Shown one piece after another: positions 1-56,104 of a DNA stretch of 56,104 bases. Source of the stretch: Chloroflexota bacterium (GTDB lineage Bacteria; Chloroflexota; Anaerolineae; Promineifilales; Promineifilaceae); NCBI GenBank assembly GCA_024223125.1, contig JAAEOP010000732.1, positions 1 through 56,104 of the forward strand, in the 5' to 3' direction. The position numbers and the translations under genes were made by a program. Below the pieces are notes generated by a model. That model was given only the letters and a program-made list of their open reading frames with translations. It had not been told where the DNA came from and did not search any database. Position 1 is the first letter of the stretch; the number at the start of each line of letters is the position of its first letter.

Positions 1-1116
1 GTCTAAACTGCCTTCGATTGCTAAAGGAATGAAATAGTCTGGGGTTAAGCCTTGTTTGTGGATAGAGGCTTTTTCTGGGGTTAGCCATTGAGCGATGGTA
101 ATTCGTATACCTCCTTTGTTGGATAAAGTGTGCCAGGTTTGTACGGTGCCTTTGCCGAAGGAAGTTTGCCCGATGAGTGTGCCTCGTCTACGGTCTTGAA
201 TGGCCCCAGCTAATACCTCGGAGGCGCTGGCGCTGCCTTCATCAATAAGGATGACCATGGGCACCTCCTCGGCCAGACCGCCATCTTCAGATTCAAAAAG
301 CCGTTCACGGCCGTCGCCAAATCGTTCTACCAACACCGTCCCTTCACTTAAAAACTCATCGGCAATATCAACAGTCGTATTTAATGCCCCGCCGGGGTTG
401 CGGCGTAAATCCAAAATGAGACCGTCAGGATTGGCGGCCATTAGCTCTTCTAACACGCCGTTGAGTTCGCTGTTTGTACTGTCGCCAAAACGGCTGAGGC
501 GAATATACGCCAGATTGTCAGCCAACATTTCCCCACTGACGCTGACTAATATGACTACATCACGCACGATCTCGATGTCGAATGTTTCGCCGTCACGCTC
601 AATAGTTAGTAGTACGGCCGTACCCGCCGGACCACGCACCAACCCGACCGCTTCTCCTACATCCATGCCGGTCAAATCCACTCCATCGGCGGCGCGCAGA
701 ATATCGCCCGGCATTAACCCGGCCGCTTCGGCCGGAGAGCCATCAATAGGGGAGACAATGGTGATATAACCCTCGACATTTTCCACCTCAGCCCCAATGC
801 CCTGGTATTTGCCATCAAAGTTGCGTTCGGCCGCTTCCTGATCCTCCGGAGATAAATAGCGGGTATGGGTATCATCCAATGTGTCTAACATGCCTACAAT
901 GGCGCCTTCAACCAGGATTACATCATCAACAGGTTGCTGGTAATAACGTGTGTGAACTAAGTCCCAAACCTCCCAAAACGATTCAAGTTGCGCTTCCGTC
1001 GGCCCACGCCCAAAAAGATGAGGGGCTGCGGGCGATTGACCCACTGCATAACCTACAAAAAAGCCTAAGAAAGTAAATATCAAAATGGAAAGTGTTGTCG
1101 GCCAACGTTTATTCAT
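1..1116 (-). CDS. S41-family C-terminal processing peptidase (CtpA-like), C-terminus cut by window edge
   Basis: Open frame of 372 codons running off the left edge. Residues about 8-26 form one hydrophobic segment (signal anchor), so the enzyme is expected outside the membrane. A PDZ domain covers roughly residues 100-180. The S41 catalytic core follows, with the nucleophile region GSASASEVLAG and the general-base lysine in SFGKGTVQ, the Ser/Lys dyad of tail-specific proteases. Family members cleave proteins near their C-terminus. The start at 1116 is preceded by AGGAG with a 10-base gap. It is divergent from the sugar transferase at 1343. The family is certain, the substrate unknown. Confidence 0.9.
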   Translation of the reverse strand, partial: MNKRWPTTLSILIFTFLGFFVGYAVGQSPAAPHLFGRGPTEAQLESFWEVWDLVHTRYYQQPVDDVILVEGAIVGMLDTLDDTHTRYLSPEDQEAAERNFDGKYQGIGAEVENVEGYITIVSPIDGSPAEAAGLMPGDILRAADGVDLTGMDVGEAVGLVRGPAGTAVLLTIERDGETFDIEIVRDVVILVSVSGEMLADNLAYIRLSRFGDSTNSELNGVLEELMAANPDGLILDLRRNPGGALNTTVDIADEFLSEGTVLVERFGDGRERLFESEDGGLAEEVPMVILIDEGSASASEVLAGAIQDRRRGTLIGQTSFGKGTVQTWHTLSNKGGIRITIAQWLTPEKASIHKQGLTPDYFIPLAIEGSLD

Positions 1117-1281
1117 ATCTGTATTGCTCCTGAACTGTTTACCTGTTGTGGCAGGTTTGCAAGTTTGCAAGTGCGTTTAGTAAAAGAATTGTCTTCCGAA
1201 TATTATAGACTTGTTTCTGAGTATAGGGTTGACATAGGTTAAGAAGTGACTAAATAGTGTGAAGACGCAGCTAAAGTACAC

Positions 1282-1309
1282 TTGAAGCAAATCCCTGGTT
1301 TGTTACAAT
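1282..1309 (+). promoter_or_regulatory. Extended -10 sigma70-type promoter for the sugar transferase gene
   Basis: TTGAAG (1282-1287), a 16-base spacer and TACAAT (1304-1309) preceded by TGt, an extended -10. It lies 33 bases upstream of the ATG at 1343. Read by eye, with no experimental support. Confidence 0.5.
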
Positions 1310-1342
1310 CAAGCTGCTTAAATATTGGAAAGGGTTTGTAGT

Positions 1343-2854
1343 ATGACAACGCAAAAACTGCGTAATATCTATTCAATTACATTATTGCTGTTAGACATTG
1401 TGCTTATATTTTTGGCTTTTGCCCTGGCATATCAGCTGCGTGTGTCTGTGGAATGGCCTGATCCGTTGGTTCATGTCTATCCGTTAAGCAGTTATATGGG
1501 GTTGATCTTGCTGCAAGCGGCCGCTATTGTGATTACGCTTTTTCTAAATAAGCAATATTATATCCCCCGGGCGGCGTCTCGTGTAGACCAGGTTTATTAT
1601 ATTTTTACGGCCGTGTCCATCGGCACCCTCATTGCTGTAGCCCTCTCCACTTTCTTATTTAAGAGCAATGAAGTTATCCTGGATTACCCTCGAGCCATGA
1701 TTGTGTATTCCTGGTTATTTGCCATGATCTTGCTTTTACTAGGCCGGACAGTGCATCAGGTTGTACGTTATAAATTACATGATCGTGGCTGGGGTCAAGA
1801 TCGGCTGCTTATTGTTGGGTCTGGCGAGATGGCCCAAATTGTTGTGCAGCGTATTCAATGGTCGCCTTATCTGGGATATGACCTGGTAGGGGTTGTGAAT
1901 GGCAGCGAACTGGTATCCAATGTTCATGGCGTGCCGGTTATGGGCATGCCTGAAGATTTACCCCACTTGATCGAAGAACATAATATTGATGAAGTGATTA
2001 TTGCTCTGCCCGAAAAAGGGCACCGCGAAATGGTACGGATTGTTTCTTACTGTGAACGGGGTCGAGTCACCATTAAAATTGTACCCGATGTGTTCCAATT
2101 TATGACCTCTGAGGCTGGTATTGATGCGCTGGGCGGGTTGCCCTTGCTTTCTGTGCGCGATTATGCCTTGCGCGGCTATATGCTCATTTTTAAGCGGATA
2201 ATAGATTTTTTGGGGGCGCTCATTGGTTTGATTATTTTATCCCCCTTGATGCTTTTGTTAGCTATTGTCATTAAATTGGAATCGCCAGGCCCGGTATTTT
2301 TTATCCAGCAACGGATGGGTTTGGACGGCAAACCATTTCGGATGATTAAGTTTCGCTCTATGCGCTCTGATGCAGAACGGCATGGGCCAGGTTGGACAAC
2401 AGAAGACGATCCCCGACAAACCCGGTTGGGCAGTTTTCTGCGTAAAATTGATGTAGACGAACTGCCTCAACTGATCAATGTGTTTTTGGGGGAAATGAGT
2501 CTGGTCGGCCCCAGACCAGAGCAGGCGCATTATGTGGAACAGTTTCGGCGTACCGTGCCTCGTTACATGGAACGTCATCAGGAAAAGGGGGGGATGACAG
2601 GCTGGGCACAGGTGAATGGGCTGCGAGGAGACACATCTATTGCCGAACGGACAAAATATGATTTATGGTATTCCACAAACTGGTCTATTTTCTTGGACAC
2701 GAAGATTTTATTGCGGACAGTATGGCAGATTGCGGAACGTAAGAATACAGATGAGCGGGGGACGGAGGAACGGCCGTCGGAAAACTTGCCTACTCCGTTA
2801 GAGAAAAGTGAACCTACGGCCGCAGCTGCTCAGCCTACGTTAACTAGAGATTGA
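1343..2854 (+). CDS. Polyprenyl-phosphate sugar phosphotransferase (WcaJ/PssY type)
   Basis: 503 residues. Such enzymes transfer a sugar 1-phosphate from a nucleotide sugar to undecaprenyl phosphate, the first membrane step of exopolysaccharide synthesis. The N-terminal half has about four membrane segments (residues 10-30, 45-65, 80-105, 115-135), then a CoA-binding-like Rossmann region with IVGSGEMAQ. A further membrane segment (near 280-310) leads into the bacterial sugar transferase domain, with the family motifs PVFFIQQRMG, KFRSMRSDAE, DELPQLINV and SLVGPRPE. I place the start at ATG 1343, which has GGAAAGGG 8 bases upstream, not at the in-frame TTG at 1325. The last residues and stop lie in a dispersed GAGATTG repeat. 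The sugar is not determined. Confidence 0.9.
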   Translation: MTTQKLRNIYSITLLLLDIVLIFLAFALAYQLRVSVEWPDPLVHVYPLSSYMGLILLQAAAIVITLFLNKQYYIPRAASRVDQVYYIFTAVSIGTLIAVALSTFLFKSNEVILDYPRAMIVYSWLFAMILLLLGRTVHQVVRYKLHDRGWGQDRLLIVGSGEMAQIVVQRIQWSPYLGYDLVGVVNGSELVSNVHGVPVMGMPEDLPHLIEEHNIDEVIIALPEKGHREMVRIVSYCERGRVTIKIVPDVFQFMTSEAGIDALGGLPLLSVRDYALRGYMLIFKRIIDFLGALIGLIILSPLMLLLAIVIKLESPGPVFFIQQRMGLDGKPFRMIKFRSMRSDAERHGPGWTTEDDPRQTRLGSFLRKIDVDELPQLINVFLGEMSLVGPRPEQAHYVEQFRRTVPRYMERHQEKGGMTGWAQVNGLRGDTSIAERTKYDLWYSTNWSIFLDTKILLRTVWQIAERKNTDERGTEERPSENLPTPLEKSEPTAAAAQPTLTRD

Positions 2855-2905
2855 GAGGTTGAGAGATTGGGTCCAGTCTCTAAATCGCCTAATCTCCCAA
2901 TCCCC
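2845..2905. repeat. GAGATTGG-type palindromic repeat, copy 1
   Basis: Purine-rich AGAGATTGAGAGG on the left answers a pyrimidine-rich AATCTCCCAATCCCC on the right, an imperfect inverted repeat. The same phrase recurs at 29611, 30787, 38341, 39991 and 51562. The stop codon of the upstream gene lies inside the left arm. Confidence 0.7.
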
Positions 2906-2957
2906 ATAAATCAATTCCCATTTCTCAACTTCTTTCTAAATCTAACATTGTTCTTAT

Positions 2958-2989
2958 TTGACGCTCAAAATAGGGCATGTTAATATAAT
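2958..2989 (+). promoter_or_regulatory. Probable promoter of the hrcA heat-shock operon
   Basis: A perfect TATAAT (2984-2989) with TTGACG (2958-2963) 20 bases upstream, a longer spacer than usual. The predicted transcript start falls just before the CIRCE element, the usual arrangement for HrcA control. Confidence 0.5.
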
Positions 2990-3001
2990 TCCAGTCTGGC
3001 T

Positions 3002-3028
3002 TTAGCACTCTGCATAAACGAGTGCTAT
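3002..3028 (+). promoter_or_regulatory. CIRCE operator (HrcA binding site)
   Basis: TTAGCACTC, nine bases, GAGTGCTAT: the CIRCE inverted repeat with one mismatch in the last base against the consensus TTAGCACTC-N9-GAGTGCTAA. It sits between the promoter and hrcA, so the operon is expected to be repressed by its own first product and released on heat shock. Confidence 0.95.
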
Positions 3029-3074
3029 TAAGGTCCCAATCCATTGGTTAAGGCCAATTCCAGAAAATAATGAT

Positions 3075-3151
3075 CCCGAATTGATGCCATTTCGGGAATT
3101 GGCTGGAGGCTTTTTCAAAACGGGTAGGATCATTTAATTTTTGAAAAAGCC
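3075..3151 (+). other. Two hairpins in the hrcA leader
   Basis: CCCGAA (3075-3080) pairs with TTCGGG (3091-3096). GGCTTTTTCAAAA (3108-3120) pairs exactly with TTTTGAAAAAGCC (3139-3151). Both lie between CIRCE and the hrcA start codon. Neither is followed by a U-run, so they are not classical terminators. They may stabilise the leader or be a remnant of a small repeat. Confidence 0.5.
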
Positions 3152-3172
3152 TAACTTGTAAAGAGTACACGA

Positions 3173-4225
3173 ATGTTATCTGAACGTCAGGAAAAATTAT
3201 TAGGCATAGTTGTACGCCATTATGTTGAAACTGGTTCCGCGGCCGGTTCAAAGATGCTGGTGGCCATGTTTGATCTGGGCATTAGTCCGGCAACTGTGCG
3301 GAATGAATTTGTGATGCTAACAGAAATGGGCTACCTGATGCAAATGCACACCTCAGCGGGACGGGTACCGACAGAGCAGGGATACCGTTATTTTGTGCAA
3401 AAGCTGTTGGGCGATTTCAATTTGCCGCTGCATGAACGACAAATGATCCGCCATCAATTTCATCAGGCGCGTCTGGATATTGACCAATGGATGCGTCTGG
3501 CGGCCGCTATTCTGGCCCGCACTTCTTTGGGAGCCAGCTTTGTGACTGCACCGCGGCCGTTGTCCAACCGCTTCAAACACTTGCAGCTTATTTCTACCCA
3601 AGGGCGTCTGGTTTTGATGATTCTGGTTTTGTATGGCGGTGATGTTAAACAGCAAATGTTGACATTAGCAGAGCCTGTTTCTCAGGCGCAGTTAAGCGAT
3701 GCGGTCGATCATCTTAATAGAATTTTTGGTGATATGACGGCCGAAGAAATACGTTTACGCATGGGAAAGTTAGAAGTATTGGAACATGATGTTGCTCTCC
3801 TTGTTCTGGACATTTTAGATCGGGCTGACAACCGGGCTATAAGCAATATTTATCGGGATGGTTTGGTGAATATTGTGGAAGATGAAGGAACCCGGCAGGC
3901 AGTACGAGTATTAGAAGAGCGAACATTGTTGGCTAATGTGCTTTCAGAAACACAAACGGCTGAGAGTGGCGTACAAGTCGTCATCGGCGGCGAAGGACGT
4001 TGGGAAGAATTAAAGGAGTGCTCTATTATTTTGTCCCGTTATGGTATAGCCGAAGAATTTAGCGGCACGGTGGCCGTTATTGGGCCAACGAGAATGTCTT
4101 ACGGCCGTAATGTAGCCGCCGTGCGTTATGTGGCCGGGCTGATGAGTGGCTTTTTATACGAATATTTATTGGAATCATCCCTTTCCAAAGAAGATAAAAC
4201 GAATGAGGTGAAGATAGGTGAGTGA
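3173..4225 (+). CDS. hrcA: Heat-inducible transcription repressor HrcA
   Basis: 350 residues, normal length for the family. The N-terminal winged helix (residues 1-75) carries the typical sequences RQEKLLGIVVRHYVETG, SPATVRNE and MHTSAGRVPTEQGYR. It is followed by the GAF-like inserted dimerisation domain. HrcA represses the chaperone operon by binding CIRCE, and its activity depends on GroEL in other bacteria. First gene of the operon; the next gene, grpE, overlaps its end by 8 bases. Confidence 0.97.
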   Translation: MLSERQEKLLGIVVRHYVETGSAAGSKMLVAMFDLGISPATVRNEFVMLTEMGYLMQMHTSAGRVPTEQGYRYFVQKLLGDFNLPLHERQMIRHQFHQARLDIDQWMRLAAAILARTSLGASFVTAPRPLSNRFKHLQLISTQGRLVLMILVLYGGDVKQQMLTLAEPVSQAQLSDAVDHLNRIFGDMTAEEIRLRMGKLEVLEHDVALLVLDILDRADNRAISNIYRDGLVNIVEDEGTRQAVRVLEERTLLANVLSETQTAESGVQVVIGGEGRWEELKECSIILSRYGIAEEFSGTVAVIGPTRMSYGRNVAAVRYVAGLMSGFLYEYLLESSLSKEDKTNEVKIGE

Positions 4226-4817
4226 GGAAACAGTTGTCAATGAAGGAAATGAGGAAATCATCGAGGCGGCTCTTGAAGGCGAAGTCGTGGATGAAGTGCC
4301 CATAAATGGGCTTCAAGACAGTGAGGTAGAGGAGGAAACGGCCGCAGCTGAAGAACCCCCATCAATAGAAGAACAATTGGCTGCCGCCCAGGCAGAAGCC
4401 GCAGATTATAAAGATCGTTGGCTGCGCGGCCAGGCAGAATTTGCCAATGCCCGTAAACGCATGGATAGGCAGCGGATTGAGTTGTATGCTAACGCGACGG
4501 CCGATGTGATGAAAAAACTGCTACCGGCTGTAGATGATTTTGACCGGGCTATGGAAAATCTGCCTGAAGAAATTAGCCAAAATAGTTGGCTAGAAGGTAT
4601 CCAACTGGTGCAGAAAAAATTAACTGGTATTCTGGAAAGCACAAATGCAATCGTTATTGAGGCGGTCGGGCAACCCTTTGATCCCAATCTGCATGAAGCC
4701 ATCTCCCAGGAACCTTCAGATGAATATGAAAGCGGCATTGTCTGCCGAGAAATATTGAAGGGCTATAAAATCGGTGATCGTGTCATACGGCCGTCATTGG
4801 TAAGCGTGGCCCAATAA
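4218..4817 (+). CDS. grpE: Nucleotide exchange factor GrpE
   Basis: 199 residues starting at GTG 4218, inside the end of hrcA, which suggests translational coupling. The first ~55 residues are acidic and low in complexity. A coiled-coil region follows (AAAQAEAADYKDRWLRGQAE, about residues 55-100). The C-terminal head has the family signature around GQPFDPNLHEAISQEPS. GrpE releases ADP from DnaK in the chaperone cycle. The gene sits between hrcA and dnaK as in many Gram-positive-type operons. Confidence 0.96.
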   Translation: MSEETVVNEGNEEIIEAALEGEVVDEVPINGLQDSEVEEETAAAEEPPSIEEQLAAAQAEAADYKDRWLRGQAEFANARKRMDRQRIELYANATADVMKKLLPAVDDFDRAMENLPEEISQNSWLEGIQLVQKKLTGILESTNAIVIEAVGQPFDPNLHEAISQEPSDEYESGIVCREILKGYKIGDRVIRPSLVSVAQ

Positions 4818-4845
4818 TAAACAGGACTAAACGAGGAAAATAAAT

Positions 4846-6750
4846 ATGAGCAAAATAATTGGTATAGATTTAGGCACAACAAACTCCGCCGCGGCCGTCA
4901 TGGAAGGCGGCGAACCGACCGTCATACCCAGCGCTGAAGGGGGACGTACTTTCCCTTCAATCGTGGCCATCAACAGCAAAACAGGGGAACGTTTGGTAGG
5001 GCAGGTCGCCAAGCGACAGGCTGTTATCAACCCCTTGAACACAGTTTTTTCGGTAAAACGGTTCATGGGGCGAAAATTTGATGATCCGGCCGTAGAACGC
5101 GCCCGCAAATATGTACCATATGATGTACGAAAAGCCCCTAACGGTGACATTCGGGTAGTCATGAACGAACGTGAATATTCGCCGCCTGAAATATCGGCCA
5201 TGATTCTGCAAAAGATTAAAACGGACGCCGAGGCGTATCTGGGACAACCTGTGACCCAGGCAGTTATTACCGTTCCGGCCTACTTTAATGACAGTCAGCG
5301 CCAGGCCACCAAAGATGCAGGCAAGATTGCCGGGTTGGAAGTGTTGCGTATTGTCAATGAGCCGACTGCCTCTTCACTGGCTTATGGTTTGGGTAGTGAT
5401 AAAGATGAAATTATTGCCGTCTATGACCTGGGCGGCGGTACGTTTGACATTTCCATTTTGGAAGTGGGCGATGGCGTGTTTGAAGTTAAATCTACCAATG
5501 GGGACACCTTCTTGGGTGGCGATGATTTTGATCAGAAGATTATTGATTGGGCGGCTGAACAATTCAAAATGGACCAGGGCATTGATTTACGCCAGGATCG
5601 TCAGGCATTACAACGGTTACGTGAAGCGGCCGAAAAAGCCAAGATTGAACTCTCTACGACAAAGCAGTCAGAATTGAATCTGCCTTATATTACGGCCGAC
5701 GCCAGTGGTCCCAAACATCTCAATCTGACATTATCCCGTGCCAAATATGAGCAGTTGACCGATGATTTGGTTAAACGCTCGATTGAACCTTGCCGTCAGG
5801 CATTGAAAGACGCCAATATCTCCATGAGCGAAATTACCGAGGTGATTTTGGTTGGCGGTATGACTCGTATGCCTGCTATTCAAGGAGCGGTTAAAAACTT
5901 CTTCGGCCGTGACCCGCACAAAGGCGTTAACCCAGATGAAGTAGTGGGCGTTGGGGCTGCTATTCAAGCTGGTGTGTTGGGGGGCGATGTTAAAGATGTC
6001 TTATTATTGGATGTAACCCCGTTGACCCTGAGTATTGAAACCTTGGGCGGTGTAGCTACATCATTGATTGAACGAAATACAACTATCCCCACGAAGAAAA
6101 GTCAGATATTCTCGACGGCGGCCGACTCCCAAACACAGGTGGAAATTCATGTCACTCAGGGCGAACGACCGATGTCTGCCGATAATAAAAGCTTGGGGCG
6201 GTTTATTTTGGATGGCATTCCCCCGGCGCCGCGTGGCGTTCCCCAGATTGAAGTGGCGTTTGATATTAACGCTGACGGTATCTTGAATGTGAGTGCTAAA
6301 GATAAGGCCACTTCACGCGAGCAGGCAATGCAAATTATTCCCTCCAGTGGTTTGAATGATTCTGAAATTGAACAGATGGTGCAGGATGCGGAAAAACATG
6401 CGGCCGATGATGTGCAGCGTAAAGAGGTGGTGGAAGCACGGAATAAGGCGGACACGGCCGTTTACAGCGCTGAAAAATTTGTCAATGAAAATAGCGACAA
6501 CATTTCCGATGCCAATAAGGCGGCCATTCAATCACAAGTTGAAGCCACGAAATCAGCATTGGAAGGCGGCGATATGGCAGCGATGAACGAGACGGCCGAC
6601 CAGTTGATGGCGGCCGTTCAAGAAGCCGGCGCGGCAATGTATCAACAACAAGCCGGCAGCGCCGCACCAGATGGCGACCCAGATATGGGCGGCGCTGATC
6701 CATCCAATGCCGACGAAGACGTGATTGAAGGCGAATTTAGCGACGAATAA
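4846..6750 (+). CDS. dnaK: Molecular chaperone DnaK (Hsp70)
   Basis: 634 residues, full length. The ATPase domain (1-380) has [20 protein letters not shown] and the signature near [14 protein letters not shown]. The substrate-binding domain begins after the linker [19 protein letters not shown] and ends in a helical lid and an acidic tail, [12 protein letters not shown]. DnaK binds unfolded chains under ATP control with DnaJ and GrpE, both encoded beside it. The start ATG follows GAGG by 8 bases. Confidence 0.98.
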
Positions 6751-6773
6751 ATTGAACAGTTAACTTGTTTTCA

Positions 6774-6810
6774 TGAGCAATGGTTCAGACCAAATCTGAA
6801 TCATTGCTCA
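6774..6810 (+). other. Strong hairpin in the dnaK-dnaJ gap
   Basis: TGAGCAATGGTTCAGA (6774-6789) and TCTGAATCATTGCTCA (6795-6810) form a 16-pair stem with one G.U and a five-base loop. No U-run follows, so it is more likely an mRNA processing or stability element, setting different levels of DnaK and DnaJ, than a terminator. Confidence 0.7.
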
Positions 6811-6835
6811 CTGTGGACAAATTATTGCAAATAGA

Positions 6836-7987
6836 ATGACAAATCAACGAGATTACTACGAAGTTCTGGGAGTGAACCGCAACGCTTCTCAGGATGAAAT
6901 TAAAAAAGCATACCGGCGTAAAGCGCGTCAATATCATCCAGATGTAAACAAAGAAGCGGATGCTGAAGAACGCTTCAAAGAAATACAGCGAGCGTATGAA
7001 ATTCTCTCCAATGAACAGACACGGGAAACCTATGACCACTATGGACATGCCGGTGTAGAAAATATGGGGCAAGGGTTTTCTGGATTTGAAGGATATAGTA
7101 ATTTTTCCGACATTTTTGAGGATTTATTTAATGTGAGCTTCGGTGGCACTCGGCGGCGGCGTGGCCCACAGCGTGGTTCTGATTTACGCCAAGATATACA
7201 AATCTCGTTTGAGGAAGCTGTTTTTGGGACTGAAAAAGATATAGAAGTTCGGCGGCCAGAAATTTGCCCCCATTGTCATGGTTCGGGCGCAGAGCCGGGA
7301 ACAAGCCCCATTACTTGCCCCAGCTGTAATGGCAGAGGTGAAGTCCGTCGGGTACAGCAATCTATTTTGGGTCAGTTTGTGAATGTAGCTCCCTGTCCGG
7401 CTTGCCAGGGAACGGGTGAACAAATCCCTACGCCCTGTACAACATGCGGGGGGAAAAAGCAAACCGTACAATCACGCACAATCAAAGTAAAAGTGCCTGC
7501 TGGGGTGGACAATGAAACACAAATTCGTTTGAGTAACGAGGGTGGCCCAGGCGTTGCTGGCGGCCCACCGGGAAATTTGTATGTGTTCATCTATGTAGGT
7601 CGGCATGATTATTTCCAACGGCGTGATAATGATATATTTATGGATTTGCATATCAATGTGGCTCAGGCTGCTTTAGGCGATGATGTCAAGATTCCCACAT
7701 TGGATGGGGAAGATGATCTGTCCATTCCGCCAGGGACGCAGCCGGGAAAGATGTTCAAGCTGCGGGGTAAAGGTGTGCCTCGACTAGACCGTAGTGGGCG
7801 TGGCCGTTCGATGGGACGCGGTGATATGCATGTTATTATTCAGGTGACCATTCCCCAAAAGTTAACGAAAGAGCAGAAAGATTTATTTTCAGACCTAGCT
7901 CACACGTTGGGTAAAGAAGTTGTGCCCCAAACTGAACGGGGCATATTTCATAATATTAAAGAAGCGTTTGGCGATGTTTTTGGATAA
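6836..7987 (+). CDS. dnaJ: Co-chaperone DnaJ (Hsp40)
   Basis: 383 residues. The J domain (1-70) contains the HPD motif in [10 protein letters not shown], which stimulates DnaK ATPase. A Gly/Phe region follows (~75-110), then the zinc region with [24 protein letters not shown] and CTTCGGKK; the last unit lacks the usual second G-x-G but keeps both cysteines. The C-terminal substrate-binding domains are complete. Last chaperone gene of the operon. Confidence 0.97.
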
Positions 7988-8008
7988 CGATACTGTTGCC
8001 TCCCGACT

Positions 8009-8066
8009 GTCATACCCGCGAAGGCGGGTATCCAGATGTGTGGATTCCTGCCTGTGCAGGAATGAC
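8009..8066. repeat. REP-like double hairpin between dnaJ and prmA
   Basis: GTCATACCCGCGAAGGCGGG forms one hairpin and ATTCCTGCCTGTGCAGGAAT another, with GTCAT and ATGAC at the ends. This type of extragenic palindrome occurs in many bacterial genomes. It may terminate or stabilise the chaperone mRNA before prmA. Confidence 0.7.
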
Positions 8067-8092
8067 TTGAAAAGTTACATTTTTGGCGCCTA

Positions 8093-9019
8093 ATGGTTTG
8101 GCTTGAGATCAGTGTCATTACAGATGGGGAAGGTGCCGAGGCGGTGGCGGAGCAGCTGCGGCCGTTTGCCTATCAGAATAGCGTTATTTTAGAACAGTTG
8201 GGGGATGAAAGTTCTTTAGACCTGAATGCGCTAGAAACGACTGTTATTGTTAAAATCTATATTTCAGAAGATGAAGATACCCCTCAACTGCGACAGCGTA
8301 TTGAAGAAATTATCCATTATTTGGGACGACTTTACCCTATTCCTCCTCCTACTTTTCGAAAACTAAAAGAAGAAGATTGGGCCAATGCCTGGAAAGTACA
8401 TTACCATCCTTTTCGCGTTGGCAAACGCATTTGGATTCAGCCCAGTTGGATTGAAGATGAAACAAACTCACAGCCAGCCGAAACGGATTCGCGCCAGCCG
8501 GGGGATATTGTCCTGACGCTCGACCCAGGAATGGCGTTTGGTACGGGCCTTCATCCTACAACGCAAATGTGTTTACGGGCGCTGGAAACGGCCGTGCAGC
8601 CTGGCGACTCTCTTTTGGACGTGGGGTCAGGGTCGGGGATTTTGGCGATTGCCGGGGCTAAATTGGGGGCCAGTCCAATTTTGGGTGTAGATGTAGATGA
8701 ATTGGCGGTGAAAACGGCCGTAGCTAATGCCCAACTCAATGGGTTGCACTCACTCACCTTCCGCACCGGAACGTTGGCAACCGTGCAAAGAAAAGGGTGG
8801 GATGTTGTTGTGGTCAATATTTTGGCTTCCGTCATTGTGGAATTGTTTCAGACAGGCTCTTTGCTGGATTATGTTTCTGAAGGGGGACGCTTGATTTTGA
8901 GCGGTATTATTGATGAGCAGGCGGGGGAAGTGGTGACGGCCGTTGAAAACGGTGGCGGTAAAATTGGCAAAACCCTGCAAGTACGAGATTGGGTTAGCTA
9001 CATCGCCCATCGAAACTAA
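8093..9019 (+). CDS. prmA: Ribosomal protein L11 methyltransferase PrmA
   Basis: 308 residues. PrmA trimethylates ribosomal protein L11. The N-terminal domain recognises L11. The linker carries the family motif EEDWANAWKVHYHPFRVGKR. The SAM-binding core has DPGMAFGTGLHPTTQMCLRA and LLDVGSGSGILAI, and VVVNILASVI is the family NIL/NPP-like motif. It lies downstream of dnaJ, an order also seen in Bacillus-type chromosomes. A terminator overlaps its stop codon. Confidence 0.95.
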   Translation: MVWLEISVITDGEGAEAVAEQLRPFAYQNSVILEQLGDESSLDLNALETTVIVKIYISEDEDTPQLRQRIEEIIHYLGRLYPIPPPTFRKLKEEDWANAWKVHYHPFRVGKRIWIQPSWIEDETNSQPAETDSRQPGDIVLTLDPGMAFGTGLHPTTQMCLRALETAVQPGDSLLDVGSGSGILAIAGAKLGASPILGVDVDELAVKTAVANAQLNGLHSLTFRTGTLATVQRKGWDVVVVNILASVIVELFQTGSLLDYVSEGGRLILSGIIDEQAGEVVTAVENGGGKIGKTLQVRDWVSYIAHRN

Positions 9020-9046
9020 AAACGCTGCTATCAAAGCAGCGTTTTT
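9018..9046. terminator. Bidirectional intrinsic terminator between prmA and infA
   Basis: AAAAACGCTGCT (9018-9029), loop ATCAA, AGCAGCGTTTTT (9035-9046). The A-run and U-run on either side of the GC stem let it serve both convergent genes. Confidence 0.9.
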
Positions 9047-9082
9047 CATTCATCGTAGTTGTTAGTAGTGTGATTGAATTTC

Positions 9083-9322
9083 TTACTTTCGTCTGGGATT
9101 TGGTGAACGGTAACGATACGTTATGCGGCCGCGAGTCAGGTCATAGGGTGTCATCTCAACCCGGACCAGGTCACCCAGCAAAATGCGAATATAATATTTT
9201 CGCATCCGACCAGATAAATAGGCCAAAACCTGATGTCCATTATCGAGTTCAACCTTAAACTGAGTATTGGGCAACAACTCGATAACAGTACCTTCAACCT
9301 CTAATTTTTCTTTTTTCGCCAT
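9083..9322 (-). CDS. infA: Translation initiation factor IF-1
   Basis: 79 residues, one S1-like OB fold ([42 protein letters not shown]). It binds the ribosomal A site during initiation. Most IF-1 proteins end near ITYR; this one carries about seven more, mostly basic residues. It lies 2 bases downstream of the S1-domain protein gene, so the two are probably co-transcribed; this pairing is not the usual L36/S13 neighbourhood. Confidence 0.95.
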
Positions 9323-9324
9323 AC

Positions 9325-11067
9325 TTATCCTTCTTCATTTTGGGCAGAGCCATTTGCCTGTTCCTCTGTGGCAACTTCCGCATCTTCCGTTTCAGTTACT
9401 GCTTCAGCGGCCGCTTTCTCATCTTCCGTTTCTGCCACCGCTTCTGCGGCCGCTTTCTCATCTTCCGTTTCTGCCACCGCTTCTGTGGCAACTTCCGTAT
9501 CTTCCGTTTCCGCCACCGCTTCTGTGGCAACTTCCGCATCTTCCGTTTCAGTTACTGCTTCAGCGGCCGCTTTCTCATCTTCCGTTTCCGCCACCGCTTC
9601 TGCAGCAACTTCTGCATCTTCCGTTTCAGTTACTGCTTCAGCGGCCGCTTTCTCATCTTCCGTTTCCGCCACCGCTTCTGTGGCAACTTCTGCATCTTCC
9701 GTTTCAGTTACTGCTTCAGCGGCCGCTTTCTCATCTTCCGTTTCCGCTTCTATGGCAACTTCCCCGTCTTTCGTTTCAGCTACTGCATTTTCTGAGACTT
9801 CTTCGCCGCCAGTAGCAGCTGTTGGTTCTTCACTTTCTAAATCTGATTCGGCCAGAGCAGATGTTTCTTCGTCACCTACCTTAGCTATTTCTTCTTCAAC
9901 TTCAACACTTGCCTCAACGGTAGCCTCTTTTTCTACCGTTTCTTCAGCTTGTTTTTGTGACATCCACTCAATTTGTTCTGAGGCGCTGACTGCACGTAAG
10001 CTCAACCCAATTCTCTGGCGATCTGGCTCAATGCTGACGATGCGTAAAAGGTGTGTTTCACCCTCATTCACAACATCGCTAGTTTTCTCTACCTGTCCAC
10101 GAGACAATTGCGAGACGTGCAGCAGCCCTTCAATGCCCGGTTCCAACTCGGCAAAAGCGCCATAATCTACAATTCGGGTGATATTACCTTCAACTAATTG
10201 ATTGATGTCATATCGTTCTTCGACAGTCGTCCACGGATTTGTCAGCAGTCGCTTGCGACTCAAACTAATTCGCTGATCAGAGCGGTCAATCTTTAGCACG
10301 TAAACTTCAATCTCATCGTTAACTTTTACAACTTCACGGGGATGATCAATCCGGTGCCAGGCCAGTTCGGAAATATGAACTAGGCCATCGGCTCCACCCA
10401 GATCAACGAAAATGCCAAAATCGCGTAAGCCACTAACCCGCCCAGTTAAAGAGTCACCCTCTTGTAGGCTGTTAATAAGTTCTTGTTTACGAATTTCTTC
10501 CCACTCTTTTTGAGCGTCACGTTGTGAGAAGACTAAACGTCGCCGTCGCCGGTCAACTTCAATGACTTTGAGAGGTAATTTCTGACCACGCAGTTTGGCT
10601 AATTTCTGCTGTCGCTGCCGGTCAGTGATGCCTCGGTGCAAGTCGCTGAGATGTGAAGCGGGAATGAAGCCTCGTAAACGGCCGAAAGGCACAATAGCCC
10701 CACCTTTGTTATAACCAATTACTTCACCTTCAAAAATTTCACCATTGTTAAGTAATGCTTCGGCATCAATCCAATCCTGATTTAGCTTAGCCAGGTGAAT
10801 TGAAACCATTAAGCTGTCAGGCGCTTCTGTACTGGTAACATAGACAGCAATGTCATCATTTACATGAAGAGCTTCACGTTCTTCATTGTCGAGTTTAGAC
10901 AAATCCGCAGAGGGCACAATGCCATCCCGCTTCAAGCCTAAATCTACTATTACACCCTGATTAGTAATAGCAACAATAACGCCTTGCCGTATATCCCCAA
11001 CTTGGGGTAATTCATAATCATGATTTTTAAGAAACTCTTCCATTAAACTGGTATCTTCATTGGTCAT
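9325..11067 (-). CDS. rpsA: 30S ribosomal protein S1-like protein with long acidic repeat tail
   Basis: 580 residues from ATG 11067. Four S1 RNA-binding domains cover about 23-92, 108-182, 203-271 and 288-358; the third shows [20 protein letters not shown]. From about 375 to the end the protein is Glu/Ala/Thr-rich and closes with ten 13-residue repeats ([13 protein letters not shown] or [13 protein letters not shown]). S1 proteins bind mRNA on the 30S subunit. The frame extends upstream to an ATG at 11133, but that ATG lies inside a terminator-like hairpin and has no Shine-Dalgarno, so I prefer 11067 (weak AGAGAA upstream). Followed directly by infA. Confidence 0.88.
9355..9744 (-). repeat. 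In-frame 39-bp tandem array (10 units) in the S1 tail
   Basis: Ten consecutive units of 39 bp, each encoding 13 residues that begin ETED. Two main unit types alternate (EKAAAEAVT and AEVATEAVA), which suggests expansion of a 78-bp double unit. Copy number could vary between strains. Confidence 0.9.
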
Positions 11068-11102
11068 ACTAATTAAGTTCTCTTTTATTGTTTTGAAATA
11101 AA

Positions 11103-11132
11103 TGAAAAACTCGACCGTCTCACGAGTTTTCA
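11103..11132 (-). other. Terminator-like hairpin in the S1 leader
   Basis: On the minus strand AAAACTCG (11130-11123), nine bases, CGAGTTTT (11113-11106), then TTCATT. The stem is A/U-flanked like an intrinsic terminator and sits 36 bases before the ATG at 11067. Possible attenuation or autoregulation of S1. Confidence 0.55.
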
Positions 11133-11331
11133 TGTGGGACTGACCGAGTCATTTTTAGTTTGAATATGTGCCGTTTACGAACCGTTGTCCAGGATTGAAC
11201 TCTTACCTAAGTTTGAGCGCCTCCTAGAATGCGTACTGGATAGTTAAATCTCATGAGTACACATCCTACAGGTTAATAATTGTAAAGCAACTATCCCAAA
11301 ATCTCTCAGCCAATAGTACCCAGCGTTGAGG

Positions 11332-11360
11332 ATTATAACGACACACCTATGGCTTGTCAA
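11332..11360 (-). promoter_or_regulatory. Consensus sigma70 promoter for the S1-infA unit
   Basis: Reading the minus strand: TTGACA (11360-11355), exactly 17 bases, TATAAT (11337-11332), a perfect match to consensus. Expected transcript start is near 11325, giving a ~258-base leader before ATG 11067. The leader (11068-11325) holds the hairpin above and no gene that I can see. Confidence 0.85.
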
Positions 11361-12014
11361 TTTATTCAAAACTGTTTTTTCTCAGAGTATAATGCACAAT
11401 CGTGGGGGATTATTGAGTTGCGGCCCACGATTGCTCAAACCTACCACCTCCATGCGAAAGGGTTCTCTAGCAGCTGTGCCGCCGCCCGAGCAAAAAAAGT
11501 ATCGTGTTGGGATGCTAATGGAAATATATGGCTCGGTGAAGTTGAACCCACTTTTGACTTAGGGCGACCTGTCCGTGGTTTTGTCCAACGGCGTTGCAAA
11601 AAAGGGCGATTTTTACACAATTACTTTGTCAGTACCATGAAATTACCTTCCAAGAAGCACTTTTTGACCTACTATTAATGATCGTGGTGGGGCTGAGACT
11701 GAACAATTCCGTGAAGATAAAGCGGATTAGCAATGGCAGTCAGACGCAAACGTTCCTTAATTGGGCAAATGGGTTACATTTTTCTGACTGATTTAGCCCA
11801 CAATTTGTTGGCCGACTTTAAGCGTCATGCTCTTCCGGGGTCACGATTTGAGGGATATGGTCTCAAACGAATCATCCGTGATTTGTTTTGTATGCCAGGT
11901 TTACTTGTTTTTGACAACCAAAAACTGGTTCGCATTGAGTTGCTAAGTCAAAAACAAAATACGCCTGACCTGTTGATTTGTTTGGAAAGGGACTATATTG
12001 AGCGATTTTTGTAA
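11349..12014 (+). pseudogene. Decayed transposase remnant
   Basis: Three overlapping short frames read like one transposase with frameshifts and stops. One encodes a segment around GRPVRGFVQRRCKKG. The middle carries NDRGGAETEQFREDKAD followed by a stop, resembling the DDE-family region around the conserved glutamate. The last, in another frame, encodes the C-terminal part with GYIFLTDLAHNLLADF. No terminal inverted repeats are visible and the first third is unrecognisable. I infer an old IS4-superfamily-like insertion; the exact family is not settled. Confidence 0.55.
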
Positions 12015-12139
12015 GTTGAAACCGCTTGTATTTGAAGGAAAAAGTTAAAACCCGCTGAATTTGTACAAACCTCCCCTCACCTAAATCCCCCAGATTGAGG
12101 TATAATTCAGCCAGATATAAGAGAAATTTGGAGGCGAAA

Positions 12140-12922
12140 ATGGCCGAAAACATGATTATTGAAAGCGACGAAACCGCCGACACCTTACATAACGACCTGT
12201 CACCTGACATTTCCCATATTGTAACGGAGGATGATACACCCGTGGATAACTTGGCTTCCGAAAAACAGATGCGCTTGCTTACCGAACCATTGTACACAGC
12301 CTGGAAAGGACCGGTAGCAGAACGGCCGTTTCTCGCCGCCGCCAATGTCGGTCTCTTTGCCTCAGTCCACCAACCCCCGCTTGTGCCAGACGTATTCCTC
12401 AGCCTGGATGTGACCGCGCCCGATAATTGGTGGGAAAAAGGAAAGCGGGCTTATTTCATCTGGGAATTTGGCAAAATGCCCGATATCGTCATCGAAATCG
12501 TCTCCAACCGCAAAGGGGGTGAAGCCGGCCGCAAAATGCAAGCCTACGCCCGCATAGGCATTCCCTACTACGTCATCTACGATCCACAGCAACAAATACA
12601 GCCCGAAGCGTTGCGAGCCTATGCCCTCACCCCGCGCCGCGAATATGAAGAAATTGCCTCCGACCTGTTCGTCGGCCTGGACCTGGGTCTGACTTTGTGG
12701 ACAGGCAGCTACGAAAAAAAGGAAGATACCTGGCTGCGTTGGCACGATGCCAACGGCGACATCATTCTCACCGGCGCTGAATTAGCGGCCGCCGAACGCC
12801 AACGCGCCGAAGCCGAACATAAACGCGCCGAAGCCGAACATAAACGCGCCGAAGCCGAACATAAACGCGCCGAACGCTTGGCCGCCCGCCTCCGCGAAGC
12901 AGGTATCAATCCAGATGTCTAA
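12140..12922 (+). CDS. Uma2-family (DUF820) putative endonuclease-fold protein
   Basis: 260 residues from ATG 12140, which has GGAGG 5 bases upstream; the longer frame from 12095 has none. The core has the PD-(D/E)XK-like pattern of the Uma2 family: VPDVFLSLDV, then DIVIEIVSNRKGGE and KMQAYARIGIPYYVIYDP. The C-terminal 50 residues form a charged coiled coil with three exact AEAEHKR heptads encoded by 21-bp tandem repeats (12803-12865). The family is greatly expanded in Cyanobacteria and Chloroflexota; its cellular role is not established. Confidence 0.85.
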   Translation: MAENMIIESDETADTLHNDLSPDISHIVTEDDTPVDNLASEKQMRLLTEPLYTAWKGPVAERPFLAAANVGLFASVHQPPLVPDVFLSLDVTAPDNWWEKGKRAYFIWEFGKMPDIVIEIVSNRKGGEAGRKMQAYARIGIPYYVIYDPQQQIQPEALRAYALTPRREYEEIASDLFVGLDLGLTLWTGSYEKKEDTWLRWHDANGDIILTGAELAAAERQRAEAEHKRAEAEHKRAEAEHKRAERLAARLREAGINPDV

Positions 12923-12957
12923 ATCCTGCCTGTAACTTACAACTCGCAACTCCCTCC

Positions 12958-13851
12958 ATGTTAAATTGTTCAATCGGCATAACCGCCTACAATGAAGAAG
13001 CCAACATCGGCCGTCTTTTGCAGCGCATATTGGATCAGCAGTTAGACACCGTAGCCATCACGGAAATCATTGTGGTCGCCAGCGGCTGCACAGACCGCAC
13101 AGAAGAGATTGTGCGTGATTTTACTGCCCGCGACGGCCGCATCCAACTCCTCACCCAACCCCAACGGGAAGGCAAAGCTTCCGCCATGAACCTGTTCATC
13201 CAAGAAGCGGCCGAAGACGTACTCGTTTTGTGCAGCGCCGATTTATTGCCAGAAATCACGGCCGTCGAACAACTCATCGCCCCCTTTTCCGATCCAGAAA
13301 TGGGCATGACCGGCTGCCATCCCGTCCCCGTCAACGACCCCGCCACTTTTATGGGTTTTGCCGTACACATGCAATGGAACCTGCACCATGAACTGAATAT
13401 GCAGGGCAGCTTTAAAGGGGGGGAGATGGTCGGTTTCCGGCGTGTATTTGTGCGTATTCCTTACCACACGGCCGTAGATGAAGCCAGCGTCGAACCCATT
13501 GTGCGCGGTCAGGGGTACAAAGTGCACTATTGCCCCGACGCTATCGTCGCCAACAAAGGTCCCGAAACAGTAGACGATTTTTTACGCCAGCGCCGCCGCA
13601 TCTATGCCGGCCATATGGCCCTGGAACAGTTGCTAGGCTACAAAGTCAGCACCATGTCCGGCCGCAAAATCATCCCCCTTTTATTCAAAAATATAGATTG
13701 GCGACCCAAACAATTTATGTTGACCTGGGCCGTCGTTGCGTTAGAAGTAGTCGGCCGTACACTCGGCCGCCGCGACTACAAAACCGGTGCCAAAAACCAC
13801 ACCATCTGGGAAATCGCCACCACGACAAAGGAGCTTGATGTGACAAGGTGA
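12958..13851 (+). CDS. Family 2 glycosyltransferase
   Basis: 297 residues. The GT-A fold starts at once with SIGITAYNEEANIGRLLQ. CSADLLPE is in the place of the metal-binding DXD region, and the C-terminal QRRRIYAGH resembles the QxxRW motif of processive GT2 enzymes. A weak hydrophobic stretch lies near 235-250. No convincing Shine-Dalgarno is seen before ATG 12958. It is followed by a radical SAM gene, so the pair may modify a sugar- or lipid-linked product; the substrate is unknown. The stop codon falls in a palindromic repeat. Confidence 0.85.
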   Translation: MLNCSIGITAYNEEANIGRLLQRILDQQLDTVAITEIIVVASGCTDRTEEIVRDFTARDGRIQLLTQPQREGKASAMNLFIQEAAEDVLVLCSADLLPEITAVEQLIAPFSDPEMGMTGCHPVPVNDPATFMGFAVHMQWNLHHELNMQGSFKGGEMVGFRRVFVRIPYHTAVDEASVEPIVRGQGYKVHYCPDAIVANKGPETVDDFLRQRRRIYAGHMALEQLLGYKVSTMSGRKIIPLLFKNIDWRPKQFMLTWAVVALEVVGRTLGRRDYKTGAKNHTIWEIATTTKELDVTR

Positions 13852-13889
13852 CAGGGTGAAAAAACATATCACCCCTTCACCCAGTCACC
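13847..13889. repeat. Palindromic repeat GGTGACAGGGTGAA
   Basis: GGTGACAGGGTGAA (13847-13860) faces TTCACCCAGTCACC (13876-13889), one mismatch. The TGA stop of the glycosyltransferase is the TGA of the left arm. Confidence 0.75.
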
Positions 13890-13893
13890 CCAT

Positions 13894-14982
13894 ATGAATT
13901 CCATGTTCGGCGTTCTCGCCCGAATCCCCTTATTCCAGGCTTATCGTCGTTTCGGTCGGCCGAAAATGCTGCCCCTCAACATCACCCTTTCCCCCTCGCC
14001 CAAATGCAATTCCCGCTGCCTCACCTGCAACATCTGGATGAAGCGGGAAAATGAACTGATATTAGAGGAGTGGGATAAGGTGTTGGCCTCCTTAGGCAAC
14101 GCCCCTTACTGGTTCACCATCAGCGGCGGCGAACCGCTTATGTTCCCTAAAATTGTGGAACTGGCAAAACTGGCTTATAAGCACGGCCGTCCCGGCATCA
14201 TCAACATCCCCACCAACGGCATCCTCAAAAGCGGCCCAGGCCGCGTCCGCGCCATTTTAGAAGCGTGCCCCGACAGCCAACTCATCATCAACCTCTCTTT
14301 AGACGGCATTGGCGAAAAACATGACTTCATTCGTGGCGTGGTCGGCAACTTTGAAAAGTTTGAAGAACGGTTAGAGCAATATCTCGATTTGCGGCGCGAA
14401 TTCCCCAACTTCATCGTCGGCATCCACTCCGTCGTCTCCACATTTAGCGTCGGTCATCTCAATAAATTAATCGCCTACGCCGACCACTCTGGTGTCGACC
14501 AATTCATCACCGAAATAGCCGAGCCACGCGTCGAGCTGGATACAGTCGGTCTACCCATCACCCCCAGCCCAGAGGAGTATGCGGCCGCCATTGACCAATT
14601 GATGACTTACGTCAATAGCAAATCATACAAAGGGGTTGCCAAAATCACAGAAGCGTTTCGGGTAGAATATTACAAGCTGGTCAAGTGCATCCTGGACGAG
14701 CAAAAGCAGGTAATTGGCTGTTATGCTGGTTGGGCCAGCGCCCAGATTTATGCCGATGGAACCGTCTGGCCCTGCTGTGTACGCGCCGACAATTTGGGTA
14801 ATCTACGCGATCACAACTACGATTTCAGGGCCATCTGGTTTGGCGAGAAAATACAAGAAGCACGCCGCAGCATCAAAGCCAAAGAATGTTACTGCCCCCT
14901 GGCCAACGCCGCCTACACCAACATGCTCATGGATGTACCTACCGTATCGCGGGTGGGCATTAAAGTTATAAAGCCAGATTAA
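13894..14982 (+). CDS. Radical SAM protein with SPASM-like C-terminal cluster region
   Basis: 362 residues. Cys38, Cys42 and Cys45 form the CxxxCxxC motif (KCNSRCLTCNIW) that binds the SAM-cleaving [4Fe-4S] cluster; GGEP at the end of the next strand is the SAM-contact motif (SGGEPLMFP). The C-terminal part has CYAGWASAQIYADGTVWPCC and a later CYCP, a cysteine set typical of SPASM/twitch domains that hold auxiliary clusters. Family members modify peptides, sugars or cofactors. Together with the upstream glycosyltransferase this could be a small modification pathway. The product is unknown. Confidence 0.88.
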   Translation: MNSMFGVLARIPLFQAYRRFGRPKMLPLNITLSPSPKCNSRCLTCNIWMKRENELILEEWDKVLASLGNAPYWFTISGGEPLMFPKIVELAKLAYKHGRPGIINIPTNGILKSGPGRVRAILEACPDSQLIINLSLDGIGEKHDFIRGVVGNFEKFEERLEQYLDLRREFPNFIVGIHSVVSTFSVGHLNKLIAYADHSGVDQFITEIAEPRVELDTVGLPITPSPEEYAAAIDQLMTYVNSKSYKGVAKITEAFRVEYYKLVKCILDEQKQVIGCYAGWASAQIYADGTVWPCCVRADNLGNLRDHNYDFRAIWFGEKIQEARRSIKAKECYCPLANAAYTNMLMDVPTVSRVGIKVIKPD

Positions 14983-15078
14983 ATCTTTAAGAATTCACGG
15001 AAACGTCATTCGTATGCCGTATTTTGTGTTCCGTCGTCTGTCAACAGTTATCGGTCATCGGATTACGGATAACCTCAT

Positions 15079-15106
15079 TTGACACCCCCCCCGCCAATGC
15101 TAAAAT
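15079..15106 (+). promoter_or_regulatory. Promoter of the yqeY-pgpH-ybeY-dgkA group
   Basis: TTGACA (15079-15084), 16 bases, TAAAAT (15101-15106), close to consensus. The transcript would start about 10 bases before ATG 15123, leaving the GGAGG at its very 5' end. Confidence 0.65.
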
Positions 15107-15122
15107 GTGACTGGAGGCAATT

Positions 15123-15566
15123 ATGAGTTTGAAAGAACAGTTAACGGCCGATCTGAAAACCGCCATGCGCGCCAAAGATAGTCAGAGACGAGACACCATC
15201 CGCTTGGTACAAGCAGCCATCAAACAAGTAGAGGTGGATAACCAAACAACACTCGATGATGCCGGCGTTCAGGTCGTTTTAGCCAAACAGGCCAAACAAC
15301 GCCGCGAAAGCATTGCTGATTTTGAAAAAGCTGGCCGCACTGATCTGATCGCTGAAGAAGCGGCCCAACTAACCATCATTGAAGCCTACCTGCCCCAAAT
15401 GATGAGCCGCGAAGAAGTAGAAGTCGTAGCCGCGGCCGCCATTACTGAATTGGGCGTTAGCGATGGAAAAAGTATGGGGCAAGTTATGGGTGTATTGATG
15501 CCCAAACTGAAAGGTAAAGCCGACGGCCGTATAGTCAATGAAGTTGTGCGCGGCCTGCTTAGTTAA
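15123..15566 (+). CDS. yqeY: GatB/YqeY domain protein
   Basis: 147 residues, full length for the YqeY family: MSLKEQLTADLKTAMRAKDS at the start, LPQMMSREEVE in the middle and GQVMGVLMPKLKGKADG near the end. The fold matches the tail domain of GatB, which contacts tRNA, but the function of the free-standing protein is not known. GGAGG lies 6 bases before the ATG. First gene of a group with pgpH, ybeY and dgkA. Confidence 0.93.
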   Translation: MSLKEQLTADLKTAMRAKDSQRRDTIRLVQAAIKQVEVDNQTTLDDAGVQVVLAKQAKQRRESIADFEKAGRTDLIAEEAAQLTIIEAYLPQMMSREEVEVVAAAAITELGVSDGKSMGQVMGVLMPKLKGKADGRIVNEVVRGLLS

Positions 15567-15569
15567 CAA

Positions 15570-15602
15570 AGGTGCGACGCACTTACAAAATGCGTCGCAC
15601 CT
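15570..15602. repeat. AGGTGC-type palindromic repeat, copy A
   Basis: AGGTGCGACGCA (15570-15581), nine-base loop, TGCGTCGCACCT (15591-15602): perfect 12-pair hairpin. Longer relatives occur at 27792 and 35066. Confidence 0.85.
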
Positions 15603-15613
15603 GTACAAAATAA

Positions 15614-17833
15614 ATGGATACAGCATCCCAAGAACCATCCCGTTGGCGTCGTTTTATCCAGAACTCTATGCTCTGGATATTTACGGGATGCCTCACTTTG
15701 GGTTTGACCCTCATCTTCTCCATCAACCTCTTAGCCCCGGCCAATGTGCGCGTAGAAGTCGGCCAACCCGCCCCCAATGATATTTTTGCCCCCCGTTCCC
15801 TGACATATGAAAGCGATGTGGTTTTACAGCAAGCCCAGGAAGATGCCCGCGCCTCTGTGCCAGAGCAATACAAACGCATTGAAGGGGATGTCGGCCGTTA
15901 TCAACTCAACCAGGTCGTCCGTATTTTCAACTTCATGGATGTTATTCGCGCCGACACACAAGCCTCCATAGAAGCCAAACTCTCCTACTTGCAAGCCATT
16001 GACGGATTGAATATTGAAGAAGAAATCAGCCTGGATTTGCTCAACATGAGCGCCGCCGATTACGAACGGGTACGCCAGGAATCGCTCCGTATTGTTGGCG
16101 ACCTGATGCGAAACGAAATCCGCGAAAACCAACTACGTGACTACCATCGCATTGCTCAACGAGAAGCCAGTCTGGATTTAACCCCCACCCAAGAACGAGT
16201 GGTCAAATTTGTAGCCCCCCGTTTTATTGTGGCCACGATGGAACCTGATCCCGAAGAAACAGCCCGACTGCGTGAAGAAGCAGCCACGACTGTCGAGCCA
16301 TTCCCAGTTACCGTTGCCAAAGACCAGCTTGTACTGCGCGGCGGGGACATTGTAAGCGAACGGGACATTGAAAAGTTGACCGAATTAGGTCTTTTACAGC
16401 GCCAGACAGATTGGCGGGTGGTGGCCAGCATTTTTATGCTCTCCTTACTCAGCAGCGTCCTCATGACCCTGTATTGGTACCGGTTTGAACAGACGCAGCG
16501 CTGGGACAACGGCCGTTACCTGACCATCCTCACCACACTCATCCTCATCTTCGCCCTTATCGCCCGCGTCACGCTGTCCAACCCCAATTTGCTCATCTAC
16601 CTGTTTCCCCTGGCCGCGCTCTCCCTACTGCTAACTGTCATTTTTGATCTACGGTTATCCATTTTCGTCACCGTCATTTTGGCCGCACTGGTTGGATTTA
16701 ATGCCCCAAATTCTATGGAAATCACTGCATATCTGGCATCGGGAAGTTTACTGGCTATTCTCACTTTACAAGACGAACAGCGTATCAATGCTTATTTTCG
16801 CGCCGGGTTGGCAGCCGCTATTGGCTATGTAGTCATCATTGTGGCCTTCCAATTTAGCCAACCTATAACAGACATTGTCTCCCTGTTAGAATTGTTGGCT
16901 TATGGATTGGGGAATGGGTTGCTTTCGGCCGCTTTAACATTGGTCGGCTTTTTCATTATGGGCAGTCTATTTGGCGTCACCACCACACTGCAATTACAGG
17001 AATTGGCCCGTTTTGACCATCCCCTGCTGCAAGAACTATTACGTAAAGCGCCCGGAACCTACCATCACAGCATTATGGTAGCAAACCTGGCCGAACAAGC
17101 GGCCGATCAAATTAAAGCCAACAGTACCCTTATCCGAGTCGGCGCTTTTTATCACGATATTGGCAAGATGAACCGGCCCGCCTTTTTTAGCGAAAACCAG
17201 GAAGGGATCAACCCGCATGATGCCCTGGACCCGTATACCAGCGCTCATATCATCATCAGCCATGTAACGGAGGGCTTGGAGTTGGCCCACAAATATAAGC
17301 TGCCCAATCGAATTAAGGATTTCATCGCCCAGCATCACGGCCGTCGCCTGGTCAAAGGTTTTTATTTCAAAGCATTAGAACAAGCCAGAGACAACAACGA
17401 AGTAGACAAAGAAAAATTTCGCTACCCCGGCCCCCGACCCCGTTCTCGTGAAGCAGGCATCGTCATGCTGGCTGATGCCACAGAGTCCGCATCCCGCGCC
17501 TTGCAGCCAAACACAGTCAAAGACATTGAGAAGCTGGTAAACACACTCATTGACGAGGACTTAACTGCCGGTCAATTGGACGAGTCCGGCCTGACATTAG
17601 GAGACATCAGCCTTATTCGTGCCTCGTTTATTAAGACCTTGAAAGGGCGCTTTCATGTGCGGGTACGGTATCCGGGCAATGAGGAATTGGGCATAAACAA
17701 CAGTGCAACTGTGCCTGCAGAAACAGAAGAAGCTACCCCCACTAATGGCAATCTGACAGAAACTGCCCCAGCCACACACACCCAATCGGCCGCAGAACTC
17801 AGTGTAGATGTAGCCGTAGATGAAGCAGGATAA
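15614..17833 (+). CDS. 7TM-HD family phosphohydrolase, PgpH-like c-di-AMP phosphodiesterase
   Basis: 739 residues with the full architecture of the family: a first membrane segment (~18-40), a large extracellular 7TMR-HDED domain (to ~265), a block of seven membrane helices (~270-470) and a cytoplasmic HD domain. The HD metal site shows YHHSIMVANLAEQAA, GAFYHDIGKM and IAQHHG. PgpH of Listeria hydrolyses c-di-AMP; the same role is inferred here. The order with ybeY and dgkA matches the yqfF-yqfG-dgkA order of Bacillus. The C-terminal 50 residues are Thr/Glu-rich and unstructured. Confidence 0.92.
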   Translation: MDTASQEPSRWRRFIQNSMLWIFTGCLTLGLTLIFSINLLAPANVRVEVGQPAPNDIFAPRSLTYESDVVLQQAQEDARASVPEQYKRIEGDVGRYQLNQVVRIFNFMDVIRADTQASIEAKLSYLQAIDGLNIEEEISLDLLNMSAADYERVRQESLRIVGDLMRNEIRENQLRDYHRIAQREASLDLTPTQERVVKFVAPRFIVATMEPDPEETARLREEAATTVEPFPVTVAKDQLVLRGGDIVSERDIEKLTELGLLQRQTDWRVVASIFMLSLLSSVLMTLYWYRFEQTQRWDNGRYLTILTTLILIFALIARVTLSNPNLLIYLFPLAALSLLLTVIFDLRLSIFVTVILAALVGFNAPNSMEITAYLASGSLLAILTLQDEQRINAYFRAGLAAAIGYVVIIVAFQFSQPITDIVSLLELLAYGLGNGLLSAALTLVGFFIMGSLFGVTTTLQLQELARFDHPLLQELLRKAPGTYHHSIMVANLAEQAADQIKANSTLIRVGAFYHDIGKMNRPAFFSENQEGINPHDALDPYTSAHIIISHVTEGLELAHKYKLPNRIKDFIAQHHGRRLVKGFYFKALEQARDNNEVDKEKFRYPGPRPRSREAGIVMLADATESASRALQPNTVKDIEKLVNTLIDEDLTAGQLDESGLTLGDISLIRASFIKTLKGRFHVRVRYPGNEELGINNSATVPAETEEATPTNGNLTETAPATHTQSAAELSVDVAVDEAG

Positions 17834-17838
17834 GTGAT

Positions 17839-18306
17839 ATGAACTCTTATACGATTGAAATTCAACAGAAAGTCAAGATCGTACAGTCAATTGTGACGGC
17901 GTTGCGGGTGGCAGTGAATGTAACATTACGTCATGAGAGGATGAAACTGCCGGCGGCCGTGACCATCCTCCTCACCGACGACGACCAACTTCAACAGCTC
18001 AATAAATCATTTCGCGGTATAGACGAACCCACTGATGTCCTTAGCTTCCCGCCTGAAGATCTGTCTGTTGACGTCGAAGAAGATGACCTCTATTTAGGCG
18101 ATATTGCCATTTCTGTCCCCACAGCCAAACGGCAGGCTAAATTGGGCGGGCATTCTCTCAAAGCAGAACTGCAACTGTTGGTTGTACATGGTACGCTGCA
18201 TCTGTTAGGGTACGATCATGAAGAAGCGGAAGATCAAAAATTGATGTGGTATGTGCAAAATTCCATCCTGGCCCAAATAGGAGCCGAAATCACCTCGCCG
18301 GAGTAA
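17839..18306 (+). CDS. ybeY: rRNA maturation endoribonuclease YbeY
   Basis: 155 residues. The zinc-binding motif HGTLHLLGYDH near residue 113 and the upstream DEPTDVLSFP are diagnostic. YbeY takes part in 16S rRNA 3' end maturation and ribosome quality control. It starts 5 bases after the pgpH-like gene and is followed 4 bases later by dgkA, so the three are surely one transcript. Confidence 0.96.
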   Translation: MNSYTIEIQQKVKIVQSIVTALRVAVNVTLRHERMKLPAAVTILLTDDDQLQQLNKSFRGIDEPTDVLSFPPEDLSVDVEEDDLYLGDIAISVPTAKRQAKLGGHSLKAELQLLVVHGTLHLLGYDHEEAEDQKLMWYVQNSILAQIGAEITSPE

Positions 18307-18310
18307 CCTC

Positions 18311-18715
18311 TTGTCTGCTGAAAAACCCCGTTCCGAACTTTACAGCCGGGTAAAAAGTTTTCAATATGCGTTTGAAGGCTGGTGGTATGTCCTGCGTACA
18401 CAGCATAATGCCTGGATTCATGCTCTCATTACCATCATCATCGCCGGCATGGCCTGGTGGCTGCGGCTGCCCCGCCAGGAGTGGGCCATTCTCATTTTAA
18501 CTTTCATGGTCGTGTGGATGGCCGAGTTTATAAATACCGCTTTGGAAGTATTGGTAGACATCGCCGCCCCCGACTATCATCCCCTGGCCAAAGTAGCTAA
18601 AGATGTTGCCGCTGCGGCCGTCCTCGTCGGCGCGCTAGGCGCCATTGTCATTGGTCTACTCTTGCTTGGGCCGCCATTGTGGGGAGAAGTCTGCAAGTTG
18701 CAAGTGTGCAAGTAG
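18311..18715 (+). CDS. dgkA: Diacylglycerol kinase / undecaprenol kinase (DgkA family)
   Basis: 134 residues starting at TTG 18311. Three membrane helices, with the catalytic signature AEFINTALEVLVD (residues ~76-88) between the second and third. Gram-positive-type members phosphorylate undecaprenol, recycling the carrier used by the sugar transferase class of enzymes. The last ten residues (GEVCKLQVCK) and the stop codon are encoded by a TGCAAGT simple repeat that continues downstream, so the natural C-terminus was probably shorter. Confidence 0.92.
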   Translation: MSAEKPRSELYSRVKSFQYAFEGWWYVLRTQHNAWIHALITIIIAGMAWWLRLPRQEWAILILTFMVVWMAEFINTALEVLVDIAAPDYHPLAKVAKDVAAAAVLVGALGAIVIGLLLLGPPLWGEVCKLQVCK

Positions 18716-18756
18716 CAAGTAGCAAGTATGCAAGTCGAACAGTTATCCGTCGTCCG

Positions 18757-19776
18757 TCATCCCCGCAAAAGATTACTAATAAAAAACCACAAATTCGCCG
18801 GCCGTTCAGCTAAACGGCGCACAAAATAAGAATACCAGGCAGTGCCGTAGGGAATGTACACCCGCATCTGATACCCCTGGGCGACCAACGTTTCTTGCAG
18901 TTCGCGCCGGATACCGTACAACATTTGGAACTCAAAAGCGGCCGCAGGAACATCATTTTTGCGGGCATACTCAATCGTGGCCTCAATCATCTTCTCATCG
19001 TGGGTAGCAAAGCCAACGTACATGCCATTTTGCCGCGCTTCTGGACTGAGCATTGTTTGCATCAAGTTGATGTAGGCCGCATCAGTGTCCGCTTTTTCGG
19101 GATAGGCCACGCTGGCCGGTTCGGCATAAGCTCCTTTGCACAAACGCACCCAGGCGCCTGCGGCCGCCAGTTGAGCCACATCTTTTTCCGTGCGATACAA
19201 ATAGGACTGTACCACGATACCAACATGACGGCCGTAACCATCCTCATCACGCAGTCGCTGGTAAAGTCGTAGTGTCGTGTCAACTGTGCCGCTATCTTCC
19301 ATATCAATACGAATTTTATTGTCTGTCTGGCGGGCACGTTCTAGCAAAATTTTGAGGTTGCCATAAAGAACTTCCTCTCCCAATTGCAAGCCAAGCTGGC
19401 TGGGTTTGATGGAAACATTGGCATTGACCCCGTTTTGGTGAATGCTGTCGAGTAAACGCAATATTTCTTCACGAGCCACATCAGCTTCGGCCGCAGTGTG
19501 GACATGTTCGCCTAAAAAGTTAAGGGTTGCGCTAAAGCCAGCCTGATTCTGGCTGCGGGTGATGTGTATGACATCAGCGACAGTTTCCCCGGCAATGAAG
19601 CGGCTGGCCACCCGACGGGCAGGCGGTAAATGGGTGACAAGGGTTTTGGCCCACACGGCCGTAGACAAATAAAGCAAAACAATCCGCAGCCACACCTCGC
19701 CAAACCAGTAAAGCAGTCCGACCAGGATCAGGAAACCAGCAATAATTAGTGGGGAAATGGGAGTTTTTTTTGACAT
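18757..19776 (-). CDS. Proline dehydrogenase with N-terminal membrane segments
   Basis: 339 residues from ATG 19776 (AGGA 8 bases upstream; the frame continues to 19899 without support). The monofunctional PRODH barrel is clear from SRFIAGETVADVI, ATLNFLGEHV, VSIKPSQLGLQLG, RIDMEDSG and the C-terminal YGTAWYSYFVRRLAERPAN that contributes to proline and FAD binding. It oxidises proline to pyrroline-5-carboxylate. Residues about 8-42 are strongly hydrophobic, predicting a membrane anchor, which would place electron delivery directly at the quinone pool. No P5C dehydrogenase gene is next to it. Confidence 0.9.
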   Translation of the reverse strand: MSKKTPISPLIIAGFLILVGLLYWFGEVWLRIVLLYLSTAVWAKTLVTHLPPARRVASRFIAGETVADVIHITRSQNQAGFSATLNFLGEHVHTAAEADVAREEILRLLDSIHQNGVNANVSIKPSQLGLQLGEEVLYGNLKILLERARQTDNKIRIDMEDSGTVDTTLRLYQRLRDEDGYGRHVGIVVQSYLYRTEKDVAQLAAAGAWVRLCKGAYAEPASVAYPEKADTDAAYINLMQTMLSPEARQNGMYVGFATHDEKMIEATIEYARKNDVPAAAFEFQMLYGIRRELQETLVAQGYQMRVYIPYGTAWYSYFVRRLAERPANLWFFISNLLRG

Positions 19777-19865
19777 GTGACTGTCCTGTAATCGGACATC
19801 CTTGTCCGATGCCCAAACAAGGATGTTCGGGCTACAAATCCTTGTAAATAATGGGTGGCAGTAAG

Positions 19866-19903
19866 TAGGTGGTGGATGGTACAAGTTACCATTCACCACC
19901 CAT
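19866..19903. repeat. Palindromic repeat GGTGGTGGATGGT
   Basis: TAGGTGGTGGATGGT faces ACCATTCACCACCCATC across a seven-base loop, one mismatch in the core stem. It lies in the gap between the divergent proline dehydrogenase and histidine kinase genes. Confidence 0.65.
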
Positions 19904-19940
19904 CAGCCACAAATTCAAATTGTATCCGTTAACAAGAATG

Positions 19941-19969
19941 TTGCCATATTTTTAGATAGTCAATATGAT
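19941..19969 (+). promoter_or_regulatory. Promoter of the histidine kinase gene
   Basis: TTGCCA (19941-19946), 17 bases, TATGAT (19964-19969), each one base from consensus. It lies 49 bases before ATG 20019. Confidence 0.65.
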
Positions 19970-20018
19970 AAATCTATAAAGGTACTTTTGATAAAAATGA
20001 ACGATAGGATTAGAAACG

Positions 20019-22208
20019 ATGTCACAATTATCTGCTGATATGGCCGACGGCCGTGAACAGGATTACAAGCAGCTATTTGAAAAAGTTACGGTCGCCCAAC
20101 AGCAACAGCTTCATCTTTCCAAAATGCTGCAAAAAGTAGGCGCATTGCTAACCACCAGCCTGACATTAAACCAGGTCTACGAAAAAATATTTGATTACCT
20201 GGCCGAAATTATCAAATATGATTCTGTGACTCTATATCTGGCCGACAAACCCGCAGGCGACATGATTCTAGTTGCTTCTCGTGGCTTCGCAGATCCGGCT
20301 GAAACGGATGAAAAAGTCAAAATATATGAGAAAAAATGGTTGCAGTGTATACCCATGCCCCCTAATTGGGCTGTCATTGCCGATACCCATCATGATTCCA
20401 CCCGGGACATTATGTCCTTGCATCAGATAGTGCGTTCCTGGGTTGGGGCAGCGCTGTTAATAAAAGGTCGCTTGATTGGGGTGTTGAATGTGGCTAGCAA
20501 CTTGCCTAACCAGTATGATGCCACCCAGGCAGAAACGGTCGCCGCTTTTGCTAATCAAGCTGCTGTCGCTATTGAAAATGCCCGTTTGCATAAACAGGTG
20601 CTAGAGCAGGCCAATGCGCTGGCTATTTTACACAAGGTAACGATGGGCACGGCCGTGACCATGTCCGAAGAGAAGCTGCTGCAAACCACCACCCAAATGA
20701 CTGCCGAGCACCTCTATGCCGATGTTTTCGGATTTATTATGATCGATCCCCAAAGTGGACAGTTGAAGCCATTTCCCTCATTTCATGGCGTGCCAAAATC
20801 TTTTCTGAAACCCATCGTTCCCTATGAAAGTTTGGCCGGTTTAGTAGCTCAAACAAGCACAATCATTGTCACCGCTGATGTGAGCCAGGAACCACTCTAC
20901 ACCGCCGGTATGCCCATCCCCGGTATACGTTCTGTGGTAATGGTTCCTCTGAAAATTAAAGAGACAGTGATTGGCATATTAGATGTGGAAAGTTTGCAGC
21001 CAAACGCATTTACAGAAAAAGACGCCCGCTTTTTGGCCACTTTAGCCAGCAATGTAGCGGCAGCTATTGAACGTGCCCGCTTGTATGAAGCCTCATTGTC
21101 ACAGGCAGATTTGTTAGCCGAACAGGTATCCCAGCAAACGGCCGCCCTCCAAACAGAACGAGACCGTACCATAGCGATATTAGAAGGGGCCGGTGAAGGT
21201 ATTGTACTGACAGATACGGCCGCGACAATTCTATACGCCAATCCGGCTATGGAGCATATGAGCGGCTACGGCCGTGCTGAACTGCTAGGCCACAAAGCAC
21301 ACATTCTAGGAGACAGTCAGGCCAAACTCACCTTCAAGAAATTATGGGCTACTGTGCGCAGCAATGAACGCTGGTCAGGCGAATTCCTAAACCAGCGCCA
21401 GGATGGAACCTTATACCCCATCACCCTCACCATAACCCCCATCTGTGACGAAACCAGCGCCATAACAGGGTACGTTAGTGTCCATGCCGATATCAGCTGC
21501 TTAAAAGAGGTTGACCAATTAAAAGCAGAATTTGTCTCCAACGTAACCCATGAACTTCGTACCCCGCTCACCAACATCAAAACCTATGTATCCTTACTGG
21601 AACGCGGCCGTCCAGAAAACTTCCCCCGCTACTTCCAGGTTTTGCACCAGGAAACAGAACGACTCAACCAGCTCATTCAAGATTTGCTGGATATTTCCCA
21701 TCTCGATGCCGAATTTACCATCGCTCCGGAAACAGTGACAGATATTGTGAGCGTCCTTCAGGAAATCAAGGAGTTTTTTGCAACCAGACTAGCCCAAAAA
21801 GGACACTCATTACAAATTTTACGCCCCCAATCTCAATCACCGGTAACCCAGATTGGAAACGCCCATTTGAAGCAAGTCTTGACAAATATTATCGAGAATG
21901 CGATTCTCTATTCTCCGCCAGACAGCACAATTTTTGTTGAAGGGTTTAAGATGACACACAAAGATAAAATGATGTCTTGTATTAAAGTGCAAGACGAAGG
22001 GGGAGGTATTTCAGAAGAGGAGCAGACCCGACTGTTTGAGCGGTTTTTTAGAGGCACACAAGCACGAGAATTGAATGTGCCCGGTTCTGGTTTGGGTCTG
22101 GCCACAGCCCGAAAAATTATTGAACAGTACAGTGGTCTGATTGAAGTTGAATCGGTACCAGGACAGGGAACCTGCATTTCTATATGGCTGCCAATCGCTG
22201 AAGTATGA
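20019..22208 (+). CDS. Hybrid-input sensor histidine kinase (GAF-GAF-PAS-HisKA-HATPase)
   Basis: 729 residues without membrane segments, so a cytoplasmic sensor. Two GAF domains (~45-195 and ~215-365), a short coiled coil, one PAS domain (~388-500), a HisKA dimerisation helix with phospho-acceptor His511 in SNVTHELRTPLTN, and a HATPase domain with NIIENAI, DEGGGISEEE and GSGLGLATARK. It would autophosphorylate in response to an unknown small ligand or redox signal. No response regulator gene is adjacent; the nearest are single receiver domains at 40.7 and 42.3 kb. Confidence 0.93.
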   Translation: MSQLSADMADGREQDYKQLFEKVTVAQQQQLHLSKMLQKVGALLTTSLTLNQVYEKIFDYLAEIIKYDSVTLYLADKPAGDMILVASRGFADPAETDEKVKIYEKKWLQCIPMPPNWAVIADTHHDSTRDIMSLHQIVRSWVGAALLIKGRLIGVLNVASNLPNQYDATQAETVAAFANQAAVAIENARLHKQVLEQANALAILHKVTMGTAVTMSEEKLLQTTTQMTAEHLYADVFGFIMIDPQSGQLKPFPSFHGVPKSFLKPIVPYESLAGLVAQTSTIIVTADVSQEPLYTAGMPIPGIRSVVMVPLKIKETVIGILDVESLQPNAFTEKDARFLATLASNVAAAIERARLYEASLSQADLLAEQVSQQTAALQTERDRTIAILEGAGEGIVLTDTAATILYANPAMEHMSGYGRAELLGHKAHILGDSQAKLTFKKLWATVRSNERWSGEFLNQRQDGTLYPITLTITPICDETSAITGYVSVHADISCLKEVDQLKAEFVSNVTHELRTPLTNIKTYVSLLERGRPENFPRYFQVLHQETERLNQLIQDLLDISHLDAEFTIAPETVTDIVSVLQEIKEFFATRLAQKGHSLQILRPQSQSPVTQIGNAHLKQVLTNIIENAILYSPPDSTIFVEGFKMTHKDKMMSCIKVQDEGGGISEEEQTRLFERFFRGTQARELNVPGSGLGLATARKIIEQYSGLIEVESVPGQGTCISIWLPIAEV

Positions 22209-22248
22209 TGACTACACATGTCGAGAAACACCTATATAGTTACGAAGC

Positions 22249-22875
22249 ATGATGTCAAATCTACGCCTGCCTTATTCCTTTTTTGCCCGTCCGGCCTGCG
22301 AAGTAGCCCAGGCTTTGTTGGGACAGGTTTTGGTACGGCCGTTTAACGGCCGTACCCTCTCCGGCATCATCGTAGAAACAGAAGCATACTGCGACAGCGC
22401 CGAACCAGACCTGGCCTGCCACGGCGACCGGGCCAACGGCGGCCAACCAACCCCGCGCACCCAGGTCATGTTTGGCCCCGCCGGGCACGCCTATGTCTAC
22501 TTTACATACGGAGTACATTGGATGTTTAACATCGTCACCGGGCAGCCAGGAGAGGCCAATGCGGTTTTGCTGCGTGCCTTGCAACCAGTAGATGGCGTAG
22601 AATGGATGGCCGAAAATCGAGGTGGACGGCCGTACCCCCAACTCACCAACGGCCCCGGCAAACTGGCGCAAGCGTTTGTCATAGATAAATCCCTAAACGG
22701 AGCCAACCTTTGCGCTCCAAACGGGGTTATATGGATTGGCTCCGCCCCGGCATTAGAACCAAAACAGATAAACAGCGGCCCCCGTGTGGGACTAGGCAAA
22801 ACACCAGAACCCTGGTTTTCCATACCCTGGCGCTATTGGATTAAAGACAATTCATTTGTATCAAAATATAGATAG
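22249..22875 (+). CDS. 3-methyladenine DNA glycosylase (Mpg/AAG family)
   Basis: 208 residues, usual length. Core motifs: GIIVETEAYCDSAEPDLACH with the catalytic Glu, the Tyr-rich GHAYVYFTYGVHWMFNIVT and AVLLRALQPVDG. The enzyme removes alkylated purines to begin base excision repair. Two ATGs are adjacent (22249 and 22252); either may be used. The stop codon touches a 15-bp palindrome. Confidence 0.93.
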   Translation: MMSNLRLPYSFFARPACEVAQALLGQVLVRPFNGRTLSGIIVETEAYCDSAEPDLACHGDRANGGQPTPRTQVMFGPAGHAYVYFTYGVHWMFNIVTGQPGEANAVLLRALQPVDGVEWMAENRGGRPYPQLTNGPGKLAQAFVIDKSLNGANLCAPNGVIWIGSAPALEPKQINSGPRVGLGKTPEPWFSIPWRYWIKDNSFVSKYR

Positions 22876-22913
22876 TGGTTGGTGGCTGGCGGCTAGTACC
22901 AGCCACCAACCAC
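22875..22913. repeat. Palindromic repeat GTGGTTGGTGGCTGG
   Basis: GTGGTTGGTGGCTGG (22875-22889), nine-base loop, CCAGCCACCAACCAC (22899-22913), a perfect 15-pair hairpin. Its first G is the last base of the mpg stop codon. It may act as a factor-dependent terminator before fabI. Confidence 0.85.
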
Positions 22914-22932
22914 CTTATTACAAGGAGAACAC

Positions 22933-23724
22933 ATGAAATTACTCGAAGGGAAAAAGGCGCTTGTTTTTGGTATTGCTAATAAAAATTCCATCGCCTGGGG
23001 AATTGCCCAGACACTGCATGAACACGGGGCCGAGCTTGGTTTTAGTTACGGCTTTCCTGTTTTAGAGAAACGGGTACGGCCGTTAGCCGCCCAGCTTGGT
23101 GTGGAATTTGTAGAAGAGTGCAACATTGAAGACGACGACCAAATTGCCGTCACCTTCCAAAAAGCGGCCGACCATTTTGGCCAGATTGACATCCTTATTC
23201 ACTCGCTGGCCCATGCCAAACGAGAAGATTTAGACGGCCGTTTTATAGATACCAGCCGCGATGGATTCCAACTAGCCATGGATGTCAGCGTCTACAGCCT
23301 AGTCGCTCTTTCCTGCGCCGCCGCTCCTCTGATGACAAACGGCGGCTCCATTTTGTGCATGACCTATTACGGCGCCGCCAAAGTCATTCCCCACTACAAC
23401 GTGATGGGGGTAGCCAAAGCGGCTCTGGAAGCCAGCACCCGTTACCTAGCCGCCGATTTAGGTCCCGACAATATCCGCGTCAACGCTATTTCGGCCGGGC
23501 CAATTAAAACCTTGTCGGCCGCCGGCATTGCCGGCTTCCGCAAAATGCTGCGCTACACAGAAGAACGCACCCCCCTGCGTCGTAATGTAGACCAGATTGA
23601 AGTCGGCCAGACAGCCCTCTGGTTATGCAGCAATCTCAGCAGCGGCGTGACCGGTGAAATCATTTACGTAGATGCCGGGTATCACATCTTAGGCATGCCC
23701 GAACCACCAGAAAAGTGGGAATAA
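22933..23724 (+). CDS. fabI: Enoyl-[acyl-carrier-protein] reductase FabI
   Basis: 263 residues, short-chain dehydrogenase fold. [20 protein letters not shown] is the FabI-type dinucleotide-binding start. The catalytic Tyr-x6-Lys is [12 protein letters not shown], and [13 protein letters not shown] is the typical loop after it. FabI reduces the enoyl-ACP double bond in each round of fatty acid synthesis. AAGGAG lies 7 bases before the ATG. No other fab genes are near. Confidence 0.95.
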
Positions 23725-23792
23725 GGAGACGTGCAGTAAGACGACCCGTAATAAGTATTCCCTAAACTAAACAGTTAGAAGCACACTGGTGC

Positions 23793-23820
23793 TTGACACA
23801 TTTAACCGATTCGCTATACT
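23793..23820 (+). promoter_or_regulatory. Promoter of the metK transcript
   Basis: TTGACA (23793-23798), 16 bases, TATACT (23815-23820). The expected start near 23827 gives a ~200-base leader that contains the complete SAM-I riboswitch. Confidence 0.8.
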
Positions 23821-23860
23821 CGCTCATCGTAATCACCTAAATGTGTTACAAATTCACAAT

Positions 23861-23954
23861 CTTATCAGGAGCAGTGGAGGGACCGGCCCGTTGAAACTGC
23901 AGCAACCCCCATTAGGGAAGGTGCTAACTCCGGCAGCCGTGGCTGATAGATAAG
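23861..23954 (+). promoter_or_regulatory. SAM-I (S-box) riboswitch aptamer
   Basis: CTTATC (23861-23866) and GATAAG (23949-23954) form P1. Between them lie the conserved S-box blocks GTGGAGGGACCGGCCC, GAAAC-GCAGCAACC and GGTGCTAA-TCCGGCAG. It binds S-adenosylmethionine and would turn metK off when SAM is plentiful. The 3' side of P1 is shared with an antiterminator: AAGGGG (23952-23957) can pair with CCTCTT (23978-23983) of the terminator, stacked on the small hairpin around ACTG/CAGT (23960-23972). Confidence 0.95.
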
Positions 23955-23974
23955 GGGATACTGCTAGACAGTGT

Positions 23975-24006
23975 AAGCCTCTTGCAAAGCCAAGAGGCTT
24001 TTTTTT
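23975..24006 (+). terminator. Riboswitch expression-platform terminator
   Basis: AAGCCTCTTG (23975-23984), loop CAAAGC, CAAGAGGCTT (23991-24000), then six further T (24001-24006). It forms when SAM holds P1 closed; otherwise the antiterminator takes its 5' arm. Confidence 0.95.
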
Positions 24007-24029
24007 ATTTATTTTGGAGGTACAAAATA

Positions 24030-25262
24030 ATGCTCAATTTTATGACAGCTCCCAGCTTGCTGTTTACATCAGAATCTGTAACCGAGGGTCATCCCGACAA
24101 AATGTGTGATCAAATTAGCGACGCCGTTTTGGATGCCATCATGGAACAAGACCCCCATGCCCGGGTAGCCTGCGAAACGGCCGTAAAAACCGGCTTCGTC
24201 ATGCTGCTCGGCGAAATCACCACTACCGCTTTTGTCAACATGGATGAATTGGTGCGTAAGGTGGTTAACGAAATTGGCTTTGATGACAGCGATAAAGGCT
24301 TTGATGGCAACACCTGTGCCGTTCAGGTAGCGGTTGCTTCCCAAAGCTCCGATATTGCCCAGGGCGTGAACCACGCTTTGGAATATCGCAATCAGAACGG
24401 TTCGGCCGCAGAAGCAGAAATCGAAGCGTTAGGCGCCGGCGACCAGGGAATGATGTTTGGCTTTGCTTGCAACGAAACAGACACACTCATGCCCCTGCCC
24501 ATTGATCTGGCCCACCTGCTTACCCGCCGCCTGACCGAAGTACGCCGCAATGGCACATTGCCCTGGGTACGCCCCGATGGCAAAGCTCAAGTCACCGTAG
24601 AGTACAGCTTTGGCAAACCGAAACGGGTGGCAACTGTCCTCGTCAGCACCCAACATGCGCCCGATGTGGACAACGAGACCATTCGTCAGGGCATTATTGA
24701 CCATGTGATCACCCCCATCATTCCCGAAGCGTTGGTAGATGATGAGTTGCGTATCTTTGTGAACCCCACCGGACGTTTTGTGGTTGGTGGCCCGATGGGT
24801 GACGCGGGTTTAACCGGCCGTAAAATTATTGTAGACACCTATGGCGGCATGGGTCGTCATGGGGGCGGCGCGTTCAGCGGTAAAGATTGCACCAAAGTAG
24901 ACCGCAGCGCCGCTTACGCCGCTCGTTGGGTCGCCAAAAATCTGGTCGCGGCCGGATTAGCTGACCGTTGTGAAGTGCAGTTGGCATATGCGATTGGGGT
25001 AGCACGGCCGTTAAGCGTCAATGTAGAAACCTTTGGCACAAGTGGCTACTCCTCTGAACAGCTCGTGTACTTGATTGAAGATCATTTTGATCTACGTCCA
25101 GGGGCTATTATTCGTGACCTGGATTTGCGCCGCCCCATTTACCGGCAAACAGCCGCTTATGGACATTTCGGCCGTCACGATATTGACCTGCCCTGGGAAA
25201 ACACAGATCGGGCTGAAATTTTACGAGAAGCGGCAGCCAGATTTACGGCCGTGCCTGCTTAA
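24030..25262 (+). CDS. metK: S-adenosylmethionine synthetase
   Basis: 410 residues from ATG 24030, with GGAGG 9 bases upstream; the frame runs up to 23982 but that part lies within the terminator. Motifs: [17 protein letters not shown] at the start, [12 protein letters not shown], and [20 protein letters not shown], the phosphate-binding signature. It makes SAM from methionine and ATP, with Mg2+ and K+. Regulated by the SAM-I riboswitch in its leader, a negative feedback loop. Confidence 0.98.
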
Positions 25263-25268
25263 ATCTTC

Positions 25269-25297
25269 TTGACGGAGATTGCTGCCTGAGTTAGAAT
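25269..25297 (+). promoter_or_regulatory. Promoter of ffh-rpsP operon
   Basis: TTGACG (25269-25274), 17 bases, TAGAAT (25292-25297). The predicted start is near 25304, leaving a leader of about 93 bases before ffh that contains the hairpin at 25345. Confidence 0.65.
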
Positions 25298-25344
25298 CTT
25301 GCGTCTTGTAAAAAAGGCAAAACAATTTTAGTTTTACAGTTAGA

Positions 25345-25382
25345 CAACGGGTTTGATGGATGCCATCAACCCGTTGCTTTTT
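25345..25382 (+). terminator. Intrinsic terminator-like hairpin just upstream of ffh
   Basis: CAACGGGTT-GATGG (25345-25360, one bulged base) pairs with CCATC-AACCCGTTG (25363-25376), followed by CTTTTTC. It ends 15 bases before the ffh start. It may terminate metK readthrough, but it also lies downstream of the ffh promoter, so it could attenuate ffh. Confidence 0.8.
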
Positions 25383-25396
25383 CGTAAGGTGTACCA

Positions 25397-26737
25397 TTGT
25401 TTGAATCATTAGGTAATCGTCTGCAAACAGTTTTTGATGGCTTGCAGCGACACGGCAAATTAACGGAAGCAGACGTAGATAAAGCGATGCGTGAAGTGCG
25501 TCTTGCTTTGTTAGAAGCAGATGTTAACTACAAAGTTGTCAAAGATTTTGTCGGCCGTGTGCGCGAACGGGCTGTGGGTCAAGAGGTGATGCGTAGTCTC
25601 TCTCCCGGCCAACAAGTGGTCAAGATTGTTCATGAAGAATTGATTACCACGCTCGGTGAACCGGGTCGTTTGAACTTGGGGATGCAGTCTCCAGCTATCA
25701 TTATGCTAGTAGGGCTACAAGGCGCAGGTAAAACGACAATGGCCGGTAAGCTGGCGCTTTATTTAAGAAAACAAGGGCGACGGCCGTTAATGGTTGGGGC
25801 TGATGTTTACCGTCCGGCAGCCATCACCCAGCTACAAACATTAGGCCGTCAGCTAGATATTCCGGTTTATGATGAAGGTCCCGAAGCCAATCCCGTAACG
25901 GTGTGTGCGAACGGTGTCGCCCGTGCCAAAAAAGAGGGGTTGACAACGGTTATTTTGGATACGGCCGGCCGCTTGAACATTGACACCATGATGATGGACG
26001 AAATCAAATCCATCAAAAAAGCGACCAATCCGGTTGAGATTCTGCTGGTAGCAGATGCCATGACCGGTCAAGAAGCGGTACGGGTAGCCACAGATTTTAA
26101 TGAAGCGGTACAAATTACCGGCCTCATCATGACCAAAGTAGACGGTGATGCACGCGGTGGAGCTTCTATCTCCATGCGTGAAGTCACCGGGGTTCCCATT
26201 AAATTTTTGGGAACCGGCGAAAAGCTCAACGCTATTGAACTGTTCCACCCAGACCGGTTGGCAAACCGAATTTTGGGAATGGGAGACGTTCTAACACTCA
26301 TTGAAAAAGCCCAAACGGAAATGGACCAGGAAGCAGCGGCTGAAGCTGGCGAACGGCTGATGTCGGGTGAATTTAACCTGGAAGATTTCCTGAAACAGAT
26401 GCAGCAAATAAAGAAGTTGGGGCCGCTGGGGTCGCTGATGGAAATGATGCCCGGCATGAATAAGATGACGCAAGGCGTAGACTTGAGCAATGCGGAACAG
26501 GATTTGAAACGGATTGAAGCGATTATTCAATCCATGACGCCAAAAGAGCGGTGTAACCCAAAGATTTTGAAGGCCAAACGCAAACGCCGTGTTGCCGCCG
26601 GATCAGGCACAACTGTGCAGGAAGTGAACTTGCTGTTGAAGCAGTTCCGTGAAATGCAAAAGATGATGAAACAGTTGCGTACAGGTCGGGGGCGAGGTCT
26701 GGCGAGTTTGTTAGGCGGCCGGATTCCAGGTTTATAA
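25397..26737 (+). CDS. ffh: Signal recognition particle protein Ffh (SRP54)
   Basis: 446 residues from TTG 25397, with AAGGT upstream. N domain (1-95), then the G domain with the P-loop GLQGAGKTTMAGKLA, the GADVYRPAAITQL region, DTAGRL and TKVDGDARGGA. The M domain (~300-446) is methionine-rich and holds the RNA-binding signature SMTPKERCNP-ILKAK-GSGT. It binds signal sequences and SRP RNA and delivers nascent membrane proteins to FtsY. First gene of an operon with rpsP, khpA and rimM. Confidence 0.97.
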   Translation: MFESLGNRLQTVFDGLQRHGKLTEADVDKAMREVRLALLEADVNYKVVKDFVGRVRERAVGQEVMRSLSPGQQVVKIVHEELITTLGEPGRLNLGMQSPAIIMLVGLQGAGKTTMAGKLALYLRKQGRRPLMVGADVYRPAAITQLQTLGRQLDIPVYDEGPEANPVTVCANGVARAKKEGLTTVILDTAGRLNIDTMMMDEIKSIKKATNPVEILLVADAMTGQEAVRVATDFNEAVQITGLIMTKVDGDARGGASISMREVTGVPIKFLGTGEKLNAIELFHPDRLANRILGMGDVLTLIEKAQTEMDQEAAAEAGERLMSGEFNLEDFLKQMQQIKKLGPLGSLMEMMPGMNKMTQGVDLSNAEQDLKRIEAIIQSMTPKERCNPKILKAKRKRRVAAGSGTTVQEVNLLLKQFREMQKMMKQLRTGRGRGLASLLGGRIPGL

Positions 26738-26766
26738 ATTAAGAGATTGGAGAATAAAGAAGCATT

Positions 26767-27516
26767 ATGGTTAAAATTCGTTTAACACGAACTGGTAAGA
26801 AAAAGCAGGCAAGCTATCGAGTGGTGGTGACAGATAAAGATGCGAAGCGAGACGGCCGTATCGTGGAACGCATCGGTTATTACAACCCCCTCCCCGACCC
26901 GATTGAGTATCGCATTGAGGAAAGTCGCGCTTTATATTGGCTAAGTGTCGGCGCGCAGCCAACTGATGCGGTACGTCGTTTGCTGGAAAAACAAGGGACT
27001 ATCGGCCGTTTGCAGCGCCTCCATGCCGGTGAATCTTTGACAACATTGGTCGCTGAATATGAAGGCGTACCGGTTGAGGAAGAAGCGGCCGCAGAAGCCG
27101 AAGCTGAAATTGAAGCCGAGGTTGAAGAAGCTGTTGCCGTGATCGCTGTAGCCACAGCCGTTGCCGAAGCCGAAATTGAAGCGGCCGCAGAAGCCAAAGC
27201 TGAAGAAGCCGTTGAGACGGTCGCTGTAGCCACTGCCGTAACTGAAGCCAAAATGGAAGCGGCCGTAGAAATCGAAGCTGAAGAAGCCGTTGAGACGGCC
27301 GCTGTAGCCACTGCCGTAACTGAAGCCAAAATGGAAGCGGCCGTAGAAATCGAAGCTGAATTGGAAGCTGAGGTTGACGAAGCTGTTGAAGTGGCTGCTG
27401 CCGCTGCAGTTGTCGCCGAAACCGAAATGGAAGCGGCCGTAGAAATCGAAGCTGAAATTGAAGAATCTGCTGAAGCGGCCGCGGAAGCCGACGATTCAGA
27501 CACAGAAAGCGAGTAA
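26767..27516 (+). CDS. rpsP: 30S ribosomal protein S16 with ~150-residue acidic repeat tail
   Basis: 249 residues, about three times the family length. Residues 1-85 are a normal S16 ([44 protein letters not shown]). From about residue 99 the chain is almost only Glu, Ala, Val, Ile and Thr, with two near-identical 26-residue repeats (27202-27279 and 27280-27357) containing [15 protein letters not shown]. There is no internal stop or frameshift and the next gene follows at 6 bases, so the tail is translated as far as the sequence shows. Helical propensity is high. Its role is unknown. Confidence 0.93.
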
Positions 27517-27522
27517 ACGATC

Positions 27523-27783
27523 ATGCCATCTCAAGAAGGCGTAGGATCAAAAGAATTACTAGAATTTTTGGTCAAAAACCTGGTAGACTACCCCGATAAC
27601 ATTCAGGTGGATGTTGTAGACCATGCGTCGGAAACTGTATTAGAACTGTCAGTTGCCCAGGCCGATATGGGGCGAGTGATTGGTAAAGGCGGCCGGGTTA
27701 TCAACTCTATCCGCACATTGGTACAGGTGGCTGCGGCCAAAGAAGGCAGCGACGTTTCTATAGAAATTCTAGAGAATGATTAA
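27523..27783 (+). CDS. khpA: KH-domain RNA-binding protein KhpA
   Basis: 86 residues, one KH domain with the GxxG loop GKGG (DMGRVIGKGGRVINSIRTLV). KhpA-type proteins bind RNA, often with KhpB/Jag, and influence cell division and translation in Gram-positive bacteria. The place between rpsP and rimM is conserved in many genomes (ylqC in Bacillus), which supports the call. Confidence 0.95.
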   Translation: MPSQEGVGSKELLEFLVKNLVDYPDNIQVDVVDHASETVLELSVAQADMGRVIGKGGRVINSIRTLVQVAAAKEGSDVSIEILEND

Positions 27784-27791
27784 GAAGCCTA

Positions 27792-27856
27792 AGGTGCGAC
27801 GCACTTACAAAAGATCGCGTTATAGCCTATTACTCTGGGAGAAGTGCGTCGCATCT
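27792..27856. repeat. AGGTGC-type palindromic repeat, copy B
   Basis: AGGTGCGACGCACTT (27792-27806) and AAGTGCGTCGCATCT (27842-27856) around a 35-base centre. Same arms as the copy at 15570. It lies between khpA and rimM inside the operon. Confidence 0.8.
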
Positions 27857-27879
27857 GGATAGTCACAAGGTATAAACAT

Positions 27880-28452
27880 TTGGCAAAACAAAACGACCCG
27901 AAGCAGATGCAAACAGCCCGTCAAGGCTCGGTGGACAAACCCACTGAGCCTTCTTTTTTGATTATTGGGCAGATTACCAAACCGCATGGTGTGCGCGGCG
28001 AGGTGCGGGTGATGCCCCACACGGATGTACCCGAACGGTTTACCTGGCTGGAAACAGTTTACCTGGGTCAGAAAAATCCCGTGCCGGTAACGGTAGAATC
28101 AGCCCGCCAGCATAAAAAAATGATATTACTCAAACTGGCTGGGGTTGACGGCCGTGAAGCGGCCGAAGCGCTGCGGAATGAATGGTTACAACTACCAATT
28201 GAGGAAGCCATCCCCCTGGAAGAAGGGGAATATTACCTTTTTCAGCTTGAAGGCTTGCAGGTTGTTACGGATACAGGTGAACTATTAGGCGAACTGGTAG
28301 AAGTGATCGAAACCGGCGCTAATCATGTTTTTCGCATCACCGGCAATCACGGCGAACTCCTGTTGCCCGACATCGCCGATGTCATCCTGGATATTGATTT
28401 TGACAACGGCCGTATGACAGTCCACCTACTCCCCGGCCTACTCCCTAAATAA
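27880..28452 (+). CDS. rimM: 16S rRNA processing protein RimM
   Basis: 190 residues from TTG 27880, which has AAGG 9 bases upstream; ATG 27907 is the alternative, and the longer frame from 27844 lies in the repeat. The N-terminal domain shows FLIIGQITKPHGVRGEVRV, the C-terminal PRC-barrel has GEYYLFQLEGLQVV and NHGELLLPDIADVI. RimM binds S19 and helps mature the 30S head. trmD and rplS, which often follow, are absent here. Confidence 0.93.
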   Translation: MAKQNDPKQMQTARQGSVDKPTEPSFLIIGQITKPHGVRGEVRVMPHTDVPERFTWLETVYLGQKNPVPVTVESARQHKKMILLKLAGVDGREAAEALRNEWLQLPIEEAIPLEEGEYYLFQLEGLQVVTDTGELLGELVEVIETGANHVFRITGNHGELLLPDIADVILDIDFDNGRMTVHLLPGLLPK

Positions 28453-28497
28453 ACCAACACCACTTGCAAACTTACCACTTGCTGCTATCCTCATAAA

Positions 28498-29619
28498 ATG
28501 TCCGATCTGAAGTATTGGTTGGGGTTTAATCTAGTTAAAGGCATTGGTCCGGCAAAGGTACAGGCTTTGTTAAGCTCTTTTGGGTCACTGGCTGCGGCCT
28601 GGAATACGACCGAATCCCAACTGCAAAAAATAGGCTTTGACCGGCGAGCAATTCGTACCTTTCGGCAGACTCGTGTGGACCTTGACCTGGATGCTTGCCT
28701 GGCGCGGGTAGAAGCGGCCGGCATCCAACTGCTCACTTGGGAATCGGCCGATTATCCCGATTATTTGCACGAAATTCCCAACCCGCCTCCTTTGCTTTAT
28801 GTGAAAGGTGAACTGCGTGAACAGGATCAATGGGCGGTGGCTGTGGTGGGTACGCGACGGTTAACAGCTTACGGCCGTCAAGTTACCCAAGATTTGGTAG
28901 CCGGACTGGTACGCAGCAATATCACCGTTATCAGCGGTCTGGCGCGAGGGATTGACGCTATTGCTCATAAAACGGCCGTAGACCTGGGCGGCCGTACCAT
29001 TGCCGTTTTAGGCTCCGGTTTGGATTGCATCTATCCGGCCGAAAATCGTACGCTAGCCCACCAAATTATGGCCGGACAAGGAGCCGTTATTTCTGAATAT
29101 GGTCTGGGTATTCAACCGGAAGCCAAAAACTTCCCCCCTCGTAACCGCATCATCAGCGGTTTATCTTTAGGAATTTTGGTGGTGGAAGCAGGAAAACGGA
29201 GCGGCGCTCTGATTACGGCTAATTTTGCAGCCGAACAAAACCGAGATGTGTTTGCCGTACCCGGTAACATTACCAGTCCTGCCAGCGCCGGCCCCAACCG
29301 GCTTATTCAAGATGGAGCCAAGTTGGTAACGCGGGTAGAAGATATTTTAGAAGAGTTAAACATACATATGGTGGCCGAACATACGGCCGTACAAATGGCT
29401 TTACCGGAAACGGCCGAAGAAGCCGCCCTTTACGCCCACCTGACAGGTCAGCCAGTTCATGTGGATGACCTCAGCCGGGAGTCAGGCTTGCCCAGCAGTC
29501 TGGTTAACAGTACGCTCACCATCATGGAATTAAAAGGGATGGTACGGCAAGTTGGCGGCATGAACTATGTGTTAAGCCGTGAACCGGATCCCGTTTATGA
29601 AATCAATGAAAGAGATTAG
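28498..29619 (+). CDS. dprA: DNA-processing protein DprA (Smf)
   Basis: 373 residues. A short N-terminal helix-hairpin-helix region (GIGPAKVQALLSSFG), the Rossmann core with AVVGTRRLTAYGRQV, ISGLARGIDAIAHK, VLGSGLDCIYP, NRIISGLSLGILVVEA and KRSGALITANFA, and a C-terminal winged-helix domain (~300-365). DprA protects incoming single-stranded DNA and loads RecA in natural transformation. The final residues ERD and the stop codon belong to a GAGATTGG repeat. Confidence 0.95.
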   Translation: MSDLKYWLGFNLVKGIGPAKVQALLSSFGSLAAAWNTTESQLQKIGFDRRAIRTFRQTRVDLDLDACLARVEAAGIQLLTWESADYPDYLHEIPNPPPLLYVKGELREQDQWAVAVVGTRRLTAYGRQVTQDLVAGLVRSNITVISGLARGIDAIAHKTAVDLGGRTIAVLGSGLDCIYPAENRTLAHQIMAGQGAVISEYGLGIQPEAKNFPPRNRIISGLSLGILVVEAGKRSGALITANFAAEQNRDVFAVPGNITSPASAGPNRLIQDGAKLVTRVEDILEELNIHMVAEHTAVQMALPETAEEAALYAHLTGQPVHVDDLSRESGLPSSLVNSTLTIMELKGMVRQVGGMNYVLSREPDPVYEINERD

Positions 29620-29659
29620 GAGATTGGGAGATTGAATCTCTCAATCTCCAAAATCTCTT
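29611..29659. repeat. GAGATTGG-type palindromic repeat, copy 2
   Basis: AGAGATTAGGAGATTGGGAG faces CTCTCAATCTCC-AAATCTCTT around TTGAA. It begins inside the last codons of dprA and ends 21 bases before manC. Confidence 0.8.
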
Positions 29660-29680
29660 GAAGTAAAAGGGAAAATTACA

Positions 29681-30778
29681 ATGAAAATCATCATCTTTGC
29701 CGGTGGCTCAGGGCGACGTTTATGGCCCCTCAGCCGTCAAAAATCCCCCAAACAATTTGAACCGATTCTGGGTGAACAATCTACTTTACAATTGGCTGTC
29801 GGCCGTGTTCGTGAACCATATGGATCCCAAAATATCTTCATCTCCACCAACGAAAAATATGTGGAACTGGTACGGGAGCAACTGCCCGACATTCCCCCGG
29901 AAAATGTGATTGGCGAACCGGTACGGCGTGATTTGGCAGCGGCCGTAGGGCTGGCTATGGCTCATCTGGCTGCGGCCGGCCCAGAAACAGATACGGCCGA
30001 ATCAGTAGCAATCTTATGGGGCGATAATTATATGGATCAGGTGGATAATTTTCTGGCAGTGATGAAAACGGCCGAAACCCTACTCGCTCAAAAGAAAGCC
30101 AACATTTTGTTTGTCGGTGAATCGCCCCGATTTGCCAATGAACATTTGGGCTGGATTGGTTTGGGCGAACAAAAAGGGCAAATTGAGGGGCAGCCCTATT
30201 TCGGCTTTCAATCGTTGACCTATCGCCCCCCTTTAACCGATTGCCAGCGTATGTTTGCCGAAAAAACCCATGTATGGAATACTGGTTATTTCGTCACTAC
30301 CATCCGGTTTGTACAGGAGATGTACCAACAACATCAGCCCGGTTTGTGGTCGCAGTTAGCCCAGATTCAGGCCACCATTGGACAGCCAGATTACCAGGAA
30401 ACCTTACACACCATTTACCCCACTTTGCCGGTGATGAGTTTTGACGATGCGATTTTATACCATGTGCCCTCGGAGCAAGCATTGGTTTTACACCATGAGA
30501 TGGGCTGGAGCGATCCGGGTACATTGTACGCCCTTAAAGAAGCCATCAATCCCATCCGGGAAGCGAATGTAACCAAAGGGTTAGTGAAGCTGGAATCGGC
30601 CGCAGATTGCCTGATATACAATTATGAAGCGAGTAAATTGTTGGTGGCAGTTGGCTTAGATGGCATGATTGTGGTAAACACGGAGGATGCTATCCTGGTT
30701 GTGCATAAAGACCAAATTCCCTTAGTGAAGAAGATGGTGAATAGTTTGGAAGGTACAGAATTGGAAAAATATAGTTAA
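29681..30778 (+). CDS. manC: Mannose-1-phosphate guanylyltransferase
   Basis: 365 residues. The nucleotidyltransferase signature FAGGSGRRLWPLSRQKSPKQF is at residues 6-26, WGDNYMDQV is in the place of the metal-binding GxDH region, and the C-terminal part has SWGS-like GWSDPGTLYALKEA and a left-handed helix segment. It makes GDP-mannose from GTP and mannose 1-phosphate for polysaccharide or glycolipid synthesis. It is monofunctional, without the isomerase domain. GGG lies 8 bases before the ATG. Confidence 0.9.
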   Translation: MKIIIFAGGSGRRLWPLSRQKSPKQFEPILGEQSTLQLAVGRVREPYGSQNIFISTNEKYVELVREQLPDIPPENVIGEPVRRDLAAAVGLAMAHLAAAGPETDTAESVAILWGDNYMDQVDNFLAVMKTAETLLAQKKANILFVGESPRFANEHLGWIGLGEQKGQIEGQPYFGFQSLTYRPPLTDCQRMFAEKTHVWNTGYFVTTIRFVQEMYQQHQPGLWSQLAQIQATIGQPDYQETLHTIYPTLPVMSFDDAILYHVPSEQALVLHHEMGWSDPGTLYALKEAINPIREANVTKGLVKLESAADCLIYNYEASKLLVAVGLDGMIVVNTEDAILVVHKDQIPLVKKMVNSLEGTELEKYS

Positions 30779-30786
30779 TTATTGTT

Positions 30787-30853
30787 GGGGATTGGAGATT
30801 AGAGATTGGAGATTATGCGCCCAGTTTCTAAGTCTCCAATCTCCAATCTCTAG
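30787..30853. repeat. GAGATTGG-type palindromic repeat, copy 3
   Basis: GGGGATTGGAGATTAGAGATTGGAGATT-like left half answers AGTCTCCAATCTCCAATCTC on the right around a short GC-rich centre (ATGCGCCCAG). It ends 9 bases before topA and hides any ordinary Shine-Dalgarno. Confidence 0.8.
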
Positions 30854-30862
30854 AATTTATTT

Positions 30863-33265
30863 ATGAGCGAAGAACAGACAGGATATTGTTTTAAGTGTAA
30901 AGAAAAACGTGAAATGTTGAACCCGCAGGCAGAATGGGCTTCCAATGGGTCGCCGGGAACACGGGCTGCTTGCGCCGTCTGTGGGGGCACGATTTATAAG
31001 ACGGGTTATACACCCGCTCACGAAAATCTACCCAAACCGGAAATCAGTGTCGCGCCGCGCAAGAAGAAAAAGAAAAGCACGAAGGGTAAAAAGAAAAAAC
31101 GCGCTCCCCGTCGTTCTGGCAAACTGGTGATTGTGGAATCCCCGGCTAAGGCCAAGACGATTGGCCGCTATTTGGGACGGGGTTATACAGTCAAGTCCAG
31201 TGTGGGCCATGTGCGCGATCTCTTAAGGTCTCGACTGAGTGTAGATGTTGAACATGATTTCCAGCCAGAATACCGTGTGCCCAATGACAAACGGGCGGTG
31301 GTGAAAGAACTGAAAGCGGCCGCAGCCAAAGCCAAAGAAATATATCTGGCAACGGACCCGGATCGGGAAGGGGAAGCGATTGCCTGGCACGTACAAGAAT
31401 CAGCCGAAATGGATCCGGCCATTACCAAACGAGTCGTGTTCAATGAAATTACCAAGTCGGCCGTGCAAAAAGCCTTTGAACAGCCGCGCGAAATTGATAT
31501 GGACCGGGTGGACGCCCAACAAGCACGGCGTATTTTAGACCGCCTGGTGGGCTATAAACTCAGTCCCTTATTGTGGCGTAAGGTTCACGGCCGTCTCTCG
31601 GCCGGCCGGGTACAATCTGTAGCTGTGCGGCTGGTGGTAGAACGGGAGCGCGAAATTCAGCAGTTTGTGCCCGAAGAATCTTGGACACTGGATGCAGAGT
31701 TAAGCCAGCAAAAGTATGCTGATGAGAAGAAACGACCGTTTTTCCTGGCTAAACTGCACAAACTCAACGGCAAAAAACCCCAACTCAAACAGAAAGCGGA
31801 TGTACTCCCCCATCTGGATGTTTTAGAAAAAGCAGGTTGGACAATGGGCGACGTTCGTTTGGGCAAACGCACCCGTCGCCCGGCAGCCCCATTTACCACC
31901 AGCACCATGCAGCAAGAAGCCTCCCGTCGTCTCTCGTTTAACACCAACAAAACAATGCGAATTTCCCAACAGTTGTATGAAGGGATTGACCTGGGGGGCA
32001 GCGACGGGGCCATTGGTCTCATCACCTATATGCGTACCGACAGTGTGACCGTTTCCAACGAAGCGCAAACGGAAGCCCGATCCTACATCAGCAACCGGTT
32101 TGGGCCTAAATATGTGCCCGTCAAACCGCCCGTCTACAAGACCAAAGCCAAAGCAGCCCAGGAAGCGCATGAAGCGGTACGGCCGACTTCGGCTCTGCGT
32201 GTGCCTAAAGAGATCAAAGCCCATTTATCCCGTGACCAATATCGTTTGTACACACTCATCTGGGATCGGTTTTTAGCCAGCCAGATGTCTCCGGCACGGT
32301 ATGATACGGTGTCGGCCGATATTTGGGCCGGGGCTACAGATGTGGCGGTGACAAAACGGCCGTATCTCTTCCGCGCCACCGGTTCCACCCTCATCTTTCC
32401 TGGTTTCCTGGCTTTGTATGAAGAGACTCGTCCCGAGGATCGGCCGGATGATGACGACAACAAAGTGCCATCCGATTTGATTAAAAATGAAGCGTTAGAT
32501 TTACTGCGGCTGCGGCCGGAACAACATTTTACAAAGGCGCCCCCCCGCTTCAGCGAAGCAACGTTGGTGAAGACATTGGAAGAAAATGGTATCGGCCGTC
32601 CCAGTACCTACGCCGCTATTATCTCTACCATTCAAAAACGGAGATATGTGGAGCGCGACGGCCGTCGTTTGACACCCACAGAAACCGGCCAGGTTGTAAA
32701 CGATCTGTTGGTGGAGTATTTCCCCAATGTTTTGTCTGTAGACTTTACAGCCCGTATGGAAAATGAACTGGATAAAGTTGCCGAAGGGGAAGCGTGGGTA
32801 CCGATTATTGCTAATTTTTACAGCCATTTCGCCAAAAACCTGGATAAAGCGGATGAAGCGCTGCCCAAATTAGACCTTCGTCGAGAACCGGAACCGGTAG
32901 GGCGAGAGTGCCCCGATTGTGGCAGTCCATTGGTATACCGTGAGGGGCGTTACGGCCGTTTCATCGGCTGCAGCAACTTTCCCAAATGTCGTTATACGGA
33001 GCAAATCCTCAAGAAAGTAGGCGTCACTTGCACCAATGGTGGGGAATTGGTGGAACGCCGCACGAAACGCGGCCGTGTTTTCTATGGCTGTTCCCGTTAC
33101 CCGGACTGTGAATGGCGCAGTTGGAACAAACCCATCGTTAATGTCGATGGACATTGTGATGGCATTGTAGTACAGCTAAAAAACCAAAATACAGATTGTG
33201 TAGCTTGCGGCTTAAAAGAGGGGGTGGAAACATCCTCCCAACAGCGCGAGACCACCCCCACGTAA
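30863..33265 (+). CDS. topA: DNA topoisomerase I with N-terminal DUF5679-type zinc ribbon
   Basis: 800 residues. Residues 7-48 form a CxxC...CxxC ribbon (Cys9, 12, 37, 40) of the DUF5679 type, then a Lys/Arg-rich linker (66-84). Toprim starts at 86 with GKLVIVESPAKAKTIGRYLG and has DPDREGEAIAWH. The catalytic Tyr389 lies in ITYMRTDS. The C-terminus has one complete C4 finger (CPDCGSPLVY...CSNFPKC); the second finger has lost one cysteine (CTNGG), and a third is partial (CVAC). It relaxes negative supercoils. Absence of the ribbon in E. coli TopA makes this a fusion. Confidence 0.95.
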   Translation: MSEEQTGYCFKCKEKREMLNPQAEWASNGSPGTRAACAVCGGTIYKTGYTPAHENLPKPEISVAPRKKKKKSTKGKKKKRAPRRSGKLVIVESPAKAKTIGRYLGRGYTVKSSVGHVRDLLRSRLSVDVEHDFQPEYRVPNDKRAVVKELKAAAAKAKEIYLATDPDREGEAIAWHVQESAEMDPAITKRVVFNEITKSAVQKAFEQPREIDMDRVDAQQARRILDRLVGYKLSPLLWRKVHGRLSAGRVQSVAVRLVVEREREIQQFVPEESWTLDAELSQQKYADEKKRPFFLAKLHKLNGKKPQLKQKADVLPHLDVLEKAGWTMGDVRLGKRTRRPAAPFTTSTMQQEASRRLSFNTNKTMRISQQLYEGIDLGGSDGAIGLITYMRTDSVTVSNEAQTEARSYISNRFGPKYVPVKPPVYKTKAKAAQEAHEAVRPTSALRVPKEIKAHLSRDQYRLYTLIWDRFLASQMSPARYDTVSADIWAGATDVAVTKRPYLFRATGSTLIFPGFLALYEETRPEDRPDDDDNKVPSDLIKNEALDLLRLRPEQHFTKAPPRFSEATLVKTLEENGIGRPSTYAAIISTIQKRRYVERDGRRLTPTETGQVVNDLLVEYFPNVLSVDFTARMENELDKVAEGEAWVPIIANFYSHFAKNLDKADEALPKLDLRREPEPVGRECPDCGSPLVYREGRYGRFIGCSNFPKCRYTEQILKKVGVTCTNGGELVERRTKRGRVFYGCSRYPDCEWRSWNKPIVNVDGHCDGIVVQLKNQNTDCVACGLKEGVETSSQQRETTPT

Positions 33266-33292
33266 TTGAGTAATTACCCACTTTTGAATTTG

Positions 33293-34729
33293 ATGAAGAA
33301 GCAGACAGCAACGGCCGTAATCATTCTCACCCTTCTACTTTTGGTAGCCTGCGCCGACGGGCAAACACCGGAAAGCAGCCCTACCCCCTTTGATGCCGCG
33401 ATCGCAGATGATACGGCCGTGTTGCCCACCATAGATCCCCTCCAAATCGCTCCGCCTACCAACACACCCACACCACTGCCCACCCAACTCCCGGCTGGTT
33501 TTGAAGCATCACTGACAATAACCCGTACTGCTGTCACAGTTGATAGAGAGCCAACAGCAACGGCCGCTCCTCCCTGCCTGTACACTTATTCTCTCATCAG
33601 TTCCACGACCATTCCCACCGGACCGCTAAACCCCGGTTCTGGCTTTTTACAAACCTGGCGCATTCGCAATGATGGAACCTGTGCCTGGCAGCCTGGCTCT
33701 TCCTGGATTTTTACCGGCGGCGAGCAAATGAGCGGCCCCGATCTGTTGCCCCTGCCCAATGCCGCTCCCGGACAGACAGTTGATGTGCAGGTCACATTAT
33801 ATGCACCCACAACCCCCGGTGTTTTTAGCGGTCAATGGCAGCCGCAAATGGCAGATGGCTTGCGTTTGCAGCCCCCGTCGCCAGTGGCGATTAATGTATT
33901 GACAGCTACGCCGCAGCCAACTGCCGTGCCCCCTACACCCACACCCACCGCCACCCCCTTCATCACCAATTGGCGCGGCGAATATTTTGCTAATCGGAAT
34001 TTGGAGGGTAGTCCCGTATTGGTGCAAGACGATCCGGAAATCAACTTTAATTGGGGAACCGCTTCCCCTGGCGAAGAGTTACAAAACGGCAACTTCTCCG
34101 TTCGTTGGACTCGTACTTTGGTTGCACCAGGCGGCCGTTATCGCGTTTTTGCTCGCAGTGAAGATGGCGTGCGCGTTTGGATCAATGGGGTGCAGCTTTT
34201 TGATGAATGGCACAATGGGCAGAACGCCACCTACCAAAGTGATTTTGATCTGAAAGCGGGTGAAGAGCTAAACGCGCGTGTGGAATATTACCATGCGACC
34301 GGGCTGGCTAACGTTCATGTCTGGGCCGAACTACAATCCGATTATCCAGATTGGCGCGGCTCCTATATTGCCGACCCCAATTTGCAAGGCCAACCGCGCC
34401 TTATTCGCAACGATGCAGACATCAATTTCGATTGGGGAGAAGGGGCGCCAGCTGCGGGAATGCCGTCCAACAACTTCTCTGTTATCTGGATTCGCACAGT
34501 GAACTTCAACACAGGCAGCTATAAATTTAATGCCACTGTAGATGACGGCGTGCGCGTCTATGTGGATGACGCCCTGGTCATAGATGAATGGCGCGACGGC
34601 ACAGTGCGAACTGTCTCTGGTATAATCTCTCTATCCGGCGGCGACCATGATATGACTGTGACCTATTACGACCGTCTGGCAGAAGCAGAAATCAAGGTGT
34701 GGTGGGAACCGGTAAACGATATCCAATAA
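33293..34729 (+). CDS. Lipoprotein with NBR1-like Ig domain and two PA14-like domains
   Basis: 478 residues from ATG 33293. A lipobox (LLLLVACADG) predicts a lipid-anchored surface protein. A Pro/Thr-rich stalk follows (~30-95), then an Ig-like domain similar to that of NBR1 with the tryptophan pattern FLQTWRIRNDGTCAW and GSSWIFTGG. After a second Pro/Thr linker come two tandem PA14-like modules (~220-350 and ~355-475), each with DDGVRV or EDGVRVWING and ending in a Tyr-rich strand. PA14 modules often bind glycans. No catalytic domain is seen. Confidence 0.85.
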   Translation: MKKQTATAVIILTLLLLVACADGQTPESSPTPFDAAIADDTAVLPTIDPLQIAPPTNTPTPLPTQLPAGFEASLTITRTAVTVDREPTATAAPPCLYTYSLISSTTIPTGPLNPGSGFLQTWRIRNDGTCAWQPGSSWIFTGGEQMSGPDLLPLPNAAPGQTVDVQVTLYAPTTPGVFSGQWQPQMADGLRLQPPSPVAINVLTATPQPTAVPPTPTPTATPFITNWRGEYFANRNLEGSPVLVQDDPEINFNWGTASPGEELQNGNFSVRWTRTLVAPGGRYRVFARSEDGVRVWINGVQLFDEWHNGQNATYQSDFDLKAGEELNARVEYYHATGLANVHVWAELQSDYPDWRGSYIADPNLQGQPRLIRNDADINFDWGEGAPAAGMPSNNFSVIWIRTVNFNTGSYKFNATVDDGVRVYVDDALVIDEWRDGTVRTVSGIISLSGGDHDMTVTYYDRLAEAEIKVWWEPVNDIQ

Positions 34730-34733
34730 TGGA

Positions 34734-35564
34734 CTATCTACTTTTACTCGCCATACATTTCAGCAATGAGCTGCCGCAATGACCGCGCAATAATACCATT
34801 CTCTGAGTCAGGGTGATGGGAACCAGTTCGTCAAACAATTGGGATTTACCTGCGCCGCTTTCACCGCCAACCAGTATGCCCCCGCCACGGCCGTCCATCG
34901 CCTGCTTGATTCGATTGGTCAACTGCTCTACTTCCAACTCTCGGCCGACAAATTGCGCCGCCTGCAAAAAACTTTCGCGGATAGCAGTTGTTTCTGGAGG
35001 CAGTGTGCGTCCGGTGGCTTGTCCTCGCGTCACCGACAGCCCAAAATGTAACCATTTACTCCCCCAAGGTGCCCGGCACTTATAAACGAGTGTGCTACTC
35101 CAGTAGACTTGGTAATGAAGTGCCGGGCACCTGAATGGTTACCCCAAAATCGAGCAGTTTTACCTGTCCGACCGTTACCAGAATATTGGCCAGTTTCAAA
35201 TCATTGTGCAGCGCCCCCCGTCGGTGCAAATAAGTCAACGCCTGCAAAATCTGAATCACAAAATGGACACAGGTTGCCAACGGCTGCTCTTGCGCGGCCG
35301 CTACCACCGTCTGCGCTTCGGCCAACAAATTCATCGTAAAGAAGGGTCGCCGCTGCTCATCAAAGCCATAATCCAACACACTGACGATATGGGGATGGCG
35401 TAACCCGGACAAAATCTGGAATTCCTGCGCCAGAGAAAGACGGGTTTTATTGTCTCTATGACGGCCGTGATCGGCCGTACTCAACACCCGTTTCAGGCCG
35501 ATTATTTCACCCGTCAAACGGTCTATAGCCCGGTAAACCACCCCTAGCCCAAGTGGCGAATTAT
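34734..35564 (-). pseudogene. Decayed Ser/Thr protein kinase-AAA ATPase gene
   Basis: Two fragments on the minus strand. 35564-35095 encodes a kinase N-lobe and part of the C-lobe (GLGVVYRAIDRLTGEIIGLKRV, HRRGALHNDLKLANIL with HND for HRD, LLDFG), ending soon after DFG. 35033-34734 encodes the start of an AAA-type ATPase with a Walker A (GGESGAGKSQL), of the kind fused to kinases in PknK-like proteins, and stops after about 100 residues. A palindromic repeat (35066-35132) lies between them and another (35565-35669) replaces the N-terminus. The rest of the gene is missing. Confidence 0.8.
35066..35132. repeat. AGGTGC-type palindromic repeat, copy C, inside the kinase pseudogene
   Basis: AAGGTGCCCGGCACTT (35066-35081) and AAGTGCCGGGCACCT (35118-35132). 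Arms vary in the middle (CCCGG against CGACG in copies A and B) but keep AGGTGC and GCACTT and remain self-complementary, so pairing is conserved. Confidence 0.85.
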
Positions 35565-35669
35565 GTCATTTCGACCGGAGGGAGAAATCTTTGCACTGTC
35601 GGGGCGAAAAGATTCCTCACCCCCTTCGGTTTTGCTCAGGGCAGGCTCTCTGCGGGGATTCGGAATGAC
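35565..35669. repeat. GTCATTTCGACC / GGAATGAC repeat element
   Basis: A 105-bp element with ends GTCATTTCGA and TCGGAATGAC in inverse orientation and internal segments GGAGAAATCTTT and GATTCCTCACCCC. Similar elements are common between genes in several phyla. It joins directly onto the broken N-terminus of the kinase remnant. The remainder of the gap to trpG (35670-35786) shows nothing recognisable. Confidence 0.65.
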
Positions 35670-35786
35670 AATCGGCCTTTCGTGTTTGCTTTATCATACT
35701 AATGACAGGGTATATTATTGTGCCAGTTGCCTGCATGATAGGTATAGGGCCAATCATAATCACGAAATACGGATTATAGAATACAC

Positions 35787-36350
35787 TCAACGGCCGTCCA
35801 AAAAATTTTGCAGAATACGACGGCCGTGTTCCGTTAAAATACTCTCTGGGTGAAATTGTACCCCAACTGTGGGATAAGTCTTATGACGGGCGGCCATCAC
35901 CTCGCCCTGGCTGGTAAAAGCGGTCACTTCTAAACAGTCGGGCAGTGGCTCTTGTACAATCAGTGAATGGTAGCGCGTGGCCTGGAACGGGCTGGGTACG
36001 CCGCTAAACAAGCCGCTGGCATTGTGATAGATTGATGAGGTTTTGCCATGCATTAGCCGCTGTGCCCGCTCAATCTGTCCCCCATACGCCTGTCCCATAC
36101 ATTGGTGTCCCAAACAAACTCCCAAAATCGGCTTCGTTGGCCCAAACTCTCCTAGCACTGCCAACGAAATCCCACCATCATCTGGCTTGCCCGGTCCTGG
36201 GCTAATGACGATATGATCCGGACGCAAGGCCCGAATCTCCTCAACCGTCACCTGATCATTGCGAAACACCTGAATCTCTTCTCCCATCTCACCCAGATAT
36301 TGCACCAGGTTATATGTAAACGAATCGTAATTGTCTATGATTATTATCAT
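35787..36350 (-). CDS. trpG: Anthranilate synthase glutamine amidotransferase component
   Basis: 187 residues, class I glutamine amidotransferase. Catalytic Cys79 in LGVCLGHQCMGQAYGG and the His-x-Glu of VQFHPESIL are present. It supplies ammonia from glutamine to TrpE; the same protein may also serve aminodeoxychorismate synthase (PabA), which sequence alone cannot separate. It is the last gene of the T-box-led run, separated from trpE by trpS and a methyltransferase. Confidence 0.92.
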   Translation of the reverse strand: MIIIIDNYDSFTYNLVQYLGEMGEEIQVFRNDQVTVEEIRALRPDHIVISPGPGKPDDGGISLAVLGEFGPTKPILGVCLGHQCMGQAYGGQIERAQRLMHGKTSSIYHNASGLFSGVPSPFQATRYHSLIVQEPLPDCLEVTAFTSQGEVMAARHKTYPTVGVQFHPESILTEHGRRILQNFLDGR

Positions 36351-36372
36351 AATGACTCCAATTTGTTGCCAG

Positions 36373-37269
36373 TTACCATTTTACGGCCCACAAATACGCC
36401 AGGGATGATCTTACTTTGCCTTCACCTACTTCAACCAAAGGGCGCAAATATGAAACAAACTCCCGTTTCTCTGCTTCACTCAAGACTTGATCCATCGCCT
36501 CTGCCAAAGTAGGGATTTTGGGATTTCCGGCCGTATTCATCAAGTTTTCCCACGTTCGGAAGTCAGGAAAAGGCTTGATTTCTATCTTAAGGTCCAAACA
36601 GATTTCATCGAACCCTGCGGTTTCTGCCATCTCTACCAAATCCCGCTCGTCAAAATTCAGCATCGGGTCTGTTTCAAGCGGCTGCAATTTAATGAAGACC
36701 GACTTTAGTTTATCCGTGATCTCCATAATCGGCGTCACATCACAGCCGAGGAAGATATGCTGGGGCGGAGGGTAGCCAAAACGGTTAATCGGCTCAAATA
36801 ATGAAATACGCCCGCCTGGTTTGAGAACGCGAAAAAACTCGTTAAAAGCTTGCCGCTTATCTGCTACATAAATCAATACAGAGCGTGTTGTAACTACATT
36901 TACAGATGCGTCCGCAACGGCCGACAATGTTTCTGCGGAAGCGTTCAAAAAATGACAACAGTCGCTTATTTCCATTTGTTGAGCCAATATCTCTACATGA
37001 TCAAGCAAATCCTGGGATATGTCACAAAAAATTACCTGGCCTGAATTGAGCCGTTCCACAGCGCCAAAGGCCACAAGCCCGTCCCCACAGCCGACATCAA
37101 GCAGGACCTCATTTTCTTGAATGTTGGCTCTATTGAGTATCTTGTCACGCACCGGGTACAAAAAGTCGTCCAGCACCTTTTGCATAACTGCTTCGTCCCC
37201 GGCAAAACGTCTCTCCAAAAGCCATTCTTTCCAAATATCTTGCGTTGAAGGTAAAATCTGTGACGCCAT
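36373..37269 (-). CDS. Class I SAM-dependent methyltransferase
   Basis: 298 residues. Motif I is VLLDVGCGDGLVAFG, followed by an acidic residue at the end of strand 2 (VIFCDISQDLL) and VNVVTTRSVLIYV as motif II/III, then LKPGGRISLFEPINR. The N-terminus before residue 50 and the C-terminal helical part give no clue to the substrate. It lies 18 bases from trpS and 22 from trpG on the same strand, so it should be under the tryptophan T-box; a methylation linked to tryptophan or an indole compound is possible but unproven. Confidence 0.85.
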   Translation of the reverse strand: MASQILPSTQDIWKEWLLERRFAGDEAVMQKVLDDFLYPVRDKILNRANIQENEVLLDVGCGDGLVAFGAVERLNSGQVIFCDISQDLLDHVEILAQQMEISDCCHFLNASAETLSAVADASVNVVTTRSVLIYVADKRQAFNEFFRVLKPGGRISLFEPINRFGYPPPQHIFLGCDVTPIMEITDKLKSVFIKLQPLETDPMLNFDERDLVEMAETAGFDEICLDLKIEIKPFPDFRTWENLMNTAGNPKIPTLAEAMDQVLSEAEKREFVSYLRPLVEVGEGKVRSSLAYLWAVKW

Positions 37270-37287
37270 TAAAATTCCTCTAAGAAG

Positions 37288-38325
37288 TTAATACTGACTA
37301 CTGAAAACTGATTGCTGACTGCCTGGCAAAACCAACCCCATAATCCGCTTCATCTCATCCACTTTAGATTGGGAAACGGCCGCAGCTTGCTTAGCGCCCA
37401 CAGCCATTATCCGGTCTAATTCGGCCGGGTCGGCCATAATTTGCTCATACCGTTTTCGGATGGGGGTCACGGTTTCAATGGTCACTTCGGTCACTCGTTT
37501 TTTCAGGTCGCCGTAACCGCGAGCGTCGGCAAAATCCGCTTCTACCTCCGCTTTGCTTTTTCCGGTCAGCGCTTTATAAATCCCTAATAGATTATTGACG
37601 CCCGCTTTGGCCGGATCATTGGAAAAGTGAATTTCCCGCCCTGAATCGGTGACAGCCCGCTTAAATGAGCGCTCAATCTCTTTAGGATCATCCAATAGGC
37701 GGATGACATGGCCGCGTGTGTCAGCCAGGCTCTTAGACATCTTTGCCGTCGGATTATCCAGCCCCATCACCCGCGATCCCACTTCGAGAATGACCGGTTT
37801 AGGCACGACAAAAAACTCCTCTTCGTAGAAGTGGTTAAAGCGTTGGGCAATGTCCCGCGTCAATTCCACATGCTGCTTCTGGTCTTCGCCGACAGGTACT
37901 TCATCAGCGTCATAAAACAGAATGTCGCCAGCCATCAGCACAGGATAATCTAGCAGGCCGGTCAAGACGCTTTCTTGCCGAACTGATTTGTCTTTGAACT
38001 GGGTCATCCGTTGCAGCCAACCCAAAGGGGTGATGCAATTTAGCAGCCAACAGCCTTCCGCATGAGCCTGTACCTGGCTTTGGATAAAGAGGGTGCATTT
38101 GTCCGGGTCTAGCCCGACCGCCAGCAAAATGGCGGCTAATGACCGGGTTTGAAAACGTAAATCATCCGGGTCTTGGGGCACAGTGATGCTATGCAGGTCT
38201 ACAATGCAAAAGTAGTTGATCTTTTCATCTTGCTTATCGGCCCAATTTTTGAATGCGCCCAGGTAATTGCCTAAATGCACATTTCCGGTTGGTTGAACGC
38301 CGCTGAACACGATTTTCTTTTCCAT
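37288..38325 (-). CDS. trpS: Tryptophanyl-tRNA synthetase
   Basis: 345 residues from ATG 38325 (AGGAGA 6 bases upstream; the upstream frame is a repeat). Class I signatures: PTGNVHLGNYLG (HIGH-like) and KMSKS (TAKMSKSLADT), with the Trp-binding region MAGDILFYDADEVPVGEDQ. It charges tRNA-Trp. The last ~10 residues (QQSVFSSQY) come from an intergenic simple repeat that supplies the stop codon. Its placement under a Trp T-box fits control by uncharged tRNA-Trp. Confidence 0.96.
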   Translation of the reverse strand: MEKKIVFSGVQPTGNVHLGNYLGAFKNWADKQDEKINYFCIVDLHSITVPQDPDDLRFQTRSLAAILLAVGLDPDKCTLFIQSQVQAHAEGCWLLNCITPLGWLQRMTQFKDKSVRQESVLTGLLDYPVLMAGDILFYDADEVPVGEDQKQHVELTRDIAQRFNHFYEEEFFVVPKPVILEVGSRVMGLDNPTAKMSKSLADTRGHVIRLLDDPKEIERSFKRAVTDSGREIHFSNDPAKAGVNNLLGIYKALTGKSKAEVEADFADARGYGDLKKRVTEVTIETVTPIRKRYEQIMADPAELDRIMAVGAKQAAAVSQSKVDEMKRIMGLVLPGSQQSVFSSQY

Positions 38326-38340
38326 AATTGTTCTCCTATT

Positions 38341-38388
38341 TGAGATTGGGAAATTGGAGATTGACCAATCTCTTAATCTCTCAATCTG
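38341..38388. repeat. GAGATTGG-type palindromic repeat, copy 4
   Basis: TGAGATTGGGAAATTGGAGA faces CCAATCTCTTAATCTCTCA across TTGA. It lies between trpE and trpS, upstream of the trpS Shine-Dalgarno. Confidence 0.75.
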
Positions 38389-38405
38389 CAGCAAAATTTC
38401 GATGA

Positions 38406-39962
38406 TTACAAAACACCTTGTTCCGCTTTGCCTACGGCCGTTAATAACGCATTGGCCTTATTAAAACATTCTTGATATTCATGAGCTGGTACACTGTCGG
38501 CTACAATGCCGGCCCCGGCCTGGACGTATAGCTTATCCTCTTGCATCACCATTGTGCGGATGGCGATGCAAGTGTCCATGCTGCCATCATAGCTAAAGTA
38601 GCCCACCGCCCCGGCATACAAACCGCGCCGCTCTCCTTCTAATTCTTCGATAATTTCCATCGCTCGTACCTTTGGCGCGCCGCTCACCGTTCCAGCAGGG
38701 AAGGTAGCCTGCATAAGGTCAAACGCATCCATGTCCGGTTTAATCTGCCCTGTCACGTGGCTGACGATGTGCATGACGTGACTGTACCGCTCAATTGTCA
38801 TCAGGTCGCTGACTTTGACGGAACCATATTCGCTGACACGGCCGATGTCGTTACGACCCAAATCAACCAACATGATATGTTCGGCCCGTTCTTTGGGGTC
38901 GGCTAACAATTCTTTTTCCAGGGCTTTGTCTTCAGCCGGGGTTTTTCCGCGCGGCCGTGTGCCGGCAATGGGGCGCACTGTGGCCAGGCCATCTTCCAAG
39001 CGTACATGAATTTCTGGTGATGCGCCGATAACTTGCAAATCCAACCGTCCAAAATCGAAGTAAAACATATACGGCGACGGGTTAAGCATCCGCAAAGCGC
39101 GGTAGATGGCAAAGGGGTGGGCGCTGGTCTGGCGGCTGAATCGTTGGCTGAGGACAACCTGGAAGATGTCCCCGGCAGCGATGTACTCTTTAGCCTGGGC
39201 GACCATTGCTTCATATTGGGGCTGTTCCATGTTGCTGGTCAGGGTACGGCCGTGTCCATTGTGCTGAAACCGATAACGAAGATGGGGTATAGCGGGTAAC
39301 GGCCGCAGCAGTCGTTCGCTTACCCGTTCAATCATCTGAATGGCTTCTACGTAGGCGGCTTCTACATCTCCGTTCACGCGGGCGTTAGAGAGAATTAGCA
39401 GCCGGTGGCGGGCATGGTCAAAAACGACTAGGGTGTCAGCCAGCAAAAAGATGGCATCGGGGATGTCTAGGGTGGGATCGGCCGTGTCTGGCAACCGTTC
39501 AAAAAAGTGTACCACATCGTACCCCAGATAACCTACCGCGCCGCCACTAAAACGGGGCAGCCCCGGCAGGTCGGCGGGTACAAAACGGCTCATCTCGTCT
39601 CGCACCACCTGGAGGATGTCTTCACCATCGTTTAGTTCGCGGGTTGTGGTAAGGTCGTTGCCTCGCCCATCTGTCACCATGTTCCCCTTAAGTGAAATTA
39701 TACCGCGTGGATTGACGCCGACGAAGGAGTAACGGCCGACTTGTTCACCCCCTTCCACTGATTCCAGCAAAAAGGAGGGGCCAAACTGGTCCATCAACTT
39801 CAAGTAAACGGCAACCGGCGTTTCCAGGTCGGCCGCAAACTCCCGGTAAACGGGAATAAGATTGGCTTCACCGGCGGCCAATGTGCGGAAGTCGGGTAGG
39901 GTGGGGGTGTATATGGTGGATACGGCCGTGTCTGTCGTGTTTGTTTGTGTGCGTATTGTCAT
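38406..39962 (-). CDS. trpE: Anthranilate synthase component I
   Basis: 518 residues. N-terminal domain with LLESVEGGEQVGRYSF (feedback-site region) and the chorismate-binding domain with RPIAGTRPRGKT, DLGRNDIGRV, FPAGTVSGAPKVRAMEII and the C-terminal AGAGIVADSVPAHEY. It turns chorismate and ammonia into anthranilate with TrpG. First gene after the T-box leader; AAGGG lies 8 bases before the ATG. Other trp genes are not in the window. Confidence 0.96.
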   Translation of the reverse strand: MTIRTQTNTTDTAVSTIYTPTLPDFRTLAAGEANLIPVYREFAADLETPVAVYLKLMDQFGPSFLLESVEGGEQVGRYSFVGVNPRGIISLKGNMVTDGRGNDLTTTRELNDGEDILQVVRDEMSRFVPADLPGLPRFSGGAVGYLGYDVVHFFERLPDTADPTLDIPDAIFLLADTLVVFDHARHRLLILSNARVNGDVEAAYVEAIQMIERVSERLLRPLPAIPHLRYRFQHNGHGRTLTSNMEQPQYEAMVAQAKEYIAAGDIFQVVLSQRFSRQTSAHPFAIYRALRMLNPSPYMFYFDFGRLDLQVIGASPEIHVRLEDGLATVRPIAGTRPRGKTPAEDKALEKELLADPKERAEHIMLVDLGRNDIGRVSEYGSVKVSDLMTIERYSHVMHIVSHVTGQIKPDMDAFDLMQATFPAGTVSGAPKVRAMEIIEELEGERRGLYAGAVGYFSYDGSMDTCIAIRTMVMQEDKLYVQAGAGIVADSVPAHEYQECFNKANALLTAVGKAEQGVL

Positions 39963-39990
39963 AGGATGTTCCCTTCAATTTGTCTTGATA

Positions 39991-40031
39991 ATTGAGATTG
40001 AGAGATTGAATCTCCCAATCTCTTAATCTCA
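39991..40031. repeat. GAGATTGG-type palindromic repeat, copy 5
   Basis: ATTGAGATTGAGAGATT faces AATCTCCCAATCTCTTAATCTCAT around GA. It sits in the transcribed trpE leader between the T-box terminator and the trpE start. Confidence 0.75.
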
Positions 40032-40035
40032 TAAT

Positions 40036-40092
40036 AAAAAAACGCCCGCGTCCCAAACGAAATTAAATTCGTCTAAAGGGACGAGAGCGTCT
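40036..40092 (-). terminator. T-box terminator before trpE
   Basis: Minus strand ACGCTCTCGTCCC (40092-40080 region) pairs with GGGACGCGGGCGT, with an inner ACGAA/TTCGT hairpin, then TTTTTTT (40042-40036). One mismatch and a G.U are in the stem. Its 5' arm lies just beyond the T-box, as expected for a terminator/antiterminator switch. Confidence 0.88.
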
Positions 40093-40144
40093 GAATAACG
40101 TTTCCCGCGGTGCCACCCTGGTTAAGCTGACTTGCTAGAAATAA

Positions 40145-40168
40145 AAAACGCGCCCATGATAGCGCGTT
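40145..40168 (-). terminator. Additional terminator-like hairpin inside the T-box leader
   Basis: Minus strand AACGCGC, eight bases, GCGCGTT followed by TTTTATTTC, between stem I and the antiterminator. It may be stem III of the T-box, but the U-run makes it look like a terminator of its own. Confidence 0.6.
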
Positions 40169-40499
40169 GTGATGTTCATATGCCAGCTTCACTCATTTCA
40201 ACTCTTTAATAATCTCTGGAGAAACCCAATTTTTAGTTGCTAAAATAGATGCTTGCTAAAGAAAAATCCGGTTTCTAGCTGAGTAATTAAAAAGTCTATG
40301 CCCTGATAACGGTAGCATTTCCGGCTCTGGCTATTCTGGTAATCGGTTTGCAGTTCATACCCATTTCACCACAGCAACTCCTCGGCCCATTCACGGACTG
40401 CGCTGTTATCAATCTTTCACCAGGTTGATTGACTCTCTTGAACCCGCTTTGCCAGTTACTTTTCCGATTCAACGTTGTTTTATTGTTAAGTTGGGCGAA

Positions 40500-40528
40500 A
40501 TGGTAGCATGGGGTTACGGCCGTGTCAA
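40500..40528 (-). promoter_or_regulatory. Promoter of the trpE T-box transcript
   Basis: Minus strand TTGACA (40528-40523), 17 bases, TACCAT (40505-40500) preceded by TGc (extended -10). An ACGGCCGT octamer lies in the spacer. The start is expected near 40493, just before stem I. Confidence 0.7.
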
Positions 40529-40693
40529 GAACCCATTGGTCTCTAGTCAGGACTCATTACTTATGGTTGTTAGAGAATAATTCGCTATAAATCTATAGGC
40601 AAGTATAGACAACCCAAAACGCTTGTGTTAATCTTTAGGTACGAATTCAAACAAGACATAACAAAAGTTAATCATTGGGAAGGAAAAAGCATT

Positions 40694-41083
40694 ATGGCTG
40701 ACGAGGTAAAAAAAGTTGTTTGTATCGAAGATGAATTAGAGATGATTGAACTGGTCAAATTGATTCTCGGCCGCAACAAGTTTGATGTGACGGGCGCTGT
40801 TGGCGGCCATGAAGGGCTGGAAAAAATCAGTGAAGTAAAACCAGACCTGGTATTACTTGATTTGATGATGCCTGAAATGGATGGTTGGGAAGTTTACCAG
40901 AAAATGAAAGCTTCCGACGACATGTGTAATATCCCTGTTATCGTCGTCACAGCCAAAGCCCAGAGCATAGATCGTGTGTTGGGTTTACACATCGCTCGCG
41001 TAGATGATTACATTACAAAACCATTTGGCCCTCAAGAATTGCTTGATAGCGTTGAGAGAGTTATCAACAACAAGTCTCAATAA
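40694..41083 (+). CDS. Single-domain response regulator (CheY-like)
   Basis: 129 residues from ATG 40694 (AAGGA upstream; the frame to 40625 has no support). Receiver domain only: acidic pocket IEDE, phospho-acceptor Asp in LVLLDLMMPEMDGWEVY, Thr in VVTAKA and Lys in ITKPFGP. Without an output domain it must act by protein contact, as a phosphorelay partner or motor-type regulator. The kinase partner is not identifiable; a strong terminator follows. Confidence 0.93.
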   Translation: MADEVKKVVCIEDELEMIELVKLILGRNKFDVTGAVGGHEGLEKISEVKPDLVLLDLMMPEMDGWEVYQKMKASDDMCNIPVIVVTAKAQSIDRVLGLHIARVDDYITKPFGPQELLDSVERVINNKSQ

Positions 41084-41115
41084 TCTCCACTTGGTGGATA
41101 ATTTGTCTTGCTTTC

Positions 41116-41150
41116 AAAAAGCCCATTTGTTGTATGCAAAGGGCTTTTTC
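41116..41150 (+). terminator. Intrinsic terminator after the response regulator
   Basis: AAAAAGCCC (41116-41124), 16-base loop, GGGCTTTTT (41141-41149). It also has an A-run on the left, so it could work in both directions. Confidence 0.85.
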
Positions 41151-41229
41151 TATTTCCAAAAAAAGTGAGAGGAGATCTTTGATTTATAGAAATGGCGCTC
41201 AATTCCACCTGTCGTATTTATAGTTTGTT

Positions 41230-41238
41230 TGTTATACT
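41230..41238 (+). promoter_or_regulatory. Possible extended -10 promoter for the MBL-fold gene
   Basis: TGtTATACT at 41230-41238 without a clear -35 box, 54 bases before the TTG start. Confidence 0.35.
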
Positions 41239-41291
41239 GAATTACTGGGCAGTTTTTAGTATATCCAAATCAAAAATCAATGAGGTAAAAA

Positions 41292-42143
41292 TTGCACATT
41301 CGATTTTGGGGTGTACGCGGAACCATCCCCTCGCCAGGACCAGGTACAATTCGGGCAGGTGGTAATACTTCGTGTGTGGAAATTCGCACATCAGACAAAC
41401 AACTCATTATTATTGATGCCGGTTCGGGTATTCGCCATCTGGGTAAGGAACTGGTTAAAAACTCTACCGGCCGTATCATTGGCAGCATCCTTATCAGCCA
41501 CACACATTGGGATCATATACAGGGTTTTCCATTTTTCTCGCCTGTGTTCGGCCGTACAAATCGTTTTGTCTTAGTTGGAAAAAAGCGCGTTGGTAAGCAA
41601 TTAGAAGAAACGATGGCCGGCCAGTTCATTGAACAGTATCTCCCCTTTTCCTACAAATCATTACCCGCTGATCTTATTGTAAAAGAAGTTCGAGATGGGG
41701 AAACGCTTATTATCGGAGACAATACCCGCGTTACTGTAGCCGACTTAAACCATCCCGGTGGATGTTTGGGATTTCGGATAGAAGATAATGGGGTTGTTTT
41801 TGTTTATTGCAGCGACGTCAGCCATTATGATGATGGCTTTGATCCGAATCTGTTAGAGTTAGCCCACGGTGCTGATCTGCTTGTTCATGATTCCCATTTC
41901 AGCTCAGTTGAGGAACGCAAACAGTTTAGTGAATATGGACATAGCTCCTGGTTAGAAGCGGTCCAAGCAGCCATTGAAGCTCGTGTGGGTTGTCTGGCAT
42001 TATTCCATTTCTCACCTGATTTATTTGACGATGAACTTGATGCAATATTAGTTAAAGCCAGAGCTGTGTTTCCACACACGATTGTTGCCAGAGAAGGGAT
42101 GCAAATCTCGCTGCCAATGGATATGGATAATTTATCGGATTAA
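41292..42143 (+). CDS. MBL-fold metallohydrolase
   Basis: 283 residues from TTG 41292 with GAGG 7 bases upstream. The beta-lactamase fold carries HTHWDH (HxHxDH metal motif, residues ~72-77), CSDVSHYDDG for the third ligand group and HSSWLEAVQAA near the end. The opening FWGVRGTIPSPGPGT is typical of a subgroup often found with two-component proteins; some are annotated as cyclic phosphodiesterases, but the substrate is unknown. Flanked on both sides by single-domain response regulators. Confidence 0.88.
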   Translation: MHIRFWGVRGTIPSPGPGTIRAGGNTSCVEIRTSDKQLIIIDAGSGIRHLGKELVKNSTGRIIGSILISHTHWDHIQGFPFFSPVFGRTNRFVLVGKKRVGKQLEETMAGQFIEQYLPFSYKSLPADLIVKEVRDGETLIIGDNTRVTVADLNHPGGCLGFRIEDNGVVFVYCSDVSHYDDGFDPNLLELAHGADLLVHDSHFSSVEERKQFSEYGHSSWLEAVQAAIEARVGCLALFHFSPDLFDDELDAILVKARAVFPHTIVAREGMQISLPMDMDNLSD

Positions 42144-42258
42144 TGCTGAATATCTAAACATAAATTGCCGGATAATGAGAATCGTCTAAAATACGTCAGG
42201 TTAGTTTTGCAAATTTTGACGAATGGCAGATCAGTATTTCACATCAACAGGAGATAAC

Positions 42259-42639
42259 TTGGCCCAATCGGTGTTAGTGGTGGATGATGAGCCGATGGCT
42301 CGGACATTACTGCGGTTAATGTTAGTTCGAGCCGGGTTTAATGTTACCGAGGCGGAAGATGGCTTTGATGCACTGGATAAAGTGCGTAAAAGCCGTCCTG
42401 ATATTATTTTGTTAGATGTGATGATGCCTGGTATGGACGGTTTCGCTGTCTGTGAACGATTGCGAAATGACACAGAGACAGCGATGTTACCCATCATTAT
42501 GTTGAGCGCTAAGACAGATTTGTCTAGTATAAACCGGGGGTTACGAGTGGGAGCGACTATCTATCTGACGAAGCCTATTTCCCCGGAAATTTTGACCAGA
42601 CATGTACATGAAGCGCTGGACAACGGAAAAAGTAGTTGA
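42259..42639 (+). CDS. Single-domain response regulator (CheY-like)
   Basis: 126 residues if it starts at TTG 42259, which has AGGAG 5 bases upstream and gives MAQSVLVVDDEP, a usual receiver start. The ATG at 42223 in the same frame has no Shine-Dalgarno. Phospho-acceptor Asp in IILLDVMMPGMDGF, Ser in MLSAK, Lys in YLTKPISP. Only the receiver domain is present. Together with the regulator at 40694 and the MBL protein it could form a small signalling set. Confidence 0.9.
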   Translation: MAQSVLVVDDEPMARTLLRLMLVRAGFNVTEAEDGFDALDKVRKSRPDIILLDVMMPGMDGFAVCERLRNDTETAMLPIIMLSAKTDLSSINRGLRVGATIYLTKPISPEILTRHVHEALDNGKSS

Positions 42640-42709
42640 TCTTTGCCTCAAATTCGCAGTTGTGTTAAAAATCACATGATAGCGTATGAAATAAATGGAG
42701 GCTTTTGTT

Positions 42710-42907
42710 ATGCTAATTAAGCGCCTGATTCTTATCATTATATCCCTGGCAATTGGGCTTGCTGTGACTATAGGTATTGTTTATGCTATTGGCACGAATC
42801 CTGAGCAGTTTGGTGTTTGGTATACAAGTTTTACTGCTTTGGCTCTGGGCTGTGCCGTTGGTGTCTGGTTAGATAAATTTATGGGTACGGAAATGTTACC
42901 GAAATAG
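42710..42907 (+). CDS. Small membrane protein with two transmembrane helices
   Basis: 65 residues from ATG 42710, GGAGG 9 bases upstream. Two hydrophobic stretches (about 5-27 and 36-54) with a short loop (GTNPEQFGVWY). No motif is recognised. A terminator follows 28 bases later, so it may be a separate short unit or the end of the response regulator transcript. Confidence 0.7.
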   Translation: MLIKRLILIIISLAIGLAVTIGIVYAIGTNPEQFGVWYTSFTALALGCAVGVWLDKFMGTEMLPK

Positions 42908-42935
42908 GTTTTATTCGGGTACATGAATATTTGGA

Positions 42936-42964
42936 AGGTCTCCTTGAATCATGGAGACCTTTTT
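42936..42964 (+). terminator. Intrinsic terminator before folD
   Basis: AGGTCTCC (42936-42943), nine-base loop, GGAGACCT (42953-42960), then TTTT. Confidence 0.88.
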
Positions 42965-43027
42965 GTTTTATTTTGCACAGGTTCCACCTTTCCAAAAAGG
43001 TAGAATCTCTCTAAAGAAGAGGTAATT

Positions 43028-43918
43028 ATGTCAGCACAATTGATTGATGGGAAAGTGATTGCCGCGAAGGTACGCGAGCAGGTGGCAGAAGATGCGGCCG
43101 CAATGAAGGCCAAACACAACTATGTACCCGGATTAGCGACTGTGTTAGTCGGAGATGATACTGCTTCGTCCACCTATGTCCGTATGAAGCAGCGTATGTG
43201 TGAGAAGTTGGGTATCCGTTCTATCGGCCGTCATCTTCCTGCCAAAACATCCCAAGCGGATGTACAGGCATTGGTGGCTGAGTTGAATGAAAACCCAGAG
43301 GTGAACGGCATTTTAGTGCAGCTGCCTTTGCCGGATCATATTGACGAGGAGACAATTCTCAATACGATTGATTTGGAGAAGGATGTAGATGGGTTTCATC
43401 CGGTGAATATCGGCCGTTTAGCCATGAAAGGGCGTAACCCATTGTTTATTCCCTGTACGCCAGCCGGATGTATGGTTTTGTTGGCGGAAAGCGGCGTGGA
43501 AACAAGTGGGGCGGAGGCGGTGATTGTCGGCCGTTCCAATATTGTCGGGTTGCCGATGGCGATGCTGTTGCAAAAGGCCAACGCGACAGTAACGATTTGC
43601 CACAGCCGCACCCGCGATTTACGGGAGCATTTGCAGCGAGCGGATATTGTGGTGGCGGCTATCGGCCGGGCAGAAATGATTACCGGCGATATGTTGAAAC
43701 CGGGTTGCGCGGTCATTGACGTGGGCATTAACCGGGTAGAAGACGCTACTAAGAAGCGTGGCTACCGTCTGGTTGGCGATGTGGAGTTTGACTCGGCCAG
43801 CGAAGTAGCGGGGGCGATTACGCCGGTGCCGGGTGGCGTTGGCCCGATGACGATTGCTATGTTGATGAAAAATACGCTGCTGGCAGCGGAGTTCGCTTTG
43901 GAGAAGATGGGTAATTGA
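43028..43918 (+). CDS. folD: Methylenetetrahydrofolate dehydrogenase / cyclohydrolase FolD
   Basis: 296 residues. Motifs: [14 protein letters not shown] with the catalytic Lys, [37 protein letters not shown], the NADP-binding [17 protein letters not shown] and [15 protein letters not shown]. It interconverts methylene-, methenyl- and formyl-tetrahydrofolate for one-carbon metabolism. Stands alone between a terminator and a repeat. Confidence 0.97.
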
Positions 43919-43950
43919 GGTTTTCGGGGCAGATAAATCTGGGGCAACGG

Positions 43951-44028
43951 TTGCGAAGTCGGCTTTCGCCGACTGGGCTTCAGTCCACGAAGGTGGACTT
44001 CGCAATTGTAGTAGCGAATTTATTCGCC
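43951..44028. repeat. Compound cloverleaf-like palindrome between folD and trmH-like gene
   Basis: Outer arms TTGCGAAGTC (43951-43960) and GACTTCGCAA (43996-44005) enclose two inner hairpins, GTCGGC/GCCGAC and GTCCAC/GTGGAC. A third small palindrome AGCGAATTTATTCGC follows (44013-44027) and holds the stop codon of the minus-strand gene. Confidence 0.75.
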
Positions 44029-44841
44029 AGGTGATGCCAAGTGATGTTGTTGACGGTGAATTTCATATAGAATCACGGCCGTAGCCGCATTCACAGACAA
44101 TGAATCAATCCCACTGGCCATAGGAATTGTTACCTGCCTGTCTAGCCGCTTCAAGAAATCTTCTGGTAAGCCGAAATATTCATTGCCCATAAACACGGCC
44201 GTACCCCCTCTAGCAAATGTTGTCTCTGGCAGCAACGTACCCTGACCGGAGACAGTTCCCACCGTTTCAATGCCCAACTGTTGCAAATCTGCCAGGATGC
44301 TTTCTATGTTGTTGTAAGGACACACGGCCGTCTTAAACAAACTACCCATACTCGTGCGAACTGCTTTGGGGTGATAAGGGTCGCTTTGGCCGAGAAGGAT
44401 AACGGCCGCTGCCCCATGCGCATGAGCGGTGCGAATCATGGCCCCTACATTGCCGGGGTCAATGACATTGGCCAGAATGAGAAGAAGTGGGTGGTTGACG
44501 GCCGTCACACATTCCTGAAGTTTTGCCGCTGGTGGAATTTTGAGCAGTCCGATGAGTTGGCCCAGGTTACGGCCGTTACTCAACTCAGCCATCACCGCGT
44601 CAGGGACAAAGTAGCAGGGTGTAGGGGGCAGATTTGCCAGCAACTGTTGGCCGCGAACAGAATCAGTTTGGGCAAAACTGTCGGCCAGGATAACCAGTTC
44701 CAGAGAGAGGTTGGCGTGTAGAGCGCGTTCGTGCAATCGTATCCCTTCGATAGAATATAAACCGGTTTGCTGCCGCCCTTTTTTAGTCAGGCTGCGTTTC
44801 ACCATTTCTACAGCCCCGCGCCAATTGTCGTTTGTAGTCAT
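44020..44841 (-). CDS. TrmH/SpoU-family RNA 2'-O-methyltransferase
   Basis: 273 residues. An N-terminal substrate-binding segment (~1-105) and the SPOUT knot domain with NVIDPGNVGAMIRTAHAHGA, VFMGNEYFGLP and IPMASGIDSLSVNAATAVILYE, the three motifs of the TrmH family. It would methylate a ribose in rRNA or tRNA; the target is not determined. It overlaps the upstream DUF2721 gene by 4 bases, and its stop lies in a palindrome. Confidence 0.92.
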   Translation of the reverse strand: MTTNDNWRGAVEMVKRSLTKKGRQQTGLYSIEGIRLHERALHANLSLELVILADSFAQTDSVRGQQLLANLPPTPCYFVPDAVMAELSNGRNLGQLIGLLKIPPAAKLQECVTAVNHPLLLILANVIDPGNVGAMIRTAHAHGAAAVILLGQSDPYHPKAVRTSMGSLFKTAVCPYNNIESILADLQQLGIETVGTVSGQGTLLPETTFARGGTAVFMGNEYFGLPEDFLKRLDRQVTIPMASGIDSLSVNAATAVILYEIHRQQHHLASPGE

Positions 44842-45251
44842 GACGGCCGTTGCGTAATTTCCTCATGATGTTGGCGGACAATTTTTAGCGAACTTGTTGA
44901 TTCTCGTATCAGTTCAACCGAAGCAAATACCAGGCAGAGAATTCCCAAGAAGGATAGCAAAATTACGATCCAATCTGCTGATGAAGCAACCATACTGGCA
45001 ACGCCGCCAATAAGGCTGGCTACGGCAAATAAACCGACGCTGAGGTAGAGGCTGACCAACGCATTCCGAAAAAGAATGGAACGAGATAACAGGTGATCGG
45101 CGATTATTTTTGCTTCTTCTGGTTCATCTTCCAGGAGCAGGTGATGGAATTCGCTGTGGATTTGTCCGTAGCGGATGGAGGTGGACATGACCAAGAGGGC
45201 TACGCCGGGGAGTAAGACGAGTGGGGTTAGCCAGAGGGCTGTATTGAGCAT
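44838..45251 (-). CDS. DUF2721-type membrane protein
   Basis: 137 residues from ATG 45251, one base after the stop of the CoA-transferase gene; longer starts (45272, 45281) overlap that gene. An N-terminal hydrophobic segment (~5-22), a charged middle (HSEFHHLLLEDEPEEAKI) and two further helices (~65-85, 95-115) fit the DUF2721 family, whose function is unknown. Coupled to the TrmH-like gene by ATGA overlap. Confidence 0.75.
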   Translation of the reverse strand: MLNTALWLTPLVLLPGVALLVMSTSIRYGQIHSEFHHLLLEDEPEEAKIIADHLLSRSILFRNALVSLYLSVGLFAVASLIGGVASMVASSADWIVILLSFLGILCLVFASVELIRESTSSLKIVRQHHEEITQRPS

Positions 45252-45252
45252 A

Positions 45253-46020
45253 TTAACCTGTCCAAAAACCATGCGGATCAAATTGACGAATGAGGGCTAA
45301 TTCTGTTTCAGTGGGGATGGGTGTTGTTTCCAGTTGAGAAGCTATTTTCAACGGCCAGTCAGTGTGCGCCTTTACCTGTTCTACGGTGACGCCGGGGTGG
45401 ACGGCCGTTAGAATCATCTCTTTGCTGTCGGGTTCAAATTTTAGGACGCCGAGGGTGGTGATAACGGCCGTCGGTCCCCCACGCGGTAACCCCGCCTGCG
45501 GTCGCCAATCGCCACCATCTCCATAACCGGGCGAAGTGATGTAATCTACCCGTTCCACAAAACGCCGCTTTTCATGTTTCATAATGATGATGTGCCGTTT
45601 TGCCAGACTGGCCAAATCGCACGCACCACCGGAGCCGGGTAGACGAATGAAATCGCCAGTCAGATCACCAGTGTAGGTGGTGTTCAAATTGCCAAAACGG
45701 TCTACCTGTGCCCCGCCGATGAAGCTGACGTCTACCAGCCCTTGCTGCAACAGACCCATTAAATCGGCCGTGTCTGCTAACCACTGCGCCTGATAAAGGG
45801 TGGGCAAGTCGCCCATTGTTAAGATGGGTTCGGGTACGGCCGTGTCCCGCACAATCCCCAATTCATACACCCCAACGGCATTGGGAGCGTGGCTGCTTTT
45901 CGCCAATTGAAAGCCTAACAGCGGCAGCCGCATCCCCACGAAAACCACATTGCCATCATGCACTTCGCGGGCGGCGGCCGTTACCATCAATTGAGCTAAA
46001 GTGTATCGTTCTGCACTCAT
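45253..46020 (-). CDS. CoA-transferase subunit beta (family I, GctB-like)
   Basis: 255 residues. The family motif region with the likely catalytic Glu53 is VGVYELGIV; FIGGAQVDRFGNLNTT and LPGSGGACDLASLAKR are typical of the glutaconate CoA-transferase type. It would work with the alpha subunit at 47187, exchanging CoA between acids. The two subunit genes are usually adjacent, but here about 1.2 kb of small genes separate them. The substrate is unknown; an aromatic or ring-cleavage acid is suggested by the neighbouring aryl-CoA genes. Confidence 0.87.
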   Translation of the reverse strand: MSAERYTLAQLMVTAAAREVHDGNVVFVGMRLPLLGFQLAKSSHAPNAVGVYELGIVRDTAVPEPILTMGDLPTLYQAQWLADTADLMGLLQQGLVDVSFIGGAQVDRFGNLNTTYTGDLTGDFIRLPGSGGACDLASLAKRHIIIMKHEKRRFVERVDYITSPGYGDGGDWRPQAGLPRGGPTAVITTLGVLKFEPDSKEMILTAVHPGVTVEQVKAHTDWPLKIASQLETTPIPTETELALIRQFDPHGFWTG

Positions 46021-46022
46021 CT

Positions 46023-46235
46023 TTATGCTGGCTGTGGTTGGGTGAGGACTTGCCGGAACGAAAAATCAGTTAGATTGGCTAGTTCTTGGGCATGTTCCAG
46101 AGTAAGAGCAACCAGATTGCCATGGGCGTCAATATCTATGATCGTGTTTTCGTTCAAATCTTTCGTTTCTATAACCTTATTAGTAGAGAGTTCCAAATAA
46201 AGCGTGTCTGTATCAGGAAAGTAATTAATCTTCAT
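46023..46235 (-). CDS. DUF2283 family protein
   Basis: 70 residues: MKINYFPDTDTLYLELS, then VIETKDLNENTIIDIDAHGNL, the typical DUF2283 pattern. Such proteins are often paired with small DUF4258-type proteins in arrangements like toxin-antitoxin pairs; function unproven. It starts 5 bases after the small gene at 46241 and ends 2 bases before the CoA-transferase subunit. Confidence 0.85.
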   Translation of the reverse strand: MKINYFPDTDTLYLELSTNKVIETKDLNENTIIDIDAHGNLVALTLEHAQELANLTDFSFRQVLTQPQPA

Positions 46236-46240
46236 ATTGT

Positions 46241-46396
46241 TTATTCCTTAAATCTACGATCAAAAAATGCATTGTGGACGGTCTCTCCGTCGGCTAATAT
46301 GATAACACGCAAATAGCGATTATCAGCTTCTTCAATTCTTGCCCAACGACGGATACGGCCGTCGGACTGTGTTTCCTCCTGAATTGGATTCTTCAT
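46241..46396 (-). CDS. Small protein, probably a truncated DUF4258-like partner of DUF2283
   Basis: 51 residues from ATG 46396. The sequence SDGRIRRWARIEEADNRYLR and then VHNAFFDRRFKE resembles the C-terminal half of small toxin-like proteins that precede DUF2283 genes. The frame continues upstream (LLRWIEYT) to a stop near 46440 without a better start, so the N-terminal half may have been lost. Too short for a firm family call. Confidence 0.5.
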   Translation of the reverse strand: MKNPIQEETQSDGRIRRWARIEEADNRYLRVIILADGETVHNAFFDRRFKE

Positions 46397-46494
46397 CGTG
46401 TACTCAATCCATCTTAATAAAGGCGTGGTCAGAACGCGATTTCATGTGTGCAAAATAACTTGTTGATTTGAATCCCATAATTCATCGCCATGTT

Positions 46495-47103
46495 TTAGAT
46501 ATTGCTTTGTTGGTTGAATATTTTTTGCAGATCATCTTTGTAAAGGCATAGGCAATCTTCAATCTCATAAGGAGAAAGAATATCGAATGCAGACGGTAAA
46601 TCGTCTTTCTCAATATATTTTTGCCTCTCGTCTAAACCAATAGCTTTCGCTCCATCTCTGACGCCTCTATGCAAATAAATAACATCGGGTTCCAGGTCAA
46701 GATAAGCTCCAATACGAAGGGCTGTATCATAAACTGCAAGTTCGCCTATCATGAATATTGGACGGATGTTATCGTCAATTTTGTTGAGCAACTCGTCAAA
46801 ACTCTTGCAATTTTGCAAGTCACTCGACAAGAGACGTCTTTTTGCCTCGTGTAACGCATTCTTTGGAATTCGATACTGATGTGGATGTCTTTTTCCACTT
46901 GGCAGTTTTGCTAATGCAGCTAATTCAATTGTCTCCTGTAACGATGGTTGTTTGTAAAAATCCAATTCACTCGTTGTGTCTGACTGGTAACAGGCCTCGT
47001 AATGATGAACAACTTGCCCATAGCTATTTAAGGAGTCATATAGTGAAGATTCACCGCAACCTACTTTCACACATTGTCGGTGTGTTTTCTTTTTTCGACT
47101 CAT
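46495..47103 (-). CDS. Hypothetical protein
   Basis: 202 residues from ATG 47103 with AGGAG 7 bases upstream. I do not recognise a family. It opens with a basic segment and CVKVGCGESS, has KRHPHQYRIP in the middle, and a conserved-looking stretch IGELAVYDTALRIGAYLDLE followed by YLHRGVRDGAKAIGLD. No membrane segment. The DNA is clearly more AT-rich and lacks ACGGCCGT, unlike the neighbours, which suggests recent acquisition. It sits between the two CoA-transferase subunit genes. Confidence 0.7.
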   Translation of the reverse strand: MSRKKKTHRQCVKVGCGESSLYDSLNSYGQVVHHYEACYQSDTTSELDFYKQPSLQETIELAALAKLPSGKRHPHQYRIPKNALHEAKRRLLSSDLQNCKSFDELLNKIDDNIRPIFMIGELAVYDTALRIGAYLDLEPDVIYLHRGVRDGAKAIGLDERQKYIEKDDLPSAFDILSPYEIEDCLCLYKDDLQKIFNQQSNI

Positions 47104-47186
47104 AAGATTCTCCTGTAAACCTTCATGGGTAGGAATATTTATTCCATTTACTTCTGTTACTGAAACATCTTAAGTTTTATTTGTGC

Positions 47187-48137
47187 TTAATAACCGAAAT
47201 CGGCCGTAACTGTCAATGCTGAATACCCTATTTGTAATTGAGCCATTCGTTCTGCGCCTAATATTGCCTGGTAGTCGGCGCTGCTGGCGATGGTATCTAC
47301 CCAATGAGCCAACCATTTGTCGAACGCCGTTGGAGTTTTGCTTTGCCGGGCATATTCCAGGAAAGAATCGTGGTCGCGGTTGTAATGGCCGGGTACGGGG
47401 GAAGGATGCGCTCCCCAGGGCGCATGAACGACGGCGCTGACTTTGAAGCCGGGCGTAATTACACGGTTGGGGTCGCTGCTGATAATGTCTGGCGCTACGA
47501 TTTCTTCGGCCGTAATGAGGATATGCCGGGCTGCCAGACACGCTTCACGGGTGACGCCCATGTTGCCCCAACTGTGGGCGTTGCCAAATTCATCTGCCCG
47601 TTGGACGTGGATGATGGCAATATCGGGGTTGATGGCGGCGACGGCCGTTAACTTCTCGCCTGTAAATGGACAAACTGTCTCCCGTAGATGGGGGTTTGTA
47701 CGATACAAACTGCTGCCCAAGGCGGTGCGAGTGGGCATAAAGGGGACGCCCATCGCCCCGGCTCGTAAAGCCATTGCTATTGTCAAATTGGAGAAATCTT
47801 CCACAGCCAATTGGCGGCTCTCCACGGCGCGGCGGAAGTTGTAACCAGAGCCAGTAATCACATTGCCAACCCAAGCCGCCTGAATTTTGGCCGCACAACC
47901 CGCGCCGATCATCTGATCAAACAAAATATCAGAAATAGGGCCGATGAGGGTTAATTCCTTTTTGCGTTGGCGGATAATTTCATGCCCGGCCGCAAAAGGA
48001 ATTAGTGTCTCTTGTGCCGTTCCCAACGCAAGTGAACTGCCATCAGGCACAAATCGGTCAATCGCATCGCTGAGGGAAAGAAGTTTGGATTTGACCATAT
48101 GATCCTTATCCGTTGTTGCCACTACTCTATTGGACAA
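47187..48137 (-). CDS. CoA-transferase subunit alpha (family I, GctA-like)
   Basis: 316 residues. LSLSDAIDRFVPDGSSLALG is the usual start, IGAGCAAKIQAAWVGNVITG and INPDIAIIHVQRADEFGNAH are characteristic of the glutaconate-type alpha subunit. It should form a complex with the beta subunit at 45253. Its start overlaps the LysE-family gene by 11 bases, so translation is coupled. Confidence 0.87.
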   Translation of the reverse strand: MSNRVVATTDKDHMVKSKLLSLSDAIDRFVPDGSSLALGTAQETLIPFAAGHEIIRQRKKELTLIGPISDILFDQMIGAGCAAKIQAAWVGNVITGSGYNFRRAVESRQLAVEDFSNLTIAMALRAGAMGVPFMPTRTALGSSLYRTNPHLRETVCPFTGEKLTAVAAINPDIAIIHVQRADEFGNAHSWGNMGVTREACLAARHILITAEEIVAPDIISSDPNRVITPGFKVSAVVHAPWGAHPSPVPGHYNRDHDSFLEYARQSKTPTAFDKWLAHWVDTIASSADYQAILGAERMAQLQIGYSALTVTADFGY

Positions 48138-48747
48138 TCGCCGTCACTCCCACAAAAATCTGATAACAGCCTAGGATAAGCAGAGCGGCGGCCGCTACCC
48201 CATTCAGCGCTTTATTCACATTGCCGCTTATACGGCCGACTGCGCCAAATAACAGTACCAATCCCACCAATCCTAACACAAAGACGGCGTAGAAACCCAC
48301 AATAAACGCGAGGGCGGCGGCGGTGGAAACCTCGCGCCACGCCTCCAGCACAATTGGCCCGGCGACCAATCCCCACAGCAGATATGGGTTGGGATTGAGT
48401 ACATTGATGCCCAATGCTTGCCGGAAACTTTGCGCGGCCGCTTCCTCAGACGCTTTCAAAGTAGGGCCAGTCACCCGCAGCAGCTTGATAATGCGCCAGG
48501 CAATATACAAAATGAACACCCCGCCCAAAATACGCAATCCATGCAAATACCAGACCGGGATTTGGTTCAAAACGAGAAGAGAAATAATCAGGATAGGCCC
48601 ATCTGTAACCAGGGGAACGAGTGTGGCTGGCAATGTTGAGCGCCAGCCATAAGCCAGCGAACGAGAGATAAGGAAAACCTTCAATGGACTGGGAGCGATG
48701 ATGGAGGGAAGGGCGAGAGCAACACCTTGTAAAAAGTAGAGCCACAT
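48127..48747 (-). CDS. LysE/RhtB-family transporter
   Basis: 206 residues from ATG 48747, one base after the stop of the HNH gene. Six hydrophobic segments, with the early PSIIAPSPLKVFLISRSLA and ALGINVLNPNPYLLWGLV typical of the LysE superfamily. Members export amino acids or other small molecules; the substrate is not known. No strong Shine-Dalgarno is seen, so coupling with the preceding gene is likely. Confidence 0.8.
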   Translation of the reverse strand: MWLYFLQGVALALPSIIAPSPLKVFLISRSLAYGWRSTLPATLVPLVTDGPILIISLLVLNQIPVWYLHGLRILGGVFILYIAWRIIKLLRVTGPTLKASEEAAAQSFRQALGINVLNPNPYLLWGLVAGPIVLEAWREVSTAAALAFIVGFYAVFVLGLVGLVLLFGAVGRISGNVNKALNGVAAAALLILGCYQIFVGVTAIVQ

Positions 48748-48748
48748 C

Positions 48749-49183
48749 TTATAAATCGTTTGTTGGGGGAAGCCAGCCAACAGCGACCCAACGATGACGG
48801 GCTTCAACAATATCAGGATGATTCATATTTAGGGCTAAAACAGTGGCTCGTCCAGTTGGGGTGAGACCAACCACGAGGCTTCCATCTTCACTCCAGGCAA
48901 AATGTTCCCGCCATCGTTGATGATGCGGATGGAATAATAAAACTGTTTCTCTTGTTATCTGGTCTTGGAACCTGGCTCGATATCCTTTGAATTCATTGTA
49001 TGAATGGCAAGCAACACAAAGATCGTCCGCAATGGTTTGTCCCCCTTCTGCTTCTGGGATGATGTGGTCAACAACTAATCGAGCGCCTGTGATGGCAGTG
49101 GGGGAATGGCAGTAAGCGCACCGTTTACCAAAAGTTTTGATAGTTTGCCGGCGTAATGAGCGGGGAATATATGACTTGCTCAC
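48749..49183 (-). CDS. HNH endonuclease
   Basis: 144 residues. Zinc-binding CAYC (residue ~22) and CVAC surround the HNH core with VDHIIPEAEGG and HSYNEFKG, the catalytic His in VVDHI. The C-terminal half (SLVVGLTPTGRATVLALN, then HRWVAVGW) is a conserved add-on seen with this subgroup. It overlaps the upstream small gene by 4 bases (ATGA). The pair has its own promoter inside the catabolic cluster, which suggests an autonomous module. Confidence 0.9.
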   Translation of the reverse strand: MSKSYIPRSLRRQTIKTFGKRCAYCHSPTAITGARLVVDHIIPEAEGGQTIADDLCVACHSYNEFKGYRARFQDQITRETVLLFHPHHQRWREHFAWSEDGSLVVGLTPTGRATVLALNMNHPDIVEARHRWVAVGWLPPTNDL

Positions 49184-49596
49184 GTTATTAGATCATCTAA
49201 AGTGGGGATGGTATTTCCGCGCCATTTTAACAACATATAGGCGTGTGACTTTTTAAGTGTTAAACGACGAGCTTCTTCGCCAAGTTTATGCAATTGATTT
49301 TCTTCATGAGAAGTCAATGCCCGTTCATGTTTTTGAGCCAAGATATCATCGTACTCTTTTTGCAGATTATCAGGCAATTGACTTTCCGCAATTTCCCACA
49401 AAGTATCATCATCGAGTTTTTCTAATTCTCCTAACTCTACCTGCAAATGCGTTGGCAAATTGTCAGCCAAAGGAAGATCCGTATCATCAAGACGTTCAAC
49501 AATAAACTCTTCTAACGCCTTCCTGGCGATATTCGCGCCACGTTGGTAACGTTGCAGCATTTCATCTGGTAGTTTAAGCGTTACAGTTTGAGCCAT
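49180..49596 (-). CDS. Hypothetical protein paired with the HNH endonuclease
   Basis: 138 residues, no catalytic motif recognised. The N-terminal 30 residues (VTLKLPDEMLQRYQRGANIA) resemble a ribbon-helix-helix or antitoxin-like start; the rest is acidic and helical. AGGAG precedes the ATG by 8 bases. Start-stop overlap with the HNH gene shows tight coupling. An immunity or antitoxin role is possible but is inference only. Confidence 0.7.
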   Translation of the reverse strand: MAQTVTLKLPDEMLQRYQRGANIARKALEEFIVERLDDTDLPLADNLPTHLQVELGELEKLDDDTLWEIAESQLPDNLQKEYDDILAQKHERALTSHEENQLHKLGEEARRLTLKKSHAYMLLKWRGNTIPTLDDLIT

Positions 49597-49639
49597 CGGA
49601 TTTCTCCTATTCCATTAAATTCAATCAATTTCACGCTCA

Positions 49640-49648
49640 ATTATAGCA
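49640..49648 (-). promoter_or_regulatory. Extended -10 promoter for the HNH pair
   Basis: Minus strand TGcTATAAT with a perfect -10 hexamer (49645-49640), 44 bases before the ATG at 49596. There is no good -35 box, as is usual with TGn promoters. Confidence 0.55.
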
Positions 49649-49695
49649 TCATTTATTTCAAAGATACCCGCTACCCATTGGTCGGTATGTTCAAG

Positions 49696-51546
49696 TTACG
49701 GCCGTTCGTTATCAACTGCATAAATCCCTTCAGGAATGGGGTCGGCGTAGAGGGCTGTTACTAAATTGACGTGGCTGTTTAGGACGGCGCTTTGGTTGAT
49801 GTAACCTTTGTCGGTGGTTTCGTTGCGGTCAATTTGGGGCGCTTCGGGGAGCAGGGCAAAGCGTTCAAACCGTTTGCTGCTGCCACTTTTCTGGTTGTTG
49901 TGTTGACGGAAGATGTTTTGAAAGAGGCGGATCACGGCCGTATCCCCCAAAAATACATCATCCTCTAAATGGTCTAATTGTGGGAACTGTTGCCGCAAAG
50001 CGGGAATATTGGGGTAGACGAGCGCGGTCAGGTACGCTTTGTTGGGAGCGGCCACAACCATATCCAGCAAATACGGCTGCCCCAACTGGTTGACACTGAT
50101 TCGCAGGCCGATATTATGCACCCAGACGCCGCTGGTGAGTTTGAAATCTTCACCAATACGGCCGTCAAAAATCAAACCAGCCTCTGGATCATCCGCGTCC
50201 AAAAACTGTCCGGCGTCCCCGGTGCGGTAATATCCCTCCTCGTCAAAAGCCAGTTCTGTTGCCAGGGTGTTGTTGTAGTAACCGGCGGTCACATTTGGGC
50301 CGCGAACGCGCAGTTCCTCTTTGCCTGATTTGTCGGCCGCCAGCTTAACCTCCACGCCGGGAATGGGCAGACCGATGACGCGGGCATCTTCAATTTCCCC
50401 GTAAACCAGCGTGGCGCAGGGGGATGTTTCTGTGCAACCCCAGGCGGAAAAGAAAGGCACAACCGTACCCAATACATCCCGGCTCATCTCTTTCATTCCT
50501 TCGTAGGTTGTTTGGTCTAGGGCGGCGGCGGCCGTAAAGATAAACTTTAGATTTTTGAAAAATGCCTGCCGCAGTTCGCTGTCTGTTTTCATTTGATTGT
50601 AAAGCGCAGTGTAGGAGCGGGGCACACCCATGTACATGGTGGGGGAGATATTTTTGATGTTTTGTATTGATTTGGCAAAACCAGCCGGCGTGGGATTGCC
50701 GTTGTCAATATAAAATGTACCCCCCAACATCAACATCATGTTGAAGACGAAATTGCCGCCAAAAGTATGATTCCACGGCAGCCAATCTACCACCACCTCA
50801 TCGCTGTCCAAAAAAGGCCAAACCTGACGGATACCAATCTGGTTGGAAGCCATCATGCCATGCGTGACCATCACCCCTTTGGGCAGGTCAGTGGAGCCGG
50901 AGGTGAATTGGATTTTGGCCAGGGTGTTGGCGGTTACGGCCGTAAAGTGTAGCTCACCTTCGTCAGATAAGTTTGTTTGCGGGGTGGATAGGTCGGTAAA
51001 CGGCCGTACTGCATCAAACTTCCCGGCGTTGGAAAAGGCAAATAATTGCACCCGGCTTAAATCCCACTGACGCAGTTTGGGCATGTGCCATTCTGCATTG
51101 GACATGATTAAAATGGGGGCTTGTGTCACGTCCAAAATATGCTTGATGTGTGTGCCGGTTTGCGAACGCACCGAATAAGCCAGACTGATTGGGGCTGCCG
51201 GATGTCCAATCTGCATCGCCGCCAGTTGGATGAGAGCCAGGTTGATGCAGTTCTCAGAAAGGATGGCAACGGGTGCATCTGGGGGCAAGTGGAGGTTGAG
51301 AAGACCATTGCTGATTTGGTTAACGGCCGTGAGAGCGGCTGCATACGTTAACCCCACCCACCCGCCATCCGGCCCGCGCTCCTGCAAAAATGGCTTATCA
51401 GGAAAGCGACCTGCATTTTGTCGCAGCCAAACGGCTATATTTTTCGGATAATCATTAAGAGGGATTTTGTTGGTGAGAATGCGGTGGTTTGCGACCGTTG
51501 CTTCAATTTTGATTTCCGGCTCCACCCATTTCCAATTTGATGGCAT
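49696..51546 (-). CDS. AMP-forming aryl-CoA ligase (feruloyl-CoA synthase type)
   Basis: 616 residues of the adenylate-forming superfamily. The phosphate loop is IQFTSGSTDLPKGVMVTHG, followed by WLPWNHTFGGNFVF, a feature of the feruloyl-CoA synthase subgroup, then the adenine region AWGCTETSP and YYRTGDAG. The usual C-terminal Lys motif is not obvious in the last 100 residues, as in some members of this subgroup. It probably activates an aromatic acid to its CoA ester for the neighbouring molybdenum hydroxylase. The precise acid is unknown. Confidence 0.85.
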   Translation of the reverse strand: MPSNWKWVEPEIKIEATVANHRILTNKIPLNDYPKNIAVWLRQNAGRFPDKPFLQERGPDGGWVGLTYAAALTAVNQISNGLLNLHLPPDAPVAILSENCINLALIQLAAMQIGHPAAPISLAYSVRSQTGTHIKHILDVTQAPILIMSNAEWHMPKLRQWDLSRVQLFAFSNAGKFDAVRPFTDLSTPQTNLSDEGELHFTAVTANTLAKIQFTSGSTDLPKGVMVTHGMMASNQIGIRQVWPFLDSDEVVVDWLPWNHTFGGNFVFNMMLMLGGTFYIDNGNPTPAGFAKSIQNIKNISPTMYMGVPRSYTALYNQMKTDSELRQAFFKNLKFIFTAAAALDQTTYEGMKEMSRDVLGTVVPFFSAWGCTETSPCATLVYGEIEDARVIGLPIPGVEVKLAADKSGKEELRVRGPNVTAGYYNNTLATELAFDEEGYYRTGDAGQFLDADDPEAGLIFDGRIGEDFKLTSGVWVHNIGLRISVNQLGQPYLLDMVVAAPNKAYLTALVYPNIPALRQQFPQLDHLEDDVFLGDTAVIRLFQNIFRQHNNQKSGSSKRFERFALLPEAPQIDRNETTDKGYINQSAVLNSHVNLVTALYADPIPEGIYAVDNERP

Positions 51547-51561
51547 GGTTGCTCCTGTGGG

Positions 51562-51632
51562 GATAGAGATTGAGAGATTGGAGATTAGAGATTGAATCTC
51601 CCAATCTCCAATCTCCTAATCTCCAATCTCTA
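51562..51632. repeat. GAGATTGG-type palindromic repeat, copy 6
   Basis: GATAGAGATTGAGAGATTGG-type left half and AATCTCCAATCTCC-TAATCTCCAATCTC right half around TTGAA; the longest copy. It encodes the last residues (IIEIGD) and stop of the FAD-subunit gene. Confidence 0.8.
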
Positions 51633-52605
51633 TTATTTCTGCCAAAGCACGGCCAATAAAAACCCTCGTCACCTTTTTCCGATAGCTCAACGACATATCG
51701 GTGTTGTCCATTGGTTTGGCCGGCCGATATGCTTTTTGGGCGAATTGATCAATTAAGGCTGGGGTGAGCTTTTGGTCGATGAGCATATTCTGTACTTCCT
51801 TATCCAGGGGGATGGGTTGGGAGGAGACGGCGCCGAGGACGACACGGCCGTCTACACACACGCCCTCATCATCTAGCTTTACGGCCGCAGCCACGCCCAA
51901 AATAGGAAAATCAATTGTCCCCCGCCGCCGCAGCTTCAAATAGGTCATGCGCCAACCCGTGCGCGGCGGTAGATGAATGGAGACCAGAAGTTCATCCGCT
52001 GCTTTGGTCAGATAGAATTGACCGTCGTTTTGGTACATTGCTTCTAGCGGAATTGTGCGCTCACCGTCTGGCCCCACCAACCGTACCTGCGCCCCTAGGG
52101 CAATCATCACTGGCGCTGTGTCTGACGAGGAAACGGCCAGACATTTGGGACTGCTTTTAGCAACCCAGCAAATATCGCCATCCTTCTTCTTGCAAAACCC
52201 TAGCGCCTGCCGCCATTCAAACGTCTGGTCGTAATAAGTGCAGCGAGTGTCCACGCACAAATTGCCGCCAATTGTGCCCACATTCCGCAGCGGCGGCGAA
52301 GAAACGAGCGCGGTCGACTTTGCCAGCGCCGGATATTGGGCTTTGATTTGGGGATGATTGGCGATTTCTGTCAACGTCATGCCGGCGCCAATCGTGACCC
52401 CAGTCCCATTGTTGAAAGAACGCAGTTCTGCAATATCGCTCAAGCCAATCAGCAGCTGCGGTTCCATTTGTCGCCGCTTCATTTTGGGGTACAGGTCTGT
52501 GCCGCCAGCGACGTACATGGCGTGTCGGCCGTGTTCCTTCTTCAAGGCCACTGCTTCTGCCACTGTTTGGGGAGAGGTGTAGTTAAAAATAGGTAATCTT
52601 AGCAT
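51616..52605 (-). CDS. Molybdenum hydroxylase FAD subunit, 4-hydroxybenzoyl-CoA reductase beta-like
   Basis: 329 residues. FAD-binding VAGGTDLYPKM and TIGGNLCVDTRCTYYDQ are typical of the XDH medium subunit. An inserted loop carries Cys122, Cys138, Cys146 and Cys155 (TRC, GFCKKK, DICW, PKC); in the beta subunit of 4-hydroxybenzoyl-CoA reductase such a loop binds an extra [4Fe-4S] cluster, and this spacing looks the same. That would suit a reductive dehydroxylation of an aryl-CoA. It lies beside the Mo subunit and an aryl-CoA ligase. The last residues come from a repeat. Confidence 0.88.
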   Translation of the reverse strand: MLRLPIFNYTSPQTVAEAVALKKEHGRHAMYVAGGTDLYPKMKRRQMEPQLLIGLSDIAELRSFNNGTGVTIGAGMTLTEIANHPQIKAQYPALAKSTALVSSPPLRNVGTIGGNLCVDTRCTYYDQTFEWRQALGFCKKKDGDICWVAKSSPKCLAVSSSDTAPVMIALGAQVRLVGPDGERTIPLEAMYQNDGQFYLTKAADELLVSIHLPPRTGWRMTYLKLRRRGTIDFPILGVAAAVKLDDEGVCVDGRVVLGAVSSQPIPLDKEVQNMLIDQKLTPALIDQFAQKAYRPAKPMDNTDMSLSYRKKVTRVFIGRALAEIIEIGD

Positions 52606-52647
52606 CTTTCTTTTCCAGTGTTTGTTGATTGACCGTTGACCATAAGT

Positions 52648-52736
52648 GTTAACTTAAGCGAAGACCTCGCAGGTTTTAACGCAAAACCTCAGAGGGGCGT
52701 AGATCATTTTGGAAACCTGCGAGGTCTTAAGTTAAC
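52648..52736. repeat. 89-bp inverted-repeat element GTTAACTTAAG...GACCTCGCAGGTTT
   Basis: Left arm GTTAACTTAAG-(cgaa)-GACCTCGCAGGTTT, right arm AAACCTGCGAGGTCTTAAGTTAAC, centre about 36 bases. Short TTGACCGTTGACCATTGAC phrases flank it on both sides (52632-52644, 52741-52778). It fills the gap between the FAD and Mo subunit genes. Confidence 0.8.
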
Positions 52737-52773
52737 GACAATGGACCGTTGACCATTGACGGTTGACCGTTGA

Positions 52774-55140
52774 TCATTGTCCCCGTTCCACCAAAATCGG
52801 CTCTGGGAAGGTGATATTTGGAATCTTCGTGGGGCCGATGCGGGGGTCTATGCCGCGCGCTTTGCGTTCCAGGGCGGCTAAAATCTTTTCTGGGTGGATG
52901 GGCACTTCATCTATTCGCACGCCAACAGCGTCATGGATGGCGTTGGCGACGGCGGGCATGATGGGCAGCAGCGGCCCTTGCCCCGCTTCCTTTGCCCCAT
53001 ATGGGCCTTCGGGATCGTGGGTTTCAATCAGGAATGTTTCCACTTCGGGCATATCCAGCGAACTTAAACTTTTGTAGTCGAGCATGGAAGGGATTTTGTG
53101 CAGCCCCTGGCGGAAGATTTGTTCTTCCATCATCACTTCGCCCAGACCCATGTAAGCGCCCCCTTCCACCTGCCCGGTAACAAGCATGGGGTTCAACGCT
53201 TTGCCGATGTCGTGAGCTAACCACAATTTGTCTACGGTGTATAGGCCGGTGTCGGGGTCTACGGTGACGGCCGCCACGCAAGCCGAATAGCTGTAATTGG
53301 GAGACGGTCCCACGCCGGCCCCTTTGAAACGGCCGCCGCGCCGGGGTGGGGTGTAACTGCCCACGCTGCCCAATGTGCCGTATTTTATTTCCGCCAATTC
53401 GGCCGCTTCGGCAAAGGTCATTAGCTGTTCCACATCTTGACTGTAAACAATGCTGTCGCGGATGGAGATGAGTTCGGGGGGAATGTTGAGTTTTTCGGAG
53501 ACGGCCGTAATCAATTTGTGGCGTAATGGCTGGGCGGCGGCAATGGTGGCGTTGCCTGTCATCAGCGTTACTCGGCTGGAGTAGCTGCCCAGGTCTACCG
53601 GCGTCAAGGCCGTGTCCCCAGCTACCACTGTCACCTCATCCAACGATACACCTAGCTCTTCGGCCGTAATCGTCGCCAACACCGAATCCGACCCCTGGCC
53701 GATGTCGGTGCTGCCGCAAAAAACTGTCACCCCGCCGCCGCGATCAATCTTCATTTGTACCCCGGAATGGGGCATTTTATTCCAGTAAATGGGTAGCCCT
53801 GCCCCGCTTAGATACGAGCCGCAGCCGAGGCCAATCCCCTGACCATCAGGTAAATTGCCAAATTTGACCCGAAAGTCGGAAGCGGCCGTCACTTTCTCAA
53901 TACATTCCTTCAACCCAATTGTGGTAACGGTAAGGTGGTTGATGGTTAATGAGTGGGCCGGGTGTATATGATTTAGTCGCAAATCGGCCGGGTTCAAATC
54001 TAAATCCTGGGCAAATTTATCTAGCTGCACTTCGAGGGCAAAGCGGGGTTGGGGCGTCCCGTGTCCGCGCTTGGGGCCGCAGGGAGGTTTGTTGGTGAAG
54101 ACGCGAATGGCTTCAAATTTATAATTCTTGATGGGATAGGTGACAGTTTGCAATGCGCCGGTGTAATAGGCGCTGGCGATACCGTAACTACCATATGCAC
54201 CCCCGTCCAGATGGGAACGAAAGTGCATGGCTGTGATGGCGCCATCTTTTGTCATACCGGTTTTGACCCACATGAGTACCGGATGACGGCCGCGATGACT
54301 GTAAAAAACTTCTTCGCGGGTGAGGGTGCATTTCACCGGCCGTCCGGTCAGCATAGCCAATTTGCAGACGATGATTTCGTGGGGGAAGGGGTCTGTTTTG
54401 CCGCCAAAGCCGCCGCCGTTGGGCGTGGCGATGACGCGAATACGGCCGCGTGGCATTTGCAATGTTTTTTCCAGGGCGCGATGAAGGTAGTGGGGGGTTT
54501 GGGTGGAGGAGTGGAGGGTGAGGTGACGGCCGTCGTAAGCGGCTACGGCCGCGTGCTGTTCTAAGGCCAGATGGGTATTGCCTTCATAGTAAAACATATC
54601 TTCGCGGATATGGTCAGCCTGGGCAAAACCATCCGCCACATCCCCAAATTCCAGGGAGATGTGCTTGTGGATATTCCCTTTGTCGGCGTATTCGTGAATC
54701 TGGTAAGCGTCATCGTCTAAAGCCAATGATTCTTCAATAGACATGAAGCTGGGCAGCAGTTCGTATTCGACGATGATGTCTTGTAGGGCGGCGACGGCCG
54801 TTTCCTCATCCAGGGCGGCTACGGCCGCGACCGGGTCGCCTACCATGCGCACCCTGTCCACGCACAGCGCCTCTTCATCTTGACTAACGGGTAAGATGCC
54901 AAACTTGATGGGCAAATCTTTACCGGTGATGACGGCCAGGACACCCGGCCGTTCCAAAGCTGGCATGGCGTCAATGTACGCAATGCGGGCATGGGGATGG
55001 GGGCTGCGTAAAATCTTGCAATACGCCATGCGCGGCAAAACAACATCATCCGCAAAAACCGTTGCCCCCTTCGCCTTGCTCAACGCTTCCACTTTCAGAT
55101 GCGATTTGCCGATGATATTGAGTGTTTCTTGAGTTGTCAT
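52774..55140 (-). CDS. Molybdenum hydroxylase large subunit (xanthine dehydrogenase family, aryl-CoA reductase-like)
   Basis: 788 residues. It begins with GKSHLKVEALSKAKGATVFADD, has the molybdopterin signature GGGFGGKTDPFPHE, RGHGTPQPRFALEVQLD, and STDIGQGSDSVLATI for cofactor contact. Near the C-terminus the active-site segment reads GAKEAGQGPLLP with Gln721 where most XDH-family enzymes have Glu. With the FAD and [2Fe-2S] subunits it forms a three-subunit enzyme of the 4-hydroxybenzoyl-CoA reductase or related type. Substrate not proven. Confidence 0.88.
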   Translation of the reverse strand: MTTQETLNIIGKSHLKVEALSKAKGATVFADDVVLPRMAYCKILRSPHPHARIAYIDAMPALERPGVLAVITGKDLPIKFGILPVSQDEEALCVDRVRMVGDPVAAVAALDEETAVAALQDIIVEYELLPSFMSIEESLALDDDAYQIHEYADKGNIHKHISLEFGDVADGFAQADHIREDMFYYEGNTHLALEQHAAVAAYDGRHLTLHSSTQTPHYLHRALEKTLQMPRGRIRVIATPNGGGFGGKTDPFPHEIIVCKLAMLTGRPVKCTLTREEVFYSHRGRHPVLMWVKTGMTKDGAITAMHFRSHLDGGAYGSYGIASAYYTGALQTVTYPIKNYKFEAIRVFTNKPPCGPKRGHGTPQPRFALEVQLDKFAQDLDLNPADLRLNHIHPAHSLTINHLTVTTIGLKECIEKVTAASDFRVKFGNLPDGQGIGLGCGSYLSGAGLPIYWNKMPHSGVQMKIDRGGGVTVFCGSTDIGQGSDSVLATITAEELGVSLDEVTVVAGDTALTPVDLGSYSSRVTLMTGNATIAAAQPLRHKLITAVSEKLNIPPELISIRDSIVYSQDVEQLMTFAEAAELAEIKYGTLGSVGSYTPPRRGGRFKGAGVGPSPNYSYSACVAAVTVDPDTGLYTVDKLWLAHDIGKALNPMLVTGQVEGGAYMGLGEVMMEEQIFRQGLHKIPSMLDYKSLSSLDMPEVETFLIETHDPEGPYGAKEAGQGPLLPIMPAVANAIHDAVGVRIDEVPIHPEKILAALERKARGIDPRIGPTKIPNITFPEPILVERGQ

Positions 55141-55243
55141 TGTTTTTTCACTTTGTCTGAGACTACAACGAATTGGAGTAAGTAACGAATTCGTTCATTT
55201 CTAAAATTATGGAGCCCGCTTCCTGCTTCCTGTTCCTAATGTT

Positions 55244-55861
55244 TTAAGACGTTAACATCCCACGTCGATCCTGAAATATGAGATAATCAGCAATTTGGCC
55301 TTCTTCATAGTCTTGTGGATGATGATGTAAATCCTCAGATGTAGGCGCATCTAAATACAAAGTCAGCAAATGAGAATCGCTTTTTTGTCTGAGTCTCAAA
55401 TCACACCTTCTTTCTACCAACTTGACATGGTCAATCAATGAGCCACTCAACATTTCGTAGTAATCAGATTTGGAGCGAAAACCGTTTATTCTGACAAAAC
55501 GTGAACCGCTTGAAATTGGTAATACAAGATATTCACCAAACCCGGCATCCTTACCTGGTTCTAGGCGCATACCCCAAAAACCATGCCCACCCATTCCATA
55601 TGTCCCGAGACTTGAGGAAAATCCATCCACCTTTCGTCCTATCAATCGCTCAATTCCCACATCAACCAAAGTTTGCGGGATTCCCCAAACCCAAACTTTG
55701 TCAGGTGGCATTGGAACGATAGCTGGTCGTCCACCAGAATTAACAAATCCTTTTTGCTCCCACTTTGACAAATCTTTCTTGTAAACATGTACAGCATATC
55801 TACGTACAATGCCGATCTTAAATTCTGGCGGCCTTGGGCGGTCGGATTGTCTTCTTCTCAT
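55244..55861 (-). CDS. Hypothetical protein inserted between hydroxylase subunit genes
   Basis: 205 residues from ATG 55861; a basic N-terminus (MRRRQSDRPRPPEFKIGIVR), then a mixed region with GRPAIVPMPPDKVWVWGIPQ and a Gly-rich segment SSLGTYGMGGHGFWGMRLEPG. No known domain is recognised and no membrane segment is present. Low in ACGGCCGT and more AT-rich than the hydroxylase genes, so probably acquired. The gaps on both sides (55141-55243 and 55862-55921) show no other gene. Confidence 0.65.
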   Translation of the reverse strand: MRRRQSDRPRPPEFKIGIVRRYAVHVYKKDLSKWEQKGFVNSGGRPAIVPMPPDKVWVWGIPQTLVDVGIERLIGRKVDGFSSSLGTYGMGGHGFWGMRLEPGKDAGFGEYLVLPISSGSRFVRINGFRSKSDYYEMLSGSLIDHVKLVERRCDLRLRQKSDSHLLTLYLDAPTSEDLHHHPQDYEEGQIADYLIFQDRRGMLTS

Positions 55862-55921
55862 TTCATCAACTCAGTAACCATAGGGCGATATGATTGTCAT
55901 CTGTCACATAGATGAATCATG

Positions 55922-56104
55922 TCAAACGGCCGTTTCCATTTCTTCCAGGCGATTGGCCGCTAATTCTACAGCTTCCAAAATTTTCAAATAGCCAGTGCAG
56001 CGGCACAGATTTCCGGCTAATGCTTCCCGAATTGTTTGCCGGTCAGGGTGCGCTGTTTCATCCAATAACGCTTTGGCGGTGACGAGCATACCGGGGGAAC
56101 AGTA
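55922..56104 (-). CDS. [2Fe-2S] subunit of the molybdenum hydroxylase, N-terminus cut by window edge
   Basis: 60 residues visible, running off the right edge. CSPGM and GNLCRCTGYLKI hold cysteines of the second, helical [2Fe-2S] cluster that passes electrons from the Mo site. The C-terminus ends in LEEMETAV. It is the small subunit (HcrC/XdhC-like) of the enzyme encoded by the genes at 52774 and 51616. Confidence 0.92.
   Translation of the reverse strand, partial: YCSPGMLVTAKALLDETAHPDRQTIREALAGNLCRCTGYLKILEAVELAANRLEEMETAV

Follow-up and report, generated by a model that had tools for sequence, protein, structure and literature searches.

The octamer ACGGCCGT is a highly iterated palindrome (HIP) of uncultured bacteria in one Chloroflexota order. 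It is in excess genome-wide, beyond what composition or codon usage yields; it is shared through a clade with losses and alternates; and its deviants fall at the outer bases. That it is an actively maintained element of the HIP type we regard as highly probable. A fuller account, which we hold to be somewhat probable, is that this HIP was gained once, is kept by an intracellular recogniser acting on all resident DNA, and yields dialects as its flanks shift.

An over-represented octamer in a 56-kb window

An exact search of the window (the whole 56,104-nucleotide stretch of DNA analysed here) finds 73 copies of ACGGCCGT (~1.3 per kb; Table 1), the highest count among all 256 palindromic octamers. 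The gross excess claimed by the sequence-only reading therefore stands: ~1-2 copies are expected from di- or trinucleotides, and 100 dinucleotide shuffles of the window gave a mean of 0.81 and a maximum of 3. Markov models of orders 1 to 6 predict 0.83, 1.8, 5.1, 16.6, 39.6 and 57.8 copies (both-strand figures halved), the expectation being high from order 4 upwards because the motif itself feeds the model. With the octamer masked, an order-3 model expects 2.3 copies in the window (4.6 on both strands). The core CGGCCG occurs 217 times against 37 expected.

Most copies (67 of 73) fall within the 47 called genes of the window (longest-ORF calls), where they are read as TAV (30), (D/H/Y/N)GR (25) and.RP. 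(12). A count near the codon-usage expectation had been named in advance as the result that would speak against the palindrome, and the opposite was obtained: 60 synonymous-codon shuffles of the window genes gave 6.85 ± 2.3 copies (maximum 15), against 70 coding copies observed. The cluster of six exact copies that had been singled out was recovered by exact search. The scarcity reported for foreign-looking genes fared less well. The genes at 46,495-47,103 and 55,244-55,861 do have 0 copies, which says little for two 0.6-kb genes because the density is 1.3 per kb and 16 of the 47 genes lack a copy; the interval of 46.2-47.1 kb, also called scarce, contains one at 46,355.

Table 1. Copies of ACGGCCGT and genes named in the text, in window coordinates
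Feature	Position	Strand	Basis or remark
ACGGCCGT sites, first base (window 1..56104)	307, 614, 1607, 2770, 4101, 4787, 6454, 8588, 8714, 8936, 12322, 13258, 13468, 14183, 15523, 16509, 17337, 19228, 19655	.	exact search
ACGGCCGT sites, first base, continued	20047, 20649, 21268, 22335, 22346, 22626, 23076, 23234, 24177, 25004, 25245, 25780, 26852, 28148, 28406, 28871, 28972, 29383		exact search
ACGGCCGT sites, first base, continued	31587, 32356, 32658, 32952, 33311, 33413, 34887, 35461, 35790, 35820, 38434, 39246, 39922, 40516, 44075, 44195, 44324, 44498, 44569, 44843		exact search
ACGGCCGT sites, first base, end of list	45401, 45464, 45836, 46355, 47641, 49698, 49934, 50158, 50936, 51000, 51323, 51844, 53501, 54526, 54794, 55926		exact search
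ACGGCCGT cluster, 6 copies in 776 bp	44075..44850	.	exact search
TrmH/SpoU-type RNA methyltransferase-like gene	44,020-44,841	minus	best family TIGR00186, below its cut-off; holds 5 of the 6 cluster copies
Gene after the TrmH/SpoU-type gene	44,838-45,281		holds the sixth cluster copy
topA (DNA topoisomerase I)	30863..33265	+	four ACGGCCGT sites; marker for finding relatives and for the tree
dprA	28498..29619	+	three ACGGCCGT sites; nothing seen linking dprA to the palindrome

Spread, dialects and maintenance of sites

Comparison with related genomes, which had been proposed as a check, shows the palindrome to be widespread: within the order, 27 of the 56 genomes carry ACGGCCGT at about 1-2.1 per kb (at least 0.99), and G296 has it weakly, at 0.11 per kb. 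Whole-genome counts run from 2,887 to 15,176 in seven of eight sampled genomes, with 130 to 459 copies of the reversed word, and the distant genome G006 has 4 and 113, respectively. In a class-wide sample of 298 genomes, 11 exceed 1,000 copies, and all 11 come from the same order.

Four genomes of the order carry other octamers: TCGGCCGA in two (9,414 whole-genome copies in G304 and 7,668 in G102), GCGGCCGC in one (12,040 in G189, where its reverse has 2) and TGCCGGCA in one. Several relatives have plain CGGCCG, the core that they have in common with the TCGGCCGA and GCGGCCGC genomes, and some have lost the word; the relatives of stated origin are metagenome assemblies, with completeness not given. 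A TopA tree of 55 rows implies 11 changes among six word states, with states set by in-house cut-offs (0.9 per kb to count as a dialect) and the ancestral state judged by eye; G313 and G324 (without a TopA match) and G175, G314, G327 and G331 (fragments) are absent from it. A single gain of ACGGCCGT, close to the base of a 43-row clade, is the probable history on this tree.

The outer bases are where the word varies. Counted apart from the full octamer, the core stays near or under expectation in G003 (173 observed, 170 expected), G189 (18, 37.5) and G102 (14, 24), and exceeds it in G319 (99, 75), G304 (77, 37) and the window (144, 48). The base preceding the octamer is genome-specific: A or T in G304, C or T in G189, A in G319. 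Summed over 17 sets under an order-3 model, near-misses at the flank (first or last base) number 458 against 188 expected, and those in the core 235 against 319. The flank excess is missing in G189 (7 observed, 15.3 expected) and G102 (7, 7.8) and barely present in G002 and G007. Core depletion was set aside as a signal in its own right: it amounts to 0.74 of expectation, yet 7 of 62 control palindromes are equally low.

Individual sites are held firmly. Counted from the first locus, three pairs at 88-90% identity keep 33/34, 31/33 and 35/37 sites; the kept share is 44-53% for all 8-mers (53% in the first of these pairs, which is 90% identical) and 47-59% for composition-matched 8-mers. A pair at 78% identity keeps 38 of 43 sites against 20% of 8-mers. 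From the second locus, the same four pairs keep 33/38, 31/35, 35/35 and 38/47. Maintenance extends to synonymous bases. Where the amino acid is kept, in-site codons are identical in 73/73, 66/66, 63/63 and 69/70 cases in the four pairs, and the same codons outside sites in 413/693, 553/669, 491/620 and 545/674. Three more pairs give 45/47, 48/49 and 48/49 in-site against 58-60% elsewhere; the seven codon-comparison pairs have loci in common. Retained so firmly, the word shapes the encoded proteins: the tripeptide TAV reaches 5.4 to 7.9 times expectation in four ACGGCCGT sets, and SAE 5.4 times in a TCGGCCGA genome.

Viral contigs carry the palindrome as well. ACGGCCGT stands at 1.1 to 3.5 per kb in 14 of 20 chosen viral records, which were mainly the densest, picked from 80 of at least 120 loci, and hence give no estimate of the phage share. 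Five of the viral loci have terminase or portal genes, in four of them with one to five copies inside those genes, and such records run at 1.1 to 2.3 per kb. Among the loci listed, 19 of 108 from the ACGGCCGT scan reach 1 per kb, against 0 of 114 from the TCGGCCGA control scan. We infer that these viruses infect the word-carrying bacteria. Motif density had been suggested as a flag for acquired genes; its value for recognising mobile DNA is doubtful, the word being as dense in viral contigs as in host genomes.

What maintains the word

The cause is most likely a sequence-specific intracellular process that acts on all resident DNA. A putative recogniser would read the CGGCCG core and one or two flanking bases, and the process would treat chromosome and phage DNA alike. 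A shift in the recogniser's flank preference could then convert a whole genome to a new dialect, such as TCGGCCGA or GCGGCCGC, and one single recogniser may be responsible for all of these effects. The mechanism proposed for HIP1, core modification with biased repair or selection, is a tentative choice to which we give somewhat less than an even chance. The core might be modified, perhaps as N4-methylcytosine in GGCC by a putative orphan D12 methylase, and the modification might go together with biased repair or with selection that favours sites bearing the mark.

No recogniser of the word was found among the families PF00145, PF01555, Vsr and DndC in the 56 genomes. The C5 cytosine methylase PF00145, rejected as a general cause, occurs in 26 of the 56 and is missing from 13 of the 27 ACGGCCGT genomes. 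A PF01555 methylase common to all was likewise rejected: the family has some match in 52 of the 56 (over cut-off in 45) and none better than 9.5e-10 in G001, G317, G319, G175 and G327; G001, G175, G319 and G327 also lack a PF00145 match, though they are ACGGCCGT genomes. In a clustering of 60 methylase loci, with up to 30 taken from each family, each of the eight largest groups comprised 2 to 8 proteins. A D12 motif-order scan of 4.2 Mb (402 sequences, a small part of each genome) returned one protein, in G296. The causes that the sequence-only reading had offered with a 'perhaps' are not established: neither methylase family tracks the word, whereas the distributions of HIP1 and of CGATCG methylases almost coincide (Elhai 2015, PMC4390886, here and below in excerpt), and uptake keeps some footing in the spread of ComEC.

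A GGCC- or CGGCCG-methylase alone would be insufficient, because the word depends on its outer one or two bases. Elhai's G-meC repair model needs a G before the methylated C (PMC4390886) and predicts no flank here, because the internal GGCC already supplies that G. The same source assigns a GGCC enzyme, Alr1052, to MethyltransfD12. M.Ssp6803II, a GGCC N4-cytosine methylase of Synechocystis, targets the centre of the Chloroflexota word, and when this enzyme is lost, transcription, replication and repair are affected (PMC6560206, in excerpt); such an enzyme is only hypothetical here. A HIP that arose independently of cyanobacteria and needs no cytosine methylase, being kept by a factor that reads 8-10 bp, whose dialect switching would rewrite genome and tripeptides and which would impose the word on the lineage's phages as a mark of self, is a possibility, if rather an unlikely one.

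The word may instead be the site of an abundant DNA-binding protein (nucleoid, replication, segregation or a Chi-like nuclease brake), with selection keeping the sites and phages passing as self. We consider this unlikely. The strong maintenance of individual sites, a specificity of 8 to 10 bp with genome-specific outer bases, the presence of the word in viral contigs and the fact that neither tested methylase family is universal all fit it. The candidate protein is missing, however, and neither even spacing nor periodicity was borne out: variance/mean ratios in 1-kb bins of 1.50, 1.03 and 0.74 (three contigs) are close to random, and therefore there is no even ladder. Chi sites are not known to be palindromic.

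Neisseriaceae uptake sequences occur at about one site per kb, and the Chloroflexota word, at about 1 to 2 per kb, could by analogy be a DNA uptake signal: competence machinery would prefer it, biased uptake and recombination would raise its copy number, and flanks would be receptor dialects. The dialects of Neisseriaceae likewise combine a genome-wide word and a constant core (CTG) with lineage-specific flanks that follow phylogeny (Frye et al. 2013, PMC3630211, in excerpt), and conserved orthologous positions agree with the idea. Uptake sequences are, however, described as non-palindromic and enriched in near-misses (PMC1939737, in excerpt), whereas this word is perfectly palindromic and has no excess of core near-misses in the 17-set sum, the excess lying at the flank. 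They also depend on an uptake receptor (PMC3630211), whereas uptake is only a possibility here. ComEC, present in 50 of the 56 genomes, is found in 25 of the 27 ACGGCCGT genomes and also in 25 of the other 29. Terminase- or portal-bearing viral records would be unexpected carriers of an uptake signal, and because viral contigs reach host density, uptake is disfavoured as the main cause and seems to us improbable.

Creation of the word by Vsr very-short-patch repair, which skewed word counts in E. coli, or by Dnd phosphorothioate modification, which acts on a GGCC core in Streptomyces, has very little probability and is refuted as a general cause, because Vsr (PF03852) occurs in 8 of 56 genomes and DndC over cut-off in 5 (weaker matches in 5 more), the majority of high-copy genomes having neither. 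That the word is rich in GC and is translated into common residues (TAV, GR, RP) would suit an origin purely in codon usage, amino-acid composition or GC content. This reading has a negligible chance and is refuted, because copies fall 7- to 14-fold under synonymous shuffling in all six dialect-carrying sets and observed/expected ratios are equally high outside genes (103 in genes and 116 outside in G003, 88 and 85 in the window, from small non-coding samples, 3 sites in the window); the reversed word, moreover, has just 40 to 459 copies across the 27 ACGGCCGT genomes. As a point against our own account, the raw number of copies per kb drops outside genes in five of the six sets.

A second case beside HIP1

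HIP1 of the cyanobacteria was first described in 1995 and, to our knowledge, still has no agreed function. The likeness to it that had been drawn from the window is borne out: this is a clade-wide and genome-wide octameric palindrome, a feature of the DNA level, with a constant CGxxCG core, varying flanks and fixed sites. Both words are GC-rich (core CGATCG in HIP1, GCGATCGC; CGGCCG here), at 300-2,700 per Mb for HIP1 and about 1,000-2,100 here. In both there are flank-switched derivatives (TCGATCGA in cyanobacteria, TCGGCCGA here) and sporadic alternates, single-base deviations fall preferentially on the outer bases, and some members have lost the word (PMC4390886). HIP1 differs in phylum and in word, and the counts of GCGATCGC itself are 1 for the genes of the window, 0 for the order's five other sets and 2 for a control set. 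Unlike HIP1, as excerpted, the Chloroflexota 8-mer dialects replace one another almost completely, and viral contigs carry the word, whereas Elhai's HIP1 text does not use the word 'phage' (PMC4390886).

Our literature search, with subscription papers mostly outside its reach, returned no HIP reported in Chloroflexota, and writing on 'iterated palindrom' appears, in excerpt, confined to cyanobacteria, their proteins or phages. According to PMC3497702 (in excerpt, citing Elhai, unpublished), very few bacterial genomes have an octamer that matches HIP1 sites in frequency, so other HIPs may be known to Elhai unnamed.

A HIP-type element thus exists in a phylum unrelated to cyanobacteria and behaves like HIP1. 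This second, independent case, with a different word, makes the competing ideas of methylation, mismatch repair, uptake and chromosome structure testable, as the true cause should be common to both phyla and change along with the dialect. Natural replicates are to be had within the order, where 27 genomes share one word, four use other octamers and further relatives have lost it. On the practical side, the word would alter proteins, could bias k-mer binning and the detection of gene transfer, and could tie uncultured phages to these hosts.

Over-representation of the octamer and its spread

The palindromic octamer ACGGCCGT (core CGGCCG) occurs 73 times in the window by exact search, far above what is obtained from models that conserve the content in bases, dinucleotides or trinucleotides, or that keep the proteins and their codon usage. 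From order 4 upwards, Markov models come nearer to the observed count because such models contain pieces of the word itself. The over-representation proposed by the sequence-only reading is thus borne out. The window also retains a looser form of the word, with 144 core copies outside the octamer versus 48 expected. The related octamer GCGGCCGC occurs there 21 times (2.6 expected).

Copies are spaced approximately at random. Observed/expected ratios of the dialect word (order 1) in called genes/outside them were 103/116, 99/151, 88/85, 56/58, 53/117 and 60/108 in six sequence sets. Five of the six sets have a lower raw word density outside genes, where GC is lower too; the word is not a gene-level feature. 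Individual features are collected in the table. The listed gene cluster of the window encodes an acyl-CoA synthetase and molybdenum hydroxylase subunits resembling the alpha and beta subunits of 4-hydroxybenzoyl-CoA reductase, both below curated cut-offs.

Features located in the window and in viral record L337
Feature	Position	Strand	Evidence or remark
ACGGCCGT copy overlapping a gene's stop codon	window 49696-49705	minus	read as ERP + stop
ACGGCCGT copies outside called genes	window 34,887, 40,516, 46,355, 55,926		
Probable aromatic-acid or xanthine-type gene cluster	window 49696-55140	minus	family matches
CoA-transferase subunit B-like gene	window 45,253-46,020		match below cut-off
PAPS-reductase-like protein	L337:12024-13187	minus	phrog_12882, E 2e-126

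The window comes from Chloroflexota: the TopA (DNA topoisomerase I) that it encodes is 66-75% identical to that of 14 loci from Anaerolineae, Ardenticatenaceae and unplaced Chloroflexi assemblies, and falls within their clade in the TopA tree. Among 80 topA loci fetched, 13 of these 14 (TopA at least 66% identical) carry ACGGCCGT at 1.0 to 2.3 per kb and one, L006, at only 0.23; the remaining 66 hold at most three copies each. The expectation of a genome-wide word held up in relatives: whole genomes of six close relatives contain 10,726 to 15,176 copies, and that of G004 contains 2,887. Density reaches at least 0.99 per kb in 27 of 56 genomes of the order, and all 11 genomes with more than 1,000 copies in a 298-genome class sample are members of it.

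Maintenance of sites and imprint on proteins

Sites are retained between related loci far more often than other sequence. In pairs 88-90% identical, 33/34, 31/33 and 35/37 sites of the first locus were kept (33/38, 31/35 and 35/35 from the second) versus 44-53% for 8-mers overall. At 78% identity the figures were 21/27 and 38/43 (second locus, 21/25 and 38/47) versus 19-20%; for the pair with locus L010 (74% identity), 10/14 (10/11) versus 12%; and for the window pair (72%), 9/14 (9/11) versus 9%. Some loci recur in several pairs and every pair surrounds topA, so the pairs are not independent genome samples. Composition-matched words were retained at 12-59%, about as often as all 8-mers. Where the amino acid was kept, codons were identical in 96-100% of cases inside sites versus 58-83% for the same codons outside. 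Most of the single-base differences seen at sites are C-to-T or G-to-A changes; a few affect the outer base, and one is a transversion in the core. Since retention far exceeds that of 8-mers and matched words, sites are held and not merely made often.

In-frame readings of the octamers include the tripeptides TAV, SAE and AAA. TAV reaches 5.4 to 7.9 times expectation in four ACGGCCGT sets versus 1.6 in a control without the word, 1.3 in genome G304 and 0.9 in genome G189. SAE stands at 5.4 times in G304 (0.6 to 1.6 in other sets); AAA is at 3.9 times in G189, yet the window reaches 4.1 and a further set 2.3.

Replacement of the word within the order

Several genomes iterate another octamer: TCGGCCGA in G304 (172 versus 3.7 expected in sampled sequence; 9,414 in the whole genome) and G102 (66 versus 2.5; 7,668), GCGGCCGC in G189 (114 versus 3.5; 12,040) and TGCCGGCA in G312 (26 versus 1.0; 3,665). 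TCGGCCGA and GCGGCCGC retain the CGGCCG core and differ from ACGGCCGT in the flanks. ACGGCCGT is reduced to 83-198 copies in the whole genomes of G304, G102 and G189. In sampled sequence of G159, G287, G212 and G332, CGGCCG is iterated and the flank is not fixed. On the TopA tree (11 changes in total), ACGGCCGT looks ancestral by eye in a clade of 43 rows, and both the alternative octamers and a block of losses fall inside that clade; this is a single-gene tree from a quick search, with several weak forks and a long branch for G189.

The base preceding the octamer is lineage-specific (A/T 97% in G304, C/T 84% in G189, A 58% in G319) and almost unconstrained in G003 and the window. In these two and in G319 and G189, G is weakly in excess at the third and fourth bases outside the octamer (∼42-54% at the fourth), which might be due to codon phase or to a recognition site that extends beyond the octamer. 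G189, G159, G287, G332, G333 and G334 have just 2 to 43 copies of the reversed octamers TGCCGGCA and CGCCGGCG in genomes of 4 to 8 Mb, a near-absence that would fit avoidance of GCCGGC, possibly on account of a restriction enzyme; in G312, by contrast, TGCCGGCA is the highly iterated word.

Candidate mechanisms and mobile DNA

Highly iterated palindromes (HIPs) are already known from cyanobacteria (in passages of PMC4390886), and a passage of PMC3497702 hints at a few other bacteria with very frequent octamers. No report of a HIP in Chloroflexota was found in the literature searched. As far as that literature goes, several points are new: the phylum and the word, the nearly complete exchange of one word for another inside a single order, the imprint on tripeptides, the occurrence in viral contigs, and the finding that neither PF00145 nor PF01555 provides a universal methylase. 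The suggested likeness to HIP1 (core CGATCG) is well founded: this nearest precedent shares a constant core with a changing flank, deviants at outer bases, and density. We firmly hold the word to be a HIP-type element.

Modification and repair might keep the word, as Elhai proposed for HIP1 through methylation-directed repair (in a passage of PMC4390886), a reading we favour tentatively. No link to a methylase was found within PF00145 and PF01555 in genomes of the order. The former is absent from 13 of 27 ACGGCCGT genomes and the latter absent or marginal in five, so neither family alone supplies the methylase. MethyltransfD12 (PF02086), to which the GGCC methylase Alr1052 belongs (same source), is the best candidate. 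Locus L157 of G296, a genome with the word only weakly, encodes a Dam-like protein whose motifs follow the D12 order, the sole such match in a pattern scan of 4.2 Mb of fetched sequence. Vsr (short-patch repair) and Dnd (phosphorothioation) both fail as general causes. DndC-like genes exceed the family cut-off in five of 56 genomes (G005, G251, G315, G318 and G222). Dnd acts on GGCC in Streptomyces, so in these five the word could be present in a sulfur-marked form. That the word is a binding-protein site or self-mark is unlikely; a DNA uptake signal is more doubtful still, as the competence gene ComEC does not discriminate genomes with the word from those without.

The word also occurs in viruses. 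When viral contigs were scanned for two ACGGCCGT copies within 34 bp, at least 120 stretches were returned, 80 of them listed. Among the stretches returned, 19 of 108 viral loci of at least 3 kb carried at least 1 copy per kb, excluding the searched pair (two of the 19, L299 and L358, lie on one contig); the same scan for TCGGCCGA gave 0 of 114. Whole-record counts of 20 chosen viral records gave 1.1 to 3.5 ACGGCCGT per kb in 14, with 0 to 7 reversed words. Terminase or portal genes were detected in L282, L286, L335 and L351, and weakly in L359; in all of these except L282, the genes themselves hold 1 to 5 copies. In L299 and L337, genes of phage-like or plasmid-like type were seen and no clear structural gene was found. 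With 227 words in 65.5 kb, L337, a phage-or-plasmid candidate, has the highest density among the viral records counted; it also encodes a ParB-like protein. With the word this dense in viral contigs, mobile DNA seems either to be subject to the maintaining process as well or to benefit from carrying the word.
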